DNA from: Petasospora fabianii
Lineage: Eukaryota > Ascomycota > Saccharomycetes > Phaffomycetales > Wickerhamomycetaceae
Direction: 5' to 3'
Length of the DNA: 64,000 nucleotides
Assembly: GCA_022641835.1 (NCBI GenBank)
Contig: CP048715.1
Location: 2,666,001-2,730,000, forward strand
Shown in pieces: positions 1 to 64,000 of this stretch. Below the pieces are notes generated by a model that saw nothing but the letters and a program-made list of their open reading frames with translations, did no database searches and had not been told where the DNA came from. The position numbers and the translations under genes are program-made. Each line of letters starts with the position of its first letter. Positions within the stretch are counted from its first letter, which is position 1.

Positions 1-3000
1 CAGAGTGAAGTGCTGCTTCTTGCCGAGAAGAAGCAGATTTATGAGCTCATCGCTACATGCATGTCCATTGACTGGGAATCACTTTCGAGATCTCAGGATC
101 TTGAAGTTGCGGAGATTTCAAGTACAGAGCACAACCAGTTATCACAGATTATGGACCTTGAGCGCTCTATCGAAAAGCTTTTCCATAAGGCTGAGGCCCT
201 GCAGTCATATCAGGATGACATTTCCACTGCCTTGGAGAACATCAAGACTATTGAGTTTTCTTCAGATGGCCTTGGTACATGTACTCGTGATCTGCAAACA
301 GTTACTGACAAAATCTCAAGTGCAGGCTTTTCCGGACTAGATGCGTTCGTTGATGGTCTGAACAACTCTTTGATTGAGGCTCTGATTGCTCGTTTCACTA
401 AGACTTCAATCACTGGTATTACCATGGAGCATCAAATCCAGGTCGGATCGGCTCTGGCAGTGCATCCGCTTCTTGAAACATCCAAGGCTAGGTTGTACCA
501 ATACGCCCATGACATTGTTGAAACCCTGTTATCCCAGAAGAAAATCATCGTGAGGACTTTACACTCCCCATCAGAGGCTGAAAGACTGAGCTTCACTCCT
601 CACATGGACAAGATAACACGTCATTTGGAGGAAATGCTTACATTGCTGGAGCAGGACTTTAGTAATGCCACGTCATTTGTTGATACATGGTACCAGTTCC
701 AGGCCCTGTGGGATGTCAATTCCGACACGATGTACGCCGATCTAACACTTACTGGGTGGTTCACTCTATTCGAAGAAATCCAGAAATCTCGTGTTCTCTT
801 CGACAATGCTGAGGTCACAAGAACGTTTGGTCCCCTAGTCATCAACTTTGATGACACTAGGGTTCAAATAATCTCGAGATTCAACTTATGGAATCGTGAT
901 GTTCTCGCACGCTTTGCTGGTTTCCTGAGTGTCACCACACGATCCACACACAACAGAATTGTTAATGCTCGCAAATCTCTGGAAAAGAATGACTTAAATA
1001 TTTCATCCGTACAGGACACTGTTGAGATGATCATGAATGTCCAGAAACAGAAGAGATGTGCTGAGGAGCTGAGAACTTTGATCCAGGACCTTCGCACTGC
1101 TGAAAAACTGCTTTACAAACTTCGATTCAAGCTTTCTGCGGACCATGTCTTCGCTGATCAGCTCGAGAATGATTTCGAAGCGCTGCTTGAGATTGTCTTC
1201 AGACGCAGCAACTCCATTGATGAGCACATTGATGTGATCCGGAAAACCCTCGAAAGTGAGTGCGCCAGAGTCCAAAATGCGATCTCAGAAGCTCACCAAA
1301 ACTGGCTCTCATCTAGGCCAACTGATAATTCTCTCAGTCCAAAGGATGCTATTGCTTCTCTAGATGATATGGAGAGGTACCTTGAGTCCATCCAGTCCCG
1401 CAGAACGCTTTTGCTCGATGCTACTGCTCTTCTTGCCATTCCAGTCGGTGTGAATGGAGATTTGAACTCGACCCTTCAAGAATTGAAGGATTTGAAGTCG
1501 GTTTGGCTCTCCATACAAGGTCTATGGGGCTCGTTGGAAGACTTGAGGAACATGAAGTGGTCTACTCTCAAGCCACGCTCTCTCAGGAGCCAACTCGAAG
1601 AGCTGGTCTCCAACACCAAAGCCATGCCTGTTCGGGTTCGTCAGCATCAGCCATTTCAGCATTTCCTCAAAACGGTGACTGAGCTCTCCACAACTCAGAA
1701 GACCTTGGTCTCATTGAAGGAGGACTATGTCAAAGAAAGACACATGAAGGCATTATTCAAGGCTGTCGGGCGTGATTATACTACTGACTTGACAGTTGGT
1801 CATGTTTGGGACTTGAACTTGCTGCTGAACCAGGGTATCATTAAATCTATCATTGAGCAGGCCAACTCCGAAAGGGCCATTGAGGAAGCACTACAGGGGA
1901 TTAGAGATGCTTGGGATGATCAAAGATTTGTGTTCTTTGAGTATAAGTTGCAACGTCTGGTCAAAAACTTCCCACAGTTGCTTGAGCTTGCTTCGAATGA
2001 CATTGCCAGTCTTAGCTCTATGAGGAACTCACCAGTATTCAAGGTGTTTGAGAAGGATATTACACATTGGGAAACCACACTGAACTCGCTCTATCAAATT
2101 GTTGACATATGGGTTGAAGTCCAGAGAAAGTGGATAGACCTGGATGGTGTCTTCGATGCCAGTTCTGGTGTTCGAAAACTCCTTCCAATGGAATACTCTC
2201 GTTTCCACTCGGTATCCAGTGAATATTTGGCAATACTCGCAAAACTTCATCGTCACAACCTTGCTATTGAAATCTCGTCTATCCCAGACCTGTTCCAGAC
2301 CTTTGAAAGAATTTGTGAGTCCATGAATCGTATCTCTAAGGCACTCGGCGAGTTTTTGGAGAAACAGAGAGAACTGTGCGCAAGGCTTTATTTCGTTGGA
2401 AATGATGACCTGATAGATATGATTGCCAATAAGGACAATGTCGGTAAGCACTTCAAGAAGATGTTTGCTGGTGTTTCTTCTGTGGGTTATGGCAACTCTG
2501 GGTCCAAGATTACATCTGTTCAGTCTTCTGATGGCGAAGTCATGACGCTGAGAAGCCCCGTGTGCTTGGAGAAATATCAGAGACTTGATGAATGGTTGAA
2601 TCAACTCGATTATGAAATTAAAATTACTCTTTCACAGCTACTTACTGAATCCATACCTGCTTTTGAGTCGCTGTCTGTCTCTGAATGGGTCACGATCTAT
2701 CCCTCACAGATCCTATTGCTTTCTCTACAGGTGATGTGGACCAAAAGTGTGGAAAGTGCTGTCACAGATGGCACCTTGTCTACAGTCTTGGCTGATCTTG
2801 ACTCATTGCTGTTGAAGCTTGGTGACCTTCCAGAAAGCCTGAGCAAGAAGAAGGAGGCGCTCATCATCGAGTCTGTCCACCACAAAGATGTTGTGTCTGA
2901 GATGCTCAAGTCAAGAGTCTGCACCTGCACTCACTTCACCTGGTTGAAGAACCAGAGATTCTACATAAATCGCGAGGAGAGCGATCCACTGAAGTCTTTG

Positions 3001-6000
3001 ATCGTCAAGCATTCTACCAAGTCGTTCTATTATGGTTACGAGTTTTTGGGCTCTATGGATAGACTGGTCTACACACCCCTCTTGAACTCATGTTTCCTCG
3101 CCATGACTGGAGCCCTTGATCAAGGTTTGGGTGGGTCTCCATTTGGTCCTGCTGGTACTGGTAAAACCGAGACTATCAAGGCGCTTGGTCAGAACCTTGG
3201 TAAGATGGTACTGGTCTTCAACTGTGATGAGTCGTTCGACTTCCAGGCCATCACTCGTCTTCTAGTTGGTATCTGTCAGATAGGTGGCTGGGGTTGCTTT
3301 GATGAGTTCAACAGACTCGACAAGAACATCTTGTCCGCAGTGTCGTCCCAGCTGGAGCTCATCGAGCTTGCACTAAAGCATGAGGGCCGCACTGTCAAGC
3401 TTCTAGATCATGCAACTCCGATGGGCGACGGAACTGGTGTCTTTGTGACCATGAACCCAGAGTATGCTGGTAGAACAACTCTTCCAGACAACCTGAAAAA
3501 ACTGTTCAGAAGCTTTTCAATGCAGAAGCCCGATACACTGGTGATTGCTGAAGTGCTTCTTCGGGCCAGAGGTTTTGATGATGCTAGAAACTCTGCTGTA
3601 TCTGTTGTGAAATTCTTCCAGTCTCTTTCAGAGAGCTGCTCTTCTCAGATTCACTACGACTTTGGTCTCAGAGCTTTAAAAAGTGCCTTGGAGCATGCAG
3701 CAAAGGTCCGCACCCGAACAGCCACCAAATCAATTCAAGCTATTGTAAAGGCGCTTGATGAAATGGTACTTTCAAGGCTTGTCAGCTCCGATATTGAGCT
3801 TTACAATGGCCTCATGCAGGATATTTTCCCTGGTATTCTTGCTGTCGACGAAGATTCCGATCTCAGAGATGCGTTGAAGTCATGTGCTATGCAAGATGGT
3901 CTTGTTGCGTCAGAAGGCTGGCTCACCAAGGCAGTCCAGTTATTTAGGGTCCAGGAAACCAAGCAGGGTGTTATGATTGTTGGTAAGAGTGGAAGCGGAA
4001 AATCTCTTCTGTGGAAAACTCTGCTCAGTGCCATTACCAAGACAACAGGCACAGAGTTTGTCTCCTTCATAATTGACCCCAAAGTCATGACAAAGTCTCA
4101 GTTGTTTGGTTACTTGGATCCAATCACTAGGGAATGGGTTGATGGTTTGTTCACTTTGATCATTAGAAGGCTCAATGAAGATCTTCGTGGTGAATCTGGA
4201 AAGGCAACATGGATTGTGTTTGATGGTGATATTGATCCCGTCTGGGTTGAGAGTTTGAACTCTGTGTTGGATGACAACAAGATCTTGACCCTTCCTAACG
4301 GTGAGAGACTCCGCATCCCAAATAGTGTTAGATTGGTGTTTGAGGTTGACGGCCTTGCTCATGCTACGCCTGCTACCGTGAGTAGATGCGGTATGATTTG
4401 GCTTGAGGAGGGTGTCGTCTCCTTGGCGGATGTCTACGCCCACCAAATTCACCTATTTGAGACTCTTCCATCCTCGAATGAGGAATACACTTCTGGCTCG
4501 AGGCTGGAGTGTGCCAAGATTGTGTTTGAGGCTCTTCCAAGTCAGCTGCTGGCGTCTCTGATAACCACTTCAGCTCAGATCCTTCATCCGGTCATGAGTG
4601 TCTCCGCACTATCTACTCTTCGAAACTTGTTTGTTCTGCTTCGTTCACTCCTTGACCGTCATGATTTGGACACACCCATGTCTCGAGAATTTGTTATCCG
4701 ATGTCTAATGCTGGCATTAGTATGGTCATTCGCAGGTGCGTGCACCACGGAGGAGAAACGATCATTCACCAAATCATTGTCCAAAATCGCCGCTTTCCAG
4801 AATCTTCTACCTGATGATGAGTCTGACAACTTACTTGACTATGACGTTGATGAAAAACGTGGATGGATCAACATTAGTGAGCTAGTTCCACCCACTGTAC
4901 TTGAGACGCATGCAATTGCCAATCCAAACACAGTTGTTCAAACTATTGATACTGTTAAGCATGAGCAACTGGTTTACTCTGTCCTTCGGGAGAAGCAATC
5001 CATGCTTTTGTGTGGCCCACCAGGTTCTGGTAAGACCATGACTTTGTACGCGGCTTTGGAGCGCTCTCCAGATGTTGATTTGATCAACATGAATTTTTCC
5101 AAGGAAACTGAGCCTCGAGCTGTGCTGAGAGCACTTGAACAACTCTGTGAATACAAAAGAACAGCAGATGGTTTTGTGCTTCGTCCAAAATTGGCTGGTA
5201 AGCGCGTCGTTCTGTTTGCTGATGAGATCAATCTTCCGCGCGAGGATGAGTATGGCACACAGCATGTCATCTCATTCCTCAGACAACTTATTGAGAAAAA
5301 GGGATTTTGGCGCACTTCTGACAGACAGTGGGTCCACATCAAGGATATTCAGCTTGTTGGTGCCTGCAATCCTCCAACAGACAGTGGCCGTATCGTTCTT
5401 TCCGATCGCTTCCTCTCTCACGTTCTGGTTGTGATGGTTGATTATCCTGGTCGTTTGGCTCTGGAACAAATCTACCAGGCTTTTACTGCCTCTGTGCTCA
5501 AGGTTGTTCCGCAATTGTCTGGTTACACCAAAGAGCTCACAGGGGCCATCTTGGAAGTCTATTCGGAATCTGTGGCACACTTTTCATCTGGTGTTCAGCA
5601 ACACTACATTTACTCTCCCCGCGAGCTGACGCGCTGGGTCCGTGGAATCTATTCTGCTCTTCGTCCGCTCGATCAAATGGGCCTCTCGGGTCTGATTCGT
5701 CTTTGGGCACATGAGGCACTCCGCTTGTTCAGCGACCGACTGGTTAATGAGGATGAGAGGCTCTGGACTTGGAATTTGATCATGCTGACTGCCAAAAAAT
5801 TCTTCCCTACTCATGATCTCGAGGATGCTCTTGTCAGACCTGTTCTTTACAGTGATTGGCTATCTTTAGGCTATGATCCAGTTCAGCTTGAGGACATTGT
5901 CCCGTTCATAAAGGAACGATTAAGAGTGTTTGCCGATGAGGTGTTGGACGTCGAACTGGCTCTCTATGATGAAGCGGTTGATCACATTCTCCGGATTGAC

Positions 6001-9000
6001 CGTGTCTTGAAGCAGGCACAGGGACATATGATTCTGGTGGGTCCATCCAGTAGTGGTAAAACAACATTGACAAAGTTTGTTTCATGGATCAATGGTCTCA
6101 AAATCCACCAGCTAGGTGTCAACAGAAGATACACCCTTAATGAGTTTGATGCCACACTGAAGGATCTTTTGAAGAGATCTGGTGTAGAGGATGAGAGGAT
6201 CTGCTTCATTGTTGACGAGTCTACGATCTTGGATGGCGCCTTCTTGGAGAGGATGAACTCGCTTTTGGCCAATTCACAAATCCAAGAAATCTTTGACCAG
6301 GAAGAGCTAGTCATGTTACTCAACTCTTGTAAAGAACAAGTCATTGCTCGTGGTCTTCTCTTGGATACCCAGGAGGAGCTGTATGATTGGTTCACCCAAC
6401 AGGTTGCGAAAAACTTACATGTGGTCTTTACTATCAGTGATCCGACAGCCCTGAATGCACCACAGATTATTGCCTCACCAGCTCTGTTTAACAGATGTGT
6501 CTTGAACTGGATGGGTGACTGGTCGGACAAGAGTTTAAGCCAGGTCACAACTGAGATGCTACAGATGGTTCCTCTTGATAGACAGGACTATGAGAAACCT
6601 AAAGGCTATGCCAGTGATAATGGTGTCGACATTTTGATGTACAGAGATGCCATTGTTGACTCACTTATCTCGATCCACAAGTCGTTCAAAAAGTTTTCCT
6701 CTCCTGGTAAACTCATCGAGTGTATCAAGAACTTTACCTCGGTCTATTACGCGAAGGATGCTGAGCTCAAGGAACATCAGAAACATGTTGACAGTGGTCT
6801 CATCAGGCTTAAAGAAACAGTCTTGAAGGTCAAACGCCTAAAGGATGATCTTGCTGAGAAAAAGACAGTCCTGGAGCAGAAGGAAATTGATGCAAAACGG
6901 ACGCTAAACAAGATCTTGACGGAGCAGAATGAGGCTGAGAGAAAACAGGAAGCATCCATTGAAATTCAAGCGGCTCTTGAGAGACAGGACGTGATTCTTG
7001 AAAAAAGACGTGCAGTGGTTATGGAAGATCTGGCTCTAGCTGAGCCTGCTGTCCTTGAAGCCAGACGTGGCGTACAAAACATCAAGAAGCAACACTTGAC
7101 TGAGCTCAGATCAATGGGCAACCCGCCTGCCGCTGTTCAGCTAACACTTGAGTCTGTGTGCGTCCTGCTTGGCTACGAGGTTGGAAGCTGGAGGGATGTT
7201 CAGTCCATCATTCGTAAGGACGATTTCATTGCCAACATTGTCAACTTTGATTGTGAAGAACAGGTAACTCCAGAGGTTCGTGAATTCATGGAAAGCACAT
7301 ACCTTTCGAGGACGGACTACAACTTCCAGGCTGCTGACAGAGCAAGTAAGGCATGTGGTCCTCTCCTACAATGGGTCGAAGCGCAGGTGAAGTACGCTCT
7401 TGTTCTTGATAAGATTGGTCCACTAAGAGATGAGGTTGAGGCCCTCGAAGAAGAATCTGATCGCACTCAAGCCAGACTAGCTGCCGCTGACGATATGATT
7501 AAAGAGTTACAGGGGAGCATTGAGAGCTTCAAGGATGAATACTCTGAGTTGATCCGTGATATTGAGAACATCAAGTCGCAAATGTCAACTGTGGAGGGTA
7601 AGGCCGGTAGAGCCATGAAGCTAGTGGACAGTTTAACTGAAGAGCGTGCTCGTTGGACCAAGTCGGTCCAGAAGTTTGCTGACGAGTACAAGTGTCTTGC
7701 TGGTAACTCACTTCTTGCTGCTGCGCAATTAACTTGGGCCGGTGGCTTCGATAGCAAGGGTCGCCAGAAGTTCATGAGCACATGTCTTCAGCAGCTAAGC
7801 AGAGCCAACATCAAGTTTGATAATCAGTTCAGATTTGTCAACTTCCTCAACAGTCCTGCCAACTTGCTCGCTTGGGAAGGTCATGGACTCTCGAATGATG
7901 AGTTGTTCTTTGAGAATGTCACCATCATTGAAAATTGTGATCGTATTCCATTAATCATTGATCCATTTGGAAGTATTCTCGACGTCATCACCTCCAAGAT
8001 TTCACCACAAAAGATCAGTATTACCAGTTTCCTGGACGATGGATTTGTCAGAACTCTAGAGAACTCTCTCAGATTTGGAGGTTTGCTTGTCATTCAGGAT
8101 TCCGAATACTTTGATCCGATTGTGTCCCCAGTCTTGAATGGTGATTTCCAGAAAGTCGGTGGAAGGACTTTGGTGAAGATTGGTGGGAGAGATATTGACT
8201 GTTCGAAGAACTTCAAACTTTATTTACACAGCAGAGATGCCAACATCCGTCCATCTCCCTTTGTCCTAACGAGAACTGTTACTGTGGATTTCACTGTCAC
8301 GAACAGCAGTCTTGAAGTCCAGGCATTGAACATGGCCCTGTCTAGCGAAAGACCAGATCTGGAGAACCAAAGATTGGAGCTGATTAAGCTTGATACTGAG
8401 TTCAAGGTGAAGCTGAGAGGCTTGGAAGACTCCCTTCTGACTGCCTTGAGCGAATCCCGTGGTGACTTGTTGGAAAACAGTGAGTTATTAGCAACTCTGG
8501 AGGACTTGAAAAAGGAGTCTACTTTGGTCGAGGAGAAGATTGCTGAGACTGCTAACGTTATGGCCAATATTGATGGTGTTATTGTGCAATATGAACCATT
8601 CTCCAGAGCTGTTGCATTGATATTTGCTGTTGTTGAGAGGTTGAACATCTTGTCTGACTTTTACCACTTCTCTTTATCGTCTTATCTTGAGTATGTTACT
8701 CGTGTTCTGTTATTTCCGTCCCAACAGATATCTACCCAATCTGAGAGAGTTCAACAACTTGTGCTCTCCCTCTACCAGGAAGTATTTGCCGAAATCTCGC
8801 TGTCGTTGACTACGCGTGATAAGATGGTGTTTGCATTGTGTCTTGCATTGATTTACATGAAGGAAAAGGATGGTGAATTGCTCTCCAGATTTGTCCTGGC
8901 ATTGCTTGCTGGTGGAGGTCATGAGGATTCCTGTCGTGTGGTCAAGGATGCGTTTGCTATCATGCTAGTGGAGATCCCAGACACCACTGCCTCAAAGCTC

Positions 9001-10167
9001 CTCACAGGTGTCGATGTGCTCTCAACTGTCAAGTCTACTGGTTTGGAGATTGACGAGCTCAGTGATTTCTTGGATTCCTACTTCCTACACAAGGGTATCG
9101 GAGAATCTCTGGTGGTGCTCTCTCAGTTCTTGAGCACAGGTTCGGGCCACTTCTCGTCCAAATATGACATGGCGCATGTCTTGTCAGAGTCTAATCATCG
9201 ACCAATTATTCTTGGTGCTGTTGCCGGTTGTGATGCATCCTCCAAGGTTAGAAATCTTGCTCAAATGGAACAGAAGCCAATTCGTGTCATAGCTCTAGGT
9301 TCACCTGAAGCTGTTGAGATTGCTACCAGAGAGCTCGACAGATGTGCCAAATCAGGTGAATGGCTGCTTGTTCAGAACGTTCAGACTGCCCCAGGTTGGC
9401 TGGAGTACTTAGAGAAGAAGTTACAGGGCCTCTTACCGCATTCTGGCTTCAAGTTCTTCCTCACCTGTGACATCAAGGCATCTCTTCCTAGAACGTTGTT
9501 GAGATACTCACGTCTACTGGTAACTGAGAACTCACCAGGTGTCAAGAATATCATGATGGAGTGCGTAAAGGCTGTTTTCACAAGACCAAAAGATATTGTA
9601 CCCGTTGAGAAATCACAAATTCTATTCATGTTGTGCTGGTTCCATGCCATTGTCCAAGAGAGGTCACGATACGTGCCAATGGGTTTCACCAAGAACTACG
9701 AATTCAACGATTCCGACTTTGAAGGTGCTACTTTCTTGATTGACAGATGGTTCGATGTGATTCATGCGGGAAGAACCAATGTCTCCCCTGAGCTCATTGA
9801 TTGGAGTGCGTTGCAGTTCCTTGTTGGTGACATCGTCTATGGTGGTAAGGTTGACGTGCAGTCTGACCTGATTGTTCTGAGAGTTCTTGCCGGAAAGCTG
9901 TTCACAGTGGATATCTTCAACGATGGGTTCAATCTTATCCAGGATGCTACAAATGCAGGCCCGGATGAGACGCTTGCTCTCCCAGAGGTGATCGAAATTG
10001 GTCAGCTGAACAAGTGGACTTTGGGCCTTCCGGACTTACAGCCGCCATCTTGGGTTGGCTTGGACATGGATGCTGAGGTGAAGCTGGTCGAGAACAAAAA
10101 CAAGGAGATTGTAGATTACTCTAGAAGACTGTTTGAGGAAGTTGCTTTGGTAGGAGATGGGTCTTAA
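1..10167 (+). CDS. DYN1: Cytoplasmic dynein heavy chain (5' end outside window)
   Basis: Motor subunit of cytoplasmic dynein, a minus-end-directed microtubule ATPase that positions the spindle in yeasts. The frame is open from base 1 and ends with TAA at 10165-10167, giving 3388 residues. Yeast heavy chains are near 4,090, so about 700 residues of tail lie outside the window. Four P-loops in order identify the AAA ring: AAA1 GPAGTGKT at 3145-3168 with Walker B GCFDEFNR near 3290-3315, AAA2 GKSGSGKS at 3982, AAA3 GPPGSGKT at 5014 and AAA4 GPSSSGKT at 6040. The stalk coiled coils (about 6770-7110 and 7390-7690) flank the microtubule-binding domain, entered by SMGNPPAAVQ at about 7110. AAA5, AAA6 and a short C-terminal region follow. 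All four P-loops look intact and no break is seen. It converges on the next gene with 137 bp between. Confidence 0.97.
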   Translation, partial: QSEVLLLAEKKQIYELIATCMSIDWESLSRSQDLEVAEISSTEHNQLSQIMDLERSIEKLFHKAEALQSYQDDISTALENIKTIEFSSDGLGTCTRDLQTVTDKISSAGFSGLDAFVDGLNNSLIEALIARFTKTSITGITMEHQIQVGSALAVHPLLETSKARLYQYAHDIVETLLSQKKIIVRTLHSPSEAERLSFTPHMDKITRHLEEMLTLLEQDFSNATSFVDTWYQFQALWDVNSDTMYADLTLTGWFTLFEEIQKSRVLFDNAEVTRTFGPLVINFDDTRVQIISRFNLWNRDVLARFAGFLSVTTRSTHNRIVNARKSLEKNDLNISSVQDTVEMIMNVQKQKRCAEELRTLIQDLRTAEKLLYKLRFKLSADHVFADQLENDFEALLEIVFRRSNSIDEHIDVIRKTLESECARVQNAISEAHQNWLSSRPTDNSLSPKDAIASLDDMERYLESIQSRRTLLLDATALLAIPVGVNGDLNSTLQELKDLKSVWLSIQGLWGSLEDLRNMKWSTLKPRSLRSQLEELVSNTKAMPVRVRQHQPFQHFLKTVTELSTTQKTLVSLKEDYVKERHMKALFKAVGRDYTTDLTVGHVWDLNLLLNQGIIKSIIEQANSERAIEEALQGIRDAWDDQRFVFFEYKLQRLVKNFPQLLELASNDIASLSSMRNSPVFKVFEKDITHWETTLNSLYQIVDIWVEVQRKWIDLDGVFDASSGVRKLLPMEYSRFHSVSSEYLAILAKLHRHNLAIEISSIPDLFQTFERICESMNRISKALGEFLEKQRELCARLYFVGNDDLIDMIANKDNVGKHFKKMFAGVSSVGYGNSGSKITSVQSSDGEVMTLRSPVCLEKYQRLDEWLNQLDYEIKITLSQLLTESIPAFESLSVSEWVTIYPSQILLLSLQVMWTKSVESAVTDGTLSTVLADLDSLLLKLGDLPESLSKKKEALIIESVHHKDVVSEMLKSRVCTCTHFTWLKNQRFYINREESDPLKSLIVKHSTKSFYYGYEFLGSMDRLVYTPLLNSCFLAMTGALDQGLGGSPFGPAGTGKTETIKALGQNLGKMVLVFNCDESFDFQAITRLLVGICQIGGWGCFDEFNRLDKNILSAVSSQLELIELALKHEGRTVKLLDHATPMGDGTGVFVTMNPEYAGRTTLPDNLKKLFRSFSMQKPDTLVIAEVLLRARGFDDARNSAVSVVKFFQSLSESCSSQIHYDFGLRALKSALEHAAKVRTRTATKSIQAIVKALDEMVLSRLVSSDIELYNGLMQDIFPGILAVDEDSDLRDALKSCAMQDGLVASEGWLTKAVQLFRVQETKQGVMIVGKSGSGKSLLWKTLLSAITKTTGTEFVSFIIDPKVMTKSQLFGYLDPITREWVDGLFTLIIRRLNEDLRGESGKATWIVFDGDIDPVWVESLNSVLDDNKILTLPNGERLRIPNSVRLVFEVDGLAHATPATVSRCGMIWLEEGVVSLADVYAHQIHLFETLPSSNEEYTSGSRLECAKIVFEALPSQLLASLITTSAQILHPVMSVSALSTLRNLFVLLRSLLDRHDLDTPMSREFVIRCLMLALVWSFAGACTTEEKRSFTKSLSKIAAFQNLLPDDESDNLLDYDVDEKRGWINISELVPPTVLETHAIANPNTVVQTIDTVKHEQLVYSVLREKQSMLLCGPPGSGKTMTLYAALERSPDVDLINMNFSKETEPRAVLRALEQLCEYKRTADGFVLRPKLAGKRVVLFADEINLPREDEYGTQHVISFLRQLIEKKGFWRTSDRQWVHIKDIQLVGACNPPTDSGRIVLSDRFLSHVLVVMVDYPGRLALEQIYQAFTASVLKVVPQLSGYTKELTGAILEVYSESVAHFSSGVQQHYIYSPRELTRWVRGIYSALRPLDQMGLSGLIRLWAHEALRLFSDRLVNEDERLWTWNLIMLTAKKFFPTHDLEDALVRPVLYSDWLSLGYDPVQLEDIVPFIKERLRVFADEVLDVELALYDEAVDHILRIDRVLKQAQGHMILVGPSSSGKTTLTKFVSWINGLKIHQLGVNRRYTLNEFDATLKDLLKRSGVEDERICFIVDESTILDGAFLERMNSLLANSQIQEIFDQEELVMLLNSCKEQVIARGLLLDTQEELYDWFTQQVAKNLHVVFTISDPTALNAPQIIASPALFNRCVLNWMGDWSDKSLSQVTTEMLQMVPLDRQDYEKPKGYASDNGVDILMYRDAIVDSLISIHKSFKKFSSPGKLIECIKNFTSVYYAKDAELKEHQKHVDSGLIRLKETVLKVKRLKDDLAEKKTVLEQKEIDAKRTLNKILTEQNEAERKQEASIEIQAALERQDVILEKRRAVVMEDLALAEPAVLEARRGVQNIKKQHLTELRSMGNPPAAVQLTLESVCVLLGYEVGSWRDVQSIIRKDDFIANIVNFDCEEQVTPEVREFMESTYLSRTDYNFQAADRASKACGPLLQWVEAQVKYALVLDKIGPLRDEVEALEEESDRTQARLAAADDMIKELQGSIESFKDEYSELIRDIENIKSQMSTVEGKAGRAMKLVDSLTEERARWTKSVQKFADEYKCLAGNSLLAAAQLTWAGGFDSKGRQKFMSTCLQQLSRANIKFDNQFRFVNFLNSPANLLAWEGHGLSNDELFFENVTIIENCDRIPLIIDPFGSILDVITSKISPQKISITSFLDDGFVRTLENSLRFGGLLVIQDSEYFDPIVSPVLNGDFQKVGGRTLVKIGGRDIDCSKNFKLYLHSRDANIRPSPFVLTRTVTVDFTVTNSSLEVQALNMALSSERPDLENQRLELIKLDTEFKVKLRGLEDSLLTALSESRGDLLENSELLATLEDLKKESTLVEEKIAETANVMANIDGVIVQYEPFSRAVALIFAVVERLNILSDFYHFSLSSYLEYVTRVLLFPSQQISTQSERVQQLVLSLYQEVFAEISLSLTTRDKMVFALCLALIYMKEKDGELLSRFVLALLAGGGHEDSCRVVKDAFAIMLVEIPDTTASKLLTGVDVLSTVKSTGLEIDELSDFLDSYFLHKGIGESLVVLSQFLSTGSGHFSSKYDMAHVLSESNHRPIILGAVAGCDASSKVRNLAQMEQKPIRVIALGSPEAVEIATRELDRCAKSGEWLLVQNVQTAPGWLEYLEKKLQGLLPHSGFKFFLTCDIKASLPRTLLRYSRLLVTENSPGVKNIMMECVKAVFTRPKDIVPVEKSQILFMLCWFHAIVQERSRYVPMGFTKNYEFNDSDFEGATFLIDRWFDVIHAGRTNVSPELIDWSALQFLVGDIVYGGKVDVQSDLIVLRVLAGKLFTVDIFNDGFNLIQDATNAGPDETLALPEVIEIGQLNKWTLGLPDLQPPSWVGLDMDAEVKLVENKNKEIVDYSRRLFEEVALVGDGS

Positions 10168-10304
10168 TAATTAAAATGTACGGATGACGGATTTCGTCAT
10201 AATCATATTCGTCGATTGTTTTCATTAGCTGTACTGGGCCACTGTGTGTGTTTCTGTGGTCAAGGAATTTGATATCATCTTCAACTGCATCTCATGCTCA
10301 TATT

Positions 10305-11513
10305 CTAGCGCCCCCGCATCACAGCGGTTCCAGTCCTAACAAACTCTTTACCATTATCTGGGTCAACATTCTTACAGTACACGTTGTACTCCATTCCACT
10401 TTTACATCCAATCTCCTTCAATGGCTTGTCCAATGGCAATGGCACATCATCGAGGAAGTAAGCAAAGTGACATTGTGGCAAGCTGAACTTCTTGGCGAAC
10501 CTATCAGAGACATATTTCGTTGGTGCCAAATCACGACTTGTAAAAAGGACAGGGTCCTCAAGATCTGGATGGAAGAACTTCAGAACTACATCAAACTTGG
10601 CGAGGGCTGTTATACCATCGGATACCATTGGATGACACGTCCAGCAGCTGTACATCTGTTCCGGGAGTGTGTGCTTGACGAAAATCACGTCTCCGTTGGT
10701 GAACCCTAGGTCATCAAGTGAAGCCTTTTCATCAGTGGTCGTTATTTCTTCCTGTCCGTCATGTTTGAAAAATTTGAGTTTGTCAACCTTCGTTGTGTAT
10801 GGAATGGTTTTGATAAAGGTGTTAATGGCTGACTTGAGGGGCCATTTCGGTTTGGCGTAGATGGTCTCTTCGACCTTCAGACATGGAAAGCGGAATGTTA
10901 GCTCTGTGCGTCTCGGTCCTGGTAACCCCACTGTTAATTCAGCGATTTCAGATGTTTTCGTCACTCTTTTCGAAGTTTCTGGCTCTGAATGTGTTGGTTC
11001 TTCGACTTGTTGTTTGGGTATAAGGTCCCCCTGAATGGGTGACTTTGAAGATTGTGGTTTTATAACTGGATGTTCCGTGGCTGTTTCTTGAACAGCAGCT
11101 GCAGAAGGTAAAAGTGTAGTTTGATTCGGCTGGGTAAGGAGGCGAAGGACGATGACATCGCCATCTTGAAGTCGAATAGACTCCAGCGTCTCCGATGCTT
11201 GTAGTTCTCTGTCCTTGTACAAAAATGTAATCGCTTCGAGAGGTACTCCACGATTCTTTGAGACGGACTTGAAGAGCTTCTCTAATTTTGTCCTCTTAGA
11301 GGCGGAGAAGTCTATTCTTTCATCTCCAATCGTGATGGTAAATGAGATGGGGGGTTGCGATACCTTTTGACGCTTGGATGGTGGATTCAGCTCCAGAGAT
11401 GTTGATGTTGTTGTATTCTCCTTCAGGACACCAACGAATCTAAATTGGTCCGTTTTTGAGGCAGTGGATGGGGTATCTGTATCCTTGCTATCAGGTAGAC
11501 TCGAAGGAGACAT
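10305..11513 (-). CDS. Poly-ubiquitin-like-domain protein, family member 1 (three domains)
   Basis: Not a gene I recognise; only the fold can be read. 402 residues: a Ser/Thr-rich start with a basic patch (PPSKRQK, residues 44-50, possible nuclear signal), then three segments with the beta-grasp pattern of ubiquitin-like proteins at about 56-126, 203-281 and 307-382. The first is the most SUMO-like. It has two beta strands, the helix LEKLFKSVSK, the FLYKD turn and a closing LQDGDVIVLRL strand like the DGDVI ending of SUMO and Rad60/Esc2 SUMO-like domains. The second closes with FTNGDVIFVK. The protein ends MRGR without Gly-Gly, so it does not look like a conjugated modifier. Same-strand relatives lie at 19693, 28023 and 30015. 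A strongly diverged Esc2/Rad60 relative is the main alternative. The frame is long, unbroken and starts with ATG, so the gene is well supported even though its role is not. Confidence 0.85.
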   Translation of the reverse strand: MSPSSLPDSKDTDTPSTASKTDQFRFVGVLKENTTTSTSLELNPPSKRQKVSQPPISFTITIGDERIDFSASKRTKLEKLFKSVSKNRGVPLEAITFLYKDRELQASETLESIRLQDGDVIVLRLLTQPNQTTLLPSAAAVQETATEHPVIKPQSSKSPIQGDLIPKQQVEEPTHSEPETSKRVTKTSEIAELTVGLPGPRRTELTFRFPCLKVEETIYAKPKWPLKSAINTFIKTIPYTTKVDKLKFFKHDGQEEITTTDEKASLDDLGFTNGDVIFVKHTLPEQMYSCWTCHPMVSDGITALAKFDVVLKFFHPDLEDPVLFTSRDLAPTKYVSDRFAKKFSLPQCHFAYFLDDVPLPLDKPLKEIGCKSGMEYNVYCKNVDPDNGKEFVRTGTAVMRGR

Positions 11514-11705
11514 GGCTCGAACTAATTTGAACTATATGTTATCGAAGTGTTTAAAAGATGTAGTCCGAACCCGACTCTACTTTCTGCCTCCACAATTCGC
11601 TCGCTTACGTCAGCGTGCCCAGAGGCACGGAGCTGCCCCAGTTTCGAATCTTTCAAGCGGACTAGAACAACGTTGTCAGCTCTATAACATTATGTATTTT
11701 GGTGG

Positions 11706-12995
11706 TCACGCATTGACTAGTTCAAGACTTGACTGACTTTTCTCAATCACCGCAGGAGGGAAGGCCAGATTATCTCTATGCGCCACATACTCCGAGTCAG
11801 CATAACCCAACAAGCCTTCAATCTGGTGTGACTGACAGCCTTTGATTTTTTCAATCTCCGTAGAAGTGTAATTAACTCTTGCCCTTCCAATCTCCACTGT
11901 TGCCTTGGATGAGTCCCACGTTCCATCCTTATTCTTTTGACCAACTTTGATAGCGACACACTCGTGCTCGTGAAAGACACCTTCAACGGCAATGATTCCA
12001 ACTGGTAACAGACCCGCTTTGTTTGTGCGCGTAAGTGCCTCATGAGCACCTTTATCAATTATGATTGCACCATGTGTATGAAGACCATGAAGCATCCAGA
12101 ACTCACGGTTCTTGACATGTTTATCACGGCCGATGAAACGAGTGTGGAGTGGAACGTTGTTGTCTTGGAGTTCCTTGAGAATGCGGACCTGCTTCTCTTC
12201 AGATGTCTCAGTAGCTGGTTCTGGAGTCTTCTCGAGATGCGAAATGTAGTTCACAATCTTCCAAAGATTTTCTGGTTTATCACTTTGCATGATCACCATT
12301 GTAGTTCCTGCCTCTGTGGCAAGGTCCGCGGCGATGAGCTTCGTCGTCATACCACCTGTACCAACATCACTTCCAGAAGAGCTTGTGTCCACTTTGAGTT
12401 CTTCCATGTCATCCACAACAAGCACTGGCTTAGCAGTTGGATCTGTTCTTGGATTTGCCGTGTAGAGACACTCCACATCGGTCATAAGGAAGAGATAATC
12501 TGCACCGACGAGTGCAGCTGTGATGGCGCTCAGTGTATCATTATCACCAAACTTGATCTCCGCAACCGAGAGCGTATCGTTCTCATTAACAATTGGCACA
12601 ACACCCATCGATAGCAGCTCGTTCATTGTGTTCTGGGCATTCTTATATTGCGTCCAATCGGAAATATCGTTCCTCGTCAGCAACACCTGGGCGATTCTCT
12701 GGTTAAGCTGTGCAAACAATGAGTCCCAGCGACCGATAAGCTTACTTTGACCAATAGCAGCAAGGGCTTGCACCTGCGACAGCTTCTTTGGACGTCTATC
12801 AAGACCCATCGTCTTCAGTCCAACGGCAATACCACCAGAACTCACAATCACTACTCGATGACCTGCCCTGCGAAGACGCACGACAGTCTCGACTATGAGC
12901 GACATCGTGGCCAGGCGTGGCTCTTTCGTGTTCTCATCCACAAGCGAGGACGTACCCAGCTTGATTACTATAGTGTACTTCGTTTCCTTAGTCAT
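11706..12995 (-). CDS. PRO1: Glutamate 5-kinase (gamma-glutamyl kinase)
   Basis: Phosphorylates glutamate with ATP in the cytosol, the first committed step of proline synthesis. The chosen ATG at 12995 gives 429 residues against about 428 in S. cerevisiae Pro1. The amino-acid kinase domain begins at once with [12 protein letters not shown], followed by [11 protein letters not shown], the substrate loop [10 protein letters not shown] and the GTGGMTTKL segment. The last 100 or so residues form a PUA domain, as in other fungal and bacterial glutamate 5-kinases. An in-frame ATG at 13055 would add 20 residues rich in Arg, Ser and Thr without acidic residues. Homologues start at the inner Met, so the longer form is treated as optional (see findings). 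It is divergent from QNS1 across 221 bp. In S. cerevisiae PRO1 neighbours BFR2; here BFR2 is about 10 kb away, with inserted genes between. Confidence 0.97.
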
Positions 12996-13216
12996 TGGAG
13001 GTCTGTAGTGGGAGTAGAAGAATGAAGAAACAATGGTTCTCCTCAAATGTGTCATCGATCTGAGTGCATTGGTACTCGAAAGAAATCAAACGAGTTCGCC
13101 TATTCGCGCTTACATCAGGACACCACTGATATCACGATGATTTGTCTTAGATGCTAATAGGGCTTACAAACTGACTCACTATCTCACCCGTATATTCTCA
13201 AATTGCTATCGCTACA

Positions 13217-15358
13217 ATGGGTCACCTAATCACAGTTGCAACCTGTAATCTCAACCAGTGGGCTCTGGATTTCGAGGGTAACAGAGACCGCATTCTCGAA
13301 TCCATCAAACAGGCGAAGGCTAAGAAGGCCACTCTTAGAGTTGGACCTGAGCTCGAAATAACTGGTTATGGATGTCTGGACCACTTCCTCGAACAGGATA
13401 TCTATCTCCATAGCTGGGAAATGTACTGCTCTATTATAACAAACCCAGAAACATACGGAATTCTGCTCGATATCGGTATGCCTGTCATCCACAAGAACAT
13501 CAAGTACAACTGTCGTCTTATCTCATACGATGGTAAAATACTTCTCATCCGTCCAAAGCTCTGGCTCGCTAATGATGGTAACTACCGTGAGATGCGTTAC
13601 TTCACTCCATGGCAGCGTCCTAGACACGTTGAGAAGTATCTACTGCCACGTATGATTCAGAAGGTCACTGGTCAGTTGGAAGTTGACTTCGGTGATGCCG
13701 TGATTTCTACACTCGACACAGTCATTGGAGCAGAAACATGTGAGGAGCTTTTCACCCCTCAATCCCCACACATTGAGATGGCATTGGATGGTGTCGAAAT
13801 TATCACCAATTCGTCTGGATCCCATCACGAGCTTCGTAAGCTCCACACACGTATGAACCTTATCAAAGAGGCAACTACCAAGTGCGGTGGTGTCTACCTT
13901 TACTCCAATCAGAAGGGATGCGATGGTGATCGTCTCTACTACGATGGATGTGCTCTCATTGTTGTCAATGGTGAAGTTGTCGCGCAGGGTAAGCAATTCT
14001 CTCTCTTGGACGTTGAGGTCATCACGGCTACTGTTGACCTCGAAGAGGTTAGGGCCTACCGTTCCCAAATCTCATTTGGTCTTCAATCCACAAAGTCTCC
14101 ATCATACGACCGTGTTCATGTACCAGCTGAACTTTCACCACAGCAGATTACATTCAACCCATCAATTGCTCCAACTAAGTCCCAAGAAATCTTTTACCAT
14201 ACCCCAGAAGAAGAAATTGCTTTAGGTCCAGCCTGTTGGCTCTGGGACTACATCAGACGCTGCAATGGTGCGGGGTACTTCCTTCCTTTGTCTGGTGGTA
14301 TAGACTCGTGTGCAACTGCTGTGATTGTCCACTCCATGTGTCGCTTAGTGGTTGGTGCTGCCGGAAAAGGCAATGAACAGGTGATCAAGGATGCTCGTAA
14401 GGTTTCTGGATTGCCTGTTGATGATGAATACATTCCTAGTGATCCAGTAGAGTTTGCTAGCAGGGTATTCCACACGGCCTACATGGGTACCAAGAACTCG
14501 TCTAAGGAGACTAGAGACAGGGCTAAGGAGTTGAGTGAGAAAGTTGGTTCCTATCATGTGGACCTTAATATGGACACCCTTGTCGAGGCCGTGGTCACAG
14601 TGTTTGAAGTTGCTACTGGTAAGAGACCGGTATTCAAGATCTTTGGTGGTACGCAGACTGAGAATTTGGCCCTGCAAAACATTCAGGCTCGTTTGAGAAT
14701 GGTGTTGGCATATTTGTTTGCTCAACTCTTGCCTTGGGTGAGAGGTAGACAGTGGGGTGGTCTGCTTGTGCTGGGATCAGCTAACGTTGATGAATGTCTC
14801 AGAGGATATCTCACTAAGTACGACTGCTCTTCCGCTGATATTAACCCAATTGGCGGTATCTCCAAGACTGATTTGAAGAAATTTATTGCATACGCTGAAA
14901 CTGAATTCAACCTTCCTGTTCTCAGAGATTTTCTGGAGGCCACACCAACTGCTGAGCTAGAGCCAATCACTGAGACCTACGTCCAAAGTGATGAGATCGA
15001 TATGGGTATGACCTATGAGGAGCTCTCCGTATTCGGACGTCTGAGAAAGATTCAGAAGTGTGGTCCATACTCAATGTTCTTGAAATTGTACCACAACTGG
15101 ACCCCACGCCTCACCCCTCGCCAAGTTGCGGAGAAAGTCAAGAGATTCTTCTTCTTCTACGCCGTCAACAGACACAAGATGACCACTATGACTCCGGGAT
15201 ATCATGCTGAGCAGTATTCGCCAGATGATAACAGATTTGATCTCCGTCCATTCCTCATTGACCCAAGATTCCAGTGGGCTTCTAAGAAAATAGATGAGAT
15301 TGTGGAGCAGTCTGAGAAGGGAAATACTGGCGATTTGGAGGAGTTGACTGTTGAATAA
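13217..15358 (+). CDS. QNS1: Glutamine-dependent NAD+ synthetase
   Basis: Last step of NAD+ synthesis: amidates nicotinic acid adenine dinucleotide with ammonia released from glutamine. 713 residues, against 714 in S. cerevisiae. The N-terminal nitrilase-type glutaminase domain carries the Glu45-Lys114-Cys175 triad (in [20 protein letters not shown] and GAETCEELF). The C-terminal synthetase domain shows the PP-loop SGGIDSC and the acidic [15 protein letters not shown] segment. Two CTG codons at 14761-14772 encode conserved leucines in [13 protein letters not shown], which fixes CTG as leucine here. The frame is complete with no anomalies. It shares a 221 bp promoter with PRO1 and converges on PIH1 with 121 bp between. 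Expected in cytosol and nucleus, from the family. Confidence 0.99.
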
Positions 15359-15479
15359 GTATCAAATGCCTGATCAATAAACTCATAATATACACGTGCT
15401 TACGTTTAAATGATAGATTAAGGGCCTTCTCTGTCCGCTAAAGTACTACTTAGATTCAAGGGATTCCATTAATTTACTG

Positions 15480-16433
15480 TCACTTGACCAGCACAACGAG
15501 TTTTTGCTCTCTCTTGATGAAAAATGATTTGATCTCTGGATTTTGGAACATTGTGGGCAGTGGAAGAATGAGGTCTTTGGCCTCAACCTGTGGGTTCATA
15601 TTCTTCAGCACGAGACTCTTGGTGGAGTGATCCAACGAGAGGTCGTAATCCAGTGATGATGAGTTCTGCGACGTTATCTCGATCATTAGTTTATGCCCAC
15701 TTTCAGTGTCCACCTTCCTCATCGTAGTCGCATACTTAAGCTTCGTACTACCTTCAGCTTGTGTTGTTTTACGGATTGGTAGTGACTGTTGTTTCTTCGG
15801 CTCGATAGTAAGCTCGTTGATCTCCTGAATGAGCGGCTTTCTCCCATTGCTCACCGATGGACCAAGAAGTTCGACGTTCGTATCGAGATTATCATCATTC
15901 TCCTCGACGATTCTCTTCATATCCAACAGCTCGGAAATTTCAGAAACACCACCCTGCTCCTTGCTCTGGTCCTCCTTTACCCATTCAACGACACCTGGTT
16001 TGCCCTTCGATACCATCTTCGGTATCGAAATCTTCTCTCGGTCCAAGGTACACTCACTTCTCACCTCCACGCTTTCCAAACACCACTCAATGACAATCTC
16101 CCTCAGCTGCTTATCGTTCTGGACCCATCTCATCGCGTCACTGTTGATAACACAGTCAAACACAATGCACTGATCACCCTTCTTATCAGTGTCCAGCCGA
16201 TGTGATGATGTGACAATCGGAATTTCCCACTGATCTGACATGATCAATTTGTACGTCTCAGGCGGCTGAAAAGGGCTAGAAGGGGGCGGAACAAGTGAGG
16301 AAGAGCAGATGTTGGTGAATAGCTTAGTATTAGGAAGGTAGTTCAGTAATCCAGAGGGCTGGACCAGCCGCGTCTTTACTGTGAAGTGCGGTGTGGGCTC
16401 AATCAGAATAATGTCATTAGTATCTGTGAGCAT
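15480..16433 (-). CDS. PIH1: R2TP complex subunit Pih1
   Basis: Scaffold of the Rvb1-Rvb2-Tah1-Pih1 (R2TP) Hsp90 co-chaperone, needed for box C/D snoRNP and PIKK assembly. The ATG at 16433 gives 317 residues (S. cerevisiae about 344). Residues 1-150 form the PIH1 domain: LPNTKLFTNICSSS, then VFDCVINSDAMRW and CTLDREKISIPKMVSKG near its end. A variable acidic linker follows, then a C-terminal CS-like beta domain of about 80 residues ending FFIKREQKLVVLVK. The frame continues 71 codons upstream to 16646, but that stretch has no PIH1-like sequence and the domain begins right after the inner Met, so the inner start is preferred. It is divergent from the porin-like gene. PIH1 and a MATE gene (ERC1) are close neighbours in S. 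cerevisiae, as they are loosely here. Confidence 0.9.
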   Translation of the reverse strand: MLTDTNDIILIEPTPHFTVKTRLVQPSGLLNYLPNTKLFTNICSSSLVPPPSSPFQPPETYKLIMSDQWEIPIVTSSHRLDTDKKGDQCIVFDCVINSDAMRWVQNDKQLREIVIEWCLESVEVRSECTLDREKISIPKMVSKGKPGVVEWVKEDQSKEQGGVSEISELLDMKRIVEENDDNLDTNVELLGPSVSNGRKPLIQEINELTIEPKKQQSLPIRKTTQAEGSTKLKYATTMRKVDTESGHKLMIEITSQNSSSLDYDLSLDHSTKSLVLKNMNPQVEAKDLILPLPTMFQNPEIKSFFIKREQKLVVLVK

Positions 16434-16857
16434 GATTTCGAGTGGCCAAATTGAATGGAGTTTATTATTCGATCTGATGAGGAAGAGAGCGTTGAAGAGG
16501 AAAGACGGCCAGGGCCACGAATACAATGTGTTCGCGACGGGACTCACCCGAGCACCACCTTCACTTACAGGTCTCCGAGGGCCGACGGAAGTAAGAAGTT
16601 TCACCACCTGGAGGTCTCTTACAAACATCATCCAAAGTTTCACCAAGCCACCAAGTCAGTATGGACGCTGCATGCATCAGATTATCCAAAGGTTCCCCTT
16701 AGAAATCCCCTGTTTACTGAAACATCCATATTATTCCATATCGAGCGAGTTCGCGCAATGATATGCGCACTACTCAGTCGCTATGATCTTCCCCAGTGGT
16801 GTACACATAGATCTATGTACTCTGTTGGGAGGTGCATTTTGAGCACTTGATACTATC
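16434..16857. other. PIH1 / porin intergenic promoter region
   Basis: Divergent 424 bp spacer. Open frames here are extensions or antisense of PIH1 and show no family resemblance. A stop at 16840-16842 closes the porin frame just upstream of its ATG. No RNA gene or strong motif was seen. Confidence 0.5.
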
Positions 16858-17709
16858 ATGCCCTTGCCCTTTGGAGCCATTGGTCAAAAATGTGTGCCAA
16901 TATTGTCCACTCCATCCCAGGTTTCCGCATCTTTATCGTATGACGCCGACGACCAGCATTCTTTCCAGCTGTCCTCATCATACACGATCGAAGCACGGCC
17001 GGATGAAGACCAAGGAAAGGGTCGTTTCTCGTACAGGTGGAATGATGATGCTACCAAGTGGGGCTACTCTCTTATTCTTGGAGACGGAGTCGTCTCAAGT
17101 AAGGTTGACCTCACGTTCACGCAGAAGATCAGGGGAGATCTGACCGTATCTTCGCACAAGGGAGGCGAAATATCTGGCTCCAAGTTACATTTGGTGGTAC
17201 GGGAAGAGGCGATTTATGCAAAAGTCTGGTATGATCTTTTCAGAAAAAGGGCTATTCTCGAAGGTGTTGCCGGTAAAGGTCCTTGGTCATTCGGACTTCA
17301 ACTCGCAGGTGATCCAAGAACCACACCCGTGTCATGTGTCCTTGGGTACTCTTACATGAATATGGATCTGAGTGCATCGACCACAGCAGAATTGAGCAAA
17401 TTGTCTATCACTGCATACTCTAAAGCTTCCGAAGATCTGAAATTGGCGTCCAGGCTTTCGATGAATAGTAAATTGCGCAAACTTGAGATTGGTATGAAAT
17501 ATGCATTGGACCATACTACTGCCGCAAAGCTGAAGCTCGAAAAAGGTTTCTCTTCTCGCAACTCTGAATCCAAGAGGATAAGTAAGATCGGTATGACCTT
17601 ACAAAAGGAGGTAACAAAGGGTGTGAATATTGGCTTGGGATCGACCATTGATCTACAGGGACAGAGGTTCCCAGTGCTCGGATGTACTCTCTCCTTCAAC
17701 TCTAGATGA
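16858..17709 (+). CDS. Divergent VDAC-like mitochondrial outer-membrane porin
   Basis: Probable eukaryotic porin (Porin_3 family, VDAC/Por1/Por2 group), a 19-strand beta barrel passing metabolites through the mitochondrial outer membrane. 283 residues, the same length as typical VDACs. No helical membrane segment is present; the sequence is a run of alternating polar/hydrophobic strands. The C-terminus GVNIGLGSTIDL...LGCTLSFNSR follows the family ending (a glycine strand, then K/R-x-LG-x-x-L-x-F). The N-terminus MPLPFGAIGQKCVPIL can be laid on the short VDAC N-terminal helix. Overall similarity to Por1 is weak, so this may be a fast-evolving second porin rather than the main one. An in-frame stop at 16840 makes a longer single exon impossible. 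Tom40 or Mdm10 are less likely from length and ending. A (GAT)n tract directly follows the stop. Confidence 0.62.
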   Translation: MPLPFGAIGQKCVPILSTPSQVSASLSYDADDQHSFQLSSSYTIEARPDEDQGKGRFSYRWNDDATKWGYSLILGDGVVSSKVDLTFTQKIRGDLTVSSHKGGEISGSKLHLVVREEAIYAKVWYDLFRKRAILEGVAGKGPWSFGLQLAGDPRTTPVSCVLGYSYMNMDLSASTTAELSKLSITAYSKASEDLKLASRLSMNSKLRKLEIGMKYALDHTTAAKLKLEKGFSSRNSESKRISKIGMTLQKEVTKGVNIGLGSTIDLQGQRFPVLGCTLSFNSR

Positions 17710-17720
17710 TTCAAACGTGT

Positions 17721-17762
17721 GATGATGATGATGATGACGATAACGATGATAATGATGATAGT
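17721..17762. repeat. GAT trinucleotide microsatellite
   Basis: Imperfect GAT/ATG repeat of about 42 bp between the convergent porin and LTV1 genes, outside coding sequence. Likely length-variable between strains. Confidence 0.85.
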
Positions 17763-17896
17763 GGTGGTATCCACTGAACTTCTACGACATGCGAAAATGA
17801 CATATAGCTAGAGATGATTATAAATTAGAACGCCGTAAACAATTGATGAATGCAAAATAATAACTCATGAAGACATGACAACGCGTGAGCAACCTT

Positions 17897-19171
17897 TCAA
17901 ATTTTCAAATTACTGAAGCTGCTTCCAAGACCCCCCAGTGAGCTTCCCTTCTTCTGCTGGTCTCTCTCCTTGTTTCTCTTCTGCGCCAACTTACCTCTGG
18001 ACACACTATCAGCAGCCTCCTTCAACTTACGAGTCTCATCGTTCTTTTTCACAAGACGTCTACCTCCACCTTCGGTCTCATAGTTGTCCAAGAACTCATC
18101 CAAAAGGTTTTCAAAGTCAGCACGCTCATTTTGCATATCAAAGGGCTGGTAATCTTCCTCCTCTTCGTCTTCCGCATCCTCATATCTCTTCGAAAGCACC
18201 TCAAATCTGTCGTCCAGAAGCCTAAGAGATTCACTTCTCAGCATGGCAGAACTGGACATAGAGAATGCCGAGGTATCAGACAAGGCACCCTTCTTTCTGC
18301 GTTCCTTACGCTTGGCACCCTTCTTGCTCTTCATGGTGGTGTCGTTTAGTGACGGCAGCTCCCCGAGAACATCACCCTCATCCTCCTCTTCCTCTTCTTC
18401 TTCATCATCTTCATCGAATTCATCATCCGAGTCCCAGTCATTCTTCTTGTACTTATTGATGGCTTCAAACTTTCTAAAACCGGCTTCCCAGCCCTGGTCA
18501 CCTTCCTTAGCGAAGTGCTCCTCGTCATACTGAGCCATTTCCTCCTCATAATTGTCCATATCCCACTCATCAAACTGGTCTTCAAACTCACGCTCATCAA
18601 CAGGAGCACCACCTTCGAGCAAGTCCTCAAACACAGCATCGTCATCATCGACATAAGCCTCGTCATCGAGAGCCTCCAGCACTTCTCTCAACGCTGGGTT
18701 CATGTCTGGCTTGAAACCAGTGATCTCATCCGGCATATTCTGTTGATCCTGATACGTTCTCTTGACGGTATCCTTCGAAGGTAGCACACCTTCTGGGAGA
18801 TCCTCTTCCTTAAAAAGAATTCCCTTCTTCTTAGTGTCCTTCTTCTCCGCAGCGGGGATGAACACACCTTCACCTTGTCCCATCGGCTTCAAATGCTGGA
18901 GGTAATCATACTTAGAGTCGTCGAAAGTAATACCGTAAAGTGCTGATTCACCTTCATGTTGTCTCATTTTATGAATCTCCTCTCCAAGCTCGGCCTCAAG
19001 CTGAGCTTTTGTCTTCACTTTCTGGGAACGGAGCTGTTGTTTCTTGTTTTCCACAGGCACAAGAACGTTCTCGGAGGCATCTGTGTCGTGATAGAGCGGA
19101 TCATCGTGCGATCTGTAAACGACCTTAAAGGTCTTCGCAGTCTTCTTATCCACCCATTTGCGTGAAGACAT
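17897..19171 (-). CDS. LTV1: 40S ribosome assembly and export factor Ltv1
   Basis: Assembly factor on pre-40S particles (with Enp1 and Rps3) that is released by casein-kinase phosphorylation. 424 residues against about 463 in S. cerevisiae. Diagnostic segments: RSHDDPLYHDTDAS near the start, ALYGITFDDSKYDYLQHLKP, ITGFKPDMNPALREVLEALD, the acidic FEDQFDEWDMDNYEEEMAQ, GALSDTSAFSMSSSAMLRSE (the Ser-rich casein-kinase target) and FENLLDEFLDNYE. A long Asp/Glu tract around 18370-18430 is family-typical. The start ATG at 19171 is clear. The upstream strand carries an A/T tract plus GATG pair like other ribosome-biogenesis genes here. In S. cerevisiae it is YKL143W, next to MRP8 and RPC25; here it has moved about 25 kb from them. 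Confidence 0.97.
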   Translation of the reverse strand: MSSRKWVDKKTAKTFKVVYRSHDDPLYHDTDASENVLVPVENKKQQLRSQKVKTKAQLEAELGEEIHKMRQHEGESALYGITFDDSKYDYLQHLKPMGQGEGVFIPAAEKKDTKKKGILFKEEDLPEGVLPSKDTVKRTYQDQQNMPDEITGFKPDMNPALREVLEALDDEAYVDDDDAVFEDLLEGGAPVDEREFEDQFDEWDMDNYEEEMAQYDEEHFAKEGDQGWEAGFRKFEAINKYKKNDWDSDDEFDEDDEEEEEEEDEGDVLGELPSLNDTTMKSKKGAKRKERRKKGALSDTSAFSMSSSAMLRSESLRLLDDRFEVLSKRYEDAEDEEEEDYQPFDMQNERADFENLLDEFLDNYETEGGGRRLVKKNDETRKLKEAADSVSRGKLAQKRNKERDQQKKGSSLGGLGSSFSNLKI

Positions 19172-19692
19172 GGTGACTTTTAGCCTGTGTGTATAAAGTG
19201 TGGAGTGTCAAATATCATTATGCTTGATTGAGATGGGTTCTTAAATTTTTTTGGTGAGGGCATCGCGTGGTGTCCGGATGTGCTCTTTGAAGAGACGGAT
19301 TTAAGCGGAATCCCCAGGCAGACATCTATTACTCGTGGCAAGGCTTTCTACGCGATTAGCTACATTAGTTTCACTTTCTCGTGGCTCGTCGGCTCAATGA
19401 AGATTATAGGGGTTAGTCACATGACTGTTCAGCTATGTGGGATTGACAGGCATGTATGTAGCCTAATTGGTAGTTCTCTGAGTTTCTCTCCATCAACATC
19501 AACAGCGCCGTGAGTTTTACCTCCTTCACGATGGGTTCGCTCTAAATGGCTATGGTTGATACGAGAAATTGGGCCAGCACCAATATTATTGGTGATGGCG
19601 ATGATAATCATAATGATTGGTTGTTGCTTAGTCTGAAAAGTTGGGCTGTAGAGGGTGATAGTGGGTTGGTGATCTTGCGATCGTGGTCAATA
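19172..19692. other. LTV1 upstream / poly-Ubl gene 2 downstream spacer
   Basis: 521 bp between two minus-strand genes, holding the LTV1 promoter at its left side. Short open frames look random. Nothing else was identified. Confidence 0.5.
19242..19266 (-). promoter_or_regulatory. RRPE/PAC-like pair of LTV1
   Basis: Read toward LTV1 it gives GCGATG, a short gap, then AAAAAAATTTA, about 70-95 bp upstream of the ATG. The A/T tract resembles the ribosomal-RNA-processing element (Stb3) and the GCGATG core resembles PAC (Dot6/Tod6). The PAC match is partial. Confidence 0.5.
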
Positions 19693-20832
19693 CTATGATT
19701 CAACCAGGTGATGTTCGTTCGGCCCTAGCACCTCAATGACGTTCTCCTGGCTTCCTGGTTTGAAATTCAGCAGACCAACCGTGTCACTCCTATTCAGCAC
19801 TGTTTTGCCCCGCAGAAACATTAATGATTTCACGTCCAAGTCAGCGACTTCTGCAAATTGCTCCATTAATGTTCCGATTAAAGTCTCCTGCTTTGTGCGA
19901 TAAAGCATCTTGTGGCCGACACCAACAATGCAGACCACCAAATCAGTACTACTCACATCAATCTTGTCCACGAAATTGGCCACAACAGCTGTAACTCTGT
20001 AGGAATTAACTCCACCGAGTGCGGACTTGATTACTTTCCCAAAATTGTCCCTGAAACCCCCAGGCTCACGCATCTCGACGAAGCTTCTAAACCACTTTCT
20101 TCCTGGATCAAGTCCCAAATCAGTTAACAGCTGATCAGGAAGGATTTCAGTATCTTTCTTGTATGTAAAGAGAAGCTCTGATATTGGGACATCAATACGA
20201 GCTGCAATTTTCTCCATAGCCCTCCCAAACTTGATGTTGTTGTGGTACCAGAGTTTTTTGATCTTGATCTGTCTTCCGTCAGGGAATGGTTTGAACTCAA
20301 ACGCAAGAATAATCTCAAACGGTTCTAACTCTCTCCCGCTAAATGGACCAAACTCAAAACTTCCTTCTTCCTCTTCAATATCATCGTTTTCCTCCTGTGC
20401 CGCATCGCTCTCACTCTTTTCATCACCGTCATTTATCTTATTGATACTGGTACCCTTGACTAAGTATGCTGCTTGAGTACTTGGCGGGAAGCAGTCTTTC
20501 ACCAGTTTCCTTGGGTCCAATTTCTTTCTCCTCCATTCATAGACATACTCGTCCCATGAAGAACCTGTCTCTTCAAGACACAGATCGAGAGCCTCGGATA
20601 ACGGTCTGTCTATGGGAAATTCAAACGTGCGTAGATGTGGCACGCCCATGATTTCGAGCGTTATCTGAAGCTTTTGACGACGCTCCGACTGTGAACATGC
20701 TTTAGATTGGATAGCCTTCGGTGTAGTGGGCTTTTTGGGCCGTTTGATGGTGAAGGATAGGTCTGATGATTTAGAGGTCTTGGATGCCTTAGACGATGGA
20801 CTGTTTTTGGTAGAACTCCATTCACCAGCCAT
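19693..20832 (-). CDS. Poly-ubiquitin-like-domain protein, family member 2 (three domains)
   Basis: Function not recognised. 379 residues: a Ser/Lys-rich head with a basic patch (IKRPKKPTTPK, about 29-39), then three beta-grasp-like segments at about 55-127, 172-255 and 297-370. They are separated by an acidic linker (EENDDIEEEEG, about 148-157) and a 40-residue spacer. The third segment has the clearest ubiquitin-like order: strand DLVVCIVGVG, turn, strand, helix IGTLMEQFAEVADL, strand KSLMFLRGKTVL and end strand NVIEVLG. The second shows the same plan with KIAARIDVPISELLFTYKK. Similarity to member 1 is in pattern more than in letters, so the duplication is old or fast-evolving. There is no Gly-Gly tail. 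It lies between LTV1 and the MATE transporter, transcribed in the same direction as both. ATG at 20832, no break. Confidence 0.83.
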   Translation of the reverse strand: MAGEWSSTKNSPSSKASKTSKSSDLSFTIKRPKKPTTPKAIQSKACSQSERRQKLQITLEIMGVPHLRTFEFPIDRPLSEALDLCLEETGSSWDEYVYEWRRKKLDPRKLVKDCFPPSTQAAYLVKGTSINKINDGDEKSESDAAQEENDDIEEEEGSFEFGPFSGRELEPFEIILAFEFKPFPDGRQIKIKKLWYHNNIKFGRAMEKIAARIDVPISELLFTYKKDTEILPDQLLTDLGLDPGRKWFRSFVEMREPGGFRDNFGKVIKSALGGVNSYRVTAVVANFVDKIDVSSTDLVVCIVGVGHKMLYRTKQETLIGTLMEQFAEVADLDVKSLMFLRGKTVLNRSDTVGLLNFKPGSQENVIEVLGPNEHHLVES

Positions 20833-21135
20833 ATTGTGCCGGTGTGATGAGATTCTTCTAGTTAGGAGTTCGGCAAGAGAGTGACCTTAAGCTGCTGGTC
20901 CCATGGTTGTGAGACTCGGGGTCTCGGACTTCCAAAGCATCTGCAAGAAGAGCTCAATAGGAAATGGTAAGGGCACATCGTTGCTAGTGATACTGCCAGA
21001 TTATGGTCTTCAGTTCAATCGAGGCTCATATTTACCTAATTATGTGTTGCTGGAGGTTTCTTTATTTCTAAGTACATAACTACATGTCTATTGCATACCC
21101 GTCCGTTTTGTCGTCCTTCCCACGGTACAGAACTC
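20833..21135. other. Upstream region of poly-Ubl gene 2
   Basis: 303 bp between two minus-strand genes. No MluI cell-cycle box is seen here, unlike members 3 and 4. A TTCAATCG stretch near 21013 is not part of a tRNA. Confidence 0.45.
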
Positions 21136-22812
21136 TCAGATACCTTCCTCATAGAGCGAGCTGGCAGCAGATCCATCACTCGCTATAGTACTCTCATCAT
21201 CAATGATAACCTCTTCCGGCTCATCCTCTCTTTCCCTGGCTTCTCTCATGATCTGTGGCCAATTGCTCCTCACCACCATAACTGACTCAGATAGTGCAAG
21301 CAGTGAGATACCAGCGCCCAACCCGAGCCACAGTCCAGATAGCCCAAGGCCGAGTTTGAATGCAAGGAGATATGCCAGTGGAAGGGCAACGATGTAATAG
21401 CATGCCAAGTTGAAGTAAGATGCAACTTTCTGTCTTCCCTGTGATCTCAAGATTCCTGCTGCAATGATGTTCACCGTGTCAGCTAACTGGTTCACTGCTA
21501 TTATTGGCATGGTCTTGATGGCAATAGCGAGAACATCTTCATCACTTGAAAACAGTAGTGAGAACTGACGGCGGAAAATGATGATTATGAGACATGTTGC
21601 CGTACCAACTATAGCAGCGACGAGGAAAGAGATCCTGACCGCAACTTTGGAAGAGTGGATGGAGCCGGAGCCAATGTAGATGGCAACTCTCGTAGAGATG
21701 GCGCATCCAACAGCGAATGGAAGTTGGTAGGTGAGGGATCCAATGTTAGATACAATGGCTTGTGCAGCGAGAGATTCAGTGCCCAAGTGTGCAGCAAAGA
21801 CGGTGAGAATTTCAAAAGAGAGATACTCAGACTCGATCATGACGAGGCCAGGAATGGCAAGATTGAGCATTGGGCCCCATTTCTTGAAAGCTTTAGAGAG
21901 GGAAAATCCTGGCCAGCATTCCCTTCCGTCGATCAAAACGACATAGAGAAGGAGGAGAAGGGCCATGGTCCAGTACGTAATGGTGATTGCGATTGGAGCA
22001 CCAACGAATCCTAGCCAGCCGATGAGTGTATAGTTCAGCACAATGTTGAATGGCAAACAAAAGAAAAGCACATATGTGGATGCATGGAAGATCTTTTGCG
22101 ATTGGAGGTACCTTTTCCCAGTCTCGAAAAGGATAAGTCCCGGTGCTCCAACCACGAGGATACGGAGATACTGCTGTGTCATGACGAGCAAGTGAGTTTC
22201 TGGGATGATATAATTGAGAAAGAATGCGGACCAGTACCACAGAGCAAATATTGGTATTGAGATACAGGTGATCATGGCAGTGCATCTCTGAAAGTACATA
22301 CCAACCCTGTTGTACTTGCCAGCTCCGAAGGCCTGGGAGCAGAATGTGTCAAGACACGTTGACATACCTTCGAACACCGCCATACCAGTCACATTGAAAG
22401 TCATCACGGCAAGTGATGCTGCAGCAAGCTCATCAGAACCGAGACGGCCAATGAGGAACAAGGAGTTGACAGCGAGGAGGTACTCGAAAAAGAACGTGAG
22501 AGATAAAGGAATGGAAGATGCAACGATAGCCTTCATCTCTGCCTCGACTGTGACCTTCGGTTCATCTTCATCATTAAGTTCCGTATCAATGGAAGCATCA
22601 TAGGAGATTTGATCGTCATTCTCATCCTCAATTACACCAAGTCCTCGTTGGAATCGGGACCTGCGTCCTCTTGATGAGCGGACCGAGCCATAGTAAGTAC
22701 TCTCCTCTGAGAGCAGCTGTGTGTTAGCGTTGAGTGATGATGTTGAGTTTCGTCGGGTACCCATAGTAACACTTTTAGGCGACTGTATCAGTGGATTTTC
22801 CTTCCAAGACAT
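21136..22812 (-). CDS. MATE-family multidrug/organic cation efflux transporter
   Basis: Proton- or sodium-coupled exporter of the MATE family (yeast relatives Erc1 and YDR338C). 558 residues: about 85 polar N-terminal residues (Ser/Arg-rich, then acidic), twelve hydrophobic segments from about residue 95 to 510, and a hydrophilic acidic C-tail. Family marks include SIPLSLTFFFEYLLAVNSLF in helix 1, LGSDELAAASLAV after it, GMSTCLDTFCSQAFGAGKY and, in the second half, GTESLAAQAIVSNIGSLTYQ with PFAVGCAISTRV. The two halves show the expected internal repeat. Start ATG 22812; a second Met at residue 17 is also possible. The cytosolic head and tail hold several Ser/Thr in acidic or basic context, which may be phosphorylated. 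Localisation is probably plasma or vacuolar membrane, which cannot be told from sequence. Confidence 0.93.
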   Translation of the reverse strand: MSWKENPLIQSPKSVTMGTRRNSTSSLNANTQLLSEESTYYGSVRSSRGRRSRFQRGLGVIEDENDDQISYDASIDTELNDEDEPKVTVEAEMKAIVASSIPLSLTFFFEYLLAVNSLFLIGRLGSDELAAASLAVMTFNVTGMAVFEGMSTCLDTFCSQAFGAGKYNRVGMYFQRCTAMITCISIPIFALWYWSAFFLNYIIPETHLLVMTQQYLRILVVGAPGLILFETGKRYLQSQKIFHASTYVLFFCLPFNIVLNYTLIGWLGFVGAPIAITITYWTMALLLLLYVVLIDGRECWPGFSLSKAFKKWGPMLNLAIPGLVMIESEYLSFEILTVFAAHLGTESLAAQAIVSNIGSLTYQLPFAVGCAISTRVAIYIGSGSIHSSKVAVRISFLVAAIVGTATCLIIIIFRRQFSLLFSSDEDVLAIAIKTMPIIAVNQLADTVNIIAAGILRSQGRQKVASYFNLACYYIVALPLAYLLAFKLGLGLSGLWLGLGAGISLLALSESVMVVRSNWPQIMREAREREDEPEEVIIDDESTIASDGSAASSLYEEGI

Positions 22813-23590
22813 GGGCAGCCAGTGTGTGGGGTTTGACGCTGTTCAAAGTGAATAGAAATTACGTTACACCTGCCATCGTATCTTTTGCATTTTGTGTGCC
22901 CGCGAGAAAACCTTCCGGATTAGGAAAGCGGATGCAGGAATAGCTACTCATTGAGGAGAGTAACAGTGCTTGTCCCATTCATCTTGTTAATGGATAGGTT
23001 TATAGAAAAACGGAGAATAGGATCTTAGGGACTGTCTGAATGTTGCAGCTATATACTACTTCGGGGAGCTTAAATTCCCAAAACGAGACAAGCTGTCGCC
23101 CAATTGAGGTAGACCTTTAGTTTACGTTAAATGATAACTATTGGTCCCGCGCTATCAATATATATCTTTACTTCATGTGGGGTCAAAATCTTAAATACAC
23201 TCTCTACTACAATTCAATTATTGCTTAAAGGGATTTTTGAACTTCAGAGACTTGCAGTTTTTCGAAAATAAGGACCTCATCTTATGATATTTTACTTTTA
23301 AGCTTTACACGGTTCTTTCAACCTTTGCTTAAACTTGGCGGATTTTTGAAGAACCAAGTATAATACTGAGATTTATTGTATACTCCAGACAGTATTGATT
23401 TATTAGACAAGTCAAAGCATGTTTTTAAGGGTTTGACAAGACTCAAAGCGTAATAATGAGAAGGCGGTGTTCGGATGTGGTGTACGGGTTGTATCGCGAT
23501 GATCAATAGAGAAAAAAATTCAAGGTATACCCCATCCGCATATGGCTCTCTAGTCTTTTATTCTTTTACCACGCACAACTAAGCTTAACG
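22813..23590. other. MATE / BFR2 divergent intergenic region
   Basis: 778 bp, AT-rich, divergent. It holds a PAC/RRPE-like pair near BFR2 and CCTTCCGGATTAGG at about 22911. No coding frame of interest was found and no tRNA. A small RNA cannot be excluded by eye. Confidence 0.5.
23496..23520 (+). promoter_or_regulatory. PAC/RRPE-like pair of BFR2
   Basis: GCGATGATC at 23496-23504 (PAC consensus GCGATGAG, 7 of 8) followed by GAAAAAAATT at 23511-23520 (RRPE-like), 70-95 bp upstream of the BFR2 ATG. Same order and spacing class as at GAR1. Confidence 0.6.
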
Positions 23591-25171
23591 ATGGCTAAGA
23601 AGTCACTTTCTGAGCAGATTGCAGAACTTATCAAGCCTGCCACACGTGACTACGACATCGAAGACTTCGAGCGTGGTGTCTTCGATCAGTCTTCTGATGA
23701 AGCTGGTTCTGGGGCAGAGTTGGATGATGACCAGGCGAAGAATGAACACTATGTTAAGGTTTCAAAGAGTAAACTGAGGCAGAATAACATTGATTTGAGG
23801 GATGAAAAGTACAAGGGTAAGACATCTTCGAGAAAAGCGATCTTCGAGAGCGAAGATGACGACCAAGAAGATAGCGATGAGCATAATGATGATGATTCCG
23901 ATGGAGAAGACATCGAAGAAGCGTCCGATGACGAAGAGAGTGATTCCCTCGGTGAAGGTGGAGATGGCCTAATTGATGATGAGGCTGAAGAAGCTTCAGA
24001 TGATGAAGACTCTGAAGGTGTTGCTGACTCTGAAGAGGAGACTAGCAAGTCAGCATCTTCCCTCACAAGCTCCGGTGGTGAGACATCTGACTCTGAATCC
24101 GATACACAGACAGGTTCTGATACCGAAGAACCTCAAGATTTCAAGAGAAATAAGCTGAAGGAGCTCATGACGCAGGAACGTAAGGTCATGCTCAACCGTA
24201 TTTCTACATCTACACAAACTGATGCCTTGAAAGGTTTTGCTGTTATTTCTCAACAGAGACAGTTCGACAATATAATTGATGCTAGAATCAAGTTGCAGAA
24301 GGCTGTCCAGAGTGCAAATGCCTTGCCACTTAACAACGAGACTTTTGAAGAATTCCAGGAATCTAACTCCGAAGAACTTCAAGCACAGGCAACCAACTCC
24401 CTCACAAATCTGCTGGACGCTCTCCTCTCACTAAGAACGAAAATTTACAACAAGGAGAAGGTCATGAAGGAGCCTCTGAAGGTAACCATCAAGAAGAGAA
24501 CACTTTCTGAGTACCTCAGTGAAACGGAAAATCTTGATGCAATTCTTAAAAAGAACAGAGAACAGGTGCTCACTAAGTGGTCACACAAGGTCCAGAGTGC
24601 ATCTGGTGCTCAGGCTCTTAATGCTTCGAAGTTCAAGGCATTGAATCAGGGCTCAGCCCAGCAAGTCGAGTCCAACCTCATGGATATGGATCGTCTTGTC
24701 AAGAGAACTCGTCTCAACAGAAGAAACGTTGTGCCGATGGGCCGCATCGAAGACGAGGAAATGGAGGATGACACAAACGCAGAGAAGTCACATATTGACA
24801 GATCACTTAAGGAGGATCCTGATGTGTTTGACGATGAGGACTTCTACCGTGTATTGTTAAATGATTTGGTGAATAAGAAGCTTACAGAGGGTGCTCCATC
24901 CGGTGGATTGGTCATTACAAAGACAAAGGTGAAGAAGAATGTCGATACAAAGGCATCCAAGGGTAGAAAATTGAAGTACACCGTTCAGGAACCAATTCAA
25001 AACTACGAAGCTCCAAATGGCTCTTTTAAGTGGGATGATTTGCAGATAGATGAGTTCTTTGCCGGATTGCTCGGCCAGAGGGTTGACTTTGCTGAAGGAT
25101 CTGACGACGACAGCAGCGAGGACGAGGAGAAGGAGATGTTGAAGCAAGATGGTGTCAAGTTGTTTGGATAG
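23591..25171 (+). CDS. BFR2: Nucleolar SSU processome protein Bfr2 (AATF family)
   Basis: Component of the 90S/SSU processome (with Enp2 and Lcp5) needed for 18S rRNA maturation in the nucleolus; homologue of AATF/Che-1. 526 residues against about 534 in S. cerevisiae. The N-terminus SLSEQIAELIKPATRDYDIE is family-typical. A long Asp/Glu/Ser tract covers about residues 85-185. The AATF domain spans about 185-345 (KLKELMTQERKVMLNRIS, then TKWSHKVQSASG). The C-terminal TRAUB domain includes DPDVFDDEDFYRVLLNDLV and APNGSFKWDDLQIDEFFAGL. The frame is complete with ATG at 23591. It converges on AVT3, 112 bp away. Confidence 0.96.
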   Translation: MAKKSLSEQIAELIKPATRDYDIEDFERGVFDQSSDEAGSGAELDDDQAKNEHYVKVSKSKLRQNNIDLRDEKYKGKTSSRKAIFESEDDDQEDSDEHNDDDSDGEDIEEASDDEESDSLGEGGDGLIDDEAEEASDDEDSEGVADSEEETSKSASSLTSSGGETSDSESDTQTGSDTEEPQDFKRNKLKELMTQERKVMLNRISTSTQTDALKGFAVISQQRQFDNIIDARIKLQKAVQSANALPLNNETFEEFQESNSEELQAQATNSLTNLLDALLSLRTKIYNKEKVMKEPLKVTIKKRTLSEYLSETENLDAILKKNREQVLTKWSHKVQSASGAQALNASKFKALNQGSAQQVESNLMDMDRLVKRTRLNRRNVVPMGRIEDEEMEDDTNAEKSHIDRSLKEDPDVFDDEDFYRVLLNDLVNKKLTEGAPSGGLVITKTKVKKNVDTKASKGRKLKYTVQEPIQNYEAPNGSFKWDDLQIDEFFAGLLGQRVDFAEGSDDDSSEDEEKEMLKQDGVKLFG

Positions 25172-25283
25172 ATAATGAACATTACGATTTGCATTATAGA
25201 TCTTTGAGGTAGACTATTCTAGGACAAATACAAACAATAAACAAGATGACAACAATGACTTATCGATAAGGTATCTGTATCAA

Positions 25284-27494
25284 TTACTCGTTCCACGTAA
25301 GCAGTGTCTGAGCAGATGTATACACCATCATGACCATACCAAGACAGAACAAGGCGTAGTCAGCAATCTTTTGACGCGACGTTGTAGTATCTAGCTTGGA
25401 GTGCAACAATGGAGGGTATACGTAGATGAGTGGGACACAAGCGACGCTTCCAATAACCGAGACAAATTTATCCAGGTTGGACGCACCGCCCCATCCCGCG
25501 AGAGCAGTGATGAAGACAAGACCAGCTCTGAATGTATTCTTCCTCCATTTGACCTTGTTGTTGTACTTTCCAGAACGCTTGAAGATTCCATGTTCGAGGA
25601 TCTTGATGGCGGGGAATAACTGCAATGGAGTGGAAAGAAGAATTGCCATCGCATAGAGGAACTGAGTTGCGCTAACGAATGGACTGTTTTGTGGGAAGTT
25701 GAGCAAGATCACAGTTTGAGTGTCATCACCAAAGGCGAGGTAACCAACAAGACCAGCAGACACGAACACAACTGTTACAGTGACCATGACCCAGAAGAGT
25801 AACATTGGGAACTTGCTTGGCTGCTTCATGGACTCCTGAATTGGAATGAGGAGACCGATACCTTCGTATGTGAAAATTGCCGTTCCAATGAAAACGGTCC
25901 AGTCCTTGTTAAATGGGCGGATTGGTGCAATTCCATTGTTAATTTGAACGGTAGAACAGTAAAAGTAGACATAAATCAAACCCAGGAAAATGAACAGGTC
26001 GGCAATGAGTGCTGTGAAAGACAACTTGGCGATATTTCTGGTGAGTGACAGTGGAATGAACACGACCATCTGGGCAATAATGAAAAACTCAATTGAGAAG
26101 AGTTTGTCAAAAACAGAGTGTGTGAAAGCTTGCAAATTTGTGGCTGTGAAGACAATGTAAGCAGCAGCAAAACCAATCTGCGAGAGTACGATGGAGCACA
26201 AGATTGAGAGTCTCATGTTACTACCAAACAAGACACCACCGAGGTCACCATATGAGCCCTTTCCCAAGGTTGTCTTCGTATTGATCAAGAGCATGAAACA
26301 GTAGTATGATAGTATGGAAAAGAAAAGCAAAGCAGTTGTGGAAAACAACCAGCCAGCATTTCTGGCACCACGTGGAAGAAACAGGACACCAGTACCAATA
26401 AATGACTTCAGCAACAACATCACAGCCTTTGTGGAGGTGGCCTTATGTGCTTCTTCCCGCTGTCTTCTTGGAACACTCTGGAGAAGCAGACTTTCTTCAT
26501 CGGCATCTCGATCACCCTCACCTTCTTCTTCGTCTTCATCTTCATCATCACTCAACTCTTCACCGGCAAAGTGTCCATATAAAGTTAGGAATTCAATGAA
26601 GTTTCTGGTCACGAACGTTGGTGGGGTGAAATCACCATTGTGCAATCCCTTCTTGGTAGCCTTCTGCACTATAAAACTTCTTCTAAAACCTCCGGGAACA
26701 CGGATATCGTGAACAGCAAAATCTGGTGGCTCCACCGAGTTCATGGTGCTAGAGGCTGCACCGATGGAACCGGAGAAGGACATGGAGCGACGGCGAGAAA
26801 CCGCAGCGGGAGAGTGGGCACGTTTCCAATTGTAGAGTTCACGAGTTGTATCGCCACCTTGAAGTTGGAGAGAGTCGAATTGTTCATCGTTGGAATTTTG
26901 TGGAGCCAGATGGTTGTTGGAATTGGAGATGATGGATTGGGAATCAGATACGAGATGGCGACTAATGGTGTCAAGCACCGATTGGTCTGGGTTACGGACA
27001 TCAACTTCAGAGGAGAGAACGGTTGGTTTCATAGGCGATAAACGTCCCGACAGACGAGAACCGGGACGTGAGGGATATTCTAAGTTCTGATGGGACAGCT
27101 GTGGAGAGGGTTGGTGAATGATCGGCGTGTCCTTCCTCAGCGACTCAGATATGAGAGTTGAGATTCCCGAAATGGATCCTCTTGAATGCCTCTGCGCATT
27201 GGAAGTGCCTTCATGGGTATCCTTTTGAGGCTCGTCATGACTCCCGAGGTCTTTAGCACTTGACTTGTTGAAACCACCTTCGATCTTAGTGGCCTTGGAA
27301 TCATCAGCATTAACGGTGTTGGCACATTTGCTGCCCGATGAGCTCTGTGGCTCGGTTTCCAATAGGGATGCTCTTCTCAAGTGTTTGGTTGAAAAGTCAC
27401 CGATTTTGAAAGACTCCTCAAGATCGTCCCCCGATCCCCTCATGGACCTCGAGAGCGACTGGAACCTATTTTGACGTGAGTTTGAAGATGACAT
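25284..27494 (-). CDS. AVT3: Vacuolar neutral amino acid exporter (Avt3/Avt4 type)
   Basis: Amino acid/polyamine transporter of the AAAP family; Avt3/Avt4 export neutral amino acids from the vacuole. The first true ATG is at 27494 (upstream in-frame codons are GTG), giving 736 residues against about 692 (Avt3) and 713 (Avt4). Residues 1-345 are a polar, Ser-rich cytosolic region with an acidic cluster (ELSDDEDEDEEEGEG). About eleven membrane segments follow, starting with KAVMLLLKSFIGTGVLFLPR and including GSYGDLGGVLFG, FTYEGIGLLIPIQESM and FAVGYLAFG-like VSAGLVGYLAFGDD. Avt3 and Avt4 are S. cerevisiae duplicates. The name Avt3 is preferred only because YKL146W belongs to the same YKL block represented here; by function either fits. 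The long Ser/Arg-rich head is a likely phosphorylation region. Confidence 0.93.
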   Translation of the reverse strand: MSSSNSRQNRFQSLSRSMRGSGDDLEESFKIGDFSTKHLRRASLLETEPQSSSGSKCANTVNADDSKATKIEGGFNKSSAKDLGSHDEPQKDTHEGTSNAQRHSRGSISGISTLISESLRKDTPIIHQPSPQLSHQNLEYPSRPGSRLSGRLSPMKPTVLSSEVDVRNPDQSVLDTISRHLVSDSQSIISNSNNHLAPQNSNDEQFDSLQLQGGDTTRELYNWKRAHSPAAVSRRRSMSFSGSIGAASSTMNSVEPPDFAVHDIRVPGGFRRSFIVQKATKKGLHNGDFTPPTFVTRNFIEFLTLYGHFAGEELSDDEDEDEEEGEGDRDADEESLLLQSVPRRQREEAHKATSTKAVMLLLKSFIGTGVLFLPRGARNAGWLFSTTALLFFSILSYYCFMLLINTKTTLGKGSYGDLGGVLFGSNMRLSILCSIVLSQIGFAAAYIVFTATNLQAFTHSVFDKLFSIEFFIIAQMVVFIPLSLTRNIAKLSFTALIADLFIFLGLIYVYFYCSTVQINNGIAPIRPFNKDWTVFIGTAIFTYEGIGLLIPIQESMKQPSKFPMLLFWVMVTVTVVFVSAGLVGYLAFGDDTQTVILLNFPQNSPFVSATQFLYAMAILLSTPLQLFPAIKILEHGIFKRSGKYNNKVKWRKNTFRAGLVFITALAGWGGASNLDKFVSVIGSVACVPLIYVYPPLLHSKLDTTTSRQKIADYALFCLGMVMMVYTSAQTLLTWNE

Positions 27495-28022
27495 ATTCGT
27501 GTGGGGCACGGGCCGAGACGGTGATATTGTGCAGTGTGTGACTGTGGTTGTGTGCGTTCGAGCCGGGGTGTGCTTGCGGTCAGGGAGATCTCGTTCAATT
27601 CGGCACGAGCAAAGAGAAGAGCTCTTTGGATTTCACAACGAGCTTCTTGGTTTAACCTATTTATTGCCTTTTGGTCTTCGGTCGAGGTACAAAGTTTCTC
27701 GGAAACAACGAATAACCCGCACACCAGTTGTGTGGCCCTGCCATCACATCATTGATTCCAACGTTACCAAGGAAACAGGGAAAACGAAGCGCTGTAAAAG
27801 TGTTATCTCGTCTCATCTAACTGTACGGAAATCAACGTTCGTATAATGATCCGGGATCATTCACTTATAATTACGAAAAGTCTTTCATGAATTGCCAATG
27901 ATCTATTCTGTCACCTACTTGGTGCCGCTTCTCAATTTAACATGGTGGTATGTTGCTACAGTTATCAGTGGTAGCTAAAACTAGTCGTATAGAGCTATTA
28001 CACTTCACGGGTCACATCTATA
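27495..28022. other. AVT3 upstream region
   Basis: 528 bp between minus-strand genes. It contains a GTG/TGTG-rich stretch just upstream of the ATG (27525-27575). No conserved coding or RNA gene was seen. Confidence 0.45.
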
Positions 28023-29459
28023 TCAAACATCAATGACCTGGAACACATTGACCCGGTCTTTCGTCAAGCCAAGATCACGGGCGAATAGTCCCTCTTTCAG
28101 CTTGATACCTTCATAAATAAGAGCAGTCTTTGATGGATCGACCCCCATGCGTTTGGAGTACACGCGTATCATCTTCTTGACCGAACAGTTATTCGGAACG
28201 ACAAATGTGAGTGGTTCGGCACCCCCTTCAAGACTGAGGGTGTACTTGTTGCTATACGGATTGGATGAGGTCTTTGTCACGGTGGTTTGATTGTTTGCTT
28301 GGTTCTCGTTTGCGATCAGCGAAACAGTGGTATCATGCTGTACTCCAAGTATTGAAGGAGATGGGGATGAGGGAATGAGGGCATATGAGGCAGCTTGTTT
28401 GCTTGGGGAAGAGCCATCTTCAGAGCCTGGATTACTTGTTGGTGGAGAAGACAGCTTGTATGTGTCAAACATCTTGGTCTCCTTCGTTGGTGAAGATACG
28501 ATCGGTTTGATATCGGATCCTTCTAGGATAGCTTCTTCTGTTGTTTGGCGAATTGGTGCTGGCAGTTTGAACTTACCACGCAAGGACATCAAAACAGTCA
28601 TATGATCTTCATGGGGAGCAAGACCTGCTTGCAATGTGGTCATGGAACCTTTAACAATTCGTCCCTTATGTAGACAAAACAGTTGTTTTGGATCAACCTC
28701 TAGCACTGCCGCAATCTTATCAAGGGCATCATTCATAAGGGATGAGCGTCGGATAGTGATGTCAATTGGGCTGATGTGTGGCTGTGTGCGTACCTTGAAA
28801 GTGACTATGACGGGCGTAGAACATGTATCTGATGGTGTAGAGGTAGGGATGGATTCAATTGATGGAACCACAACCAGTTTTTCCAGGTGGTTCTTTTCCA
28901 ACTCTGCCTTTGGGACCCTTGGAATATAAAAGTGATTTCGTTTTGATCTGGCGTAATGTTTCGGGGCAAGAACTCGTTCCTTTGTGTCGTTCTTGATACG
29001 GTCTTTGAAGGCAAGATCATCGAGATCCTCGTTTTCTGAATTTATTGTGTTGACAGATTTGTCCATTTTTGATGCAGTTCTTTTGCCGTCAGCTTCAAAA
29101 TTGTCACCAGATTCGTCTCGTTGGTATATTGCTGGAATAGAGATCTGGTCATGAAGCACTAAACGGAAGTGTGCAATACGACCTTTCTGCTTCTTTGGGA
29201 AGACATCCGACATTAGAGCGTCACGAGAGAGTTCGACACCACGACACATGATCATGAAGTCATCAACGGAGCAGTCAATGAATTCAGCGATGACATTGAA
29301 GAGTGGCAGTAGAGGTGACGATCGTTCAATGTTGGCGATGAGCTTGGGGCCAGCCTTGGCGTTATGATCAATATTAATATGGAGACGGTCAGACAAAGTG
29401 CCCTCTTTGGTAGACGTGGTTTCTTCTGAAGAAATGTAAAATTCCTTAACTTTCATCAT
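28023..29459 (-). CDS. Poly-ubiquitin-like-domain protein, family member 3 (three domains)
   Basis: Function not recognised. 478 residues with beta-grasp-like segments at about 25-104, 215-295 and 405-478, joined by long polar linkers. The middle one carries VDPKQLFCLHKGRIVKGSMT and closes with HMTVLMSL. The block QLFCLHKGR recurs in the last domain of the neighbouring gene at 30015, direct evidence that the two are paralogues. The final domain is SUMO/Rad60-SLD-like: LTFVVPNNCSVKKMI (strand and helix), VDPSKTALIYEGIKLKE and end strand RVNVFQVIDV at the very C-terminus, without Gly-Gly. LVVVPSIE (195-202) could be a SUMO-interacting motif, a weak inference. Two Mets open the frame (29459, 29456). 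Two MluI cell-cycle boxes lie upstream. An Esc2/Rad60 identity is possible but unproven. Confidence 0.85.
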   Translation of the reverse strand: MMKVKEFYISSEETTSTKEGTLSDRLHINIDHNAKAGPKLIANIERSSPLLPLFNVIAEFIDCSVDDFMIMCRGVELSRDALMSDVFPKKQKGRIAHFRLVLHDQISIPAIYQRDESGDNFEADGKRTASKMDKSVNTINSENEDLDDLAFKDRIKNDTKERVLAPKHYARSKRNHFYIPRVPKAELEKNHLEKLVVVPSIESIPTSTPSDTCSTPVIVTFKVRTQPHISPIDITIRRSSLMNDALDKIAAVLEVDPKQLFCLHKGRIVKGSMTTLQAGLAPHEDHMTVLMSLRGKFKLPAPIRQTTEEAILEGSDIKPIVSSPTKETKMFDTYKLSSPPTSNPGSEDGSSPSKQAASYALIPSSPSPSILGVQHDTTVSLIANENQANNQTTVTKTSSNPYSNKYTLSLEGGAEPLTFVVPNNCSVKKMIRVYSKRMGVDPSKTALIYEGIKLKEGLFARDLGLTKDRVNVFQVIDV

Positions 29460-29542
29460 CAGTGGATGGTGATTCCTAGTGAGTATAAGTTCAGTATTAC
29501 GTTCTCAAGGGAGGTACCTTGATGCGTGTAATCTGGCTCCCA

Positions 29543-29548
29543 ACGCGT
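29543..29548. promoter_or_regulatory. MluI cell-cycle box upstream of poly-Ubl gene 3
   Basis: ACGCGT, 84 bp upstream of the gene 3 ATG. This is the MBF (Mbp1-Swi6) core for G1/S transcription in yeasts. A second copy lies at 29756. Confidence 0.45.
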
Positions 29549-29755
29549 CATGAAAATCTGGGTGGTGCACGTAATTTCCCGATTGAGAAGTGATTGTCGT
29601 GGGGAAGTTCCCCGGTTCTTCTTTGAAGCCAATCGGTTTTTGGGAAAAACTTTACTCAAACAAAACTTCGCAGCATTGGGTAGCTTTATTATAGTGGCAC
29701 TTACTCCTTTCACGCCTGGACGGTGGGCCACAGGTTGTTAGTCCGATTGTCTGAC

Positions 29756-29761
29756 GCGTTA
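29756..29761. promoter_or_regulatory. Second MluI cell-cycle box upstream of poly-Ubl gene 3
   Basis: ACGCGT, about 297 bp upstream of the gene 3 ATG. On its own such a hexamer is common; its value lies in pairing. Confidence 0.35.
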
Positions 29762-30014
29762 CCACAGTGTCTTGGTTTCGTGTTGGTTTCGCGTGGGGAA
29801 TACTTGGGTTCATTGACATCATTTTCACACGAGTTCGTACCATTTCCATTGACTTCTGAATTTATCACTTCGAATGGTACAGGAATATACAGCATCACTA
29901 CATTTTAATTAATGTATATATCATATCATTCATTAGTAGTCGGTTCATGAAGACACCTCTCTTCTAAGAGGGGACGAAGTCATAATCCAAACTAGTCGTC
30001 GGTGGTTTCTCTGA

Positions 30015-31631
30015 TCAGACGATATCACCGGGGTATGGCTTGTTGTAATCACGGATAGTTGTCATGATATTCCCATGTTTCTCTCCGCTGCGGATACCAG
30101 CCTGGGCGACTGTCATGCCTGCCTTCACCACACGTCCTTTATGCAAGCAGAACAACTGTTTTACCTCAACACCGATAGACTTGGCCAGTTGGTCAAGAAC
30201 ACCATTATCAAGTGTAGCTCCGCGTGTTGTCGTAAATGTCTGCGGGTTCAGATTATACTGAGGAGGGAAGTTGAATGTGAGAGTAATTTCTTCCTGGGAA
30301 TCAATGGGTGATAGTCTTGATAGTGGTTCGTCATGGAGAGAAAGTGAGACAGGAGAGTAGTAATCCACACAGAGATTAATGTGTTTTGGCAATGGTTTAA
30401 ACACCTCCTTGATGAGCTTGTTCTTTGGTACAGTAACGCCTTGATGTGTGACCAAAAGATCCTTAGCAGTGCAACTCATCTCTTTAGACACTGGGTCAAG
30501 AGCATTTTTGATGGTATCTGACTTTCCACAAGCCTTGAATCCAACAGTCGCGCCATATGGCATCTTGAATTGGATGTAGATCAGAGAAGACTCAAATTGG
30601 TTGTCGTCCCTTTTGTGCCACCCTGGTGAGTGTTTCCCGACAATGTGAACTTCCTTCGTCCCATATGGGACAGCTTCTGATGGTGTCTCTAGTTCATGGA
30701 CCTCTTGATCACCGACAAAGAATCTTAAATCCTTTGATTTCAAGCCAGCAAAGTCTGCAACGTGTCTAAATGCACGAAAGAAGGTATTTCTTGGATACAT
30801 CTCAAACGTAGCGGTTCCTTCATCTAAGATCTCCACCCTCACTGTGATCCTATTCCATTCAACGTCATCATATTCTGGTTGTGTGTAGTCCACTCGCAAA
30901 TCATCCAATGTTTGTGGTTCTTCAAAATGGAGCTCAATCTTCTCCTGTGTGGTTAGAACTGCTTCCAATTCACCGAGGGTGCTTCCTGCTGGGAAAGCAT
31001 CCACCGTAGTCATGGTTGGAAGGATCTCCTTATCATCTACCATGAATCGAAGGTCTTTGAATGGAACCTTGACAAGATCTGCAAACTTCCGAAGAAGAGA
31101 GCCAAGCTTAGTTGTTGGTCCTGGGGCCTTGCATGAGAATGATTCGTCTTGGAACTTGACGATAAGAGAGGTGATGTTTGTAACACGGCGCGGTCGATTA
31201 GGCTTCTTGACTTCAAGACGTAGAATGTGACAGTTCTTTGGAATAAGTTCACTAATTGGGGAGTTGCGAGAGATCTTCTTGTCCTTATGGTAGACATCAA
31301 CGGCTGTGAGGGGAACACCGATAGTGTCGGCAAATGATGTGAGTGCATGGCGGATGGTGGATGTGTGAGATCTGCTTTTCTTGGTGAGATCAGTTTTGCC
31401 GTCTGTGATAAGAATAGTGATCCCGTTTTTTTGCGGTGACTCGTCATCTTGTGGACGTACTTTTTTCCTCGAGCGATGTAATTTCTTATGACTAGAATTG
31501 ATGAGTGTTGGCGGTGGAGTTGTGGCCGAGATGGGTGTTCTTGAAGACCGTGTACGGGTAAACTCGGAGGAGCATCCAGCTTCGTCAGCTTCCACAGTTG
31601 TGGTTCCCGGTGAGGATAAGATGATTGACAT
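30015..31631 (-). CDS. Poly-ubiquitin-like-domain protein, family member 4 (five domains)
   Basis: Function not recognised; the largest member, 538 residues. After a Ser/Thr/Pro-rich head with a basic patch (HKKLHRSRKKVRP, 48-60, likely nuclear signal), five beta-grasp-like segments follow at about 70-142, 153-226, 260-333, 349-425 and 447-527. Each repeats the plan strand, turn, strand, helix of the type LRKFADLVKVPFKDLRF, then a short D/G turn and end strand. Segments 2 and 3 share the wording VPFKDLRFMVDDKEI and GLKSKDLRFFVGDQEV, pointing to internal duplication. The last carries VEVKQLFCLHKGRVVKAGMT, shared with gene 3. The protein ends YPGDIV, with no Gly-Gly. The five-domain string suggests a rigid scaffold rather than a modifier. 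Two ACGCGT boxes 21 bp apart lie 85-111 bp upstream. ATG at 31631. Confidence 0.86.
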   Translation of the reverse strand: MSIILSSPGTTTVEADEAGCSSEFTRTRSSRTPISATTPPPTLINSSHKKLHRSRKKVRPQDDESPQKNGITILITDGKTDLTKKSRSHTSTIRHALTSFADTIGVPLTAVDVYHKDKKISRNSPISELIPKNCHILRLEVKKPNRPRRVTNITSLIVKFQDESFSCKAPGPTTKLGSLLRKFADLVKVPFKDLRFMVDDKEILPTMTTVDAFPAGSTLGELEAVLTTQEKIELHFEEPQTLDDLRVDYTQPEYDDVEWNRITVRVEILDEGTATFEMYPRNTFFRAFRHVADFAGLKSKDLRFFVGDQEVHELETPSEAVPYGTKEVHIVGKHSPGWHKRDDNQFESSLIYIQFKMPYGATVGFKACGKSDTIKNALDPVSKEMSCTAKDLLVTHQGVTVPKNKLIKEVFKPLPKHINLCVDYYSPVSLSLHDEPLSRLSPIDSQEEITLTFNFPPQYNLNPQTFTTTRGATLDNGVLDQLAKSIGVEVKQLFCLHKGRVVKAGMTVAQAGIRSGEKHGNIMTTIRDYNKPYPGDIV

Positions 31632-31715
31632 GCCTTTTGCTATCTCTTGGGCCTAGACTTCACTCCCTGTGGGCCTGAACATCTCATGGTGATGATCTAA
31701 GCAGGTCAGTATTTT

Positions 31716-31742
31716 ACGCGTTGGGCCGCGACAATGACGCGT
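31716..31742. promoter_or_regulatory. Paired MluI cell-cycle boxes of poly-Ubl gene 4
   Basis: ACGCGT at 31716-31721 and again at 31737-31742, two helical turns apart, 85-111 bp upstream of the gene 4 ATG. This is the arrangement expected of an MBF-regulated G1/S promoter. Confidence 0.5.
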
Positions 31743-32371
31743 TGCAGATTTGTTGTTATCAACCCCACGTTAGTTGCACATGCAGCCAATTGGGCCCTGA
31801 TCAGAAGCAACTCAAGTGAAATATGGAGATTGTACTGGCTTCCTTCAATCTTTTAGGAGTCATCTTCCAGCAGTACCGACAACAATGCATTGCCCTTGTA
31901 CCTTTTTAGGAAAAATCTATTAGCACATTCGCTGTTATTGAAGAGAATGTGATTGTTTAGTGACTATTAATTTATTAATTCCTATTGTAAGTTCTATGTG
32001 AAGAATATTCGGTGTTTAGAAGCCATAGAAAGGGGTTACCTGAATGCTGCCAATCGATAAACAGAACAAGCATGAGGTTCGGGGACACAGTGGTACGCTA
32101 GAAGGTAGGTATTATTCTCCGAACGATCCATACTCCGGCAGCGACTCCAATCGTGGTGTTGCATTCAATCTGTTGTTATTTCCTCATTAAAAGATGCAAG
32201 ACGTACCCGTGGCACTGTATCGTCTCTATTGTTCATACCCAAGCACCGAGGACCCAGAATCGAGAACCGCGCGATCCGTTATCGACGGGATACCTTTACC
32301 TTATCGGGGCATATTTTCACGCAGCTTCTCCATCTTCCGAGTCCGGGGGGAAGAGATGGCTTGTGTGCTGG

Positions 32372-32379
32372 TATAAAAG
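32372..32379 (+). promoter_or_regulatory. TATA box of the cupin gene
   Basis: TATAAAAG, 88 bp ahead of the ATG at 32467, a perfect TATA consensus. Together with strong codon bias it indicates a highly expressed or inducible gene. Confidence 0.7.
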
Positions 32380-32466
32380 GGTGGATATCTCCCCAATAAT
32401 TGATCTCCCTTCCCTGTTTACTTTGATCAAACATCGCAAATACATCAGCTTTCTTAGAATTACACA

Positions 32467-32838
32467 ATGGTCGCTATCGAACTCATCCCAAGAGCCAAGG
32501 GCTACGAAGTCCTCCCACCAAAGATCTCTCCAAGTTCCTTCCTCGGTGATATTGTCTCTGTTGGTGAGGAGAAGGAGGAGCAGATCACTGCTGGTTTCTT
32601 CAAGGTTGTCCCAGGTGAGCCATTGGTGTACACTTACCCATACGACGAGGTGAAGATCTGTCTCGAGGTTCAGGGTGACTTCATCATCTCTGACTCTGAG
32701 GGTAATGAGCTCCATCCAAAGGCCGGTGACGTTATCAGATTGCCAAAGGGATGCGTTGCCACTTTCAGCGTTGTCGGTGACGAGGATGCTTACTCTTACA
32801 ACTTCTACTGTGGTAAGAAGTACTTTGGTCAGTTGTGA
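32467..32838 (+). CDS. Small single-domain cupin protein
   Basis: 123 residues, a single cupin (RmlC-like) beta barrel of the EutQ-like/small-cupin kind. Visible are VYTYPYDEVKICLEVQGDF (motif 1 region: Y-x-x-D-E-x-x-x-x-L-E-G-type), HPKAGDVIRLPKGC (motif 2: G-D-x-x-x-x-P-x-G) and a C-terminal strand YSYNFYCGKKYFGQL. The metal-binding His cluster of classical cupins is not evident in motif 1, so an enzymatic role is uncertain; a sugar- or acid-binding or stress role is equally open. Codon use is strongly biased (GGT, GTC, AAG, CTC), unlike the poly-Ubl genes, and a TATAAAAG lies 88 bp upstream, both signs of abundant expression. The frame is complete. I do not recognise a named yeast orthologue. 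Confidence 0.8.
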   Translation: MVAIELIPRAKGYEVLPPKISPSSFLGDIVSVGEEKEEQITAGFFKVVPGEPLVYTYPYDEVKICLEVQGDFIISDSEGNELHPKAGDVIRLPKGCVATFSVVGDEDAYSYNFYCGKKYFGQL

Positions 32839-33338
32839 GTCTTGCGAAAACGGCATTATGACACGCTCTTTGAGCTGCTGCTTGAGGCCAATTGAATGAA
32901 ACCTGTCAGCATGGCCGGACCCACTGCTGGTGTACATAATATTCATGATGGATCTTTTCATACCGCACGAATAACATTTTAAACTGCATCATTGGGTATC
33001 GTAGTAGATCCATTCATATAAGGGTGAGTGCCACCGGAGTGCGGACTAAAGAGAAGAGCCTCGATGATTTTGTTTTCCAGCCCATCGCTTTAAATAACTA
33101 CTCACACGGATTGTAAATGTAGTGACTTAGTAATCCTGGCCATGATGATTGCCTTGTTTGTATTGTTCACGAATACAAGTCTTTTACTTGAGGGGTCCCT
33201 CCTCAGTGTCTGCCAATAGTGCGCGGGCAAATAGCGCTGTCGAAAACAAGAGCACGATCCAAACAGTCGCCACCAGGCTCTACCCATCAACCACCAACGA
33301 TTAACTATCAACCACCATCAACCAATTGAACACTCGCA
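32839..33338. other. Cupin 3' / RPT1 promoter region
   Basis: 500 bp. It holds the RPT1 promoter with a PACE-like box at 33267 and C/A-rich leader sequence just before the ATG. No other gene was seen. Confidence 0.5.
33267..33274. promoter_or_regulatory. PACE-like proteasome element of RPT1
   Basis: TCGCCACC (reverse GGTGGCGA), about 65 bp upstream of the RPT1 ATG. It is a variant of the Rpn4 site GGTGGCAAA that controls yeast proteasome genes. Eight-base match to a known variant only. Confidence 0.45.
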
Positions 33339-34728
33339 ATGCCACCTAAAGCCGATTGGGACAAGTACGTGGCCCCTCTGGAGGACGAGAGCAACAAGCC
33401 CGAGGAGAAGATCGTGCCTCTTTCCGAGGGCGACATCCAGGTGTTGCGCACATACGTGAGTACCCGCTACCCCAATCTACACCAACAATCAGTCCGGTGG
33501 CGATCAGAAGACTAACATATATCCACAGGGAGTTGCACCATACGCAAAGAAGATCAAGGAGGTGGAGAACGACATCAAGGATCTCGAGAGCAAGATCAAG
33601 GAGAAGGTTGGTGTCAAGGAGAGTAACACAGGTCTTGCGCCACCGCATCTATGGGACGTGATGGCTGACAAGCAGCGCATGGAGGAGGAACAACCGCTAC
33701 AAGTGGCCAGATGCACCAAGATTATCAAAAGCGATGAAGGTGAAGATAAGTCAAAGTATGTTATCAATATCAAGCAAATTGCCAAGTTTGTCGTGGCATT
33801 GGGTGAGAAGGTGTCGCCTACCGATATCGAGGAGGCCATGAGAGTTGGTGTCGATCGTACAAAGTATGAGATTTTGTTACCACTCCCACCAAAGATTGAT
33901 CCATCCGTGACGATGATGACTGTAGAGGAGAAGCCAGATGTCACATACAGCGATATTGGTGGCTGTAAAGAGCAGATTGACAAGTTGAGAGAAGTTGTCG
34001 AGTTGCCACTTTTATCACCAGAAAGATTTGTCAAGTTGGGTATTGATCCACCAAAGGGTATTCTTCTCTATGGGCCACCAGGTACTGGTAAGACGCTATG
34101 TGCCCGTGCCGTGGCGAACAGAACAGATGCCACTTTTGTTAGAGTTATCGGTTCTGAACTCGTTCAGAAGTATGTTGGTGAAGGTGCACGTATGGTGAGA
34201 GAGTTGTTTGAGATGGCTAGAACGAAGAAGGCATGTATCATCTTCTTTGATGAAGTGGATGCCATCGGTGGTGCTCGTGTCGATGACGGTGCAGGTGGTG
34301 ATAACGAAGTGCAGCGTACCATGTTGGAGTTGATCACACAATTGGATGGTTTTGATCCAAGAGGTAACATTAAGGTGATGTTTGCCACGAATAGACCAAA
34401 CACACTCGACCCTGCATTGTTGAGACCTGGTCGTATCGACAGAAAAGTTGAATTCTCACTGCCAGATTTGGAGGGACGTGCTAACATCTTTAGAATCCAC
34501 TCAAAGGCGATGTCGGTCGAGAGAGACATCAGATGGGAGTTGATTGCTAGACTCTGTCCAAACGCCACCGGTGCCGAATTGAGATCGGTATGTACTGAGG
34601 CTGGTATGTTCGCTATCAGAGAGAGAAGAAAAGTTGCTACTGAGAAGGACTTCCTCAAGGCAGTTGACAAGGTTATCAAGGGTAACTTGAAGTTTAGCTC
34701 CACTTCTCGTTACATGCAGTACAATTAA
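33339..34728 (+). CDS. RPT1: 26S proteasome regulatory ATPase Rpt1 (two exons)
   Basis: AAA ATPase of the 19S base that unfolds substrates into the 20S core. Exon 1 is 33339-33455 (39 codons, [10 protein letters not shown]...VLRTY) and exon 2 is 33529-34728, joined in phase 0; 438 residues in total (S. cerevisiae 467). Walker A GPPGTGKT and Walker [13 protein letters not shown] are present, followed by the arginine-finger region [20 protein letters not shown]. An N-terminal coiled coil ([20 protein letters not shown]) pairs with Rpt2 in the family. The C-terminus [10 protein letters not shown] has the penultimate-aromatic ending expected of Rpt1. Taking only the uninterrupted downstream frame would lose the true N-terminus. 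In the S. cerevisiae YKL block it is YKL145W, next to AVT3 and RPC25. A PACE-like box lies upstream. Confidence 0.98.
33456..33528 (+). other. RPT1 intron
   Basis: 73 nt, donor GTGAGT, branch GACTAAC at 33510-33516, acceptor CACAG. Phase 0; joins RTY to GVAPYAKK, as in homologues. Confidence 0.93.
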
Positions 34729-35191
34729 TGAGTTGCTTGGAAATGGGATTAATGTACAATACTTATGTCGCATCAAGATGATATGTAGATGAAACTCTGG
34801 CCGCCTTACTTTCAACCAACTTGTCACTAGCTGTACCTTTAACTTTCAGGCTGCGTGCTAGTAATACCGAGGGCAAGAGCCTATGATTAGCTAGAGACAC
34901 ACCAGCAGCGGACCGTGCCAAATCCATGAGCAGTATGTAGACTACAGGGAAGCTTTATTCGATTACGATTTTTCATTAAGGCGTATAAAATAAATATCAA
35001 CAAGAGCCTAGTGTCTGGGACACCTCGTCAAGTGCGAATTTTGATGTCGGTGGTTATTGGGGTGATAATGAATATCTATGAATATATGACAATGTTCTGG
35101 TATGTCAGATCAGCATTGAGGGGTTCGATCAACCGAGGAGAACAAAAACGATGCAAAAATGGTGTTTAGGAGAAGTGAATGTGTGATCCGC
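34729..35191. other. RPT1 / SDH1 convergent 3' region
   Basis: 463 bp between convergent genes, long for this genome. GGTTCGATC at 35122 resembles a Pol III B box but no A box or cloverleaf accompanies it. Nothing else was identified. Confidence 0.5.
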
Positions 35192-37126
35192 TTAGTAAGA
35201 TCTGATGGCTGGTGGAACAGACTTACACTCGTTCTCATCCAAGGTCTGGGAGATGACTGGTCTGTAGTTCAACTTAACCTCCTCAGCGTTACCCTTTTGC
35301 CAAGACAAAGAGTGCTTCATCCAGTTGACATCATCTCTGTCTGGGTAATCCTCTCTAGCGTGAGCACCTCTAGACTCCAATCTGACAACGGCAGACTCAG
35401 CAGTTTGGACGGCACATGTCAACAAGTTCTGGAGCTCCAAGGTCTCAACCAAATCAGAGTTCCAAATCATAGATCTGTCAGAGGTACCAACCTCAGCAAA
35501 GGTCTTGTCAACCTCGTGAATACCCTTAACACCATCCTCCAAGGACTCCCGAGTTCTGAACACAGAAACATCACGCTGCATGGTCTTCTGCATGGCCAAT
35601 CTGATATCAGCAGTTGGACGTGGACCAGAAGCGTTTCTCAACTTGTCCAAGTTAGCAATAGACTCCTTACCCAAGTCGGCTGGCAATGGCTTATGTGGCA
35701 AACCTGGCTGCAAAGTGTCAGCAATGGTCAAAGCGACTGCTCTACCAAAGACAACCAAATCCAAGAGAGAGTTAGCACCCAATCTGTTGGCACCGTGGAC
35801 AGAGACACAGGCAGACTCACCACAAGACAACAAACCTGGAACGATCTCATCGTTTCCATTCTCATCAATGGTCAATGCCTCACCACTCCACTTGGTTGGG
35901 ATACCACCCATGTTGTAGTGGACAGTTGGCAAAATTGGAATTGGCTCCTTAGTAACATCAACACCAGCGAAAATGGCAGCAGTCTCGGAGATACCTGGCA
36001 ATCTCTCAGCAAGAACTGGAGCTGGAATGTGCGACAACTGCAAGTGCATGTGGTCCTTCTCTGGGCCGACACCTCTACCAGCTCTAATTTCCATGGTAAT
36101 GGCACGAGAAACGACATCTCTGGAGGCCAAATCCTTAGCGTGTGGAGCATATCTCTCCATGAAACGCTCACCTTCAGAGTTGATCAAGTAACCACCTTCA
36201 CCACGAGCACCTTCAGTAATCAAGCAACCGGAACCGTAGATACCAGATGGGTGGAACTGAATGAACTCCAAATCCTGTAATGGCAAACCGGCACGGGAAA
36301 CCATAGCGTAACCGTCACCAGTACATGTATGAGCAGAGGTACAGGAGAAGTAGGCTCTACCGTAACCACCAGTGGCAATAACAGTCTTGTGAGCTCTAAA
36401 TCTGTGGAGGGTACCGTCCTCCTGGTTGTAGGCCATGACACCGACACATGTACCATTGTCCATCAACAAATCCATGGCGAAGAACTCAATGAAGAAGTGA
36501 GTGTTGTGTCTCAAGGCTTGACCGTAAAGGGAGTGGAGCAAGGCATGACCAGTTCTGTCAGCGACAGCACAGGTTCTGTAAGCCTGGCCACCCTTACCAT
36601 ACTCCTTAGATTGACCACCAAAGGCTCTCTGGTAGATTCTTCCCTCTTCTGTTCTGGAGAAAGGAACACCGTAGTGCTCAAGCTCAATGATAGATTCTGG
36701 GGCCTCTCTGGTCATGTAGTGGATAGCGTCCTGGTCACCGAGCCAGTCAGAACCCTTGACGGTATCGTACATGTGCCAATGCCAGTCATCTGGATGCATG
36801 TTACCCAAAGCAGCGTTGATACCACCCTGGGCGGCGACGGTATGGGATCTAGTTGGGAAGAGCTTGGAGATACAGGCAGTCTTGTAACCAGCGTTAGCGA
36901 GACCAAAGGCGGCACGGAGACCAGCACCACCGGCACCAACGACAAGACAGTCGTACTCGTGGTCAATGATGTGGTACTTGTCGGCAACGCCACGGGCAGC
37001 GTTTTCACCGCTGATGTCCTCGTTGACGGAGTAGGCTTGACGAGCAAGCGAAGAGGTAGAAAAGGCAGCAGCCCTTCTGGTAGCTGTGTTAGCGAGTCTT
37101 CTACTAGACTGACGGAGAGACAGCAT
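35192..37126 (-). CDS. SDH1: Succinate dehydrogenase flavoprotein subunit
   Basis: Catalytic FAD subunit of mitochondrial complex II; oxidises succinate to fumarate in the TCA cycle. 644 residues against 640 in S. cerevisiae. A typical presequence ([20 protein letters not shown], no acids) is followed by the dinucleotide fold [19 protein letters not shown]. The FAD-linking His is in [10 protein letters not shown], and the catalytic region [20 protein letters not shown] and [18 protein letters not shown] are intact. Codon bias is strong, which creates long open frames on the opposite strand (rejected below). A CCAAT (HAP) box and other motifs lie upstream. It is YKL148C in S. cerevisiae, next to DBR1, and the same adjacency and orientation are kept here. 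Confidence 0.99.
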
Positions 37127-37306
37127 TGTAGGTAGATAAGGAAGGGGAAGGCTGTCAAGGACAAATACGCGTTGTAGCCTGGAGTCGAAAGTTTAACAAA
37201 GGGTGAAAGTGTTGTTGATCCAGCACATTTTCCACTGTGGTCATCTGGGGCAGGAGAAATGGTAAGCGCACGCCTCGGGGCACTTCTCGGTCATCCCGGG
37301 GCGCCA

Positions 37307-37314
37307 ACCAATCA
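37307..37314 (-). promoter_or_regulatory. HAP-complex CCAAT box of SDH1
   Basis: Reads TGATTGGT toward SDH1, a full match to the Hap2/3/4/5 consensus TNATTGGT, about 180 bp upstream of the ATG. This complex activates respiratory genes, which suits complex II. Confidence 0.65.
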
Positions 37315-37707
37315 TTTCCTTGGAATTAGCAAACACCCGTACACGCGGCCCGGAGGTATCACGTAATCACTACACACAAACTTATGTCATCATTGGTACA
37401 CCCACTCTTAGAAAATCTGGGGTTGGAGATGTCGGAGATGCCAGAGGTCCGGGACTGGACGTCGTTGAGCACGTTGCATCTAACAAATTCTCTATGTGAG
37501 AGCCGGATGGTATAGCTGAATACCACTGTACTCCGTAGAGGAAAGATGAGCCTGGAAAGGGTTTTTCTGGTGGCTCCACCATGGTCCGACGCGTCATGTT
37601 GCCTCGTAGTCATCGGTACCGTGAAAGTTACCCGTAAGTCGTTTGACTCCTTTTTTTTTTCTTGTTCCGCGCACGACTGAATATAAGATCTGATTTCAAT
37701 CGTGGCG

Positions 37708-37725
37708 CACGTGATATTTCACGTG
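37708..37725. promoter_or_regulatory. Pair of CACGTG E-boxes
   Basis: CACGTG at 37708-37713 and 37720-37725, 12 bp apart (about one helical turn). Cbf1-type sites. They lie about 110 bp past the DBR1 stop and 580 bp from the SDH1 ATG, so the target gene is uncertain. Confidence 0.5.
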
Positions 37726-37836
37726 CTTGCTGTGGTCCATCTGGTGATCAGTAGAGCATTGTTTTAAACTAGATATAAATGTCTACGGTTAACCCTTCAG
37801 ACTTGGGTGAAAACTGGTCATTAGTTCGTTAAATTA

Positions 37837-39231
37837 TCACATGCCAAATGTCTTTTTGAATTGTTCTGTCTGGAGAGAAGGGTTCTTCAAGTTGGGTTTG
37901 AAGTTCTTTTGGACCTTCAGTTTCAGATCTGCTGGCATCTTGACGAGATCAATATCCTTACACAACTGATCAATCAGGTCAGGAGTTACGCTTTCCATAC
38001 TTAGCCTCTGGAAACCTTGCCCTCTCTTAAATTTATCAAACCACTTGGTAATCTTGATGTATTCCATGTCGTACCAAAGGTCGGAGTCATTTGCTGATGG
38101 ATGTTCGTTAGTCACGGGGATCTCGAGGAACTCCATGAAGCGACGACCTGGAATCACTTTATCAAGAGCGAGAAAGTTGGTTTGTGAGAAACCTTTGGCT
38201 AAAGCTTGCGGTGCTGTAGGGATAGATGTGCTTTTTGACGAGTCAATATTGATTTCATCAGTCTTCGATGATGCATCCGTGCTATCCAAATCAAGCTCAA
38301 TCTCCTCGTGATTTGAGCTAGTTGTCCCCTGATGATCCTCAATATCAAGTTCAATTTCGTCGTTGTTCAAGGGGGTTGTCTGTTCAATGGCCGGTGCAGG
38401 GATATCTTTGTCAAAGTCCAAGTCGATCTCGTCATCGTTTTTTGGCTTCTTAACAGCGTTTGATGCAGAATCACTGAGTTTTCTTTTCATGCTAGCTTCT
38501 TCATCAATTTCATGGTTTACGGTTGCTTCAAATTTGACATGCAAGTGTGCACTGAACCAATAATGAGGCATCAGTCTCTTCAACAACTCACGAGCAGGTG
38601 GGGACCCCAATTCGCCCTTGTCAATATCAGTCTTGAAGAACGGTTTGATTTTCAAAAGTCTTCGAGTGTCACCATGATGTACAATTCCCTCTGGCCAATC
38701 ATGCGACATGAAACAGTTGATGCTTTTGTCCCTTATCAGACTCATCTTCAAAAATTCTGCAAACCTTGTGTGATACACACTCCGCAGCGAAGATCTGTCA
38801 AAGGGCGCAGTCTCAGTTCTTGGTTTGTAAAAATTGTGCTCGTTGTAGATACCAGAAATACCACCAATTCTCAAACCTTTATACCATAGAACGGATGAAA
38901 GACCCATGTAGTAGATATTTGGAGCGACCCATCCACCATATGGGATCTCACTAAGGAAGTTCGAGGCCTCGTGATTTCCACCGACAAATATAGTGAGAAC
39001 TGGAGCCTTTGACTTCTCCCTGTAGTATGCGGAGAAGTCACCGAGTCTTTTGTACTTATCTGGGACCGCTAGTGATGAAAAGTCATTTGGTGAGCGTAGC
39101 GATTGGAAGTCTCCACAGATGATGAGAAGTTCGGGCCGAGACTTCTGTGGAAGCTTGTTGATCTCGGCATAGATCTTGTGCAGTTCACCATGACAACAGC
39201 CTTCGACAGCTACTCGCACAGTGCGGCTCAT
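37837..39231 (-). CDS. DBR1: RNA lariat debranching enzyme
   Basis: Hydrolyses the 2'-5' bond of excised intron lariats in the nucleus. The first ATG is at 39231 (the codon before it is GTG), giving 464 residues; S. cerevisiae has 405. The metallophosphoesterase core is complete: EGCCHGELHKIY, CGDFQSLR, FVGGNHEA, SHDWPEG, VHHGDTRRLL and WFSAHLHVKF. Homologues usually have an acidic or amide residue where this protein has His in GELHKIY. Between core and C-terminal domain an insert holds four repeats of an EI-D/E-LD type motif (residues about 266-331, see findings). The C-terminal DBR1 domain (RRFMEFLEI, DMEYIKITKWF) is present. It sits upstream of SDH1 as in S. cerevisiae (YKL149C, YKL148C). 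Confidence 0.98.
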   Translation of the reverse strand: MSRTVRVAVEGCCHGELHKIYAEINKLPQKSRPELLIICGDFQSLRSPNDFSSLAVPDKYKRLGDFSAYYREKSKAPVLTIFVGGNHEASNFLSEIPYGGWVAPNIYYMGLSSVLWYKGLRIGGISGIYNEHNFYKPRTETAPFDRSSLRSVYHTRFAEFLKMSLIRDKSINCFMSHDWPEGIVHHGDTRRLLKIKPFFKTDIDKGELGSPPARELLKRLMPHYWFSAHLHVKFEATVNHEIDEEASMKRKLSDSASNAVKKPKNDDEIDLDFDKDIPAPAIEQTTPLNNDEIELDIEDHQGTTSSNHEEIELDLDSTDASSKTDEINIDSSKSTSIPTAPQALAKGFSQTNFLALDKVIPGRRFMEFLEIPVTNEHPSANDSDLWYDMEYIKITKWFDKFKRGQGFQRLSMESVTPDLIDQLCKDIDLVKMPADLKLKVQKNFKPNLKNPSLQTEQFKKTFGM

Positions 39232-39741
39232 CACAGATCTGAGCGAGTATGAACGGAGTGTACTGTGAGATTGTTATCAAATGTCGGGGTTGTGCGCAGT
39301 TTACCACTTCATTTTTTCAAGGCATGGCTGAGCTGTCATTCACTACGGGTCAATAGGAGTGGCCATGTTCTCCTTCTAGTTGGGTTTATATATCACGTCA
39401 TTTTTCAAGCGTACTGATGTGCTTTACTATGGTAATGATGCCTCATGACTTATGTATTGAGTCTCCACTGGAGCTGATAGATGCCGGCTGATTTGCATGC
39501 TGTAGGGAGACGGACGTCATGCCCGTCAGGTACAACGTACTTCAATGTTATACGGGTTAACAGTTATTCATGCTACTTGGAAGCACCTGGAAGTGCTTGT
39601 GAACGCTTATATACAGAAACGATACTAAGTAAGCTCGGAAGCAACCTAAAAGACTCATTTAACGGAAACATAACAAGAAAATCAGAAGGCCGCAAAAAGC
39701 CGGGGTCTAGATCGCGCACAATCTGTGGGGATGAAACCACT
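39232..39741. other. DBR1 upstream region / COG0523 gene 3' region
   Basis: 510 bp between minus-strand genes. Open frames overlapping it run antisense into the COG0523 gene and look random. No RNA gene was recognised. Confidence 0.45.
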
Positions 39742-41418
39742 TCATGCTTTGACATGGTGATGACCTGCATGTTTGTGTGTTTCCTCAAAGAGTCCTTCAA
39801 TGACGACTTCAGTCTCATTGTCCTTATCAGCATCGATGGCTGATAAGTCGAGCCAGTCTTCGAAGCCATCCTCGAACTCTTGTTGCAAGGCAAGCTCAAT
39901 CTTAACGACCTCTTTAGATGACTCCACAACACTATCATACACCTGCATCTCCTCATCAGTGAGCAGACACTCATCCAACAGCTTCGTGATTGCACTCTTA
40001 TTGATGCTAGATCCGATGAATACAATTTCCTGGCGTCTATCCTTGTGGGGCCCTTCAAAGTCTGCCTTGATGTTAGCAACAATGGCTGGATCATCGGGCC
40101 ACATATCAGGACCAGCAATGGCAAACCATGGGATTCCACCGCGCATAGTAAGCATAGCACCAGCTGAACTCCACTCTCCACGAAGGATGTAGCGGGATGC
40201 AAGCCAGATTGTCCCCTTGGAGCGGAGCAGGGGACCAAAAGGAGATGACTTTTTATTATGGATGATCTGAGCCTCAGTTAGTTCGTCTTCTTCTTCCTCC
40301 TCCTCTACGGAGTGAGGCTCATTACCAGCCATCTCAACATCTGAGCTAGCCTCCTCATCATCACTAAGGTCAAGATCGGAGTCTTCCGGCTCTTCTGGTG
40401 GCACTTGGACTTGCTCGATCACGAAGAACTTGTTCTTGATAAGATCGTAGAGTCTTCTTGGATGGAAAGGTCTTCTAGCTCTGTACACAAAATTGTTGAT
40501 GCCATACTCTACTGTTTCAGGAGTTGGGGCAACTCTAGATGACTTGTTGTCTCCAAACTCTCCCTCCCGAATAGCCATCTCGGTTAAGGAGTGGAGCCAT
40601 CCAGCAGACTCGGAAGCAGTCTCAAAGTTGAACATTCCAGTGTTTAAAATCTCCTCGAGGTCAATTTTGCAATAGTTTGTCTTGATAACTTTGGCATCAC
40701 GATTCAACGAGTGGATAATTTCCTCAATCTTCTTGACGTTCTCTCTTTTAACGTTTGCCATCTTGTTAAGAATGACTACATTAGCGAACTCGATCTGGTC
40801 CACCATCAAGTCCGTGATAGTTCTGTCCTCCTCGGAGGCTTGACCGGAGCTCCCCCAACGGTCAGCCAAGAACTGTGTAGTCTCAAAACTGTCCAAGAAA
40901 TTGACGGCATCGACAACTGTCACACAAGTGTCTAAAGTGGCCAATTTATTTAATCCGCCAACATCGATGATCTGCTTAATGACCGCGATATCCTTCTCAG
41001 TGATACCCTGCGCCTCTCTCTCCTCTTCACTCTGTTCCAACAGGGCAGATGAGAACTCCTGAGTAAATGTTTCAGCAACCTGCATTGGTTCCGAAATACC
41101 AGTACTTTCAATGACAATGTAGTCGCATTTCCCATCACTGGCGAGCTCAACAAGCTCTTCTAAGAGATCACCACGAAGAGTGCAGCAAATGCAACCATTC
41201 TGCAGCTGCACAAGTTTCTCCTCTTTCTGCGTAACCTTGTGATTCTGGATTAAAGAAGCATCAATGTTTAGAGAAGACATGTCATTGATGACAACAGCTA
41301 TGCGGAGACCATGAGAGCGGGAAGTGAGAATGTGCTCGAGGAGTGTGGTCTTTCCAGAGCCTAGAAAGCCTGACAGTAGCGTAATAGGAATCGGTTTGCG
41401 GGGGGCAATGGATGGCAT
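39742..41418 (-). CDS. COG0523 metal-chaperone GTPase (CobW/ZNG family)
   Basis: G3E GTPase of the CobW/COG0523 family, which delivers zinc or related metals to client proteins. 558 residues. The GTPase domain opens with LLSGFLGSGKTTLLEHIL (Walker A), has the metal-binding GCICCTLRGDLLEEL (CxCC) and IVIESTGISEP. The guanine-specificity motif is NKMANV rather than the usual NKxD, which is odd. An acidic insert (about 325-375) precedes the CobW C-terminal domain (SSPFGPLLRSKGTIWLASR, ending at a His-rich tail HKHAGHHH). It lacks the N-terminal CPELVPI-type motif used by Zng1 to dock methionine aminopeptidase, so it is a different subfamily from YNR029C. Two zinc-response-like elements lie upstream. 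The metal is inferred, not shown. Confidence 0.88.
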   Translation of the reverse strand: MPSIAPRKPIPITLLSGFLGSGKTTLLEHILTSRSHGLRIAVVINDMSSLNIDASLIQNHKVTQKEEKLVQLQNGCICCTLRGDLLEELVELASDGKCDYIVIESTGISEPMQVAETFTQEFSSALLEQSEEEREAQGITEKDIAVIKQIIDVGGLNKLATLDTCVTVVDAVNFLDSFETTQFLADRWGSSGQASEEDRTITDLMVDQIEFANVVILNKMANVKRENVKKIEEIIHSLNRDAKVIKTNYCKIDLEEILNTGMFNFETASESAGWLHSLTEMAIREGEFGDNKSSRVAPTPETVEYGINNFVYRARRPFHPRRLYDLIKNKFFVIEQVQVPPEEPEDSDLDLSDDEEASSDVEMAGNEPHSVEEEEEEDELTEAQIIHNKKSSPFGPLLRSKGTIWLASRYILRGEWSSAGAMLTMRGGIPWFAIAGPDMWPDDPAIVANIKADFEGPHKDRRQEIVFIGSSINKSAITKLLDECLLTDEEMQVYDSVVESSKEVVKIELALQQEFEDGFEDWLDLSAIDADKDNETEVVIEGLFEETHKHAGHHHVKA

Positions 41419-41712
41419 TTTTTTTTATCGGTAAGCTAGAAGAGAGAATTATACAAAACTGAAGCACTAGAAACTAAAGATGGGTGGGGTGGTCCTCTTA
41501 TACAAGGTTCTATTGACCAGGGTAGTTTGGTAAAATGAGAGGAGAGTGCACCAAGGTTGATTACTTTTTGAGGCATCTGATTGGACTAATGTTTCCCATT
41601 GTTGTTCTTGCCCAAGGCATCTGCAGGAAAATCTACGTTATAGGTTTGGGGCCAGGGGAGTTTGTGTGGAGCATAACCTATGGGGTGGATTAGCTGGAAG
41701 ATGCCCGGACGC

Positions 41713-41723
41713 ACCTTGGAGGT
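41713..41723. promoter_or_regulatory. Zinc-response-element-like site 1
   Basis: ACCTTGGAGGT, 9 of 10 fixed positions of the Zap1 element ACCTTNAAGGT, about 295 bp upstream of the COG0523 ATG. Confidence 0.5.
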
Positions 41724-41908
41724 CATCGACAGGCCAGGAGTACCTGAAATGTATGGCAGCTACCAATGGTAAATCGTAATAAAGTAAATTATGGCATGAT
41801 AGAGGCCATAAGAACTCATGTTTCTGGTGCCGGGCTCCGTCATCAACAGTTACTGCATTGTCAAGACGACGCCGGCCCCATAGACACTAATGTTAGTGCT
41901 AGATTACC

Positions 41909-41919
41909 ACCTTGAAGTA
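41909..41919. promoter_or_regulatory. Zinc-response-element-like site 2
   Basis: ACCTTGAAGTA, 8 of 10 fixed positions of the Zap1 element, about 490 bp upstream of the COG0523 ATG. Confidence 0.35.
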
Positions 41920-42152
41920 CAAGCCATGCTTTAAAAGGTGCTTCAGAAATAGTTAGTGTTTACTGCTTGATCGCCAACCATCTGTGTGTCTGAGGGCCTG
42001 TGTGGCTCACCCAGATTGTAACGGCCCGACGTTAGTTGCCGCTACAGTGATTTGAGAAAGGTTTCAGTGGCCCTCCATACGAAACTACCAATTCAATTTC
42101 TATGACAATCGTACACTCGTTCATTAATGGAGCACCTTCTACAGTCTCCAGA

Positions 42153-42743
42153 TTAGTCCCACCAACTTACACAACCCATACCATCTGTTTGACAAGAGCC
42201 CAAAATGGCATAGCTTGGTTGCTTTTCCTCCTCGTCCTTTTCCTCCTCTCCTTCAATATTTGGTCCTTTTGGCTTAACGTTGACAAAAATCTCCTCTTCA
42301 ACTCTGAACCTTATCTTCTCATTGATATCCAAGTATAGCTTTGTTCCATCAGCATCCCAAATCCAGGCATTATCATTGAGCGAGAACTCTGAGCCTTGGA
42401 ACAACAGAGCCTTTGGTATGAAAATGTCTGCAAAGAATTCCATGTTCACCTTGATTCCCTCAGGTGTACACTTTTCGATCCACCCCGTGAGAATCTCGCC
42501 CACGAAGGGTCTGAACACAACAACTCGCACCTCACACTTGATGAAGGTAGCACCATCACCGGGTTTCAGTAGACCGTCGTCCACTTTTATCAGGTCCCAC
42601 ACGGAGATGATCAGACCAAGGTTGTTCACCACCTTGTTGGCGTATTTCTTGTTCAGTTCTGAGATGATGGCCTTCGTAGCCTTACGGTTGAACTGATCTG
42701 GAGGAATTCGTATGAGATCGGAAAGGCGGGAGAGCACGAACAT
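42153..42743 (-). CDS. RPC25: RNA polymerase III subunit Rpc25 (Rpb7-like)
   Basis: Stalk subunit C25 of RNA polymerase III, paralogue of Rpb7, needed for initiation. 196 residues against about 212 in S. cerevisiae. The N-terminal SHS2/Rpb7 domain MFVLSRLSDLIRIPPDQF, ANKVVNNLGLIISVWDL and LKPGDGATFIKCEVRVVVFR is followed by the OB-fold region PFVGEILTGWIEKCTPEGIK and FIPKALLFQGSEF. The ending AILGSCQTDGMGCVSWWD is the Rpc25 signature and separates it from Rpb7. A charged Lys/Glu insert (EGEEEKDEEEK) precedes that tail. An AAATTTTTT tract lies about 145 bp upstream. It is YKL144C in the S. cerevisiae block. Confidence 0.97.
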   Translation of the reverse strand: MFVLSRLSDLIRIPPDQFNRKATKAIISELNKKYANKVVNNLGLIISVWDLIKVDDGLLKPGDGATFIKCEVRVVVFRPFVGEILTGWIEKCTPEGIKVNMEFFADIFIPKALLFQGSEFSLNDNAWIWDADGTKLYLDINEKIRFRVEEEIFVNVKPKGPNIEGEEEKDEEEKQPSYAILGSCQTDGMGCVSWWD

Positions 42744-43074
42744 TGTGGCAGTGAGTGACTTTTAGGAAAAGTGAGAGAGTGGGAGAGTGGTATGCTGAAT
42801 GGGTGAAGGACGAAAGGGAATGGTACTAGGGAGACTATGAGTATTGGAGTTAATTAGTTGTTTGGAGATGGATGGCCCATGGGCTTAAATTTTTTGGCGC
42901 TGAGTACGCGCGCTGCGTAACCTTTCCGGATTGGTACTGACTAGATCAACTACACATTTAGAACACTGTTACCCGAAACAAACCAATCGAATCTGCAAAT
43001 GATCTATGAGCAATGGATAAACTACGCTGTATTGATGATAAAGTGTCAATTCATAGATAAGTACTTTTAAGAAG
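42744..43074. other. RPC25 promoter / NNR2 3' region
   Basis: 331 bp. It contains an AAATTTTTTGG tract at about 42887-42897, CGCGCG at about 42908 and AACCTTTCCGGATT at about 42919, the last resembling motifs in two other promoters here. No gene was seen. Confidence 0.45.
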
Positions 43075-44187
43075 TCACAAGTGGGAGAGGTTCTCGTCCT
43101 CCATGAGATGTTTATAAGCAAGACCAACCTTGGAGTGTACATCTGAAGCCTGCATGGCTCTTCCCTTGTCTTCAAAGGCCTTTCTTGCGGCATATCTGGT
43201 ACTGGCCGAGGCACCAAGACAGCAGAGTGAAAGTATTTCGCCAAGGCTTAAATCGATATCCTTCTTGGATGGTTCAAGTTTGCCATAATTGATACCCCAA
43301 GCCACGAGAGTAGCGATGATACCTGTGAGCGTATCACCTTGGCCACCGACTCTTCTTAAAGATCCATTAACATCACTGGTGAGGACAATGTCTCCACTCA
43401 CAATCAAATCATGTTCACCCTTACGCATCACTGTGACACCTAACTTCTTTGACACTTCAACAGTGACGCCGACATCATCATCGGTGTCGGTGTTCACACC
43501 AAGGGCTTTTGCGATTCTTGCAAATTCCACAACGTTAGGCGTGATAATAGCCTTCTCATAGCCCTCAATGACCTTCGGCTTCTGTGAGACAAGATATAAG
43601 GCATCGGCATCAAGAATCAATGGCATGTCCTTGTCCTTGATCATCTGGATAACTGTCTCTAGGGTTTTTAGCATGAGTGTGTCTCTACCAAAGCCTGGCC
43701 CCACGATAGCAACATGAATACGTCCTAGCAGAGACTCAATCTTGGGGACAACTTTCTCCTTGAGAAATGTGTCCTCATTTGCACCTGAAGGAAGCTTTGA
43801 GGAGTCATACATGTATGGATGGACCATGAGATCAGGAGAATATGACTTGATAACGGTTGCAGCTGAGTATTCACAGATGACGTGTGTGAGATCAGCGCCA
43901 AATATGGCAGCAGCATGGGCAGAGAAGTATGGTGCGCCAGTGTAGCTTTTCTCAAGGTTAGTACGACTTCTTAATCAATTGTTGTTGTGAATGAACTCAC
44001 TCTTCACATCCTCCGATTACGACAATTCTACCAGCTGGGGTGGAAAGTTAGCAACATGTGGATTAATAGGGTATGGTGATGTGGGGGGCATACCTTGGCC
44101 CTTGTGAAGGGATGGTAAGAGAGGAGGCACAATCTTCTGGACGAATCTCAGTAACTGCTTAGTGCTCTTTCCGTTCAATTGAGGCAT
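43075..44187 (-). CDS. NNR2: ATP-dependent NAD(P)H-hydrate dehydratase (three exons)
   Basis: Repairs damaged NAD(P)H hydrates with ATP (CARKD/YjeF C-terminal family). Exons on the minus strand are 44187-44094, 44034-44001 and 43945-43075; 332 residues against 337 in S. cerevisiae YKL151C. Splicing yields the expected run KGQAGRIVVIGGCEDYTGAP across both junctions. That restores a family motif missing from the uninterrupted 43827 frame, so an annotation from Met at 43827 would lose about 82 residues. Other marks: DLMVHPYMYDS, IVGPGFGRDTLM, LILDADALYLV, ITPNVVEFARI and the phosphate-binding VGGQGDTLTG. It is divergent from MCR1 across 237 bp, the same pairing as YKL151C/YKL150W. There is no obvious mitochondrial presequence. 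Confidence 0.96.
43946..44000 (-). other. NNR2 intron 2
   Basis: 55 nt, donor GTGAGT, branch TACTAAC (plus-strand 43957-43963), acceptor AAAAG. A nearer TTGAG acceptor would break the frame. Joins GCE to DYTGAPYFS. Confidence 0.92.
44035..44093 (-). other. NNR2 intron 1
   Basis: 59 nt, donor GTATGC, branch TGCTAAC, acceptor CCCAG. Joins LHKGQ to AGRIVVIGG. Confidence 0.92.
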
Positions 44188-44424
44188 GATGGTGATTTGT
44201 AGATGTCTATTGTGTGTTTCTTAGGTGATTACTGGTGGGTGGCAACGATAAGAGTAGTAAAAATGTCAATCAAGTATACTATTGTTGCGGGAAACCCATG
44301 ATTACGTAACCGTTCGCGCGGTCGCGGCAGCTCACCTTTCCGGTTACCGAAGATCGAAATTTCTTTGCTTTCTCTCTCCTTCGTGGCCCCGATTCGCCAA
44401 TTGACCACCGCAATTGCTCTAGAA
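44188..44424. promoter_or_regulatory. Shared NNR2-MCR1 divergent promoter
   Basis: 237 bp. It contains a 7 bp inverted repeat GTAACCG (44306-44312) and CGGTTAC (44341-44347) around a CGCG-rich core, placed centrally so it could serve both genes. Confidence 0.5.
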
Positions 44425-45315
44425 ATGTCTCTCATCTCCAGATTCGCCTCACAGAGAACCGCTATCATCACCGGTGCCGTCGGTCTTGCTGCTGCCGGCG
44501 TCATTGCCCACAGCTTCTCCACCGTTGCCCACAACGAGCCATCCGTCGCCTTCAAGAACAAGGACGAGTGGATCAACCTTAAGCTCGCCAAGTTCGAGGA
44601 CGTTTCTCCAGACGCTAGAAAATTCACCTTTGCCTTCGAGTCCCCAGACCAAAAGTCTGGTCTCATCACTGCCTCCTGTGTCTTCTTCAAGTATGTCACC
44701 GAGAAGGGTAACAACGTTGTCCGTCCATACACCCCAGTCTCCGACACCGAGCAGACAGGTACTATTGAATTTGTCATCAAGAAGTACGAGACTGGTAAGA
44801 TGGGTAACCACCTCTTTGGCCTTAAGGAGAACGACACCATTGCCGTCAAGGGTCCAATTGTTAAGTGGCCATTGAAGCCAAATGAGTTTGAGAAGGTTAC
44901 CTTGATTGGTGGTGGTTCCGGTATCACTCCATTGTACCAGCTTCTCCACCAGATCACCAAGGACCCACAGGAAAAGACCAAGGTCCACTTGGTTTACGGT
45001 AACAAGACCGCTAACGACATTTTGCTCAAGAAGGAGCTCGACGAGATTGCCTCTAAGCACTCTGACAGAGTCCAAGTCACCTACTTCCTCGACAAGGAGG
45101 ACTCCAGTGTCAAGGCTGAGACCGGTTACATCACCAAGGAGTGGTTGAAGGCCAACATTCCAGGCGCTGATGCCAAGCACCACGTCTTTGTCTGTGGTCC
45201 ACCACCTCTCTACAAGGCCGTCTCCGGTGAGAAGGTTTCTCCAACCGACCAGGGTGAGGTCACTGGTGCCCTCGCCGATCTTGGTTTCACCAAGGAGCAC
45301 GTCTTCAAGTTCTAA
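44425..45315 (+). CDS. MCR1: Mitochondrial NADH-cytochrome b5 reductase
   Basis: FAD enzyme passing electrons from NADH to cytochrome b5 or ergosterol-pathway acceptors, in the mitochondrial outer membrane and intermembrane space. The ATG at 44425 gives 296 residues (S. cerevisiae 302). The frame is open to 44365 only through a TTG, so it is not used. The N-terminus MSLISRFASQRTAIITGAVG is basic then hydrophobic, the split-sorting signal-anchor known for Mcr1. FAD-binding VVRPYTPVSD and GKMGNHLFGL, NADH-binding LIGGGSGITPLYQL and VFVCGPPPLY are intact, and the protein ends HVFKF as in the family. Codon bias is strong. It is paired divergently with NNR2, as in S. cerevisiae. Confidence 0.98.
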   Translation: MSLISRFASQRTAIITGAVGLAAAGVIAHSFSTVAHNEPSVAFKNKDEWINLKLAKFEDVSPDARKFTFAFESPDQKSGLITASCVFFKYVTEKGNNVVRPYTPVSDTEQTGTIEFVIKKYETGKMGNHLFGLKENDTIAVKGPIVKWPLKPNEFEKVTLIGGGSGITPLYQLLHQITKDPQEKTKVHLVYGNKTANDILLKKELDEIASKHSDRVQVTYFLDKEDSSVKAETGYITKEWLKANIPGADAKHHVFVCGPPPLYKAVSGEKVSPTDQGEVTGALADLGFTKEHVFKF

Positions 45316-45735
45316 GATATAAAGCTCGTGTGATATATTTCTGAGTTTTTGTTGTGATACAATGCCAATATTCGATACACATACATCATTTAAAGGGGAA
45401 AGCGTAGCGGTATGTTGTGACCCATGCCGGAAGATGGCAATCTCGGGTGAGATCTCGGGTCACGTTGCGACCGATCCGGTGTGGACGAGTGCTTTTGCAC
45501 TTATCCATGCGATTCAAAGACCTTAAGGGAGACTAAACCCTCTTAATTGACCTCTCTCTTATGCCAAACTAGAGCTACACGTGTATAACTCGTCCAGCAG
45601 AAAGCCAACTATACACAGCCACACCCGCGATCGGATCTTGTCGGCTCTGACGTCAAAACAAAAACAAAGCAACCTTAACACGTTATACACACCCTCGAGC
45701 TCCAACGCCACCAAAGGAAGATCTTACAGCACACA
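45316..45735. other. MCR1 3' / MRP8 promoter region
   Basis: 420 bp. It contains a CCGGAAG at about 45428, a short direct repeat ATCTCGGGT at about 45441 and 45454, and an exact CRE at 45648. No gene was seen. Confidence 0.5.
45648..45655. promoter_or_regulatory. CRE (ATF/CREB) site of MRP8
   Basis: TGACGTCA, the exact palindrome bound by yeast ATF/CREB proteins such as Sko1, about 80 bp upstream of the ATG. A near copy (TGACGTCG) overlaps the first codons. Confidence 0.55.
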
Positions 45736-46359
45736 ATGTCTGACGTCGAATCACTCACAAAGCAGATCGAGGAGCTCAAGCTCGTTGTCAAGAAGCAGTC
45801 TGACCTCCTCACAAAGACCGGCGAGCAGGTGCTCCGTCTCCAGGTTTCCTCCACACGCGGCAAGATTGATGCCTTTGATCCATCTTCCGTTGGTGGTACT
45901 CCAAAGCAGAGAAGAGGTAAGCAGCTCGACACCTCGGACTTTGCCACTAACGAGGACTTGGTGCAGCTCGTCGGTGAGTTGCAGGGTCAGCTCGATGTCC
46001 TCGAGGAGAGGGCCATCCGCAGATTGGTAAACTCCAAGAAGACCGAGACCGAGTTGTTGGCCCCTCTACTCAGTGCATACGGTGAGGAGCCACCACTTGA
46101 GCTCTTCCCAAGAGACATTGCCGCATTTGAGAAGATTGGTGACGAAGACCTTGTTAAGCTCGCCAGATTCTATGAGCTTTTGCCTCCTACCGCTGAGGAG
46201 AGAGCCAAGTTTGAGGAGTTTGTTGAGGGTAAGGATTCTCAGCCAGCTGAAGTTGAGGTCACTGCTTCCTCCTTCTCCAAGGATGAGCTCATTGAGGCTT
46301 TCGACACGTTGTCCAGATTCCTCGGTTTGAGTGTCAGAAGAGGTGATGACACTTGGTAA
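45736..46359 (+). CDS. MRP8: Mrp8-like conserved fungal coiled-coil protein
   Basis: Small fungal protein of unknown function; S. cerevisiae Mrp8 (about 219 residues) was once thought mitochondrial-ribosomal, without support. 207 residues: an N-terminal coiled coil (ESLTKQIEELKLVVKKQSDL), then the conserved core DFATNEDLVQLVGELQGQL and EERAIRRLVNSKKTETE. A helical acidic C-half with LARFYELLPPTAEERAKFEE follows, ending RFLGLSVRRGDDTW. No membrane segment or signal is visible. The name is from memory of the core motif and from position: YKL142W closes the same YKL block in S. cerevisiae, beside LTV1 and RPC25. Codon bias is fairly strong. A perfect CRE site about 80 bp upstream suggests stress-linked control. 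Confidence 0.75.
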   Translation: MSDVESLTKQIEELKLVVKKQSDLLTKTGEQVLRLQVSSTRGKIDAFDPSSVGGTPKQRRGKQLDTSDFATNEDLVQLVGELQGQLDVLEERAIRRLVNSKKTETELLAPLLSAYGEEPPLELFPRDIAAFEKIGDEDLVKLARFYELLPPTAEERAKFEEFVEGKDSQPAEVEVTASSFSKDELIEAFDTLSRFLGLSVRRGDDTW

Positions 46360-46390
46360 ATTCATTAATGTTCACCTCATGACGCTGTAA

Positions 46391-46603
46391 TTATCTGTAT
46401 ACCCTCAAAATCATGTTTTGAATATTGAACAGTTTACTGTAAGCCATTTCTACGCACGTGTATCCGATCTTCATGTATCCATCATGAGTGATTGGGAATC
46501 CGTATAATCCACCCATGGCTCCATCTCTCATCTTATAAGTCCAAGATGGGAATGTCTTCTCACTATATTTCTCCAATGCTCCATAGTCATGTTCATTAAA
46601 CAT
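46391..46603 (-). pseudogene. Relic of an FAD-dependent amino-acid oxidase gene
   Basis: About 70 codons squeezed between MRP8 and CCT8. The stretch FPSWTYKMRDGAMGGLYGFP, followed by THDGYMKIGY, recalls the GG-x-YGFP...G-x-x-KIGY block near the C-terminal half of fungal sarcosine/saccharopine/fructosyl-amino-acid oxidases (DAO fold). An intact enzyme of this kind has about 400 residues. Here nothing of the FAD-binding N-terminus or the rest is seen on either side, and the fragment ends at TAA (46391-46393) after unrelated sequence. It is most simply a decayed remnant of a host gene left beside CCT8. Chance similarity is possible because the match rests on about 35 residues. Confidence 0.45.
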
Positions 46604-46611
46604 CAACTCAT

Positions 46612-48270
46612 CTAGTCGGCTTGGTCCCAGTTGCCCGGTCTTGGCTGTTGCGGCACCTGTGGACCACCAGCTCTCTTGGCCATAATGATCTGATCAACAC
46701 TAAGTACAGTACAAGCAGCATCTGTAGCAGCAGCAATACCAAACTTCTTTGAAGAGAAAAGGTCGTAGAGACCTTCAGCAGTGATGTCCTTGACACCATT
46801 CGAGGACTCTCCATCAATGTCAACACCAAAAGTCAAACCATCTTCAGCAGAGTGCTTAGCATAAAGACGTGGCAAAACCTCAGAAGAGTCAAGACCAGCA
46901 GTCTCAACCAAGACTCTTGGAACAACTTCGAATGCCTGGGCATACTGCTTGATAGCGAGCTGGAGCAGACCTGGCGTCTTCTCACCAAACTGCGTAATCT
47001 TGTGAACAAGTTCAGCCTCAACGGCACCAGCACCAGGTAACAGTCTTCCATCCTTTGTGAGACCCTTGATAGCGGAAACACCATCGTCAATGGCACGTTC
47101 AATGTCGTCCAAGTTGTTCTTTGTAGCACCACGCACAACAATGGTGGCAGTACGTGTGGTATCGTTCTCCTGTCTGAAAATGGTGACACGGTCACCACCA
47201 ATCTCCTTTGTTTCAATCACATCAATAGAACCAGCTTCCTCTGGAGTTGGAGCACCAAGACGTGGCAGTGGAGTGGCACCACAGACGCGACACACTCTTC
47301 TCAAGTCAAACTTAGATGGCACCTTCAATGTCAAAATGTTGTAACGATCCAAGTAGTGCTGGGCCAATTCACCAACACCAGAACCGGCAATGACAACTCT
47401 GACACCAGAATCGTAGATCTCCTTCACAATCTGATCAACTTGAGCCTCCTCACCCTTCGAGAAGTCAAGCATCTCCTTGGCGTTATGCAGAAGCACAGTT
47501 CCCTTTGTCTCGGTCTGTGCAGTGTCGAATGGACATGTGTAGACAACAACTTTACTCTTCTCCTTCAAATTCTTGACATGGCCTTCTGGCTCTCTTGGGA
47601 ACACCATACCTTTAATAACGTGTGAGCTGCTCAAAGAGGCACCCATGATCTTCACGACACGGACAGAGTCAACGTTAAATGCCTTTGGGTTCTTTGGTGG
47701 CATGACATGAAGGACAGATTCAGCGACCAATCCACTGAGGAAATCTTCGGATCCATACTGCTTCGAGGCAATTACTGGCTTAATAACCTTCTGCAATTCA
47801 GAGACGGACAGGAGATCATCGACGGTACTCACAGTCAATTTCTCCAACACTTCCAACGCTTGCTTAGAGGCGAGTTGGTATCCCTGGATGATCTCTGTTG
47901 GCTTCAATCCTAATGTGATCAGCTTCTCAGCAACATGAAGAAGCTCGCCGGCAAACACAAGTACAAAGTTCGTACCATCGCCCATCTCCATCTCTTGCTG
48001 TTGAGAGGCCATCACAAGCAATTTCACTGCTGGGTGGACAACATCAAGCTCCTGGAGCATAGTAGCAGCATCATTTGTGATGAAAACTTTACCCAGGTGG
48101 TTGACAATAATCTTGTTACGACCACATGGTCCAATGGAGGTCAACACCATCTTGGAGATTTCACGGCACGCCTCAATGTTTCTAACAACGGCACCATCGT
48201 CGCTCGAATGAGACTGATATCCCTGCTTGAACAACCCAGCATTTGGGGCCTGTGGCAGACGGAGTGACAT
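46612..48270 (-). CDS. CCT8: Chaperonin TRiC/CCT subunit theta
   Basis: Subunit theta of the cytosolic CCT ring, which folds actin and tubulin. 552 residues against 568 in S. cerevisiae. It opens MSLRLPQAPNAGLFKQGYQ and ends AGGPQVPQQPRPGNWDQAD, both theta-specific. ATPase motifs are present: TSIGPCGRNKIIVNHLGK, ITNDAATML, MGDGTNFVLVFAGELL (catalytic Asp), GATPLPRLGAPTPEE, GDRVTIFRQ and the LLPGAGAVEAEL block with GLLQLAIKQYAQAFEVVPR. The frame is complete. Its stop lies eight bases from the oxidase relic. Divergent from VPS53. YJL008C in S. cerevisiae. Confidence 0.99.
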   Translation of the reverse strand: MSLRLPQAPNAGLFKQGYQSHSSDDGAVVRNIEACREISKMVLTSIGPCGRNKIIVNHLGKVFITNDAATMLQELDVVHPAVKLLVMASQQQEMEMGDGTNFVLVFAGELLHVAEKLITLGLKPTEIIQGYQLASKQALEVLEKLTVSTVDDLLSVSELQKVIKPVIASKQYGSEDFLSGLVAESVLHVMPPKNPKAFNVDSVRVVKIMGASLSSSHVIKGMVFPREPEGHVKNLKEKSKVVVYTCPFDTAQTETKGTVLLHNAKEMLDFSKGEEAQVDQIVKEIYDSGVRVVIAGSGVGELAQHYLDRYNILTLKVPSKFDLRRVCRVCGATPLPRLGAPTPEEAGSIDVIETKEIGGDRVTIFRQENDTTRTATIVVRGATKNNLDDIERAIDDGVSAIKGLTKDGRLLPGAGAVEAELVHKITQFGEKTPGLLQLAIKQYAQAFEVVPRVLVETAGLDSSEVLPRLYAKHSAEDGLTFGVDIDGESSNGVKDITAEGLYDLFSSKKFGIAAATDAACTVLSVDQIIMAKRAGGPQVPQQPRPGNWDQAD

Positions 48271-48812
48271 GATGATACGGATGGAATATGAGCCAGATCA
48301 CTATAAGAGATGAGCTCCAGTCGCCACTTGATAGTTGTTTCGACATTTTTCAGCGCGTCGACGCGCCAGCGCACGGGCGCCCAACGCGAAAAAAAAAGAC
48401 TAAATAACGTCCAAATGTGGAAGGACAGCATAGATCAGCTAGTTAAAGAGAGAGAACCTTCAAAGTAAATCTCACAGTTCCCATACATTAACGTGTGTAA
48501 TGTGATAGGCCTGATTTTATGGATAAGCCTAGACTCAATAGCCAATGGCCTGAGTTACGAGTTTCCTAGTATATTGCCATCGTCCCAAAGCTTAAAACTG
48601 GATGTATTTCACCCGGACACCACAACCAACTCGATTAGGTGTGCACATATCTCTCAACTATTCAACCACAACAGATTGACATAAATTAGAGATTCAAAAA
48701 GTGGACATCGACCTTCCAAACTCCTACAGATAATATACTGGAATTGCTTTCACTGGGATCAGAGATAGTTGCACAGATAATACCTTTCGATCCCCATCAC
48801 AACCCGTAAACA
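48271..48812. other. CCT8 / VPS53 divergent intergenic region
   Basis: 542 bp. Near CCT8 lie a GCGC-rich patch (48355-48385) and CGCGAAAAAAAAAG. The rest is AT-rich leader toward VPS53. No gene was seen. Confidence 0.45.
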
Positions 48813-51203
48813 ATGTCGGGCAACAGCATAAACAGCACAGATTACAACCCCACAACTGATCTCCAAAGGCTTCTTCCCGACCCTTCAGCTCTGACCCATC
48901 TCCGATCGTACGTCAATTACACCAACAGATACAAACTATCACTTGACACGGAAATTGCCAATAATGAAGCTGAGTTTGCACGGTACGCGGAGTCATCGGG
49001 TAGATTCAACCCTGGCTTGGCTACTCAAGAGCTGGAAGCCATCATCACAGAAATCGAAGCGAATAAAGAACTCTCGCTCAACACACAGAATGTCATCACA
49101 AGTATGACCTCCGGTATAAAACGACTTGATGATGCGAAGAAGAACTTGGTGCTAACCATGACGGTCCTAAAACGTGTTCAGATGATGTTGACTGCTTACG
49201 AACAGCTGGACGCACTTGTTGATGAGAGGAGGTATACCGAGGCATTGCCACTACTCGGTGCTGTCTATGAGCTTGTTGACCATTTTAAGAGCTATAAGAG
49301 TATAGATGCTATTGCTGAACTCACCCGTTCAGCGAATAAGCTCAAGATCAAGCTCGCAGATCAGGTGTTCAGGGACTTTGAATTGACAATGAATGGTAAG
49401 GACCCATTGCCGGAGTCTGAATTGAGGAGTGCATGTGGTATCATGGATCTACTAGGTGCTGAATACCATGATCGCCTGCTGGTCTGGTTCTGTAACCAAC
49501 AACTCCGTGAGATCAAAACTATCTTTGTCGCTAACGACGAAGCTGGCTCTTTGGATAACCTTTCCAGGAGATTTATGTTCTTCAAGAGGGTGTTGAAGAA
49601 CTTTGAAGAGCATTTCCAGAACTTCTTTCTGGAATCATGGAAGATGGAAGAGCAACTCACTGCAAAGTTCTGTGAACACACCAGAGATAGTATCAAACAA
49701 GTGCTCTCAGACTCTGGGGGAAAAACGGACGTTGATGTGCTTCTTTCAGCTCTCCAACAAACACTTGACTTTGAGAAGTTCTTGAATAGCAAATTCAAGT
49801 ATACATCCGAGAACATGGAATCTTCGGCGTCCTCGGACTTTTCCACGCCTACTGCCGAGACACCAAAGTTTACCCACCAGATCTCATCTGCATTCGAGCC
49901 ATTCCTCAGCATATGGGTCGACCACCAAAACACATTCCTTCAAAAGAAGTTCATGCAATTCCTTGCGGCTCCCAAGCTTCCCACAGACTCAGATGACCAT
50001 CACATAGTTCCATCGTCCGCGGATCTCTTTCGTGCATACCGTCAGCTTCTTACTCAGTGCTCTAACCTATCGACTGGCGCTCCACTTCGTGATCTTTCAC
50101 GTCTCTTCCAAAAATGGGCCATCGAATACCGTAACAAGATCCTCAAGACCACACTCCCACCTACTACAAATCTCAATGATGAAGCCATCACATACATTGC
50201 GTTGGTACTAAACACTGCGGATTATTGTAATACAACAATGGGTCAGCTTGAAGAAAGACTCCTCGAGATCATTGATGAACCTTTCAAGCCTGAAATCAAC
50301 TTCGACCCTACACGCGAATCATTCATTAGACTGATCAATCAATGCTTGAATTTACTACTTGCCAAGATTGAGTCTGAAGCTGAGTTTGCTTGGAGAGAAA
50401 TGGCGAACACAAATTGGTCACACATGGAGGATGTTGGAGATCAGTCCAGATATATTGCAACTTTGAAGGACATTATCTTGAAGAACTGTGGTATGATACT
50501 TCCAAAATTCACAAGGGACATATATGTAAGAAACTTGTGTGATAAAGTTGTTGAGACCACTGTAAATGAGTTCTTGTTCAATATTGTGAAGACGAAGCCT
50601 ATTCCAGTTGTCGCTGCGGAGCAAATGTTACTCGATTTATCCGTTTTGAAAGAGACTTTCTTGAAACTACCAAAGCAAGCTGGTGAGAATAGTAAGTCAT
50701 CAGCACAATTCCAGAAGCATGTTGATAAGATGGTTGGTAAACTGGAGATCATTTTGAAGGTCTTGCTCACGCAGGATGCACCACAGGAAGGATTGGTAAC
50801 CAATTACTTTTACTTGATCGGCGATAAGTCGGTTCAAAACTTTGTCAAGGTCTTGGAGTTAAAGGGTATTTCTGACAAGGCAAGACAGACGAAGTACATT
50901 GATCTCTTCAACATTCACATGAAGGCACATGATAATCTAGTCGATAGCTCCCCTGCTCTTGCTAATCTTGAAGTTCAAGGCGACAAGACACAAGCCCAGC
51001 CTTCGAGCCACATTTTGACCTCCAAGGTCAAGGTCCCAGACTTTCCTAACTCACCGAAGTTCGACTCCAAATTCGAGAATATCTTAAAGAAGGACAACAT
51101 TGAGAAAAGTTTCAAGGAGTTGCAACTGAATAGTGAAGCTGGTGTCAGTAAGCTCAATAAGAGTCTTGGAAGATTCTTCAACAGAAACAACGTTGGTCAA
51201 TGA
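48813..51203 (+). CDS. VPS53: GARP complex subunit Vps53
   Basis: Subunit of the Golgi-associated retrograde protein tether (Vps51-54), for endosome-to-Golgi transport. 796 residues against about 822 in S. cerevisiae. It is largely helical. Family segments: NVITSMTSGIKRLDDAKKNL, YKSIDAIAELTRSANKLK, VANDEAGSLDNLSRRFMFFK (the strongest), LLSALQQTLDFEKFLNSKF, SSAFEPFLSIWVDHQNTFLQ and PSSADLFRAYRQLLTQC, then LNTADYCNTTMGQLEERL. A Thr/Ser-rich loop at about 345-355 and a disordered tail with SHILTSKVKVPDFPN follow. At first glance it could be taken for COG3, but the EAGSLDNLSRR and ADYC motifs are Vps53-specific. Converges on NOP9 with 92 bp between. Confidence 0.95.
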   Translation: MSGNSINSTDYNPTTDLQRLLPDPSALTHLRSYVNYTNRYKLSLDTEIANNEAEFARYAESSGRFNPGLATQELEAIITEIEANKELSLNTQNVITSMTSGIKRLDDAKKNLVLTMTVLKRVQMMLTAYEQLDALVDERRYTEALPLLGAVYELVDHFKSYKSIDAIAELTRSANKLKIKLADQVFRDFELTMNGKDPLPESELRSACGIMDLLGAEYHDRLLVWFCNQQLREIKTIFVANDEAGSLDNLSRRFMFFKRVLKNFEEHFQNFFLESWKMEEQLTAKFCEHTRDSIKQVLSDSGGKTDVDVLLSALQQTLDFEKFLNSKFKYTSENMESSASSDFSTPTAETPKFTHQISSAFEPFLSIWVDHQNTFLQKKFMQFLAAPKLPTDSDDHHIVPSSADLFRAYRQLLTQCSNLSTGAPLRDLSRLFQKWAIEYRNKILKTTLPPTTNLNDEAITYIALVLNTADYCNTTMGQLEERLLEIIDEPFKPEINFDPTRESFIRLINQCLNLLLAKIESEAEFAWREMANTNWSHMEDVGDQSRYIATLKDIILKNCGMILPKFTRDIYVRNLCDKVVETTVNEFLFNIVKTKPIPVVAAEQMLLDLSVLKETFLKLPKQAGENSKSSAQFQKHVDKMVGKLEIILKVLLTQDAPQEGLVTNYFYLIGDKSVQNFVKVLELKGISDKARQTKYIDLFNIHMKAHDNLVDSSPALANLEVQGDKTQAQPSSHILTSKVKVPDFPNSPKFDSKFENILKKDNIEKSFKELQLNSEAGVSKLNKSLGRFFNRNNVGQ

Positions 51204-51295
51204 TCTACGTGCGTGGTGTTGTCTAACGTTACAAAATATGCATTAAGTGGTTCTTTTTTGAGTACGTTTATGTTTGTAGCAAGTCATCATGCGAT

Positions 51296-53296
51296 TTACT
51301 TTCTGTTACGACCTCTAACCTTTTGCTTTTTACCACTCTTATCATCCTCCTTTTCATCATGCTTTCTCTTCTTATCGTCCTTGTTAAACTCCCTCTTGGA
51401 GTTTGTGACAAGTTCCGTCTTCTGCTCGATTTTCTTTGGTGGGAACTTCTCAAACTCTTCAGCTTTGATGGCAAAGTTCCAATCGTGTCTCTTACGAACA
51501 AACAATTCCATCTTCCAATTTTTCCACACAAGACGGCCATATGTACTCTCTTTAACCTTCTCCTTCTGACCAACAAGCTCACGAGCTATACGCTCTTTGT
51601 AGTTATTCAGTTTGATTGTGAATGGCCAAAGCTTATCAACGATATGTGAACCATAAGCGTTGCATGAGAGGTCCACGACAGACGGTACGAGAGCATTGAG
51701 CAAACGACGACGCTTGATGATATCAAGATCTGGGATGAGGGCATTCTCAACGACATGGGAGAAGACACCATGGAAACACATCTGAATCAATCTCTCCTGT
51801 GGAAGCGAGAGCAAGTTATCCACCGTAAGTTCCAAGAATCTCTTGTCGAATGTGATGAGTTTCTCCAAGAAGAGGGCTCTTCTTCTCTCCTCGGCAGTTG
51901 GCCAGTCATCCTTGGTGTTACCAAGAGTGGAGCCAGCGAGCTGCAACACGGACTCCAAGATATCTGACTCGTTCTCCTTCGGTGTGTACTTCTTAACCAT
52001 TTCTTCAATGATTGCATCTCTCTTGTAATCTCTGTGCTGAGCAGATGCGTCAATGATACTTTGGCCCATCTCCAGATTGGTAGTCATTAGGATACTCATC
52101 TCTGGGATAAGCTGGTCAAGCATCTCTCTGACTTCGTTTTGTTTCAGCTTCTTCAAAAGAGCCTGGATAACATAGGAACCTGTGGTGTCACGTCTGGCAA
52201 GTTTGAGAACACGTGTTGACATGTAGTTTCTATAGAGTTTCTCGACGTACTTGAGACGCTGATCTTTAATGGTGTGCTCGAGGAAATGTGATCCCACAGC
52301 GTCGGAGAGGAGATACTCGACAAATGCTTCTTCCTGGGAATCCTTCTCCTCATCATCACGAAGGAAGATAAGATGCCAGATTGGTCTGTCTCTGTCAACA
52401 ATACCCTCCACTTGGATAAGAAGTTGAAGGACTGGAGAAGCCACCTTTTCAATAGCGAACTCTCTGGCCTGCTTACGGTCGAGAGTCTTCAAAGTGTCAA
52501 TGAGTTGCTTCAGTTCATCCTTAAAGGATGATGGAACCTGGAAGGCACGACTGAAATCTTCATTGTCAGAAATCTCGATCATCTTACGAGCGATCTTGGA
52601 CTTCTTAGAACGGACGGTGGAGTTGGACATGGTGGTTGATGGAAGTTCTTTTCCCGCAATGATGAGGATGATCAGACGGAGGGTATGCGATGCGTATTGC
52701 TGTGCAATCATGTCTTTAAGATATGGTCTTACTTCGTTGAGGAAGAAGAGGAAGAGGTTCTCCATGGAGACAAACTCTTCGGTATCGTCAGTGGTCTGCG
52801 GGAAAGGATTTAAGAGCTCCTTCTCGATGAGGGATGCACTGCGTACGAGCAAAGTCTCCACGCAGTGGGATGCATACTTATGGTGAATCAATGAGACAAA
52901 GTGATTGTTGAATGCTTTGAAGATGGTTTTGAGTTGTTCATCAGTGGCGTGGAGAATCAGACGCTCGACAAGCTTGGAACAGATTTGGTTTGTGACGAGT
53001 TTGAGTTCCTTACCCTTAGCTTCCTCAAGGACAGAGGTCACGAATGCAGCACGATCCTCTGGGCTTTCGAAAGCATTGGCATTCAGTGTTGATTCAGCCT
53101 GCTTGAAGTAATCCAATTCAGTTGTGTCGACAAGGCCAAAGAATGTGTTTGGTGCTGGTTCTGTTGAAGTAGGTGTGGTAGTGGATGGCGTGTTCTCGGA
53201 AAACTCCTGCTCCACACCTCCTTCGCCTCCGTAGATTTTTAGATCATCAGACTTCTTCTCCTTCTTACTGGTTCTTCTTCCTCTCTGCTTGGCCAT
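51296..53296 (-). CDS. NOP9: Nucleolar Pumilio-like pre-18S rRNA-binding protein Nop9
   Basis: Nucleolar Puf-fold protein that binds the central region of ITS1 near the D-site and holds back Nob1 cleavage. 666 residues, equal to S. cerevisiae Nop9. Repeated Pumilio-like helices carry NQICSKLVERLIL, HKYASHCVETLLVR, QQYASHTLRLLILI, SDAVGSHFLEHTI and CNAYGSHIVDKLW. Also typical are FFGLVDTTELDYFKQAESTL, TLGNTKDDWPTAEERRRALF and RLVWKNWKMELFVRKRHDW. The lysine-rich head and tail are nucleolar-type. Puf6 was considered, but length and motifs fit Nop9. Upstream (53361-53373) is a long A tract followed by TTG, RRPE-like, with a weak GATG neighbour. YJL010C in S. cerevisiae. Confidence 0.97.
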   Translation of the reverse strand: MAKQRGRRTSKKEKKSDDLKIYGGEGGVEQEFSENTPSTTTPTSTEPAPNTFFGLVDTTELDYFKQAESTLNANAFESPEDRAAFVTSVLEEAKGKELKLVTNQICSKLVERLILHATDEQLKTIFKAFNNHFVSLIHHKYASHCVETLLVRSASLIEKELLNPFPQTTDDTEEFVSMENLFLFFLNEVRPYLKDMIAQQYASHTLRLIILIIAGKELPSTTMSNSTVRSKKSKIARKMIEISDNEDFSRAFQVPSSFKDELKQLIDTLKTLDRKQAREFAIEKVASPVLQLLIQVEGIVDRDRPIWHLIFLRDDEEKDSQEEAFVEYLLSDAVGSHFLEHTIKDQRLKYVEKLYRNYMSTRVLKLARRDTTGSYVIQALLKKLKQNEVREMLDQLIPEMSILMTTNLEMGQSIIDASAQHRDYKRDAIIEEMVKKYTPKENESDILESVLQLAGSTLGNTKDDWPTAEERRRALFLEKLITFDKRFLELTVDNLLSLPQERLIQMCFHGVFSHVVENALIPDLDIIKRRRLLNALVPSVVDLSCNAYGSHIVDKLWPFTIKLNNYKERIARELVGQKEKVKESTYGRLVWKNWKMELFVRKRHDWNFAIKAEEFEKFPPKKIEQKTELVTNSKREFNKDDKKRKHDEKEDDKSGKKQKVRGRNRK

Positions 53297-53568
53297 TTTG
53301 AGTGACTTCTGGGATAGTTAAAGAGACACTCTGACAGGTTGATAAGAGAGATACAGGCTGGAAAAAAAAAATTGTCAACCCGCAGAGATGACCTGTTAGG
53401 GCCACGAACTCGCGATTCCGCTGCACGTTTCCCCGGCCTTGGGGTCTTATTCTTTCCATGGTCATAAAGTACAATAACCTGACATTTCAATACAGATTGT
53501 AGATACGATGCAGACTTATTTTTCCATAGTTTCTATATATGCAGATTAACAACAATAACTTCCCCCAA

Positions 53569-55899
53569 TCACTGCGAGATAAGTCTAGCAGTAAGAGCCT
53601 CCAAATCTTCGATGGTTTCTGGCTCCTCAATCTCCAACACTTCCGACTCACGACCACGGGATTTACCACCAACCTTGTCGTTCTCGAACCACTTGGCCTT
53701 CTTTGTTGGTGGCTGTTCGTCATCACCGCTGTCATCGTCACTCCGCTGATCGAGTTCAGCAAGCACCTTACTGGCCAAATCGTCATCGGCCTCAGCATCA
53801 CTTGCAAGGTAGAACTCAGGCTCGCCTTCTCCATCGCTGTCAGAGTATTCATAGCCTCTCTCAGCCTCTTGTCTCTTACGCTTTTTCTCAAGCTTCTTCT
53901 TCTTAGCCACTTCTTTATCGTCCTCATCAACAACCTTCATAACCTTACTCTCCTCGTTGATGAACTTCTCCTTCTGGGACTGGGCATCACCATCCTTGTG
54001 GAAGTCCTCCTCATCCTGGAACTCGTAGATCTCATGAGTGTTACCCTCGTCATCAAAGATCAACTTCTTTGGGTTTCCTTTAGCATCAAGAGAAGCCTTT
54101 TTGGACAAAGCCTTCTTGGCAGCTCTCTTAGATGTTGGTGCAGTGAGATCAGGTAATTCGTCTTCCTGGAGGACATGATCTTTTCTCTTGACAGACAAAA
54201 AGTCCTCTTCGTCATCTTCATCGGCTTCGTCATCACCTTTCAAGGCAGCATTACTGATGCTCAAGTAGTGCTCAGACAGCACATTCTGGTTCTTTCTCTC
54301 AAACATCTTGTCATATTTCGTTCTGACCTTCTTCTCCTCCTTCTCAGCAAGCTCGCCATCCTCATTGGCCTTAGCCAGGGCAAGCAATTGTCTTGAGGCA
54401 TTCTTGAGCTCCTTATTTCTGCTGACATCACCCTTAATCTTCACCTGAGGCACACCAGGCAATCCCAAACTCTTGGCGAACTCGTCCTTCTTCACATCCT
54501 CAAGCTTGAATACATCCTTATCACTCATCACAATAACACTTCTGACATAGGAAATGAATGCCTTCTGACCCAAGTATTTCAGTTCTGGATCCTTGAAACA
54601 CAGAGCCTGCATTTGATCCTTGATGCTTTTCTTCTTACCCTGCTTCACATTCAACTTCTTTGGATCAATCTTCTTCGCTTCTAATCTCTTCAAGAACGCC
54701 TCCTCTTCACCAGGAGTGAGCATCAACAATGACTTTCCGCTCTTTCCATATCTTGCTGCTCTTCCAACACGATGGACATATGTATCAGCATCCTCTGGGG
54801 CATCGACTTGAACGACCCAATCGACAGATGGGAAATCCAATCCACGTGCGACAACATCCGTAGCGAAGAGACACACCTGATTTGCCTTTGTGAACTTGTA
54901 TACCGTCTCTGTTCTGGCGGTTTGCTTCTGACGACCATGTAGTTTCATGAGTGAAATTCCGGGTTGCATCTTTCTGAATGTCTCATAGACGAAATGCACT
55001 TGTTTCGATGTGGCAAAGAACACGATGATTTTGGCCTTGAGGTGTGTTTTGAGGAAAGAGTAGAGTGTGTCGAGCTTGTCTTCAAGCGGGACGGTGATGT
55101 ATGATTGTGAAAGGGATTCTGGGGTCGCAGTAGAGGCTTCGACATCGTGAACCCCAATGTATTTAGGCTTCGTCAGTGAGAGACGAGCAAGGTCAGCAAC
55201 TGACTTCGATTGTGTGGCAGAGAAAAGTAGTGTTTGTCTCGTTGGTGGAAGGTTGGAAACGATATCATCGAGTGTCTTCTTGAAACCCATATCGAGAATA
55301 CGGTCGGCCTCATCGAGGACAAGCATTTGAAGATTTGTGACATCCATTCCCACAGCCTGATCCATATGTTGAAGGATACGACCGGGTGTACCGATCAGGA
55401 TGTTGATCTTTGCGATACGCTCCATCTCAAACTTAACATCCTTGCCTCCGATAACGAGACCTGCAGAAAGCTGAAAGTGCTTTCCGATCGATGTAAGGAC
55501 CTCATAGATCTGCATAGCAAGTTCTCTTGTTGGGGAGATGATGAGAGCACCGAGGCCATCGTATTCGGTCCACTTAGCACGATATAGCTTTTCCAGAACT
55601 GGGATGAGGAAGGCCAGTGTTTTACCGGATCCTGTTTTGGCAGCTGCAAGACAGTCTTCGCCTTTAAGGGCAAATGGAATAGATTCTCTTTGAATATCGG
55701 TAAGAGTGGTGAAACTTGCTTCTTTTAAACCTTTAACCATTCCTGGGGAGAGTGGGAGTTGTTGGAACTGTGTAGGTTTCTGAGCCTTCGCATCATATTC
55801 CTGAATGAGGGCCTCGAGTGCCTCGATGGATTTGAGTTCCTTCTCACGGTTCTCTTTACGCTTCGCGAGAGAGAGCTTCTGTTTCACTTTCTTAGCCAT
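53569..55899 (-). CDS. DBP4: DEAD-box RNA helicase Dbp4 (Hca4)
   Basis: Nucleolar ATP-dependent RNA helicase that releases U14 and U3 snoRNAs during early 18S processing. 776 residues against 770 in S. cerevisiae. All motifs are intact: Q motif [18 protein letters not shown], motif [13 protein letters not shown], Ia [88 protein letters not shown] and [19 protein letters not shown]. The DBP10/Dbp4-type C-terminal region follows ([15 protein letters not shown]), then a charged Lys/Glu tail ending [15 protein letters not shown]. The frame is complete. RRPE- and PAC-like motifs lie upstream. YJL033W in S. cerevisiae. Confidence 0.98.
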
Positions 55900-56225
55900 T
55901 GTGAGCTTGTATTGTGACTTATGGTTGAAAAAGAATAGAAGAAAGAAGAATAATGAAGAGCCATTATGCTTGGAGATGAGCGCGCCAGAATTTTTTTTTA
56001 AGATGGCGGAGTGGCCCTACCATCAACTACAGGTTCACATTGCCATACATCAATGTCAACGTCAGGGTCTTTATTGATGGGTTAGGTGAGACTCTTTTGG
56101 TCTTGGCTCAATAAGCAATCACTATTTGATACGTACCATGCAGAAGTCACTAGCACAGTTGAATGTTTCTCCATGTTTTGCTTTAGCATACAAGAGAGTA
56201 CACGAGGGCCTCACTGTCTCAAGCT
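55900..56225. other. DBP4 promoter / PML1 3' region
   Basis: 326 bp between minus-strand genes. It holds the DBP4 promoter motif listed separately. Nothing else was seen. Confidence 0.45.
55974..55999 (-). promoter_or_regulatory. RRPE/PAC-like pair of DBP4
   Basis: GAGATGAG (PAC 7 of 8) at about 55974-55981, then AATTTTTTTTT at 55989-55999, 75-100 bp upstream of the DBP4 ATG. Confidence 0.5.
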
Positions 56226-57017
56226 TCAGCTATCCAGCATCAACACGTAATCAGTACTCCCCTCTCCAAATTTGATCACATCTTCTTCCTTCAGCTCCAC
56301 AAATCTTGAAGGCGGTATCTCTTCACCGTTTATAAAAGTACCGTTGCTCGAGTCCAAATCGATAATGTAAAGCCTGTGAGTATGTTAGTTATTCTTATTC
56401 ATCCCAGTCTCTTCATCAAATGTGTAACTTTATACGCACTTAGTCTCCTTCTTATATGATCCGGACTCACTGTCCATGTATGGGCGCTCACGCCATTGTA
56501 TAGCGGCATGTTGCTTTGAACACGACTCATGGTCCGTCTCGAGATGAACAACTTTCTCATCTCTTCCAATTAGATGCCATGATCGCGTGTTGAGAGGAAA
56601 TTGACGGGTGATTTTGGAGTCCTCCTTGAAGATGAATAGTGTATATACCGGTGCTGATGGTGGAGTGGCAGAATCGTCAGGCTCTGTGTACTTGAGTTGG
56701 ATACCCTTGATGTTGTTGGAGTCTCTAGCCAGAAGACCAGATGGTTTGAAGTTAGGTTTCTCTTTTATTACGAGTGGTGCATCCTGGATTGTAGACACCG
56801 TATTGGGCAGGTATGTATCTCGTTCTCTATAATTGGCATCAAAACCTCGTCTTGGTGATTGTGTGCGATGGTGGTGTCGTGAATGTTTGTCCCGTGTGTG
56901 CATCTGGCGAGGGTCGTTCCCTCGCTCAAAGTTGGGAGAAACATCATTGATGGACTCACGATGTGCCCTTAGACGATCCTCACGTGTCATCCTATGGTCT
57001 GGATTCTGGTCTGTCAT
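56226..57017 (-). CDS. PML1: FHA-domain splicing/retention factor Pml1 (two exons)
   Basis: Subunit of the RES complex (Snu17, Bud13, Pml1), which aids splicing and keeps unspliced pre-mRNA in the nucleus. Exon 1 is 57017-56440 and exon 2 is 56373-56226; 241 residues (S. cerevisiae 204). The first 110 residues are Arg/His-rich and disordered, with RES-binding features such as PSGLLARDSNNIKG. The FHA domain starts at the Tyr-Leu-Phe strand VYTLFIFKED, then WHLIGRDEKVVHL, SCSKQHAAIQWRER and, only after splicing, IIDLDSSNGTFINGEEIPPS. Without exon 2 the FHA fold would lack its SNGT loop, which confirms the intron. It ends STDYVLMLDS. This window holds two further splicing-related genes, DBR1 and the Aquarius-like gene next door. 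Confidence 0.94.
56374..56439 (-). other. PML1 intron
   Basis: 66 nt, donor GTGCGT, branch AACTAAC (plus 56384-56390), acceptor CACAG. Phase 2; completes the FHA domain. Confidence 0.93.
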
Positions 57018-57677
57018 ATTTTCTCCCTCCTGACGTAGTCTTGTGCTGAGCCGAAGAGGTTATTTGTTGAAGCTTATGTGAAGATTGGGATCTTTGTTTT
57101 GAATGGGGGCACACCTATTGACCCTCGGGCTCGCAAACTCAGAACTTAAAAATCGTCAATCTCAGTTTCTTATCCCGGCTGATCTGAAGCGATGTTGTAA
57201 GCAAACATCAATAAAGGTATATAGATCCTAAAATTCATAAATAGACAACAACAAATCTGGTTTAAATCGTTATCCGTGGGTTCTGGAAGACCGGAATTCA
57301 GGTCAAACCCCCTCGGGTTATACATAGTCTTCAGTACCCGTGGTGGTCTTCAGCAAAAGTCATACTTAGGGTAAAATAAAGGCTGAACCATACTGAATGG
57401 TACGGTAAACATGAGCATTGACTGTTTGATCGCTGAGATCAATCGGACCGATGGTGCCGAGGCAAGAATCTCTTCGTAGTGATATGTAGTACCCTAAACC
57501 ACGTTTTGTCGTTTTTGAAAGCACCCAAGCTTCATAAATTGCAGTCTCGCCATCTTGTTGAATATTCCAAAGCCTTCTACATTCGCTGCATCTTCTTCTA
57601 TAGCTTCAAGAAGAACCCTAAGATGTTTCCATTGAGCATGCAATCTGTGTATTCTATAGAACAACATCATCCTTCAT
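57018..57677. other. PML1 promoter / Aquarius-like gene 3' region
   Basis: 660 bp between minus-strand genes. A 72-codon plus frame at 57479 overlaps the end of the next gene and has no recognisable content. No RNA gene was seen. Confidence 0.45.
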
Positions 57678-60600
57678 TCAACCAATGTTTGCTTTGATAT
57701 ACTCAGAACAGACCATTGTAATGCTTTCCGTAGCTGAAGATAAAAGAGCAGTCAGTTCACCATCTGATATAGCAGCCTTCGAGCGGACTGTTGAAATCAC
57801 GGCATGCTTGACTTTTCTTGCTTTGAGTGATTCAATGGTCTCGATAGGAGGAAGAACGTTCAACTTCGAGTCCGCAACTTCTTGAAGGAGTACCTTCTGA
57901 CTCTCAAATGGAGTCACGATCGCAATATCAGTGGCAGCATTCCCAGATTCCAGAAATCCGGCAACAGCCTCAACAGCAGCTTCAGCTTCCTCGACATTTT
58001 GAAAGAATCCTGGATGTGGTTCAGTCTCGATGCCCTTGATAATACTCCACTTCAAACTCAGGTTCTTATCAGCCACACTGACCCCACTCTCCAGGGCACC
58101 GTAACGCTTCTGCAAAACGTTCCGGAAAGAATCGTCCACTCCAAACACAGTATTAAACCTTTCAACATTAAGACCCCTGCCGATCAGTCTTTGGAATAAG
58201 CTCTCAGACACACTTCCCTGATTGAATACATCAGGGCCCAACCCCCTCTCATCACCAATCATGGCAACCCTCTTTATTCTTTGCTTGGAGTTGTACATCA
58301 GCGGAAACAATGATTCTAGCATGTTCATGCGTCCTGCATCAAGTATCAACACACCGGAGAAGCTGATATTCATCGCATTCAGTGAAGAAGCTTGCATAAG
58401 AAGGTCATCAATGGTGATACCCACCACGCGTGCTTGCGTCGAGATTCGGTATGTCGTACGTGCCTTCGTAGAAGTCAGAAATGAGAGCGGTGCAAGGTTA
58501 GTGATGGTGTCAAAGAGGGATTTGATCGATATGTAGTTGGTCATGGTGGATTCGAGCACGGTAGTGAATGGGGTTGTTGATGTGACTTGCAGTGGTGAAA
58601 ATTTTTGGAAAGGATATGTCGAGGCTATGTGCTCTATGGCCCTGTTGGTCTTCAAAGAGTGCAGAAAGGAGATCCAACGAGGTTCAATGTGATGCCGGAA
58701 ATATGTTGTCGCAGTGTTTGGGTCGTTACCCCATGCGCCAATGTCTCCAAGGGATATGGCAAGATTATCAACTAGTTTTAGCGTCTGTTGAAGTGATTCG
58801 ACATCAGACTCGTTCGATGCAGTTATCGATAATTGATCTGAGAGGTTAACCGAGTTGGATGTTGAGTCAGTAAGGCCCTTCAACACATCAGTCAAAGTTG
58901 ACAAGTTCTTCGAGACCACAAGAATTCTCTCTGTTGGATAATTGGAAGTACACGCTGCAATGATCTTGGATGCAATTGTCTTTTTACTTGAACAAGGTGG
59001 ACCCGAAGCACAAGTGAGTCCATCGTGCAAGGAGCGAACGAGTGCTCTCAATTGTGCTGAAGTCAAGTTTGAAAGATCATCACCTTCACCAATAGTCCTC
59101 TCAGAAATGCCTGAGTCTGTGATAACAGCATCAATAAGGTTATCAGTAGACTCTTCACCGCCATCAACGCGTCTTTTCTTGGTCTCTTTCGTCTTGTTGA
59201 AGCCAAACTCTGGGAGAGCCTCCTCCAGCAGCTTTCGTTGGACCTTACCTAGCATCAAGTTCTTCTTCTCAAAATTAGACCAATCACCACAATTAGCATC
59301 ACCATAGCCCAGAACGCTCTCAAGGAGCCACTCTGGGAGGACATCATCATTCACCTCAATAATAGATGAGATGGCATCAAGTGATCTTTTGTATCCCTTG
59401 AGTCTTGGTGGGAGCTTGATGAGTAAGTTGTAGTCCTCATAGGCTGATAGCTTGTCACTATGGGAAAGCTGAGTTGGGTCCATCGAGATATGTAAACTAA
59501 AGGACTTGCTCTTTGAATCCTTCTTGATGTGCCCCGAATTGGATAGGGAAGAGATGATCGTGCCTGAGGATAGGGATAAGAGACCCTCTTTGACGAAAGG
59601 ATTAGTGGACTTTGGTGAGTTCTGACCAATCTTGGCTAAAAGAACAACGTCACCTTCGGTGAGGTCATTCCATTCGCTCATTGAGGCTTGCGGACAGGAG
59701 TGAAGATCCAGCTTAATCTTAGTAGAGTATGGGTTTTCTGATGATGTGAGAGATTTGGTCGTGGTGATGGTGTAGTTGCCGATTTGAACAGCATGACGAC
59801 TTGATCCCGTGATCTTGGAATCCTTCTTTTGAATTCGGAAACGTGGGAGAGTTCTGAGCACATGTTCATAAATCTCTGTAAATGTGTCTGCTCGAATTTG
59901 TTGATAGGAGCGGAGCAGAAGGTCTGAAAGAGAAAGAAATTGTGGCCCAAGAGATGGTAAAGCATCAGAGGGACACTCTGATATCTGAATAAGCAGAGCA
60001 TCCGTCGGAAGTGCTGAAACAGTGGAGCATATCTCTGACGCATCCATCCCGCCATTAAGTTTTGAGATGATGATATCAATCATGGTGGTGCTGTCAAGAT
60101 TTTGGTCTTTCGTAGAGATGTGGAGAGTCGACAGCAGCGTTACCAGACCAGCCGTATCGATCTTAGAGAGCTCTTTTCTGGTTCGATCTAGATCACTGGA
60201 TAGAGATGAGGTCTCCAAAAGAAATTTACCAGCCTGATCCTGGAACTTCTGATACAGTGTTGATTGGAGAAGAGTCCCGGCTGTGGATGCCGCTTCTTTC
60301 AACTGGTCTCTAGACTTCATCTGTCCTGTGAACTCATCAACCGGAAAGCTGGTGAAGTAATTTAAAGCATCCCAGTAGTAGTGCAGCTTTGGATACTTAT
60401 CAATATCTCTGGAAAGCGAAAAGCATGCGTTGGTCTGGTCGACCACCGTCTTTAGGAATCTCCTGGTTGGCAACAGTGAAAGAACGAGGCACAGGTAATT
60501 TACAATCTCAACTTTCAAAGTGAGTGGCACATCCTTGTTCAGCTCCAGACACAGCAATCGTGTAATGGAGGCCATCTTCAAGCGACTCACCTTCTCCCTT

Positions 60601-61124
60601 CCAGAAAGAGACGACAATTTGTCCATTGCCTTGGAGAATTGGGAATCGAGATCATCATGATGGGGTCTGAACTCGATATCAGTCCACGACAAGATGGAGA
60701 ACATAGGCGCTGTGCTCTTTCGAATGACTGGATCTTGAACCTGTGAAACCAATGCTGTTAGTGCACGGACAATGACAGTTTTATGTGGTGGTGAAGTATG
60801 TGATCTCTCATAGATTTGTAGAAGTCGTGTGAGGAAGGAAGTCAGATCCTCAGATGATGGAATGGACAATGCATGATTCGATGAGGAAATCAGAGAAAGT
60901 GCCGAGGCAATCACTAGAATATGGTTGTCTGTGATTCCTTCAGAGTAATCTTTCCAGAGAAACTCCTTTAGCAAAAAGCTGATCTCGTTTGTTGATGCTT
61001 CCTTATGTGATGCCTCAAGGAAAGCATCAAGAAGTTTGTCGATAACTTTGGAACTGCACTTGACCCAACCGCCCTTCTTAGTCCGCGTCAAAGACCGTAC
61101 AGTCTCATCGAGTAAGGAGGACAT
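57678..61124 (-). CDS. cwf11: Aquarius/Cwf11-like spliceosomal pseudo-helicase
   Basis: Homologue of Aquarius (human AQR/IBP160, S. pombe Cwf11), the intron-binding helicase-like protein of the spliceosome. 1148 residues from the ATG at 61124 (an upstream TTG is ignored); human AQR has 1485, Cwf11 about 1284. The helical ARM region is clear (LLPTRRFLKTVVDQ...YYWDALNYFTSFPVDEFTGQ), then SEWNDLTEGDVVLLAKI, KLPPRLKGYKRSLDAI and LPEWLLESVLGYGD. The two RecA-like lobes align throughout (RVAMIGDERGLGPDV, SLFQRLIGRGLNVERF, PHPGFFQNVEEAEAAVEA), but every catalytic motif is lost: Walker A reads GPPCSSKKT (residues 708-716), the acidic box reads LDAGR, and the C-terminal arginine motif reads LLSSATES. 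It is an unbroken frame, so a pseudo-enzyme and not a pseudogene. Absent from S. cerevisiae to my knowledge. Confidence 0.9.
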   Translation of the reverse strand: MSSLLDETVRSLTRTKKGGWVKCSSKVIDKLLDAFLEASHKEASTNEISFLLKEFLWKDYSEGITDNHILVIASALSLISSSNHALSIPSSEDLTSFLTRLLQIYERSHTSPPHKTVIVRALTALVSQVQDPVIRKSTAPMFSILSWTDIEFRPHHDDLDSQFSKAMDKLSSLSGREKVSRLKMASITRLLCLELNKDVPLTLKVEIVNYLCLVLSLLPTRRFLKTVVDQTNACFSLSRDIDKYPKLHYYWDALNYFTSFPVDEFTGQMKSRDQLKEAASTAGTLLQSTLYQKFQDQAGKFLLETSSLSSDLDRTRKELSKIDTAGLVTLLSTLHISTKDQNLDSTTMIDIIISKLNGGMDASEICSTVSALPTDALLIQISECPSDALPSLGPQFLSLSDLLLRSYQQIRADTFTEIYEHVLRTLPRFRIQKKDSKITGSSRHAVQIGNYTITTTKSLTSSENPYSTKIKLDLHSCPQASMSEWNDLTEGDVVLLAKIGQNSPKSTNPFVKEGLLSLSSGTIISSLSNSGHIKKDSKSKSFSLHISMDPTQLSHSDKLSAYEDYNLLIKLPPRLKGYKRSLDAISSIIEVNDDVLPEWLLESVLGYGDANCGDWSNFEKKNLMLGKVQRKLLEEALPEFGFNKTKETKKRRVDGGEESTDNLIDAVITDSGISERTIGEGDDLSNLTSAQLRALVRSLHDGLTCASGPPCSSKKTIASKIIAACTSNYPTERILVVSKNLSTLTDVLKGLTDSTSNSVNLSDQLSITASNESDVESLQQTLKLVDNLAISLGDIGAWGNDPNTATTYFRHHIEPRWISFLHSLKTNRAIEHIASTYPFQKFSPLQVTSTTPFTTVLESTMTNYISIKSLFDTITNLAPLSFLTSTKARTTYRISTQARVVGITIDDLLMQASSLNAMNISFSGVLILDAGRMNMLESLFPLMYNSKQRIKRVAMIGDERGLGPDVFNQGSVSESLFQRLIGRGLNVERFNTVFGVDDSFRNVLQKRYGALESGVSVADKNLSLKWSIIKGIETEPHPGFFQNVEEAEAAVEAVAGFLESGNAATDIAIVTPFESQKVLLQEVADSKLNVLPPIETIESLKARKVKHAVISTVRSKAAISDGELTALLSSATESITMVCSEYIKANIG

Positions 61125-61292
61125 CAGATACAATGGCTAACAGTGGCAGAAATGCTCAAAAAGAACACTAATTATATTATACAATCAACAAGAGATGAAA
61201 GTTTATGTCCTCCCGATAGACGACTTCCGACCTCTTCGCGACTGTACATCACGTGACTCTCTACACAGAAATTTACCCCCGGATATCAATCA

Positions 61293-61313
61293 CTCATCGC
61301 ACGAAAAATTTTT
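61293..61313. promoter_or_regulatory. Perfect PAC and RRPE pair of GAR1
   Basis: CTCATCGC (reverse of PAC GCGATGAG, 8 of 8) at 61293-61300 and GAAAAATTTTT at 61303-61313 (RRPE), 72-92 bp upstream of the GAR1 ATG. It lies in the 260 bp divergent spacer with the Aquarius-like gene. Confidence 0.75.
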
Positions 61314-61384
61314 GAGACCTCTACTTAGAGCTCATCCCCACAACTGCAACACTCCACGCAAACTCTCTTCACACCAAACACAAA

Positions 61385-62011
61385 ATGAACAGAGGAGGCT
61401 CCAGAGGCGGATTCCGCGGTGGCCGTGGTGGCTTCGGTGGTCGTGGCGGTTTCGGCAGACCATCCGGTCCAGTTGGTCCACCAGACAGTGTTCTCGAGAT
61501 GGGTTCCTTCGTGCACGCTGTTGAAGGTGACATCTTCTGTCGTTCCATCAACACTAAGATTCCATACTTCAACGCCCCAATTTACTTGGAGAACAAGACC
61601 CAAGTCGGTAAGGTTGATGAGATCCTCGGTCCTTTGAACGAGGTTTTCTTCACCATCAAGCCTTCAGAAGGTGTTCAGGCTACAAGCTTCAAGAGTGGTG
61701 ACAAATTCTTCATTGCCCCAGATAAGCTTTTGCCATTGGAGAGATTCCTTCCAAAGCCAAAGGTTGCCGGTCCAAAGCCAGCCAAGAAGAAGGGTGGCCG
61801 TGGTGGTGCCGGTGGTGCTAGAGGTGGCTTCGGTGCCAGAGGCGGCTTCGGTGGTCGTGGTGGTGCTAGAGGTGGCTTCGGTGGCTCCAGAGGTGGTGCT
61901 AGAGGTGGGTTTGGTGGTTCCAGAGGTGGTTCCCGTGGTGGATTTGGTGGATCTAGAGGTGGCTCGCGTGGTGGCTTCGGTGGTAGAGGCGGTAGAGGTG
62001 GCCGTTTCTAA
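61385..62011 (+). CDS. GAR1: H/ACA snoRNP protein Gar1
   Basis: Core protein of box H/ACA snoRNPs, which pseudouridylate rRNA in the nucleolus; binds the pseudouridine synthase Cbf5. 208 residues against 205 in S. cerevisiae. Layout: an N-terminal RGG patch (1-26), the central Gar1 beta-barrel ([19 protein letters not shown], then [31 protein letters not shown] and [20 protein letters not shown]), a Lys patch, and a long C-terminal RGG domain built of repeated GGSRGG and GGFGG units. The repeat is visible at DNA level from 61797 to 62008. Strong codon bias. A perfect PAC/RRPE promoter pair lies upstream. Confidence 0.99.
61797..62008 (+). repeat. RGG-coding tandem repeat in GAR1
   Basis: Imperfect 15-33 bp units of GGTGG/TTCGGTGG type encoding GGFGGSRGG. 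Prone to length change by slippage or unequal exchange. Confidence 0.85.
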
Positions 62012-62198
62012 GCGATCCATTTCGCTCATTTATGACCCTCCCTTGTTGACGACTATCTTCAAACTTGCATTTTCCTTCTTTCGAATGTTAACGTTAACGT
62101 GTACAATATTAATCATCTAAAAGAATCTTTTTATAACGTGTTATTAGAGAGGATATCCATCTGTAGCTGACTAGGTTTAAGAATGTTTCATTAATGGG

Positions 62199-63254
62199 TC
62201 ATTTCATCGTCTTCGTGAGCTTGAGCGGCTTCACCCCTGGGCTCAAGCCGCATGCTTCAAATATCGAAGATCTCAACTCTCCAAAACCTTGTCTCTTTGG
62301 GGATTTTCTGCTTGTCTCAGAACTCGTGAATGTCACTGAAGGTTCTGATGGGAGATCTAACACACCACTGTCCTTTAAGTGTTTTTCCACAGTGGAAACT
62401 TTTATCAACTGATCAACTTTGGTAAAGACAATCTCAAAGGGAACACCAGACTCAATGAGGATATCAATGATAGTGAAATCATCTTGACTGAAACCTTCTT
62501 TCGATCCTATAAGCATATAAACACGACGAAGTTCTTTTCTTCTGTGCAAGTACTCCATCACCTGTTTTCCTTGTTCTGGCTTACCTTTAACTCCATAACC
62601 TGGAGTGTCGACCAGCTTAAATCTGTTTCCGATGTTGAAGCAGTTCATGGTCTGTGTGTATCCGGCTCTTTTCGAGGCATATGCAAACTCGAGTGCATCT
62701 TTCTGTTTAGAGTCTGTTAGGAGGCCGTTGAGGAGAGAGGATTTTCCAACATTACACTTCCCGAGGAAGACAACTTCTGGGAGGCCAACAGTTCTTGGAG
62801 TCGGGCCCTTCTTAGCTAATGGTGTATCAATATGTTCAAGTTCCTCCTCTGTGTGCTTACTGAGTAACTTCTCCTCTTCAACTCTCTGGCGTTCGCCTGG
62901 TATGTCTAAAAAGTTTGCCGTGGTCCATTCGAGTTTGACTTGTGTCTGATGAAAGAAGCCATTCACCTCTGCCAAGGCACCCACTGAGGGAGCCACCTTG
63001 AATTTGCTTCTGTATTTGTTGTTAAGATAGTCAGCTGGTAATGTCTTTGTCTTCCTTGTCTTGGGGATGTTTGGTGTTTTAGTCTTTGGTGGTGATGAGT
63101 TACTCTTGGGTTGGTGCTTAGCAGCGCTCTCGGCTTCAGCTGTGGCCTCGCTCAAGATGGACAGCAAATCTTTCCTTGGAGGATGTGTCGAGTGTATACA
63201 TCTTGTGTGTATCACTGTGGACCTTATCAGAGTCTTGGAGGTTGATACAAGCAT
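62199..63254 (-). CDS. MRX8: Mitochondrial EngB/YihA-type GTPase (Mrx8)
   Basis: TrmE-Era-EngA-EngB superfamily GTPase; in bacteria EngB aids large-subunit ribosome assembly, and yeast Mrx8 (YDR336W) works in mitochondrial translation. The first ATG of the frame is 63254 (the frame extends upstream only via TTG), giving 351 residues (S. cerevisiae about 314). The N-terminus SKTLIRSTVIHTRCIHST is a typical mitochondrial presequence. G-motifs: G1 GKCNVGKSSLLNGLL, G3 VDTPGYGVKG, G4 VFTKVDQLI, and G5 region SSETSRKSPKRQGFGELRSS. It is divergent from CTK2. In S. cerevisiae this gene lies close to the MATE gene YDR338C; here a MATE gene is 40 kb away. Confidence 0.93.
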   Translation of the reverse strand: MLVSTSKTLIRSTVIHTRCIHSTHPPRKDLLSILSEATAEAESAAKHQPKSNSSPPKTKTPNIPKTRKTKTLPADYLNNKYRSKFKVAPSVGALAEVNGFFHQTQVKLEWTTANFLDIPGERQRVEEEKLLSKHTEEELEHIDTPLAKKGPTPRTVGLPEVVFLGKCNVGKSSLLNGLLTDSKQKDALEFAYASKRAGYTQTMNCFNIGNRFKLVDTPGYGVKGKPEQGKQVMEYLHRRKELRRVYMLIGSKEGFSQDDFTIIDILIESGVPFEIVFTKVDQLIKVSTVEKHLKDSGVLDLPSEPSVTFTSSETSRKSPKRQGFGELRSSIFEACGLSPGVKPLKLTKTMK

Positions 63255-63424
63255 GTAAGAGGTTTCTGTACGGAAATAATGAGGTCGTGAAGGCAGGAGG
63301 AAGGTTAGAAGACATCGCGAAAAAACAGAGATCAACTAAAGGTCTACCACCAACTTCAACATCAACCCTCAAACAACGACAATAACTGCCAACTCTTTCT
63401 CTTACTACAACTGCAAGCACCACA

Positions 63425-64000
63425 ATGGAGTCATCAAGGGCCATATCCGCCAAGCCAACCACTGAGATAGCGCCCTCAGAGCCGAAGATGCCCTCGTCAG
63501 AGGCCGCACGCTCTTCAACACCGGGCACCAACTCCACAACTGCGACTTCCTCGGTAACGTCCACTATTCAGATCTCGCGTCAGCTGCTCACTCAAAACCA
63601 GATGCGCTACTGCCAGAGCCAGACCATTGAAAACAGGCAGGCATACGATCAGAAGCGCAGTCAAATGTTCAACTTTCTCATGAAGATCTGCCATGCCCTT
63701 CGCTTCCCAGTGCGAACCCTCGAGAGCGCCATGGTGCTTTACCAACGCTTCTACCTCCACAACAAGTTTGACGGGCAGAACTACTATGACGTGGCGTTGA
63801 CGTCGCTTTTCCTTGCAACGAAGAACGAGGACACCGTGAAGAAGCTGCGGGACATCATCCTCACAGCGACACAGCTCCGCGGCGCACCGCTGTCCAATGA
63901 TCAAGTGGAAGCCTACCGCCGAAAGCTCATGAACGTTGAATTCAAAATGCTGGAGATTATCTCGTTCGATTTCAGGGTAGCGCACGTCGAGGAGTACATC
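63425..64000 (+). CDS. CTK2: CTDK-I cyclin subunit Ctk2 (3' end outside window)
   Basis: Cyclin K-like subunit of the CTDK-I kinase (Ctk1-Ctk2-Ctk3), which phosphorylates the RNA polymerase II tail at Ser2. The frame runs from the ATG at 63425 to the window end, 192 residues with no stop. After about 45 Ser/Thr-rich residues comes SRQLLTQNQMRYCQSQTIE and the cyclin box: FNFLMKICHALRFPVRTLES, AMVLYQRFYLHNKF, YDVALTSLFLATKNEDTVKK and LMNVEFKMLEIISFDFRVAH. It fits Ctk2 (YJL006C), in the same YJL region as CCT8 and NOP9, better than other cyclins; cyclin L/K types remain an alternative. The C-terminal half lies outside. It shares a 170 bp promoter with MRX8. Confidence 0.88.
   Translation, partial: MESSRAISAKPTTEIAPSEPKMPSSEAARSSTPGTNSTTATSSVTSTIQISRQLLTQNQMRYCQSQTIENRQAYDQKRSQMFNFLMKICHALRFPVRTLESAMVLYQRFYLHNKFDGQNYYDVALTSLFLATKNEDTVKKLRDIILTATQLRGAPLSNDQVEAYRRKLMNVEFKMLEIISFDFRVAHVEEYI

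Follow-up and report, generated by a model that had tools for sequence, protein, structure and literature searches.

A family of four yeast proteins with tandem, non-conjugatable SUMO/ubiquitin-type beta-grasp domains

Our analysis of 64,000 nucleotides of the Petasospora fabianii genome (contig CP048715.1, positions 2,666,001 to 2,730,000; the window) supports a set of four related proteins, P1 to P4, whose tandem beta-grasp domains are of the SUMO/ubiquitin type and non-conjugatable. All four ORFs have an ATG and a stop codon, and their limits match exactly those in an earlier note on this DNA, which had proposed four minus-strand genes with about 14 successive beta-grasp-like segments, three to five per gene. 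Indeed, we found 14 segments (3+3+3+5 in P1, P2, P3 and P4), with borders set by eye, that follow one common alignment pattern (Table 1). By the codon usage of neighbouring genes, the proper frame of each ORF ranks top among the six, with a modest signal of 0.13-0.19; on the same score BFR2 reaches 0.55 and PIH1 0.17.

Table 1. The four genes and their domains. Positions are those of the window; shuffle and background counts are sequences scoring at or above the domain when it is left out of the profile.
Feature	Position	Strand	Protein	Description
P1	10305..11513	-	402 aa	PPSKRQKV basic cluster in a disordered-looking head; three beta-grasp segments follow
P1_D1	11133..11354	-	aa 54-127	closest to SUMO among the family's domains; 0/1000 shuffles, 0/654 background
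P1_D2	10662..10910	-	aa 202-284	assigned by pattern only; NGDVIFV near end
P1_D3	10362..10604	-	aa 304-384	0/1000 shuffles
P2	19693..20832	-	379 aa	three beta-grasp domains behind a basic head; acidic linker at 128-169
P2_D1	20452..20676	-	aa 53-127	marginal support
P2_D2	20065..20325	-	aa 170-256	0/1000 shuffles, 0/654 background; followed by internal GG
P2_D3	19720..19947	-	aa 296-371	predicted beta-grasp fold (AlphaFold2)
P3	28023..29459	-	478 aa	three domains separated by long linkers, D3 at extreme C-terminus
P3_D1	29145..29393	-	aa 23-105	0/1000 shuffles; probable partner of P4_D4
P3_D2	28572..28820	-	aa 214-296	40% identity with P4_D5
P3_D3	28026..28256	-	aa 402-478	C-terminal, Rad60-SLD-like; Glu450-Gly451 at candidate Ubc9-docking position
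P4	30015..31631	-	538 aa	basic head, five closely spaced beta-grasp domains
P4_D1	31200..31427	-	aa 69-144	0/1000 shuffles, 0/654 background
P4_D2	30945..31178	-	aa 152-229	0/1000 shuffles, 0/654 background; nearest to P4_D3, Z 11.9
P4_D3	30624..30854	-	aa 260-336	0/1000 shuffles, 0/654 background
P4_D4	30348..30590	-	aa 348-428	0/1000 shuffles, 0/654 background
P4_D5	30042..30299	-	aa 445-530	0/1000 shuffles, 0/654 background

The polar heads measure 53, 52 and 68 aa in P1, P2 and P4, and only 22 aa precede the first domain of P3. Heads described in the earlier note as basic or disordered are clearly basic in P2 (net charge +9) and P4 (+4), but not in P1 (+1) or in the 22 residues of P3 (-1). 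We did not adopt a possible upstream exon for P3: there is a GTAAGT donor 245 bases upstream, but the sole CTAAC-type branch site found within 700 bases is itself upstream of this donor.

HMMs built with one protein left out recovered every held-out protein, at 24.5, 33.0 (P2), 51.1 and 94.3 (P4) bits, scores that no shuffle reached (504-562 of 1000 shuffles per protein scored at all). P2, which has no Pfam or NCBIfam match, is linked to the family through this profile of the other three. Among the 703 stop-to-stop ORFs of at least 40 aa in the window there was no further member (best E 0.24). When single domains were left out, neither shuffles (0/1000) nor background windows (0/654) scored as high as 12 of the 14; P2_D1 was marginal (2/1000 and 0/654) and P1_D2 was unsupported (82/1000 and 15/654). 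Leaving out the whole protein is the stricter test, and ten domains remained clean in it, the exceptions being P1_D3 (9/1000, 2/654), P2_D1 (5/1000, 0/654), P3_D3 (8/1000, 0/654; this domain has independent, sub-threshold Pfam support) and P1_D2 (84/1000, 19/654).

The domains share a core, hydrophobic at 9-11 of 11 positions in each of the 14, and vary in their surface residues. Aligning the four proteins over their whole length told us little. The pair P3_D2 and P4_D5 (BLASTP 3.6e-15, Z 31.8) is accompanied by P3_D1 and P4_D4 in the same order (Z 5.8); for comparison, 300 control pairs gave a mean Z of 0.09, with four above 3, one above 5 and a maximum of 6.2. Judged from these alignments, P3 and P4 are paralogous. 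Between P3_D2 and P4_D5 dN is 0.57, and pS, at saturated synonymous sites, is 0.80 versus a pN of 0.40, a pattern consistent with purifying selection.

The beta-grasp fold was predicted by AlphaFold2 for P2_D3 (pLDDT 95.1, pTM 0.82), which bears out the earlier note for this domain. Its best Foldseek match is SUMO (probability 1.00, TM 0.88), and, going by their titles, SUMO or SUMO fusions account for 46 of the 50 PDB matches listed. The model of full-length P4, folded by itself, was unusable (pLDDT 35). For the other domains the link to the beta-grasp superfamily comes from profiles, which connect 13 of the 14 segments, one of them marginally, when the domain is left out.

By sequence, P1 is significantly similar to Smt3 through D1 (phmmer, E ~6e-7), and its Pfam match to ubiquitin (1.5e-8) is slightly better than that to Rad60-SLD (6.9e-8); P1_D2 has a weak match to UBL_ZFAND1 (0.16). 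P3_D3 is best matched by Rad60-SLD (7.3e-5; 23.0 bits, just under the cut-off of 23.8), and in phmmer, taken by itself, it is only weakly similar to single SUMO chains (best 0.0074, Smt3 0.013). The family profile linked to Smt3, the UBL of Rad23 and NIP45. Made from the other 12 domains, without P1_D1 and P3_D3, which Pfam sees best, it kept these links and matched Smt3 in the PDB with an E of 5.1e-6, a redesigned ubiquitin with 1.4e-6 and Rad23 with 6e-5; as a sequence match, it shows no preference for SUMO over ubiquitin.

These proteins might be tandem-UBL regulators of the ubiquitin/proteasome system, resembling Rad23, ISG15 or the tail of USP7/Ubp15, rather than belonging to the SUMO pathway. 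Besides the Rad23 match of the profile, P1 has a weak NCBIfam Rad23 match (9e-4; 18.5 bits versus a cut-off of 207), and USP7_ICP0_bdg is weakly matched in P1 (0.015) and P3 (0.017). USP7 carries five tandem UBLs, and consecutive UBLs are likewise a feature of P1-P4. However, the Pfam matches listed for P1-P4 include no protease (peptidase), UBA or STI1 family, so the protease domain of USP7/Ubp15 has no counterpart here, and SUMO leads the fold matches. Polyubiquitin, ISG15 and FAT10 also place tandem UBLs in one chain, but P1-P4 lack Gly-Gly ends and their domains are far from identical. We regard this explanation as distinctly unlikely.

The C-terminal Gly-Gly used for conjugation is absent from P1-P4, which end in MRGR, LVES, VIDV and GDIV, respectively; the earlier note was correct on the tails, although internal GG pairs occur in P2 (258-259, right after D2, and 273-274) and P3 (412-413). 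Those in the P2 linkers are in no excess over chance (p 0.12). P1-P4 share the beta-grasp fold with SUMO/Smt3, but differ from it in the missing Gly-Gly, in having several domains per chain and in the incomplete interaction residues of most domains. At the position where Ubc9 docks (Rad60 E380/Esc2 D430), 4 of the 14 domains have an acidic residue and 10 lack one, and only P3_D3 combines it with the following Gly and spacing of SUMO: Glu450-Gly451 aligns with Smt3 D68-G69, an alignment made to Smt3 and not directly to Rad60 or Esc2. Similarly, 13 domains lack at least one of four basic SIM-groove residues, and P2_D2 is basic at all four positions (Smt3 K38, K40, R47 and R55). In the linkers of P1-P4, motifs resembling SIMs or NLSs were no commoner than in shuffles, and the heads of P1, P2 and P4 have one NLS-like match each (p 0.13-0.22 versus shuffles). 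The earlier note had several segments ending in a SUMO/Rad60-type DGDVI strand; just two of the 14 domains, each belonging to P1, contain GDVI.

The incomplete SUMO interaction residues of most domains, the retained core and an identity of only 5-22% to the first row of the alignment also fit another explanation, namely that the beta-grasp domains have lost the modifier surfaces and become general modules for binding or oligomerisation, with a lineage-specific role that has nothing to do with SUMO or ubiquitin. P1_D1 and P3_D3 are, however, still recognisable as SUMO or Rad60-SLD type, and P2_D2 retains its basic SIM-groove residues; we consider this alternative doubtful.

The closest studied relative of P1-P4 is plausibly the genome-maintenance factor Rad60/Esc2. 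P1-P4 resemble the RENi proteins (Rad60 in S. pombe, Esc2 in S. cerevisiae, NIP45/NFATC2IP in animals) in their tandem non-conjugatable SUMO-like domains and probably in having low-complexity regions; P1 and P3 match the Rad60-SLD of Pfam, P3 just under the cut-off, and the C-terminal domain of P3 has a candidate for the acidic residue that docks Ubc9. In contrast to the 3, 3, 3 and 5 domains of our four genes, there are two C-terminal SLDs in RENi proteins other than those of plants (PMC549199). The D430R change in Esc2 eliminates its binding to Ubc9 in vitro, and in Rad60 this binding is mediated by the equivalent residue, E380 (PMC7891725). Rad60 is essential in fission yeast, SUMO or ubiquitin cannot substitute for its SUMO-like domains, neither Rad60 nor its SLD2 bound free SUMO, and Rad60 also has an E2-independent role (PMC2946365); the last two observations mean that Rad60 is not only an E2 recruiter.

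P3 could be the Rad60/Esc2 orthologue of this fungus, extended by one N-terminal domain, and P1, P2 and P4 its diverged duplicates, together a small group of paralogues of a known gene; this explanation overlaps with the one we prefer. P3 does combine an SLD, a long linker and a Rad60-SLD-type C-terminal domain with the candidate docking residue, fungal RENi proteins do have a long linker between their two SLDs (PMC549199), and P3 shares domains with P4 in the same order. Yet P3, while ending in an SLD, carries three domains instead of two; it has no long N-terminal low-complexity region, and the RENi acidic cluster 5-15 residues from the C-terminus is absent (residues 464-474, GLTKDRVNVFQ, include one acidic and two basic ones). 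The linker of fungal RENi is described as mostly helical (PMC549199). The 56 chains listed by phmmer for P3 are SUMO, ubiquitin or their fusions, with neither Rad60 nor NIP45 among them. On balance we think orthology of P3 unlikely, if a serious candidate.

The explanation we prefer, tentatively and with somewhat less than even confidence, is that P1-P4 form a locally expanded, RENi-like family of non-conjugatable, multi-domain SUMO-like scaffolds. A RENi-type gene may have been the source, from which local duplication would have produced the four genes, each encoding a flexible head or linker and three to five putative beta-grasp domains. Since they lack the C-terminal Gly-Gly, the proteins would not be modifiers; each would instead be a fixed chain of docking modules, most likely working as a nuclear adaptor like Rad60, Esc2 and NIP45. 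P3 might bring in the SUMO E2 Ubc9 through Glu450 of its C-terminal domain, and P2 could bind SIMs through a face of its second domain. The remaining domains, with their diverged beta-grasp surfaces, may bind other partners. Of the scaffold of SUMO-like folds envisaged in the earlier note, the fold and the family were borne out; we infer the SUMO-pathway role, for which few domains have the acidic residue and one the full SIM-groove set. A further, rather improbable extension is that a Rad60/Esc2-type protein was turned into a family of poly-SUMO mimics of up to five domains, each specialised for a partner: one recruiting Ubc9, one with a SIM-binding face and the rest diverged. If true, the tasks of sumoylation or Smc5/6 control would be shared out among the members in a way not known from the model yeasts. 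With the E2-docking residue kept in few and lost in most, the approximately 14 domains are natural variants that would allow E2 recruitment to be separated from other roles of SUMO-like folds.

No fungal family with at least three SUMO-like domains per protein was noticed, by title and opening of the abstract, among the matches listed from the PMC literature, which is weak evidence of novelty because only open-licence PMC papers were covered. Viral contigs gave no pattern match to P4 and 79 to the P3_D2/P4_D5 alignment, none confirmed; bacterial and archaeal genomes gave 82 to P1, none confirmed; a search of plasmids with P4 gave no homologue. All these collections are non-fungal, and the searches are therefore uninformative on the breadth of the family.

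Dispersal by repeats or tRNA-linked elements was rejected: ARAGORN (bacterial code) found no tRNA in the window, and the repeats in 10100-33700, one 27-base direct pair and two inverted pairs of ~30 bases (71-74% alike), join no two family genes. In the earlier note the family splits pairs adjacent in S. cerevisiae (PRO1, BFR2). Between the gene at 11706 (PRO1 by the earlier naming) and the BFR2-type gene at 23591 lie, besides P2, five unrelated genes: the ORF at 13217, PIH1, a porin, LTV1 and a MATE transporter. The separation of this pair is thus not due to the family alone.

The four minus-strand open reading frames P1 to P4 claimed by the earlier note were recovered at exactly matching coordinates and translated with the standard code. 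In each, its own frame scores best of the six by codon usage. The signal is modest (0.13-0.19), measured against a reference of 12 neighbouring genes; for comparison, BFR2, which belongs to the reference set, scores 0.55, and PIH1, outside the set, scores 0.17. The surrounding genes, as assigned by Pfam, encode a Pih1_fungal_CS domain protein, LTV1, a BFR2/AATF-type protein and further housekeeping proteins, a gene content that appears fungal. P1-P4 span ~21 kb, all on one strand, with unrelated genes now separating P1, P2 and P3; this clustering is consistent with local duplication.

Features in the window (Pfam matches given with E-values where available)
Feature	Position	Strand	Length (aa)	Candidate domains	Pfam match
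P1	10305-11513	-	402	D1-D3	ubiquitin 1.5e-8; Rad60-SLD 6.9e-8
P2	19693-20832	-	379	D1-D3	none (none in NCBIfam either)
P3	28023-29459	-	478	D1-D3	Rad60-SLD 7.3e-5 (23.0 bits, slightly under the cut-off of 23.8)
P4	30015-31631	-	538	D1-D5	ubiquitin 0.025
ORF, probably not a true gene	32317-32961	-	214		none
Probable first exon, ATG	33339	+
Intron, 73 bases	33456-33528	+
26S proteasome regulatory subunit 7-type ORF	33661	+	355
ORF with start of FHA domain	56430-57017	-	195		FHA, profile 2-30 of 67, slightly below cut-off
Aquarius-type ORF	57678-61124	-	1148		Aquarius N-terminal domains 4.9e-21; AAA_12 helicase end

The four proteins contain 14 candidate SUMO-like segments of 74-87 residues each, which can be aligned as one shared pattern. 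Because the borders of the segments were picked by eye, we subjected them to three chance tests. A hidden Markov model built from any three of the proteins recovered the fourth, at 24.5, 33.0, 51.1 and 94.3 bits, a score that none of the shuffles scored (504-562 of 1000 per protein) reached; among the 703 ORFs of the window, none outside P1-P4 matched better than E 0.24, indicating no other family member in the window. When single domains were left out, 12 of the 14 outscored every one of their 1000 shuffles as well as each of 654 background windows, which were taken from 23 neighbouring genes. Of the other two, P2_D1 was equalled or exceeded by 2/1000 shuffles, and P1_D2, with 82/1000 shuffles and 15/654 background windows at or above its score, is unsupported. 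In the stricter test, which excludes the whole protein, 10 of the 14 domains were clean, the others being P1_D2 (84/1000 shuffles and 19/654 background windows at or above), P1_D3 (9/1000 and 2/654), P2_D1 (5/1000 and 0/654) and P3_D3 (8/1000 and 0/654). Pairwise Z-scores among the 14 domains averaged 2.15, with 25/91 above 3, versus a mean of 0.09 for control windows from unrelated neighbours (4/300 above 3, 1/300 above 5, maximum 6.2).

P3_D2 and P4_D5 are 40% identical (BLASTP 3.6e-15), and P3_D1 pairs more weakly with P4_D4 (Z 5.8, a value that one control pair, at 6.2, surpassed; BLASTP 0.02). Domains D1-D2 of P3 thus probably correspond, in the same order, to the last two domains of P4. 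Within P4 the closest pair is D2 and D3 (Z 11.9); other links do not exceed Z 7.4. The comparison of P3_D2 with P4_D5 shows saturation at synonymous sites (pS 0.80) and a pN of 0.40, a pattern consistent with an old duplication under constraint at the protein level.

A profile of all 14 domains found Smt3 in the PDB at 5.7e-11. With P1_D1 and P3_D3 left out, the 12-domain profile matched a redesigned ubiquitin (1.4e-6), Smt3 (5.1e-6), the Rad23 ubiquitin-like domain (6.2e-5) and NIP45 (NFATC2-interacting protein; 7e-5); at the sequence level, the 12 show no preference for SUMO over ubiquitin. The earlier note had ascribed a beta-grasp-like fold to the segments, and structure prediction bears this out for P2_D3. 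Its AlphaFold2 model, with the other 13 domains as alignment input, reached pLDDT 95.1 and pTM 0.82, with the predicted order strand-strand-helix-strand-strand. Judging from their titles, 46 of the 50 listed PDB fold matches contain SUMO, alone or fused (TM-score up to 0.88); the other four comprise two chains of ISG15, one variant of ubiquitin and one ubiquitin-like domain. Full-length P4, predicted without relatives, gave no usable fold (pLDDT 35), so the confidently predicted beta-grasp is that of P2_D3 only; the putative fold of the other 13 domains rests on profile relatedness.

We compared the domains with Smt3, SUMO1, SUMO2 and ubiquitin at the presumed functional positions (core, SUMO-interacting motif (SIM) groove, D68); at such low identity, single alignment positions are uncertain. 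Core positions are hydrophobic at 9-11 of 11 in every domain. Basic residues occupy the groove positions K38, K40, R47 and R55 of Smt3 in 4, 6, 4 and 3 of the 14 domains, respectively, and all four only in P2_D2. An acidic residue aligns with Smt3 D68 in 4/14: P3_D3 (E-G, Glu450-Gly451), P1_D3 and P4_D2 (both D-D), and P1_D2 (D-G, but preceded by an insertion, and this is the domain that lacks support). SIM and NLS motifs in the linkers were not more frequent than chance. An internal Gly-Gly (P2 residues 258-259) lies right behind D2, at a spacing that by eye is roughly SUMO-like; the GG count in the P2 linkers was not above chance.

P3 resembles the RENi family (Rad60, Esc2, NIP45) in ending in a Rad60-SLD-type SUMO-like domain preceded by a long linker, but differs in domain number, N-terminal region and acidic cluster. 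P3_D3 alone matched single SUMO chains weakly (best 0.0074, Smt3 0.013), and no RENi chain appeared among the best 60 of its 177 matches. It is thus reasonable that P3 works like RENi; that it is RENi is not established. Among the top-listed papers of the literature searches, we noticed no fungal family with at least three SUMO-like domains per protein. Proteins with multiple ubiquitin-like domains are already known (USP7, ISG15 and FAT10), and P1-P4 would therefore vary a known theme.

We favour P1-P4 as putative docking scaffolds. According to PMC7891725, Ubc9 binding requires an acidic residue of the second SLD (Esc2 D430, Rad60 E380), and in Esc2 this binding supports Mms21-dependent sumoylation; according to PMC2946365, Rad60 has an additional E2-independent role, and neither Rad60 nor its SLD2 bound free SUMO. 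As scaffolds, P3 might recruit Ubc9, P2_D2 might bind SIMs, and the others would be diverged docking modules.

Elsewhere in the window, the 214-aa ORF has a stronger coding signal on its antisense strand (0.315 versus 0.077) and is probably not a true minus-strand gene. The FHA match near the end of the 195-aa ORF suggests a spliced, SNIP1/Pml1-like gene. The 1148-aa product is, by its domains, an Aquarius-type intron-binding spliceosomal protein, encoded among genes that are mostly long single ORFs; S. cerevisiae is not known to have a protein of this type. The 26S subunit 7-type ORF seems to lack its start, and the upstream ATG probably begins its first exon, followed by an intron with GTGAGT...GACTAAC and an acceptor CAG 12 bases past the branch site.
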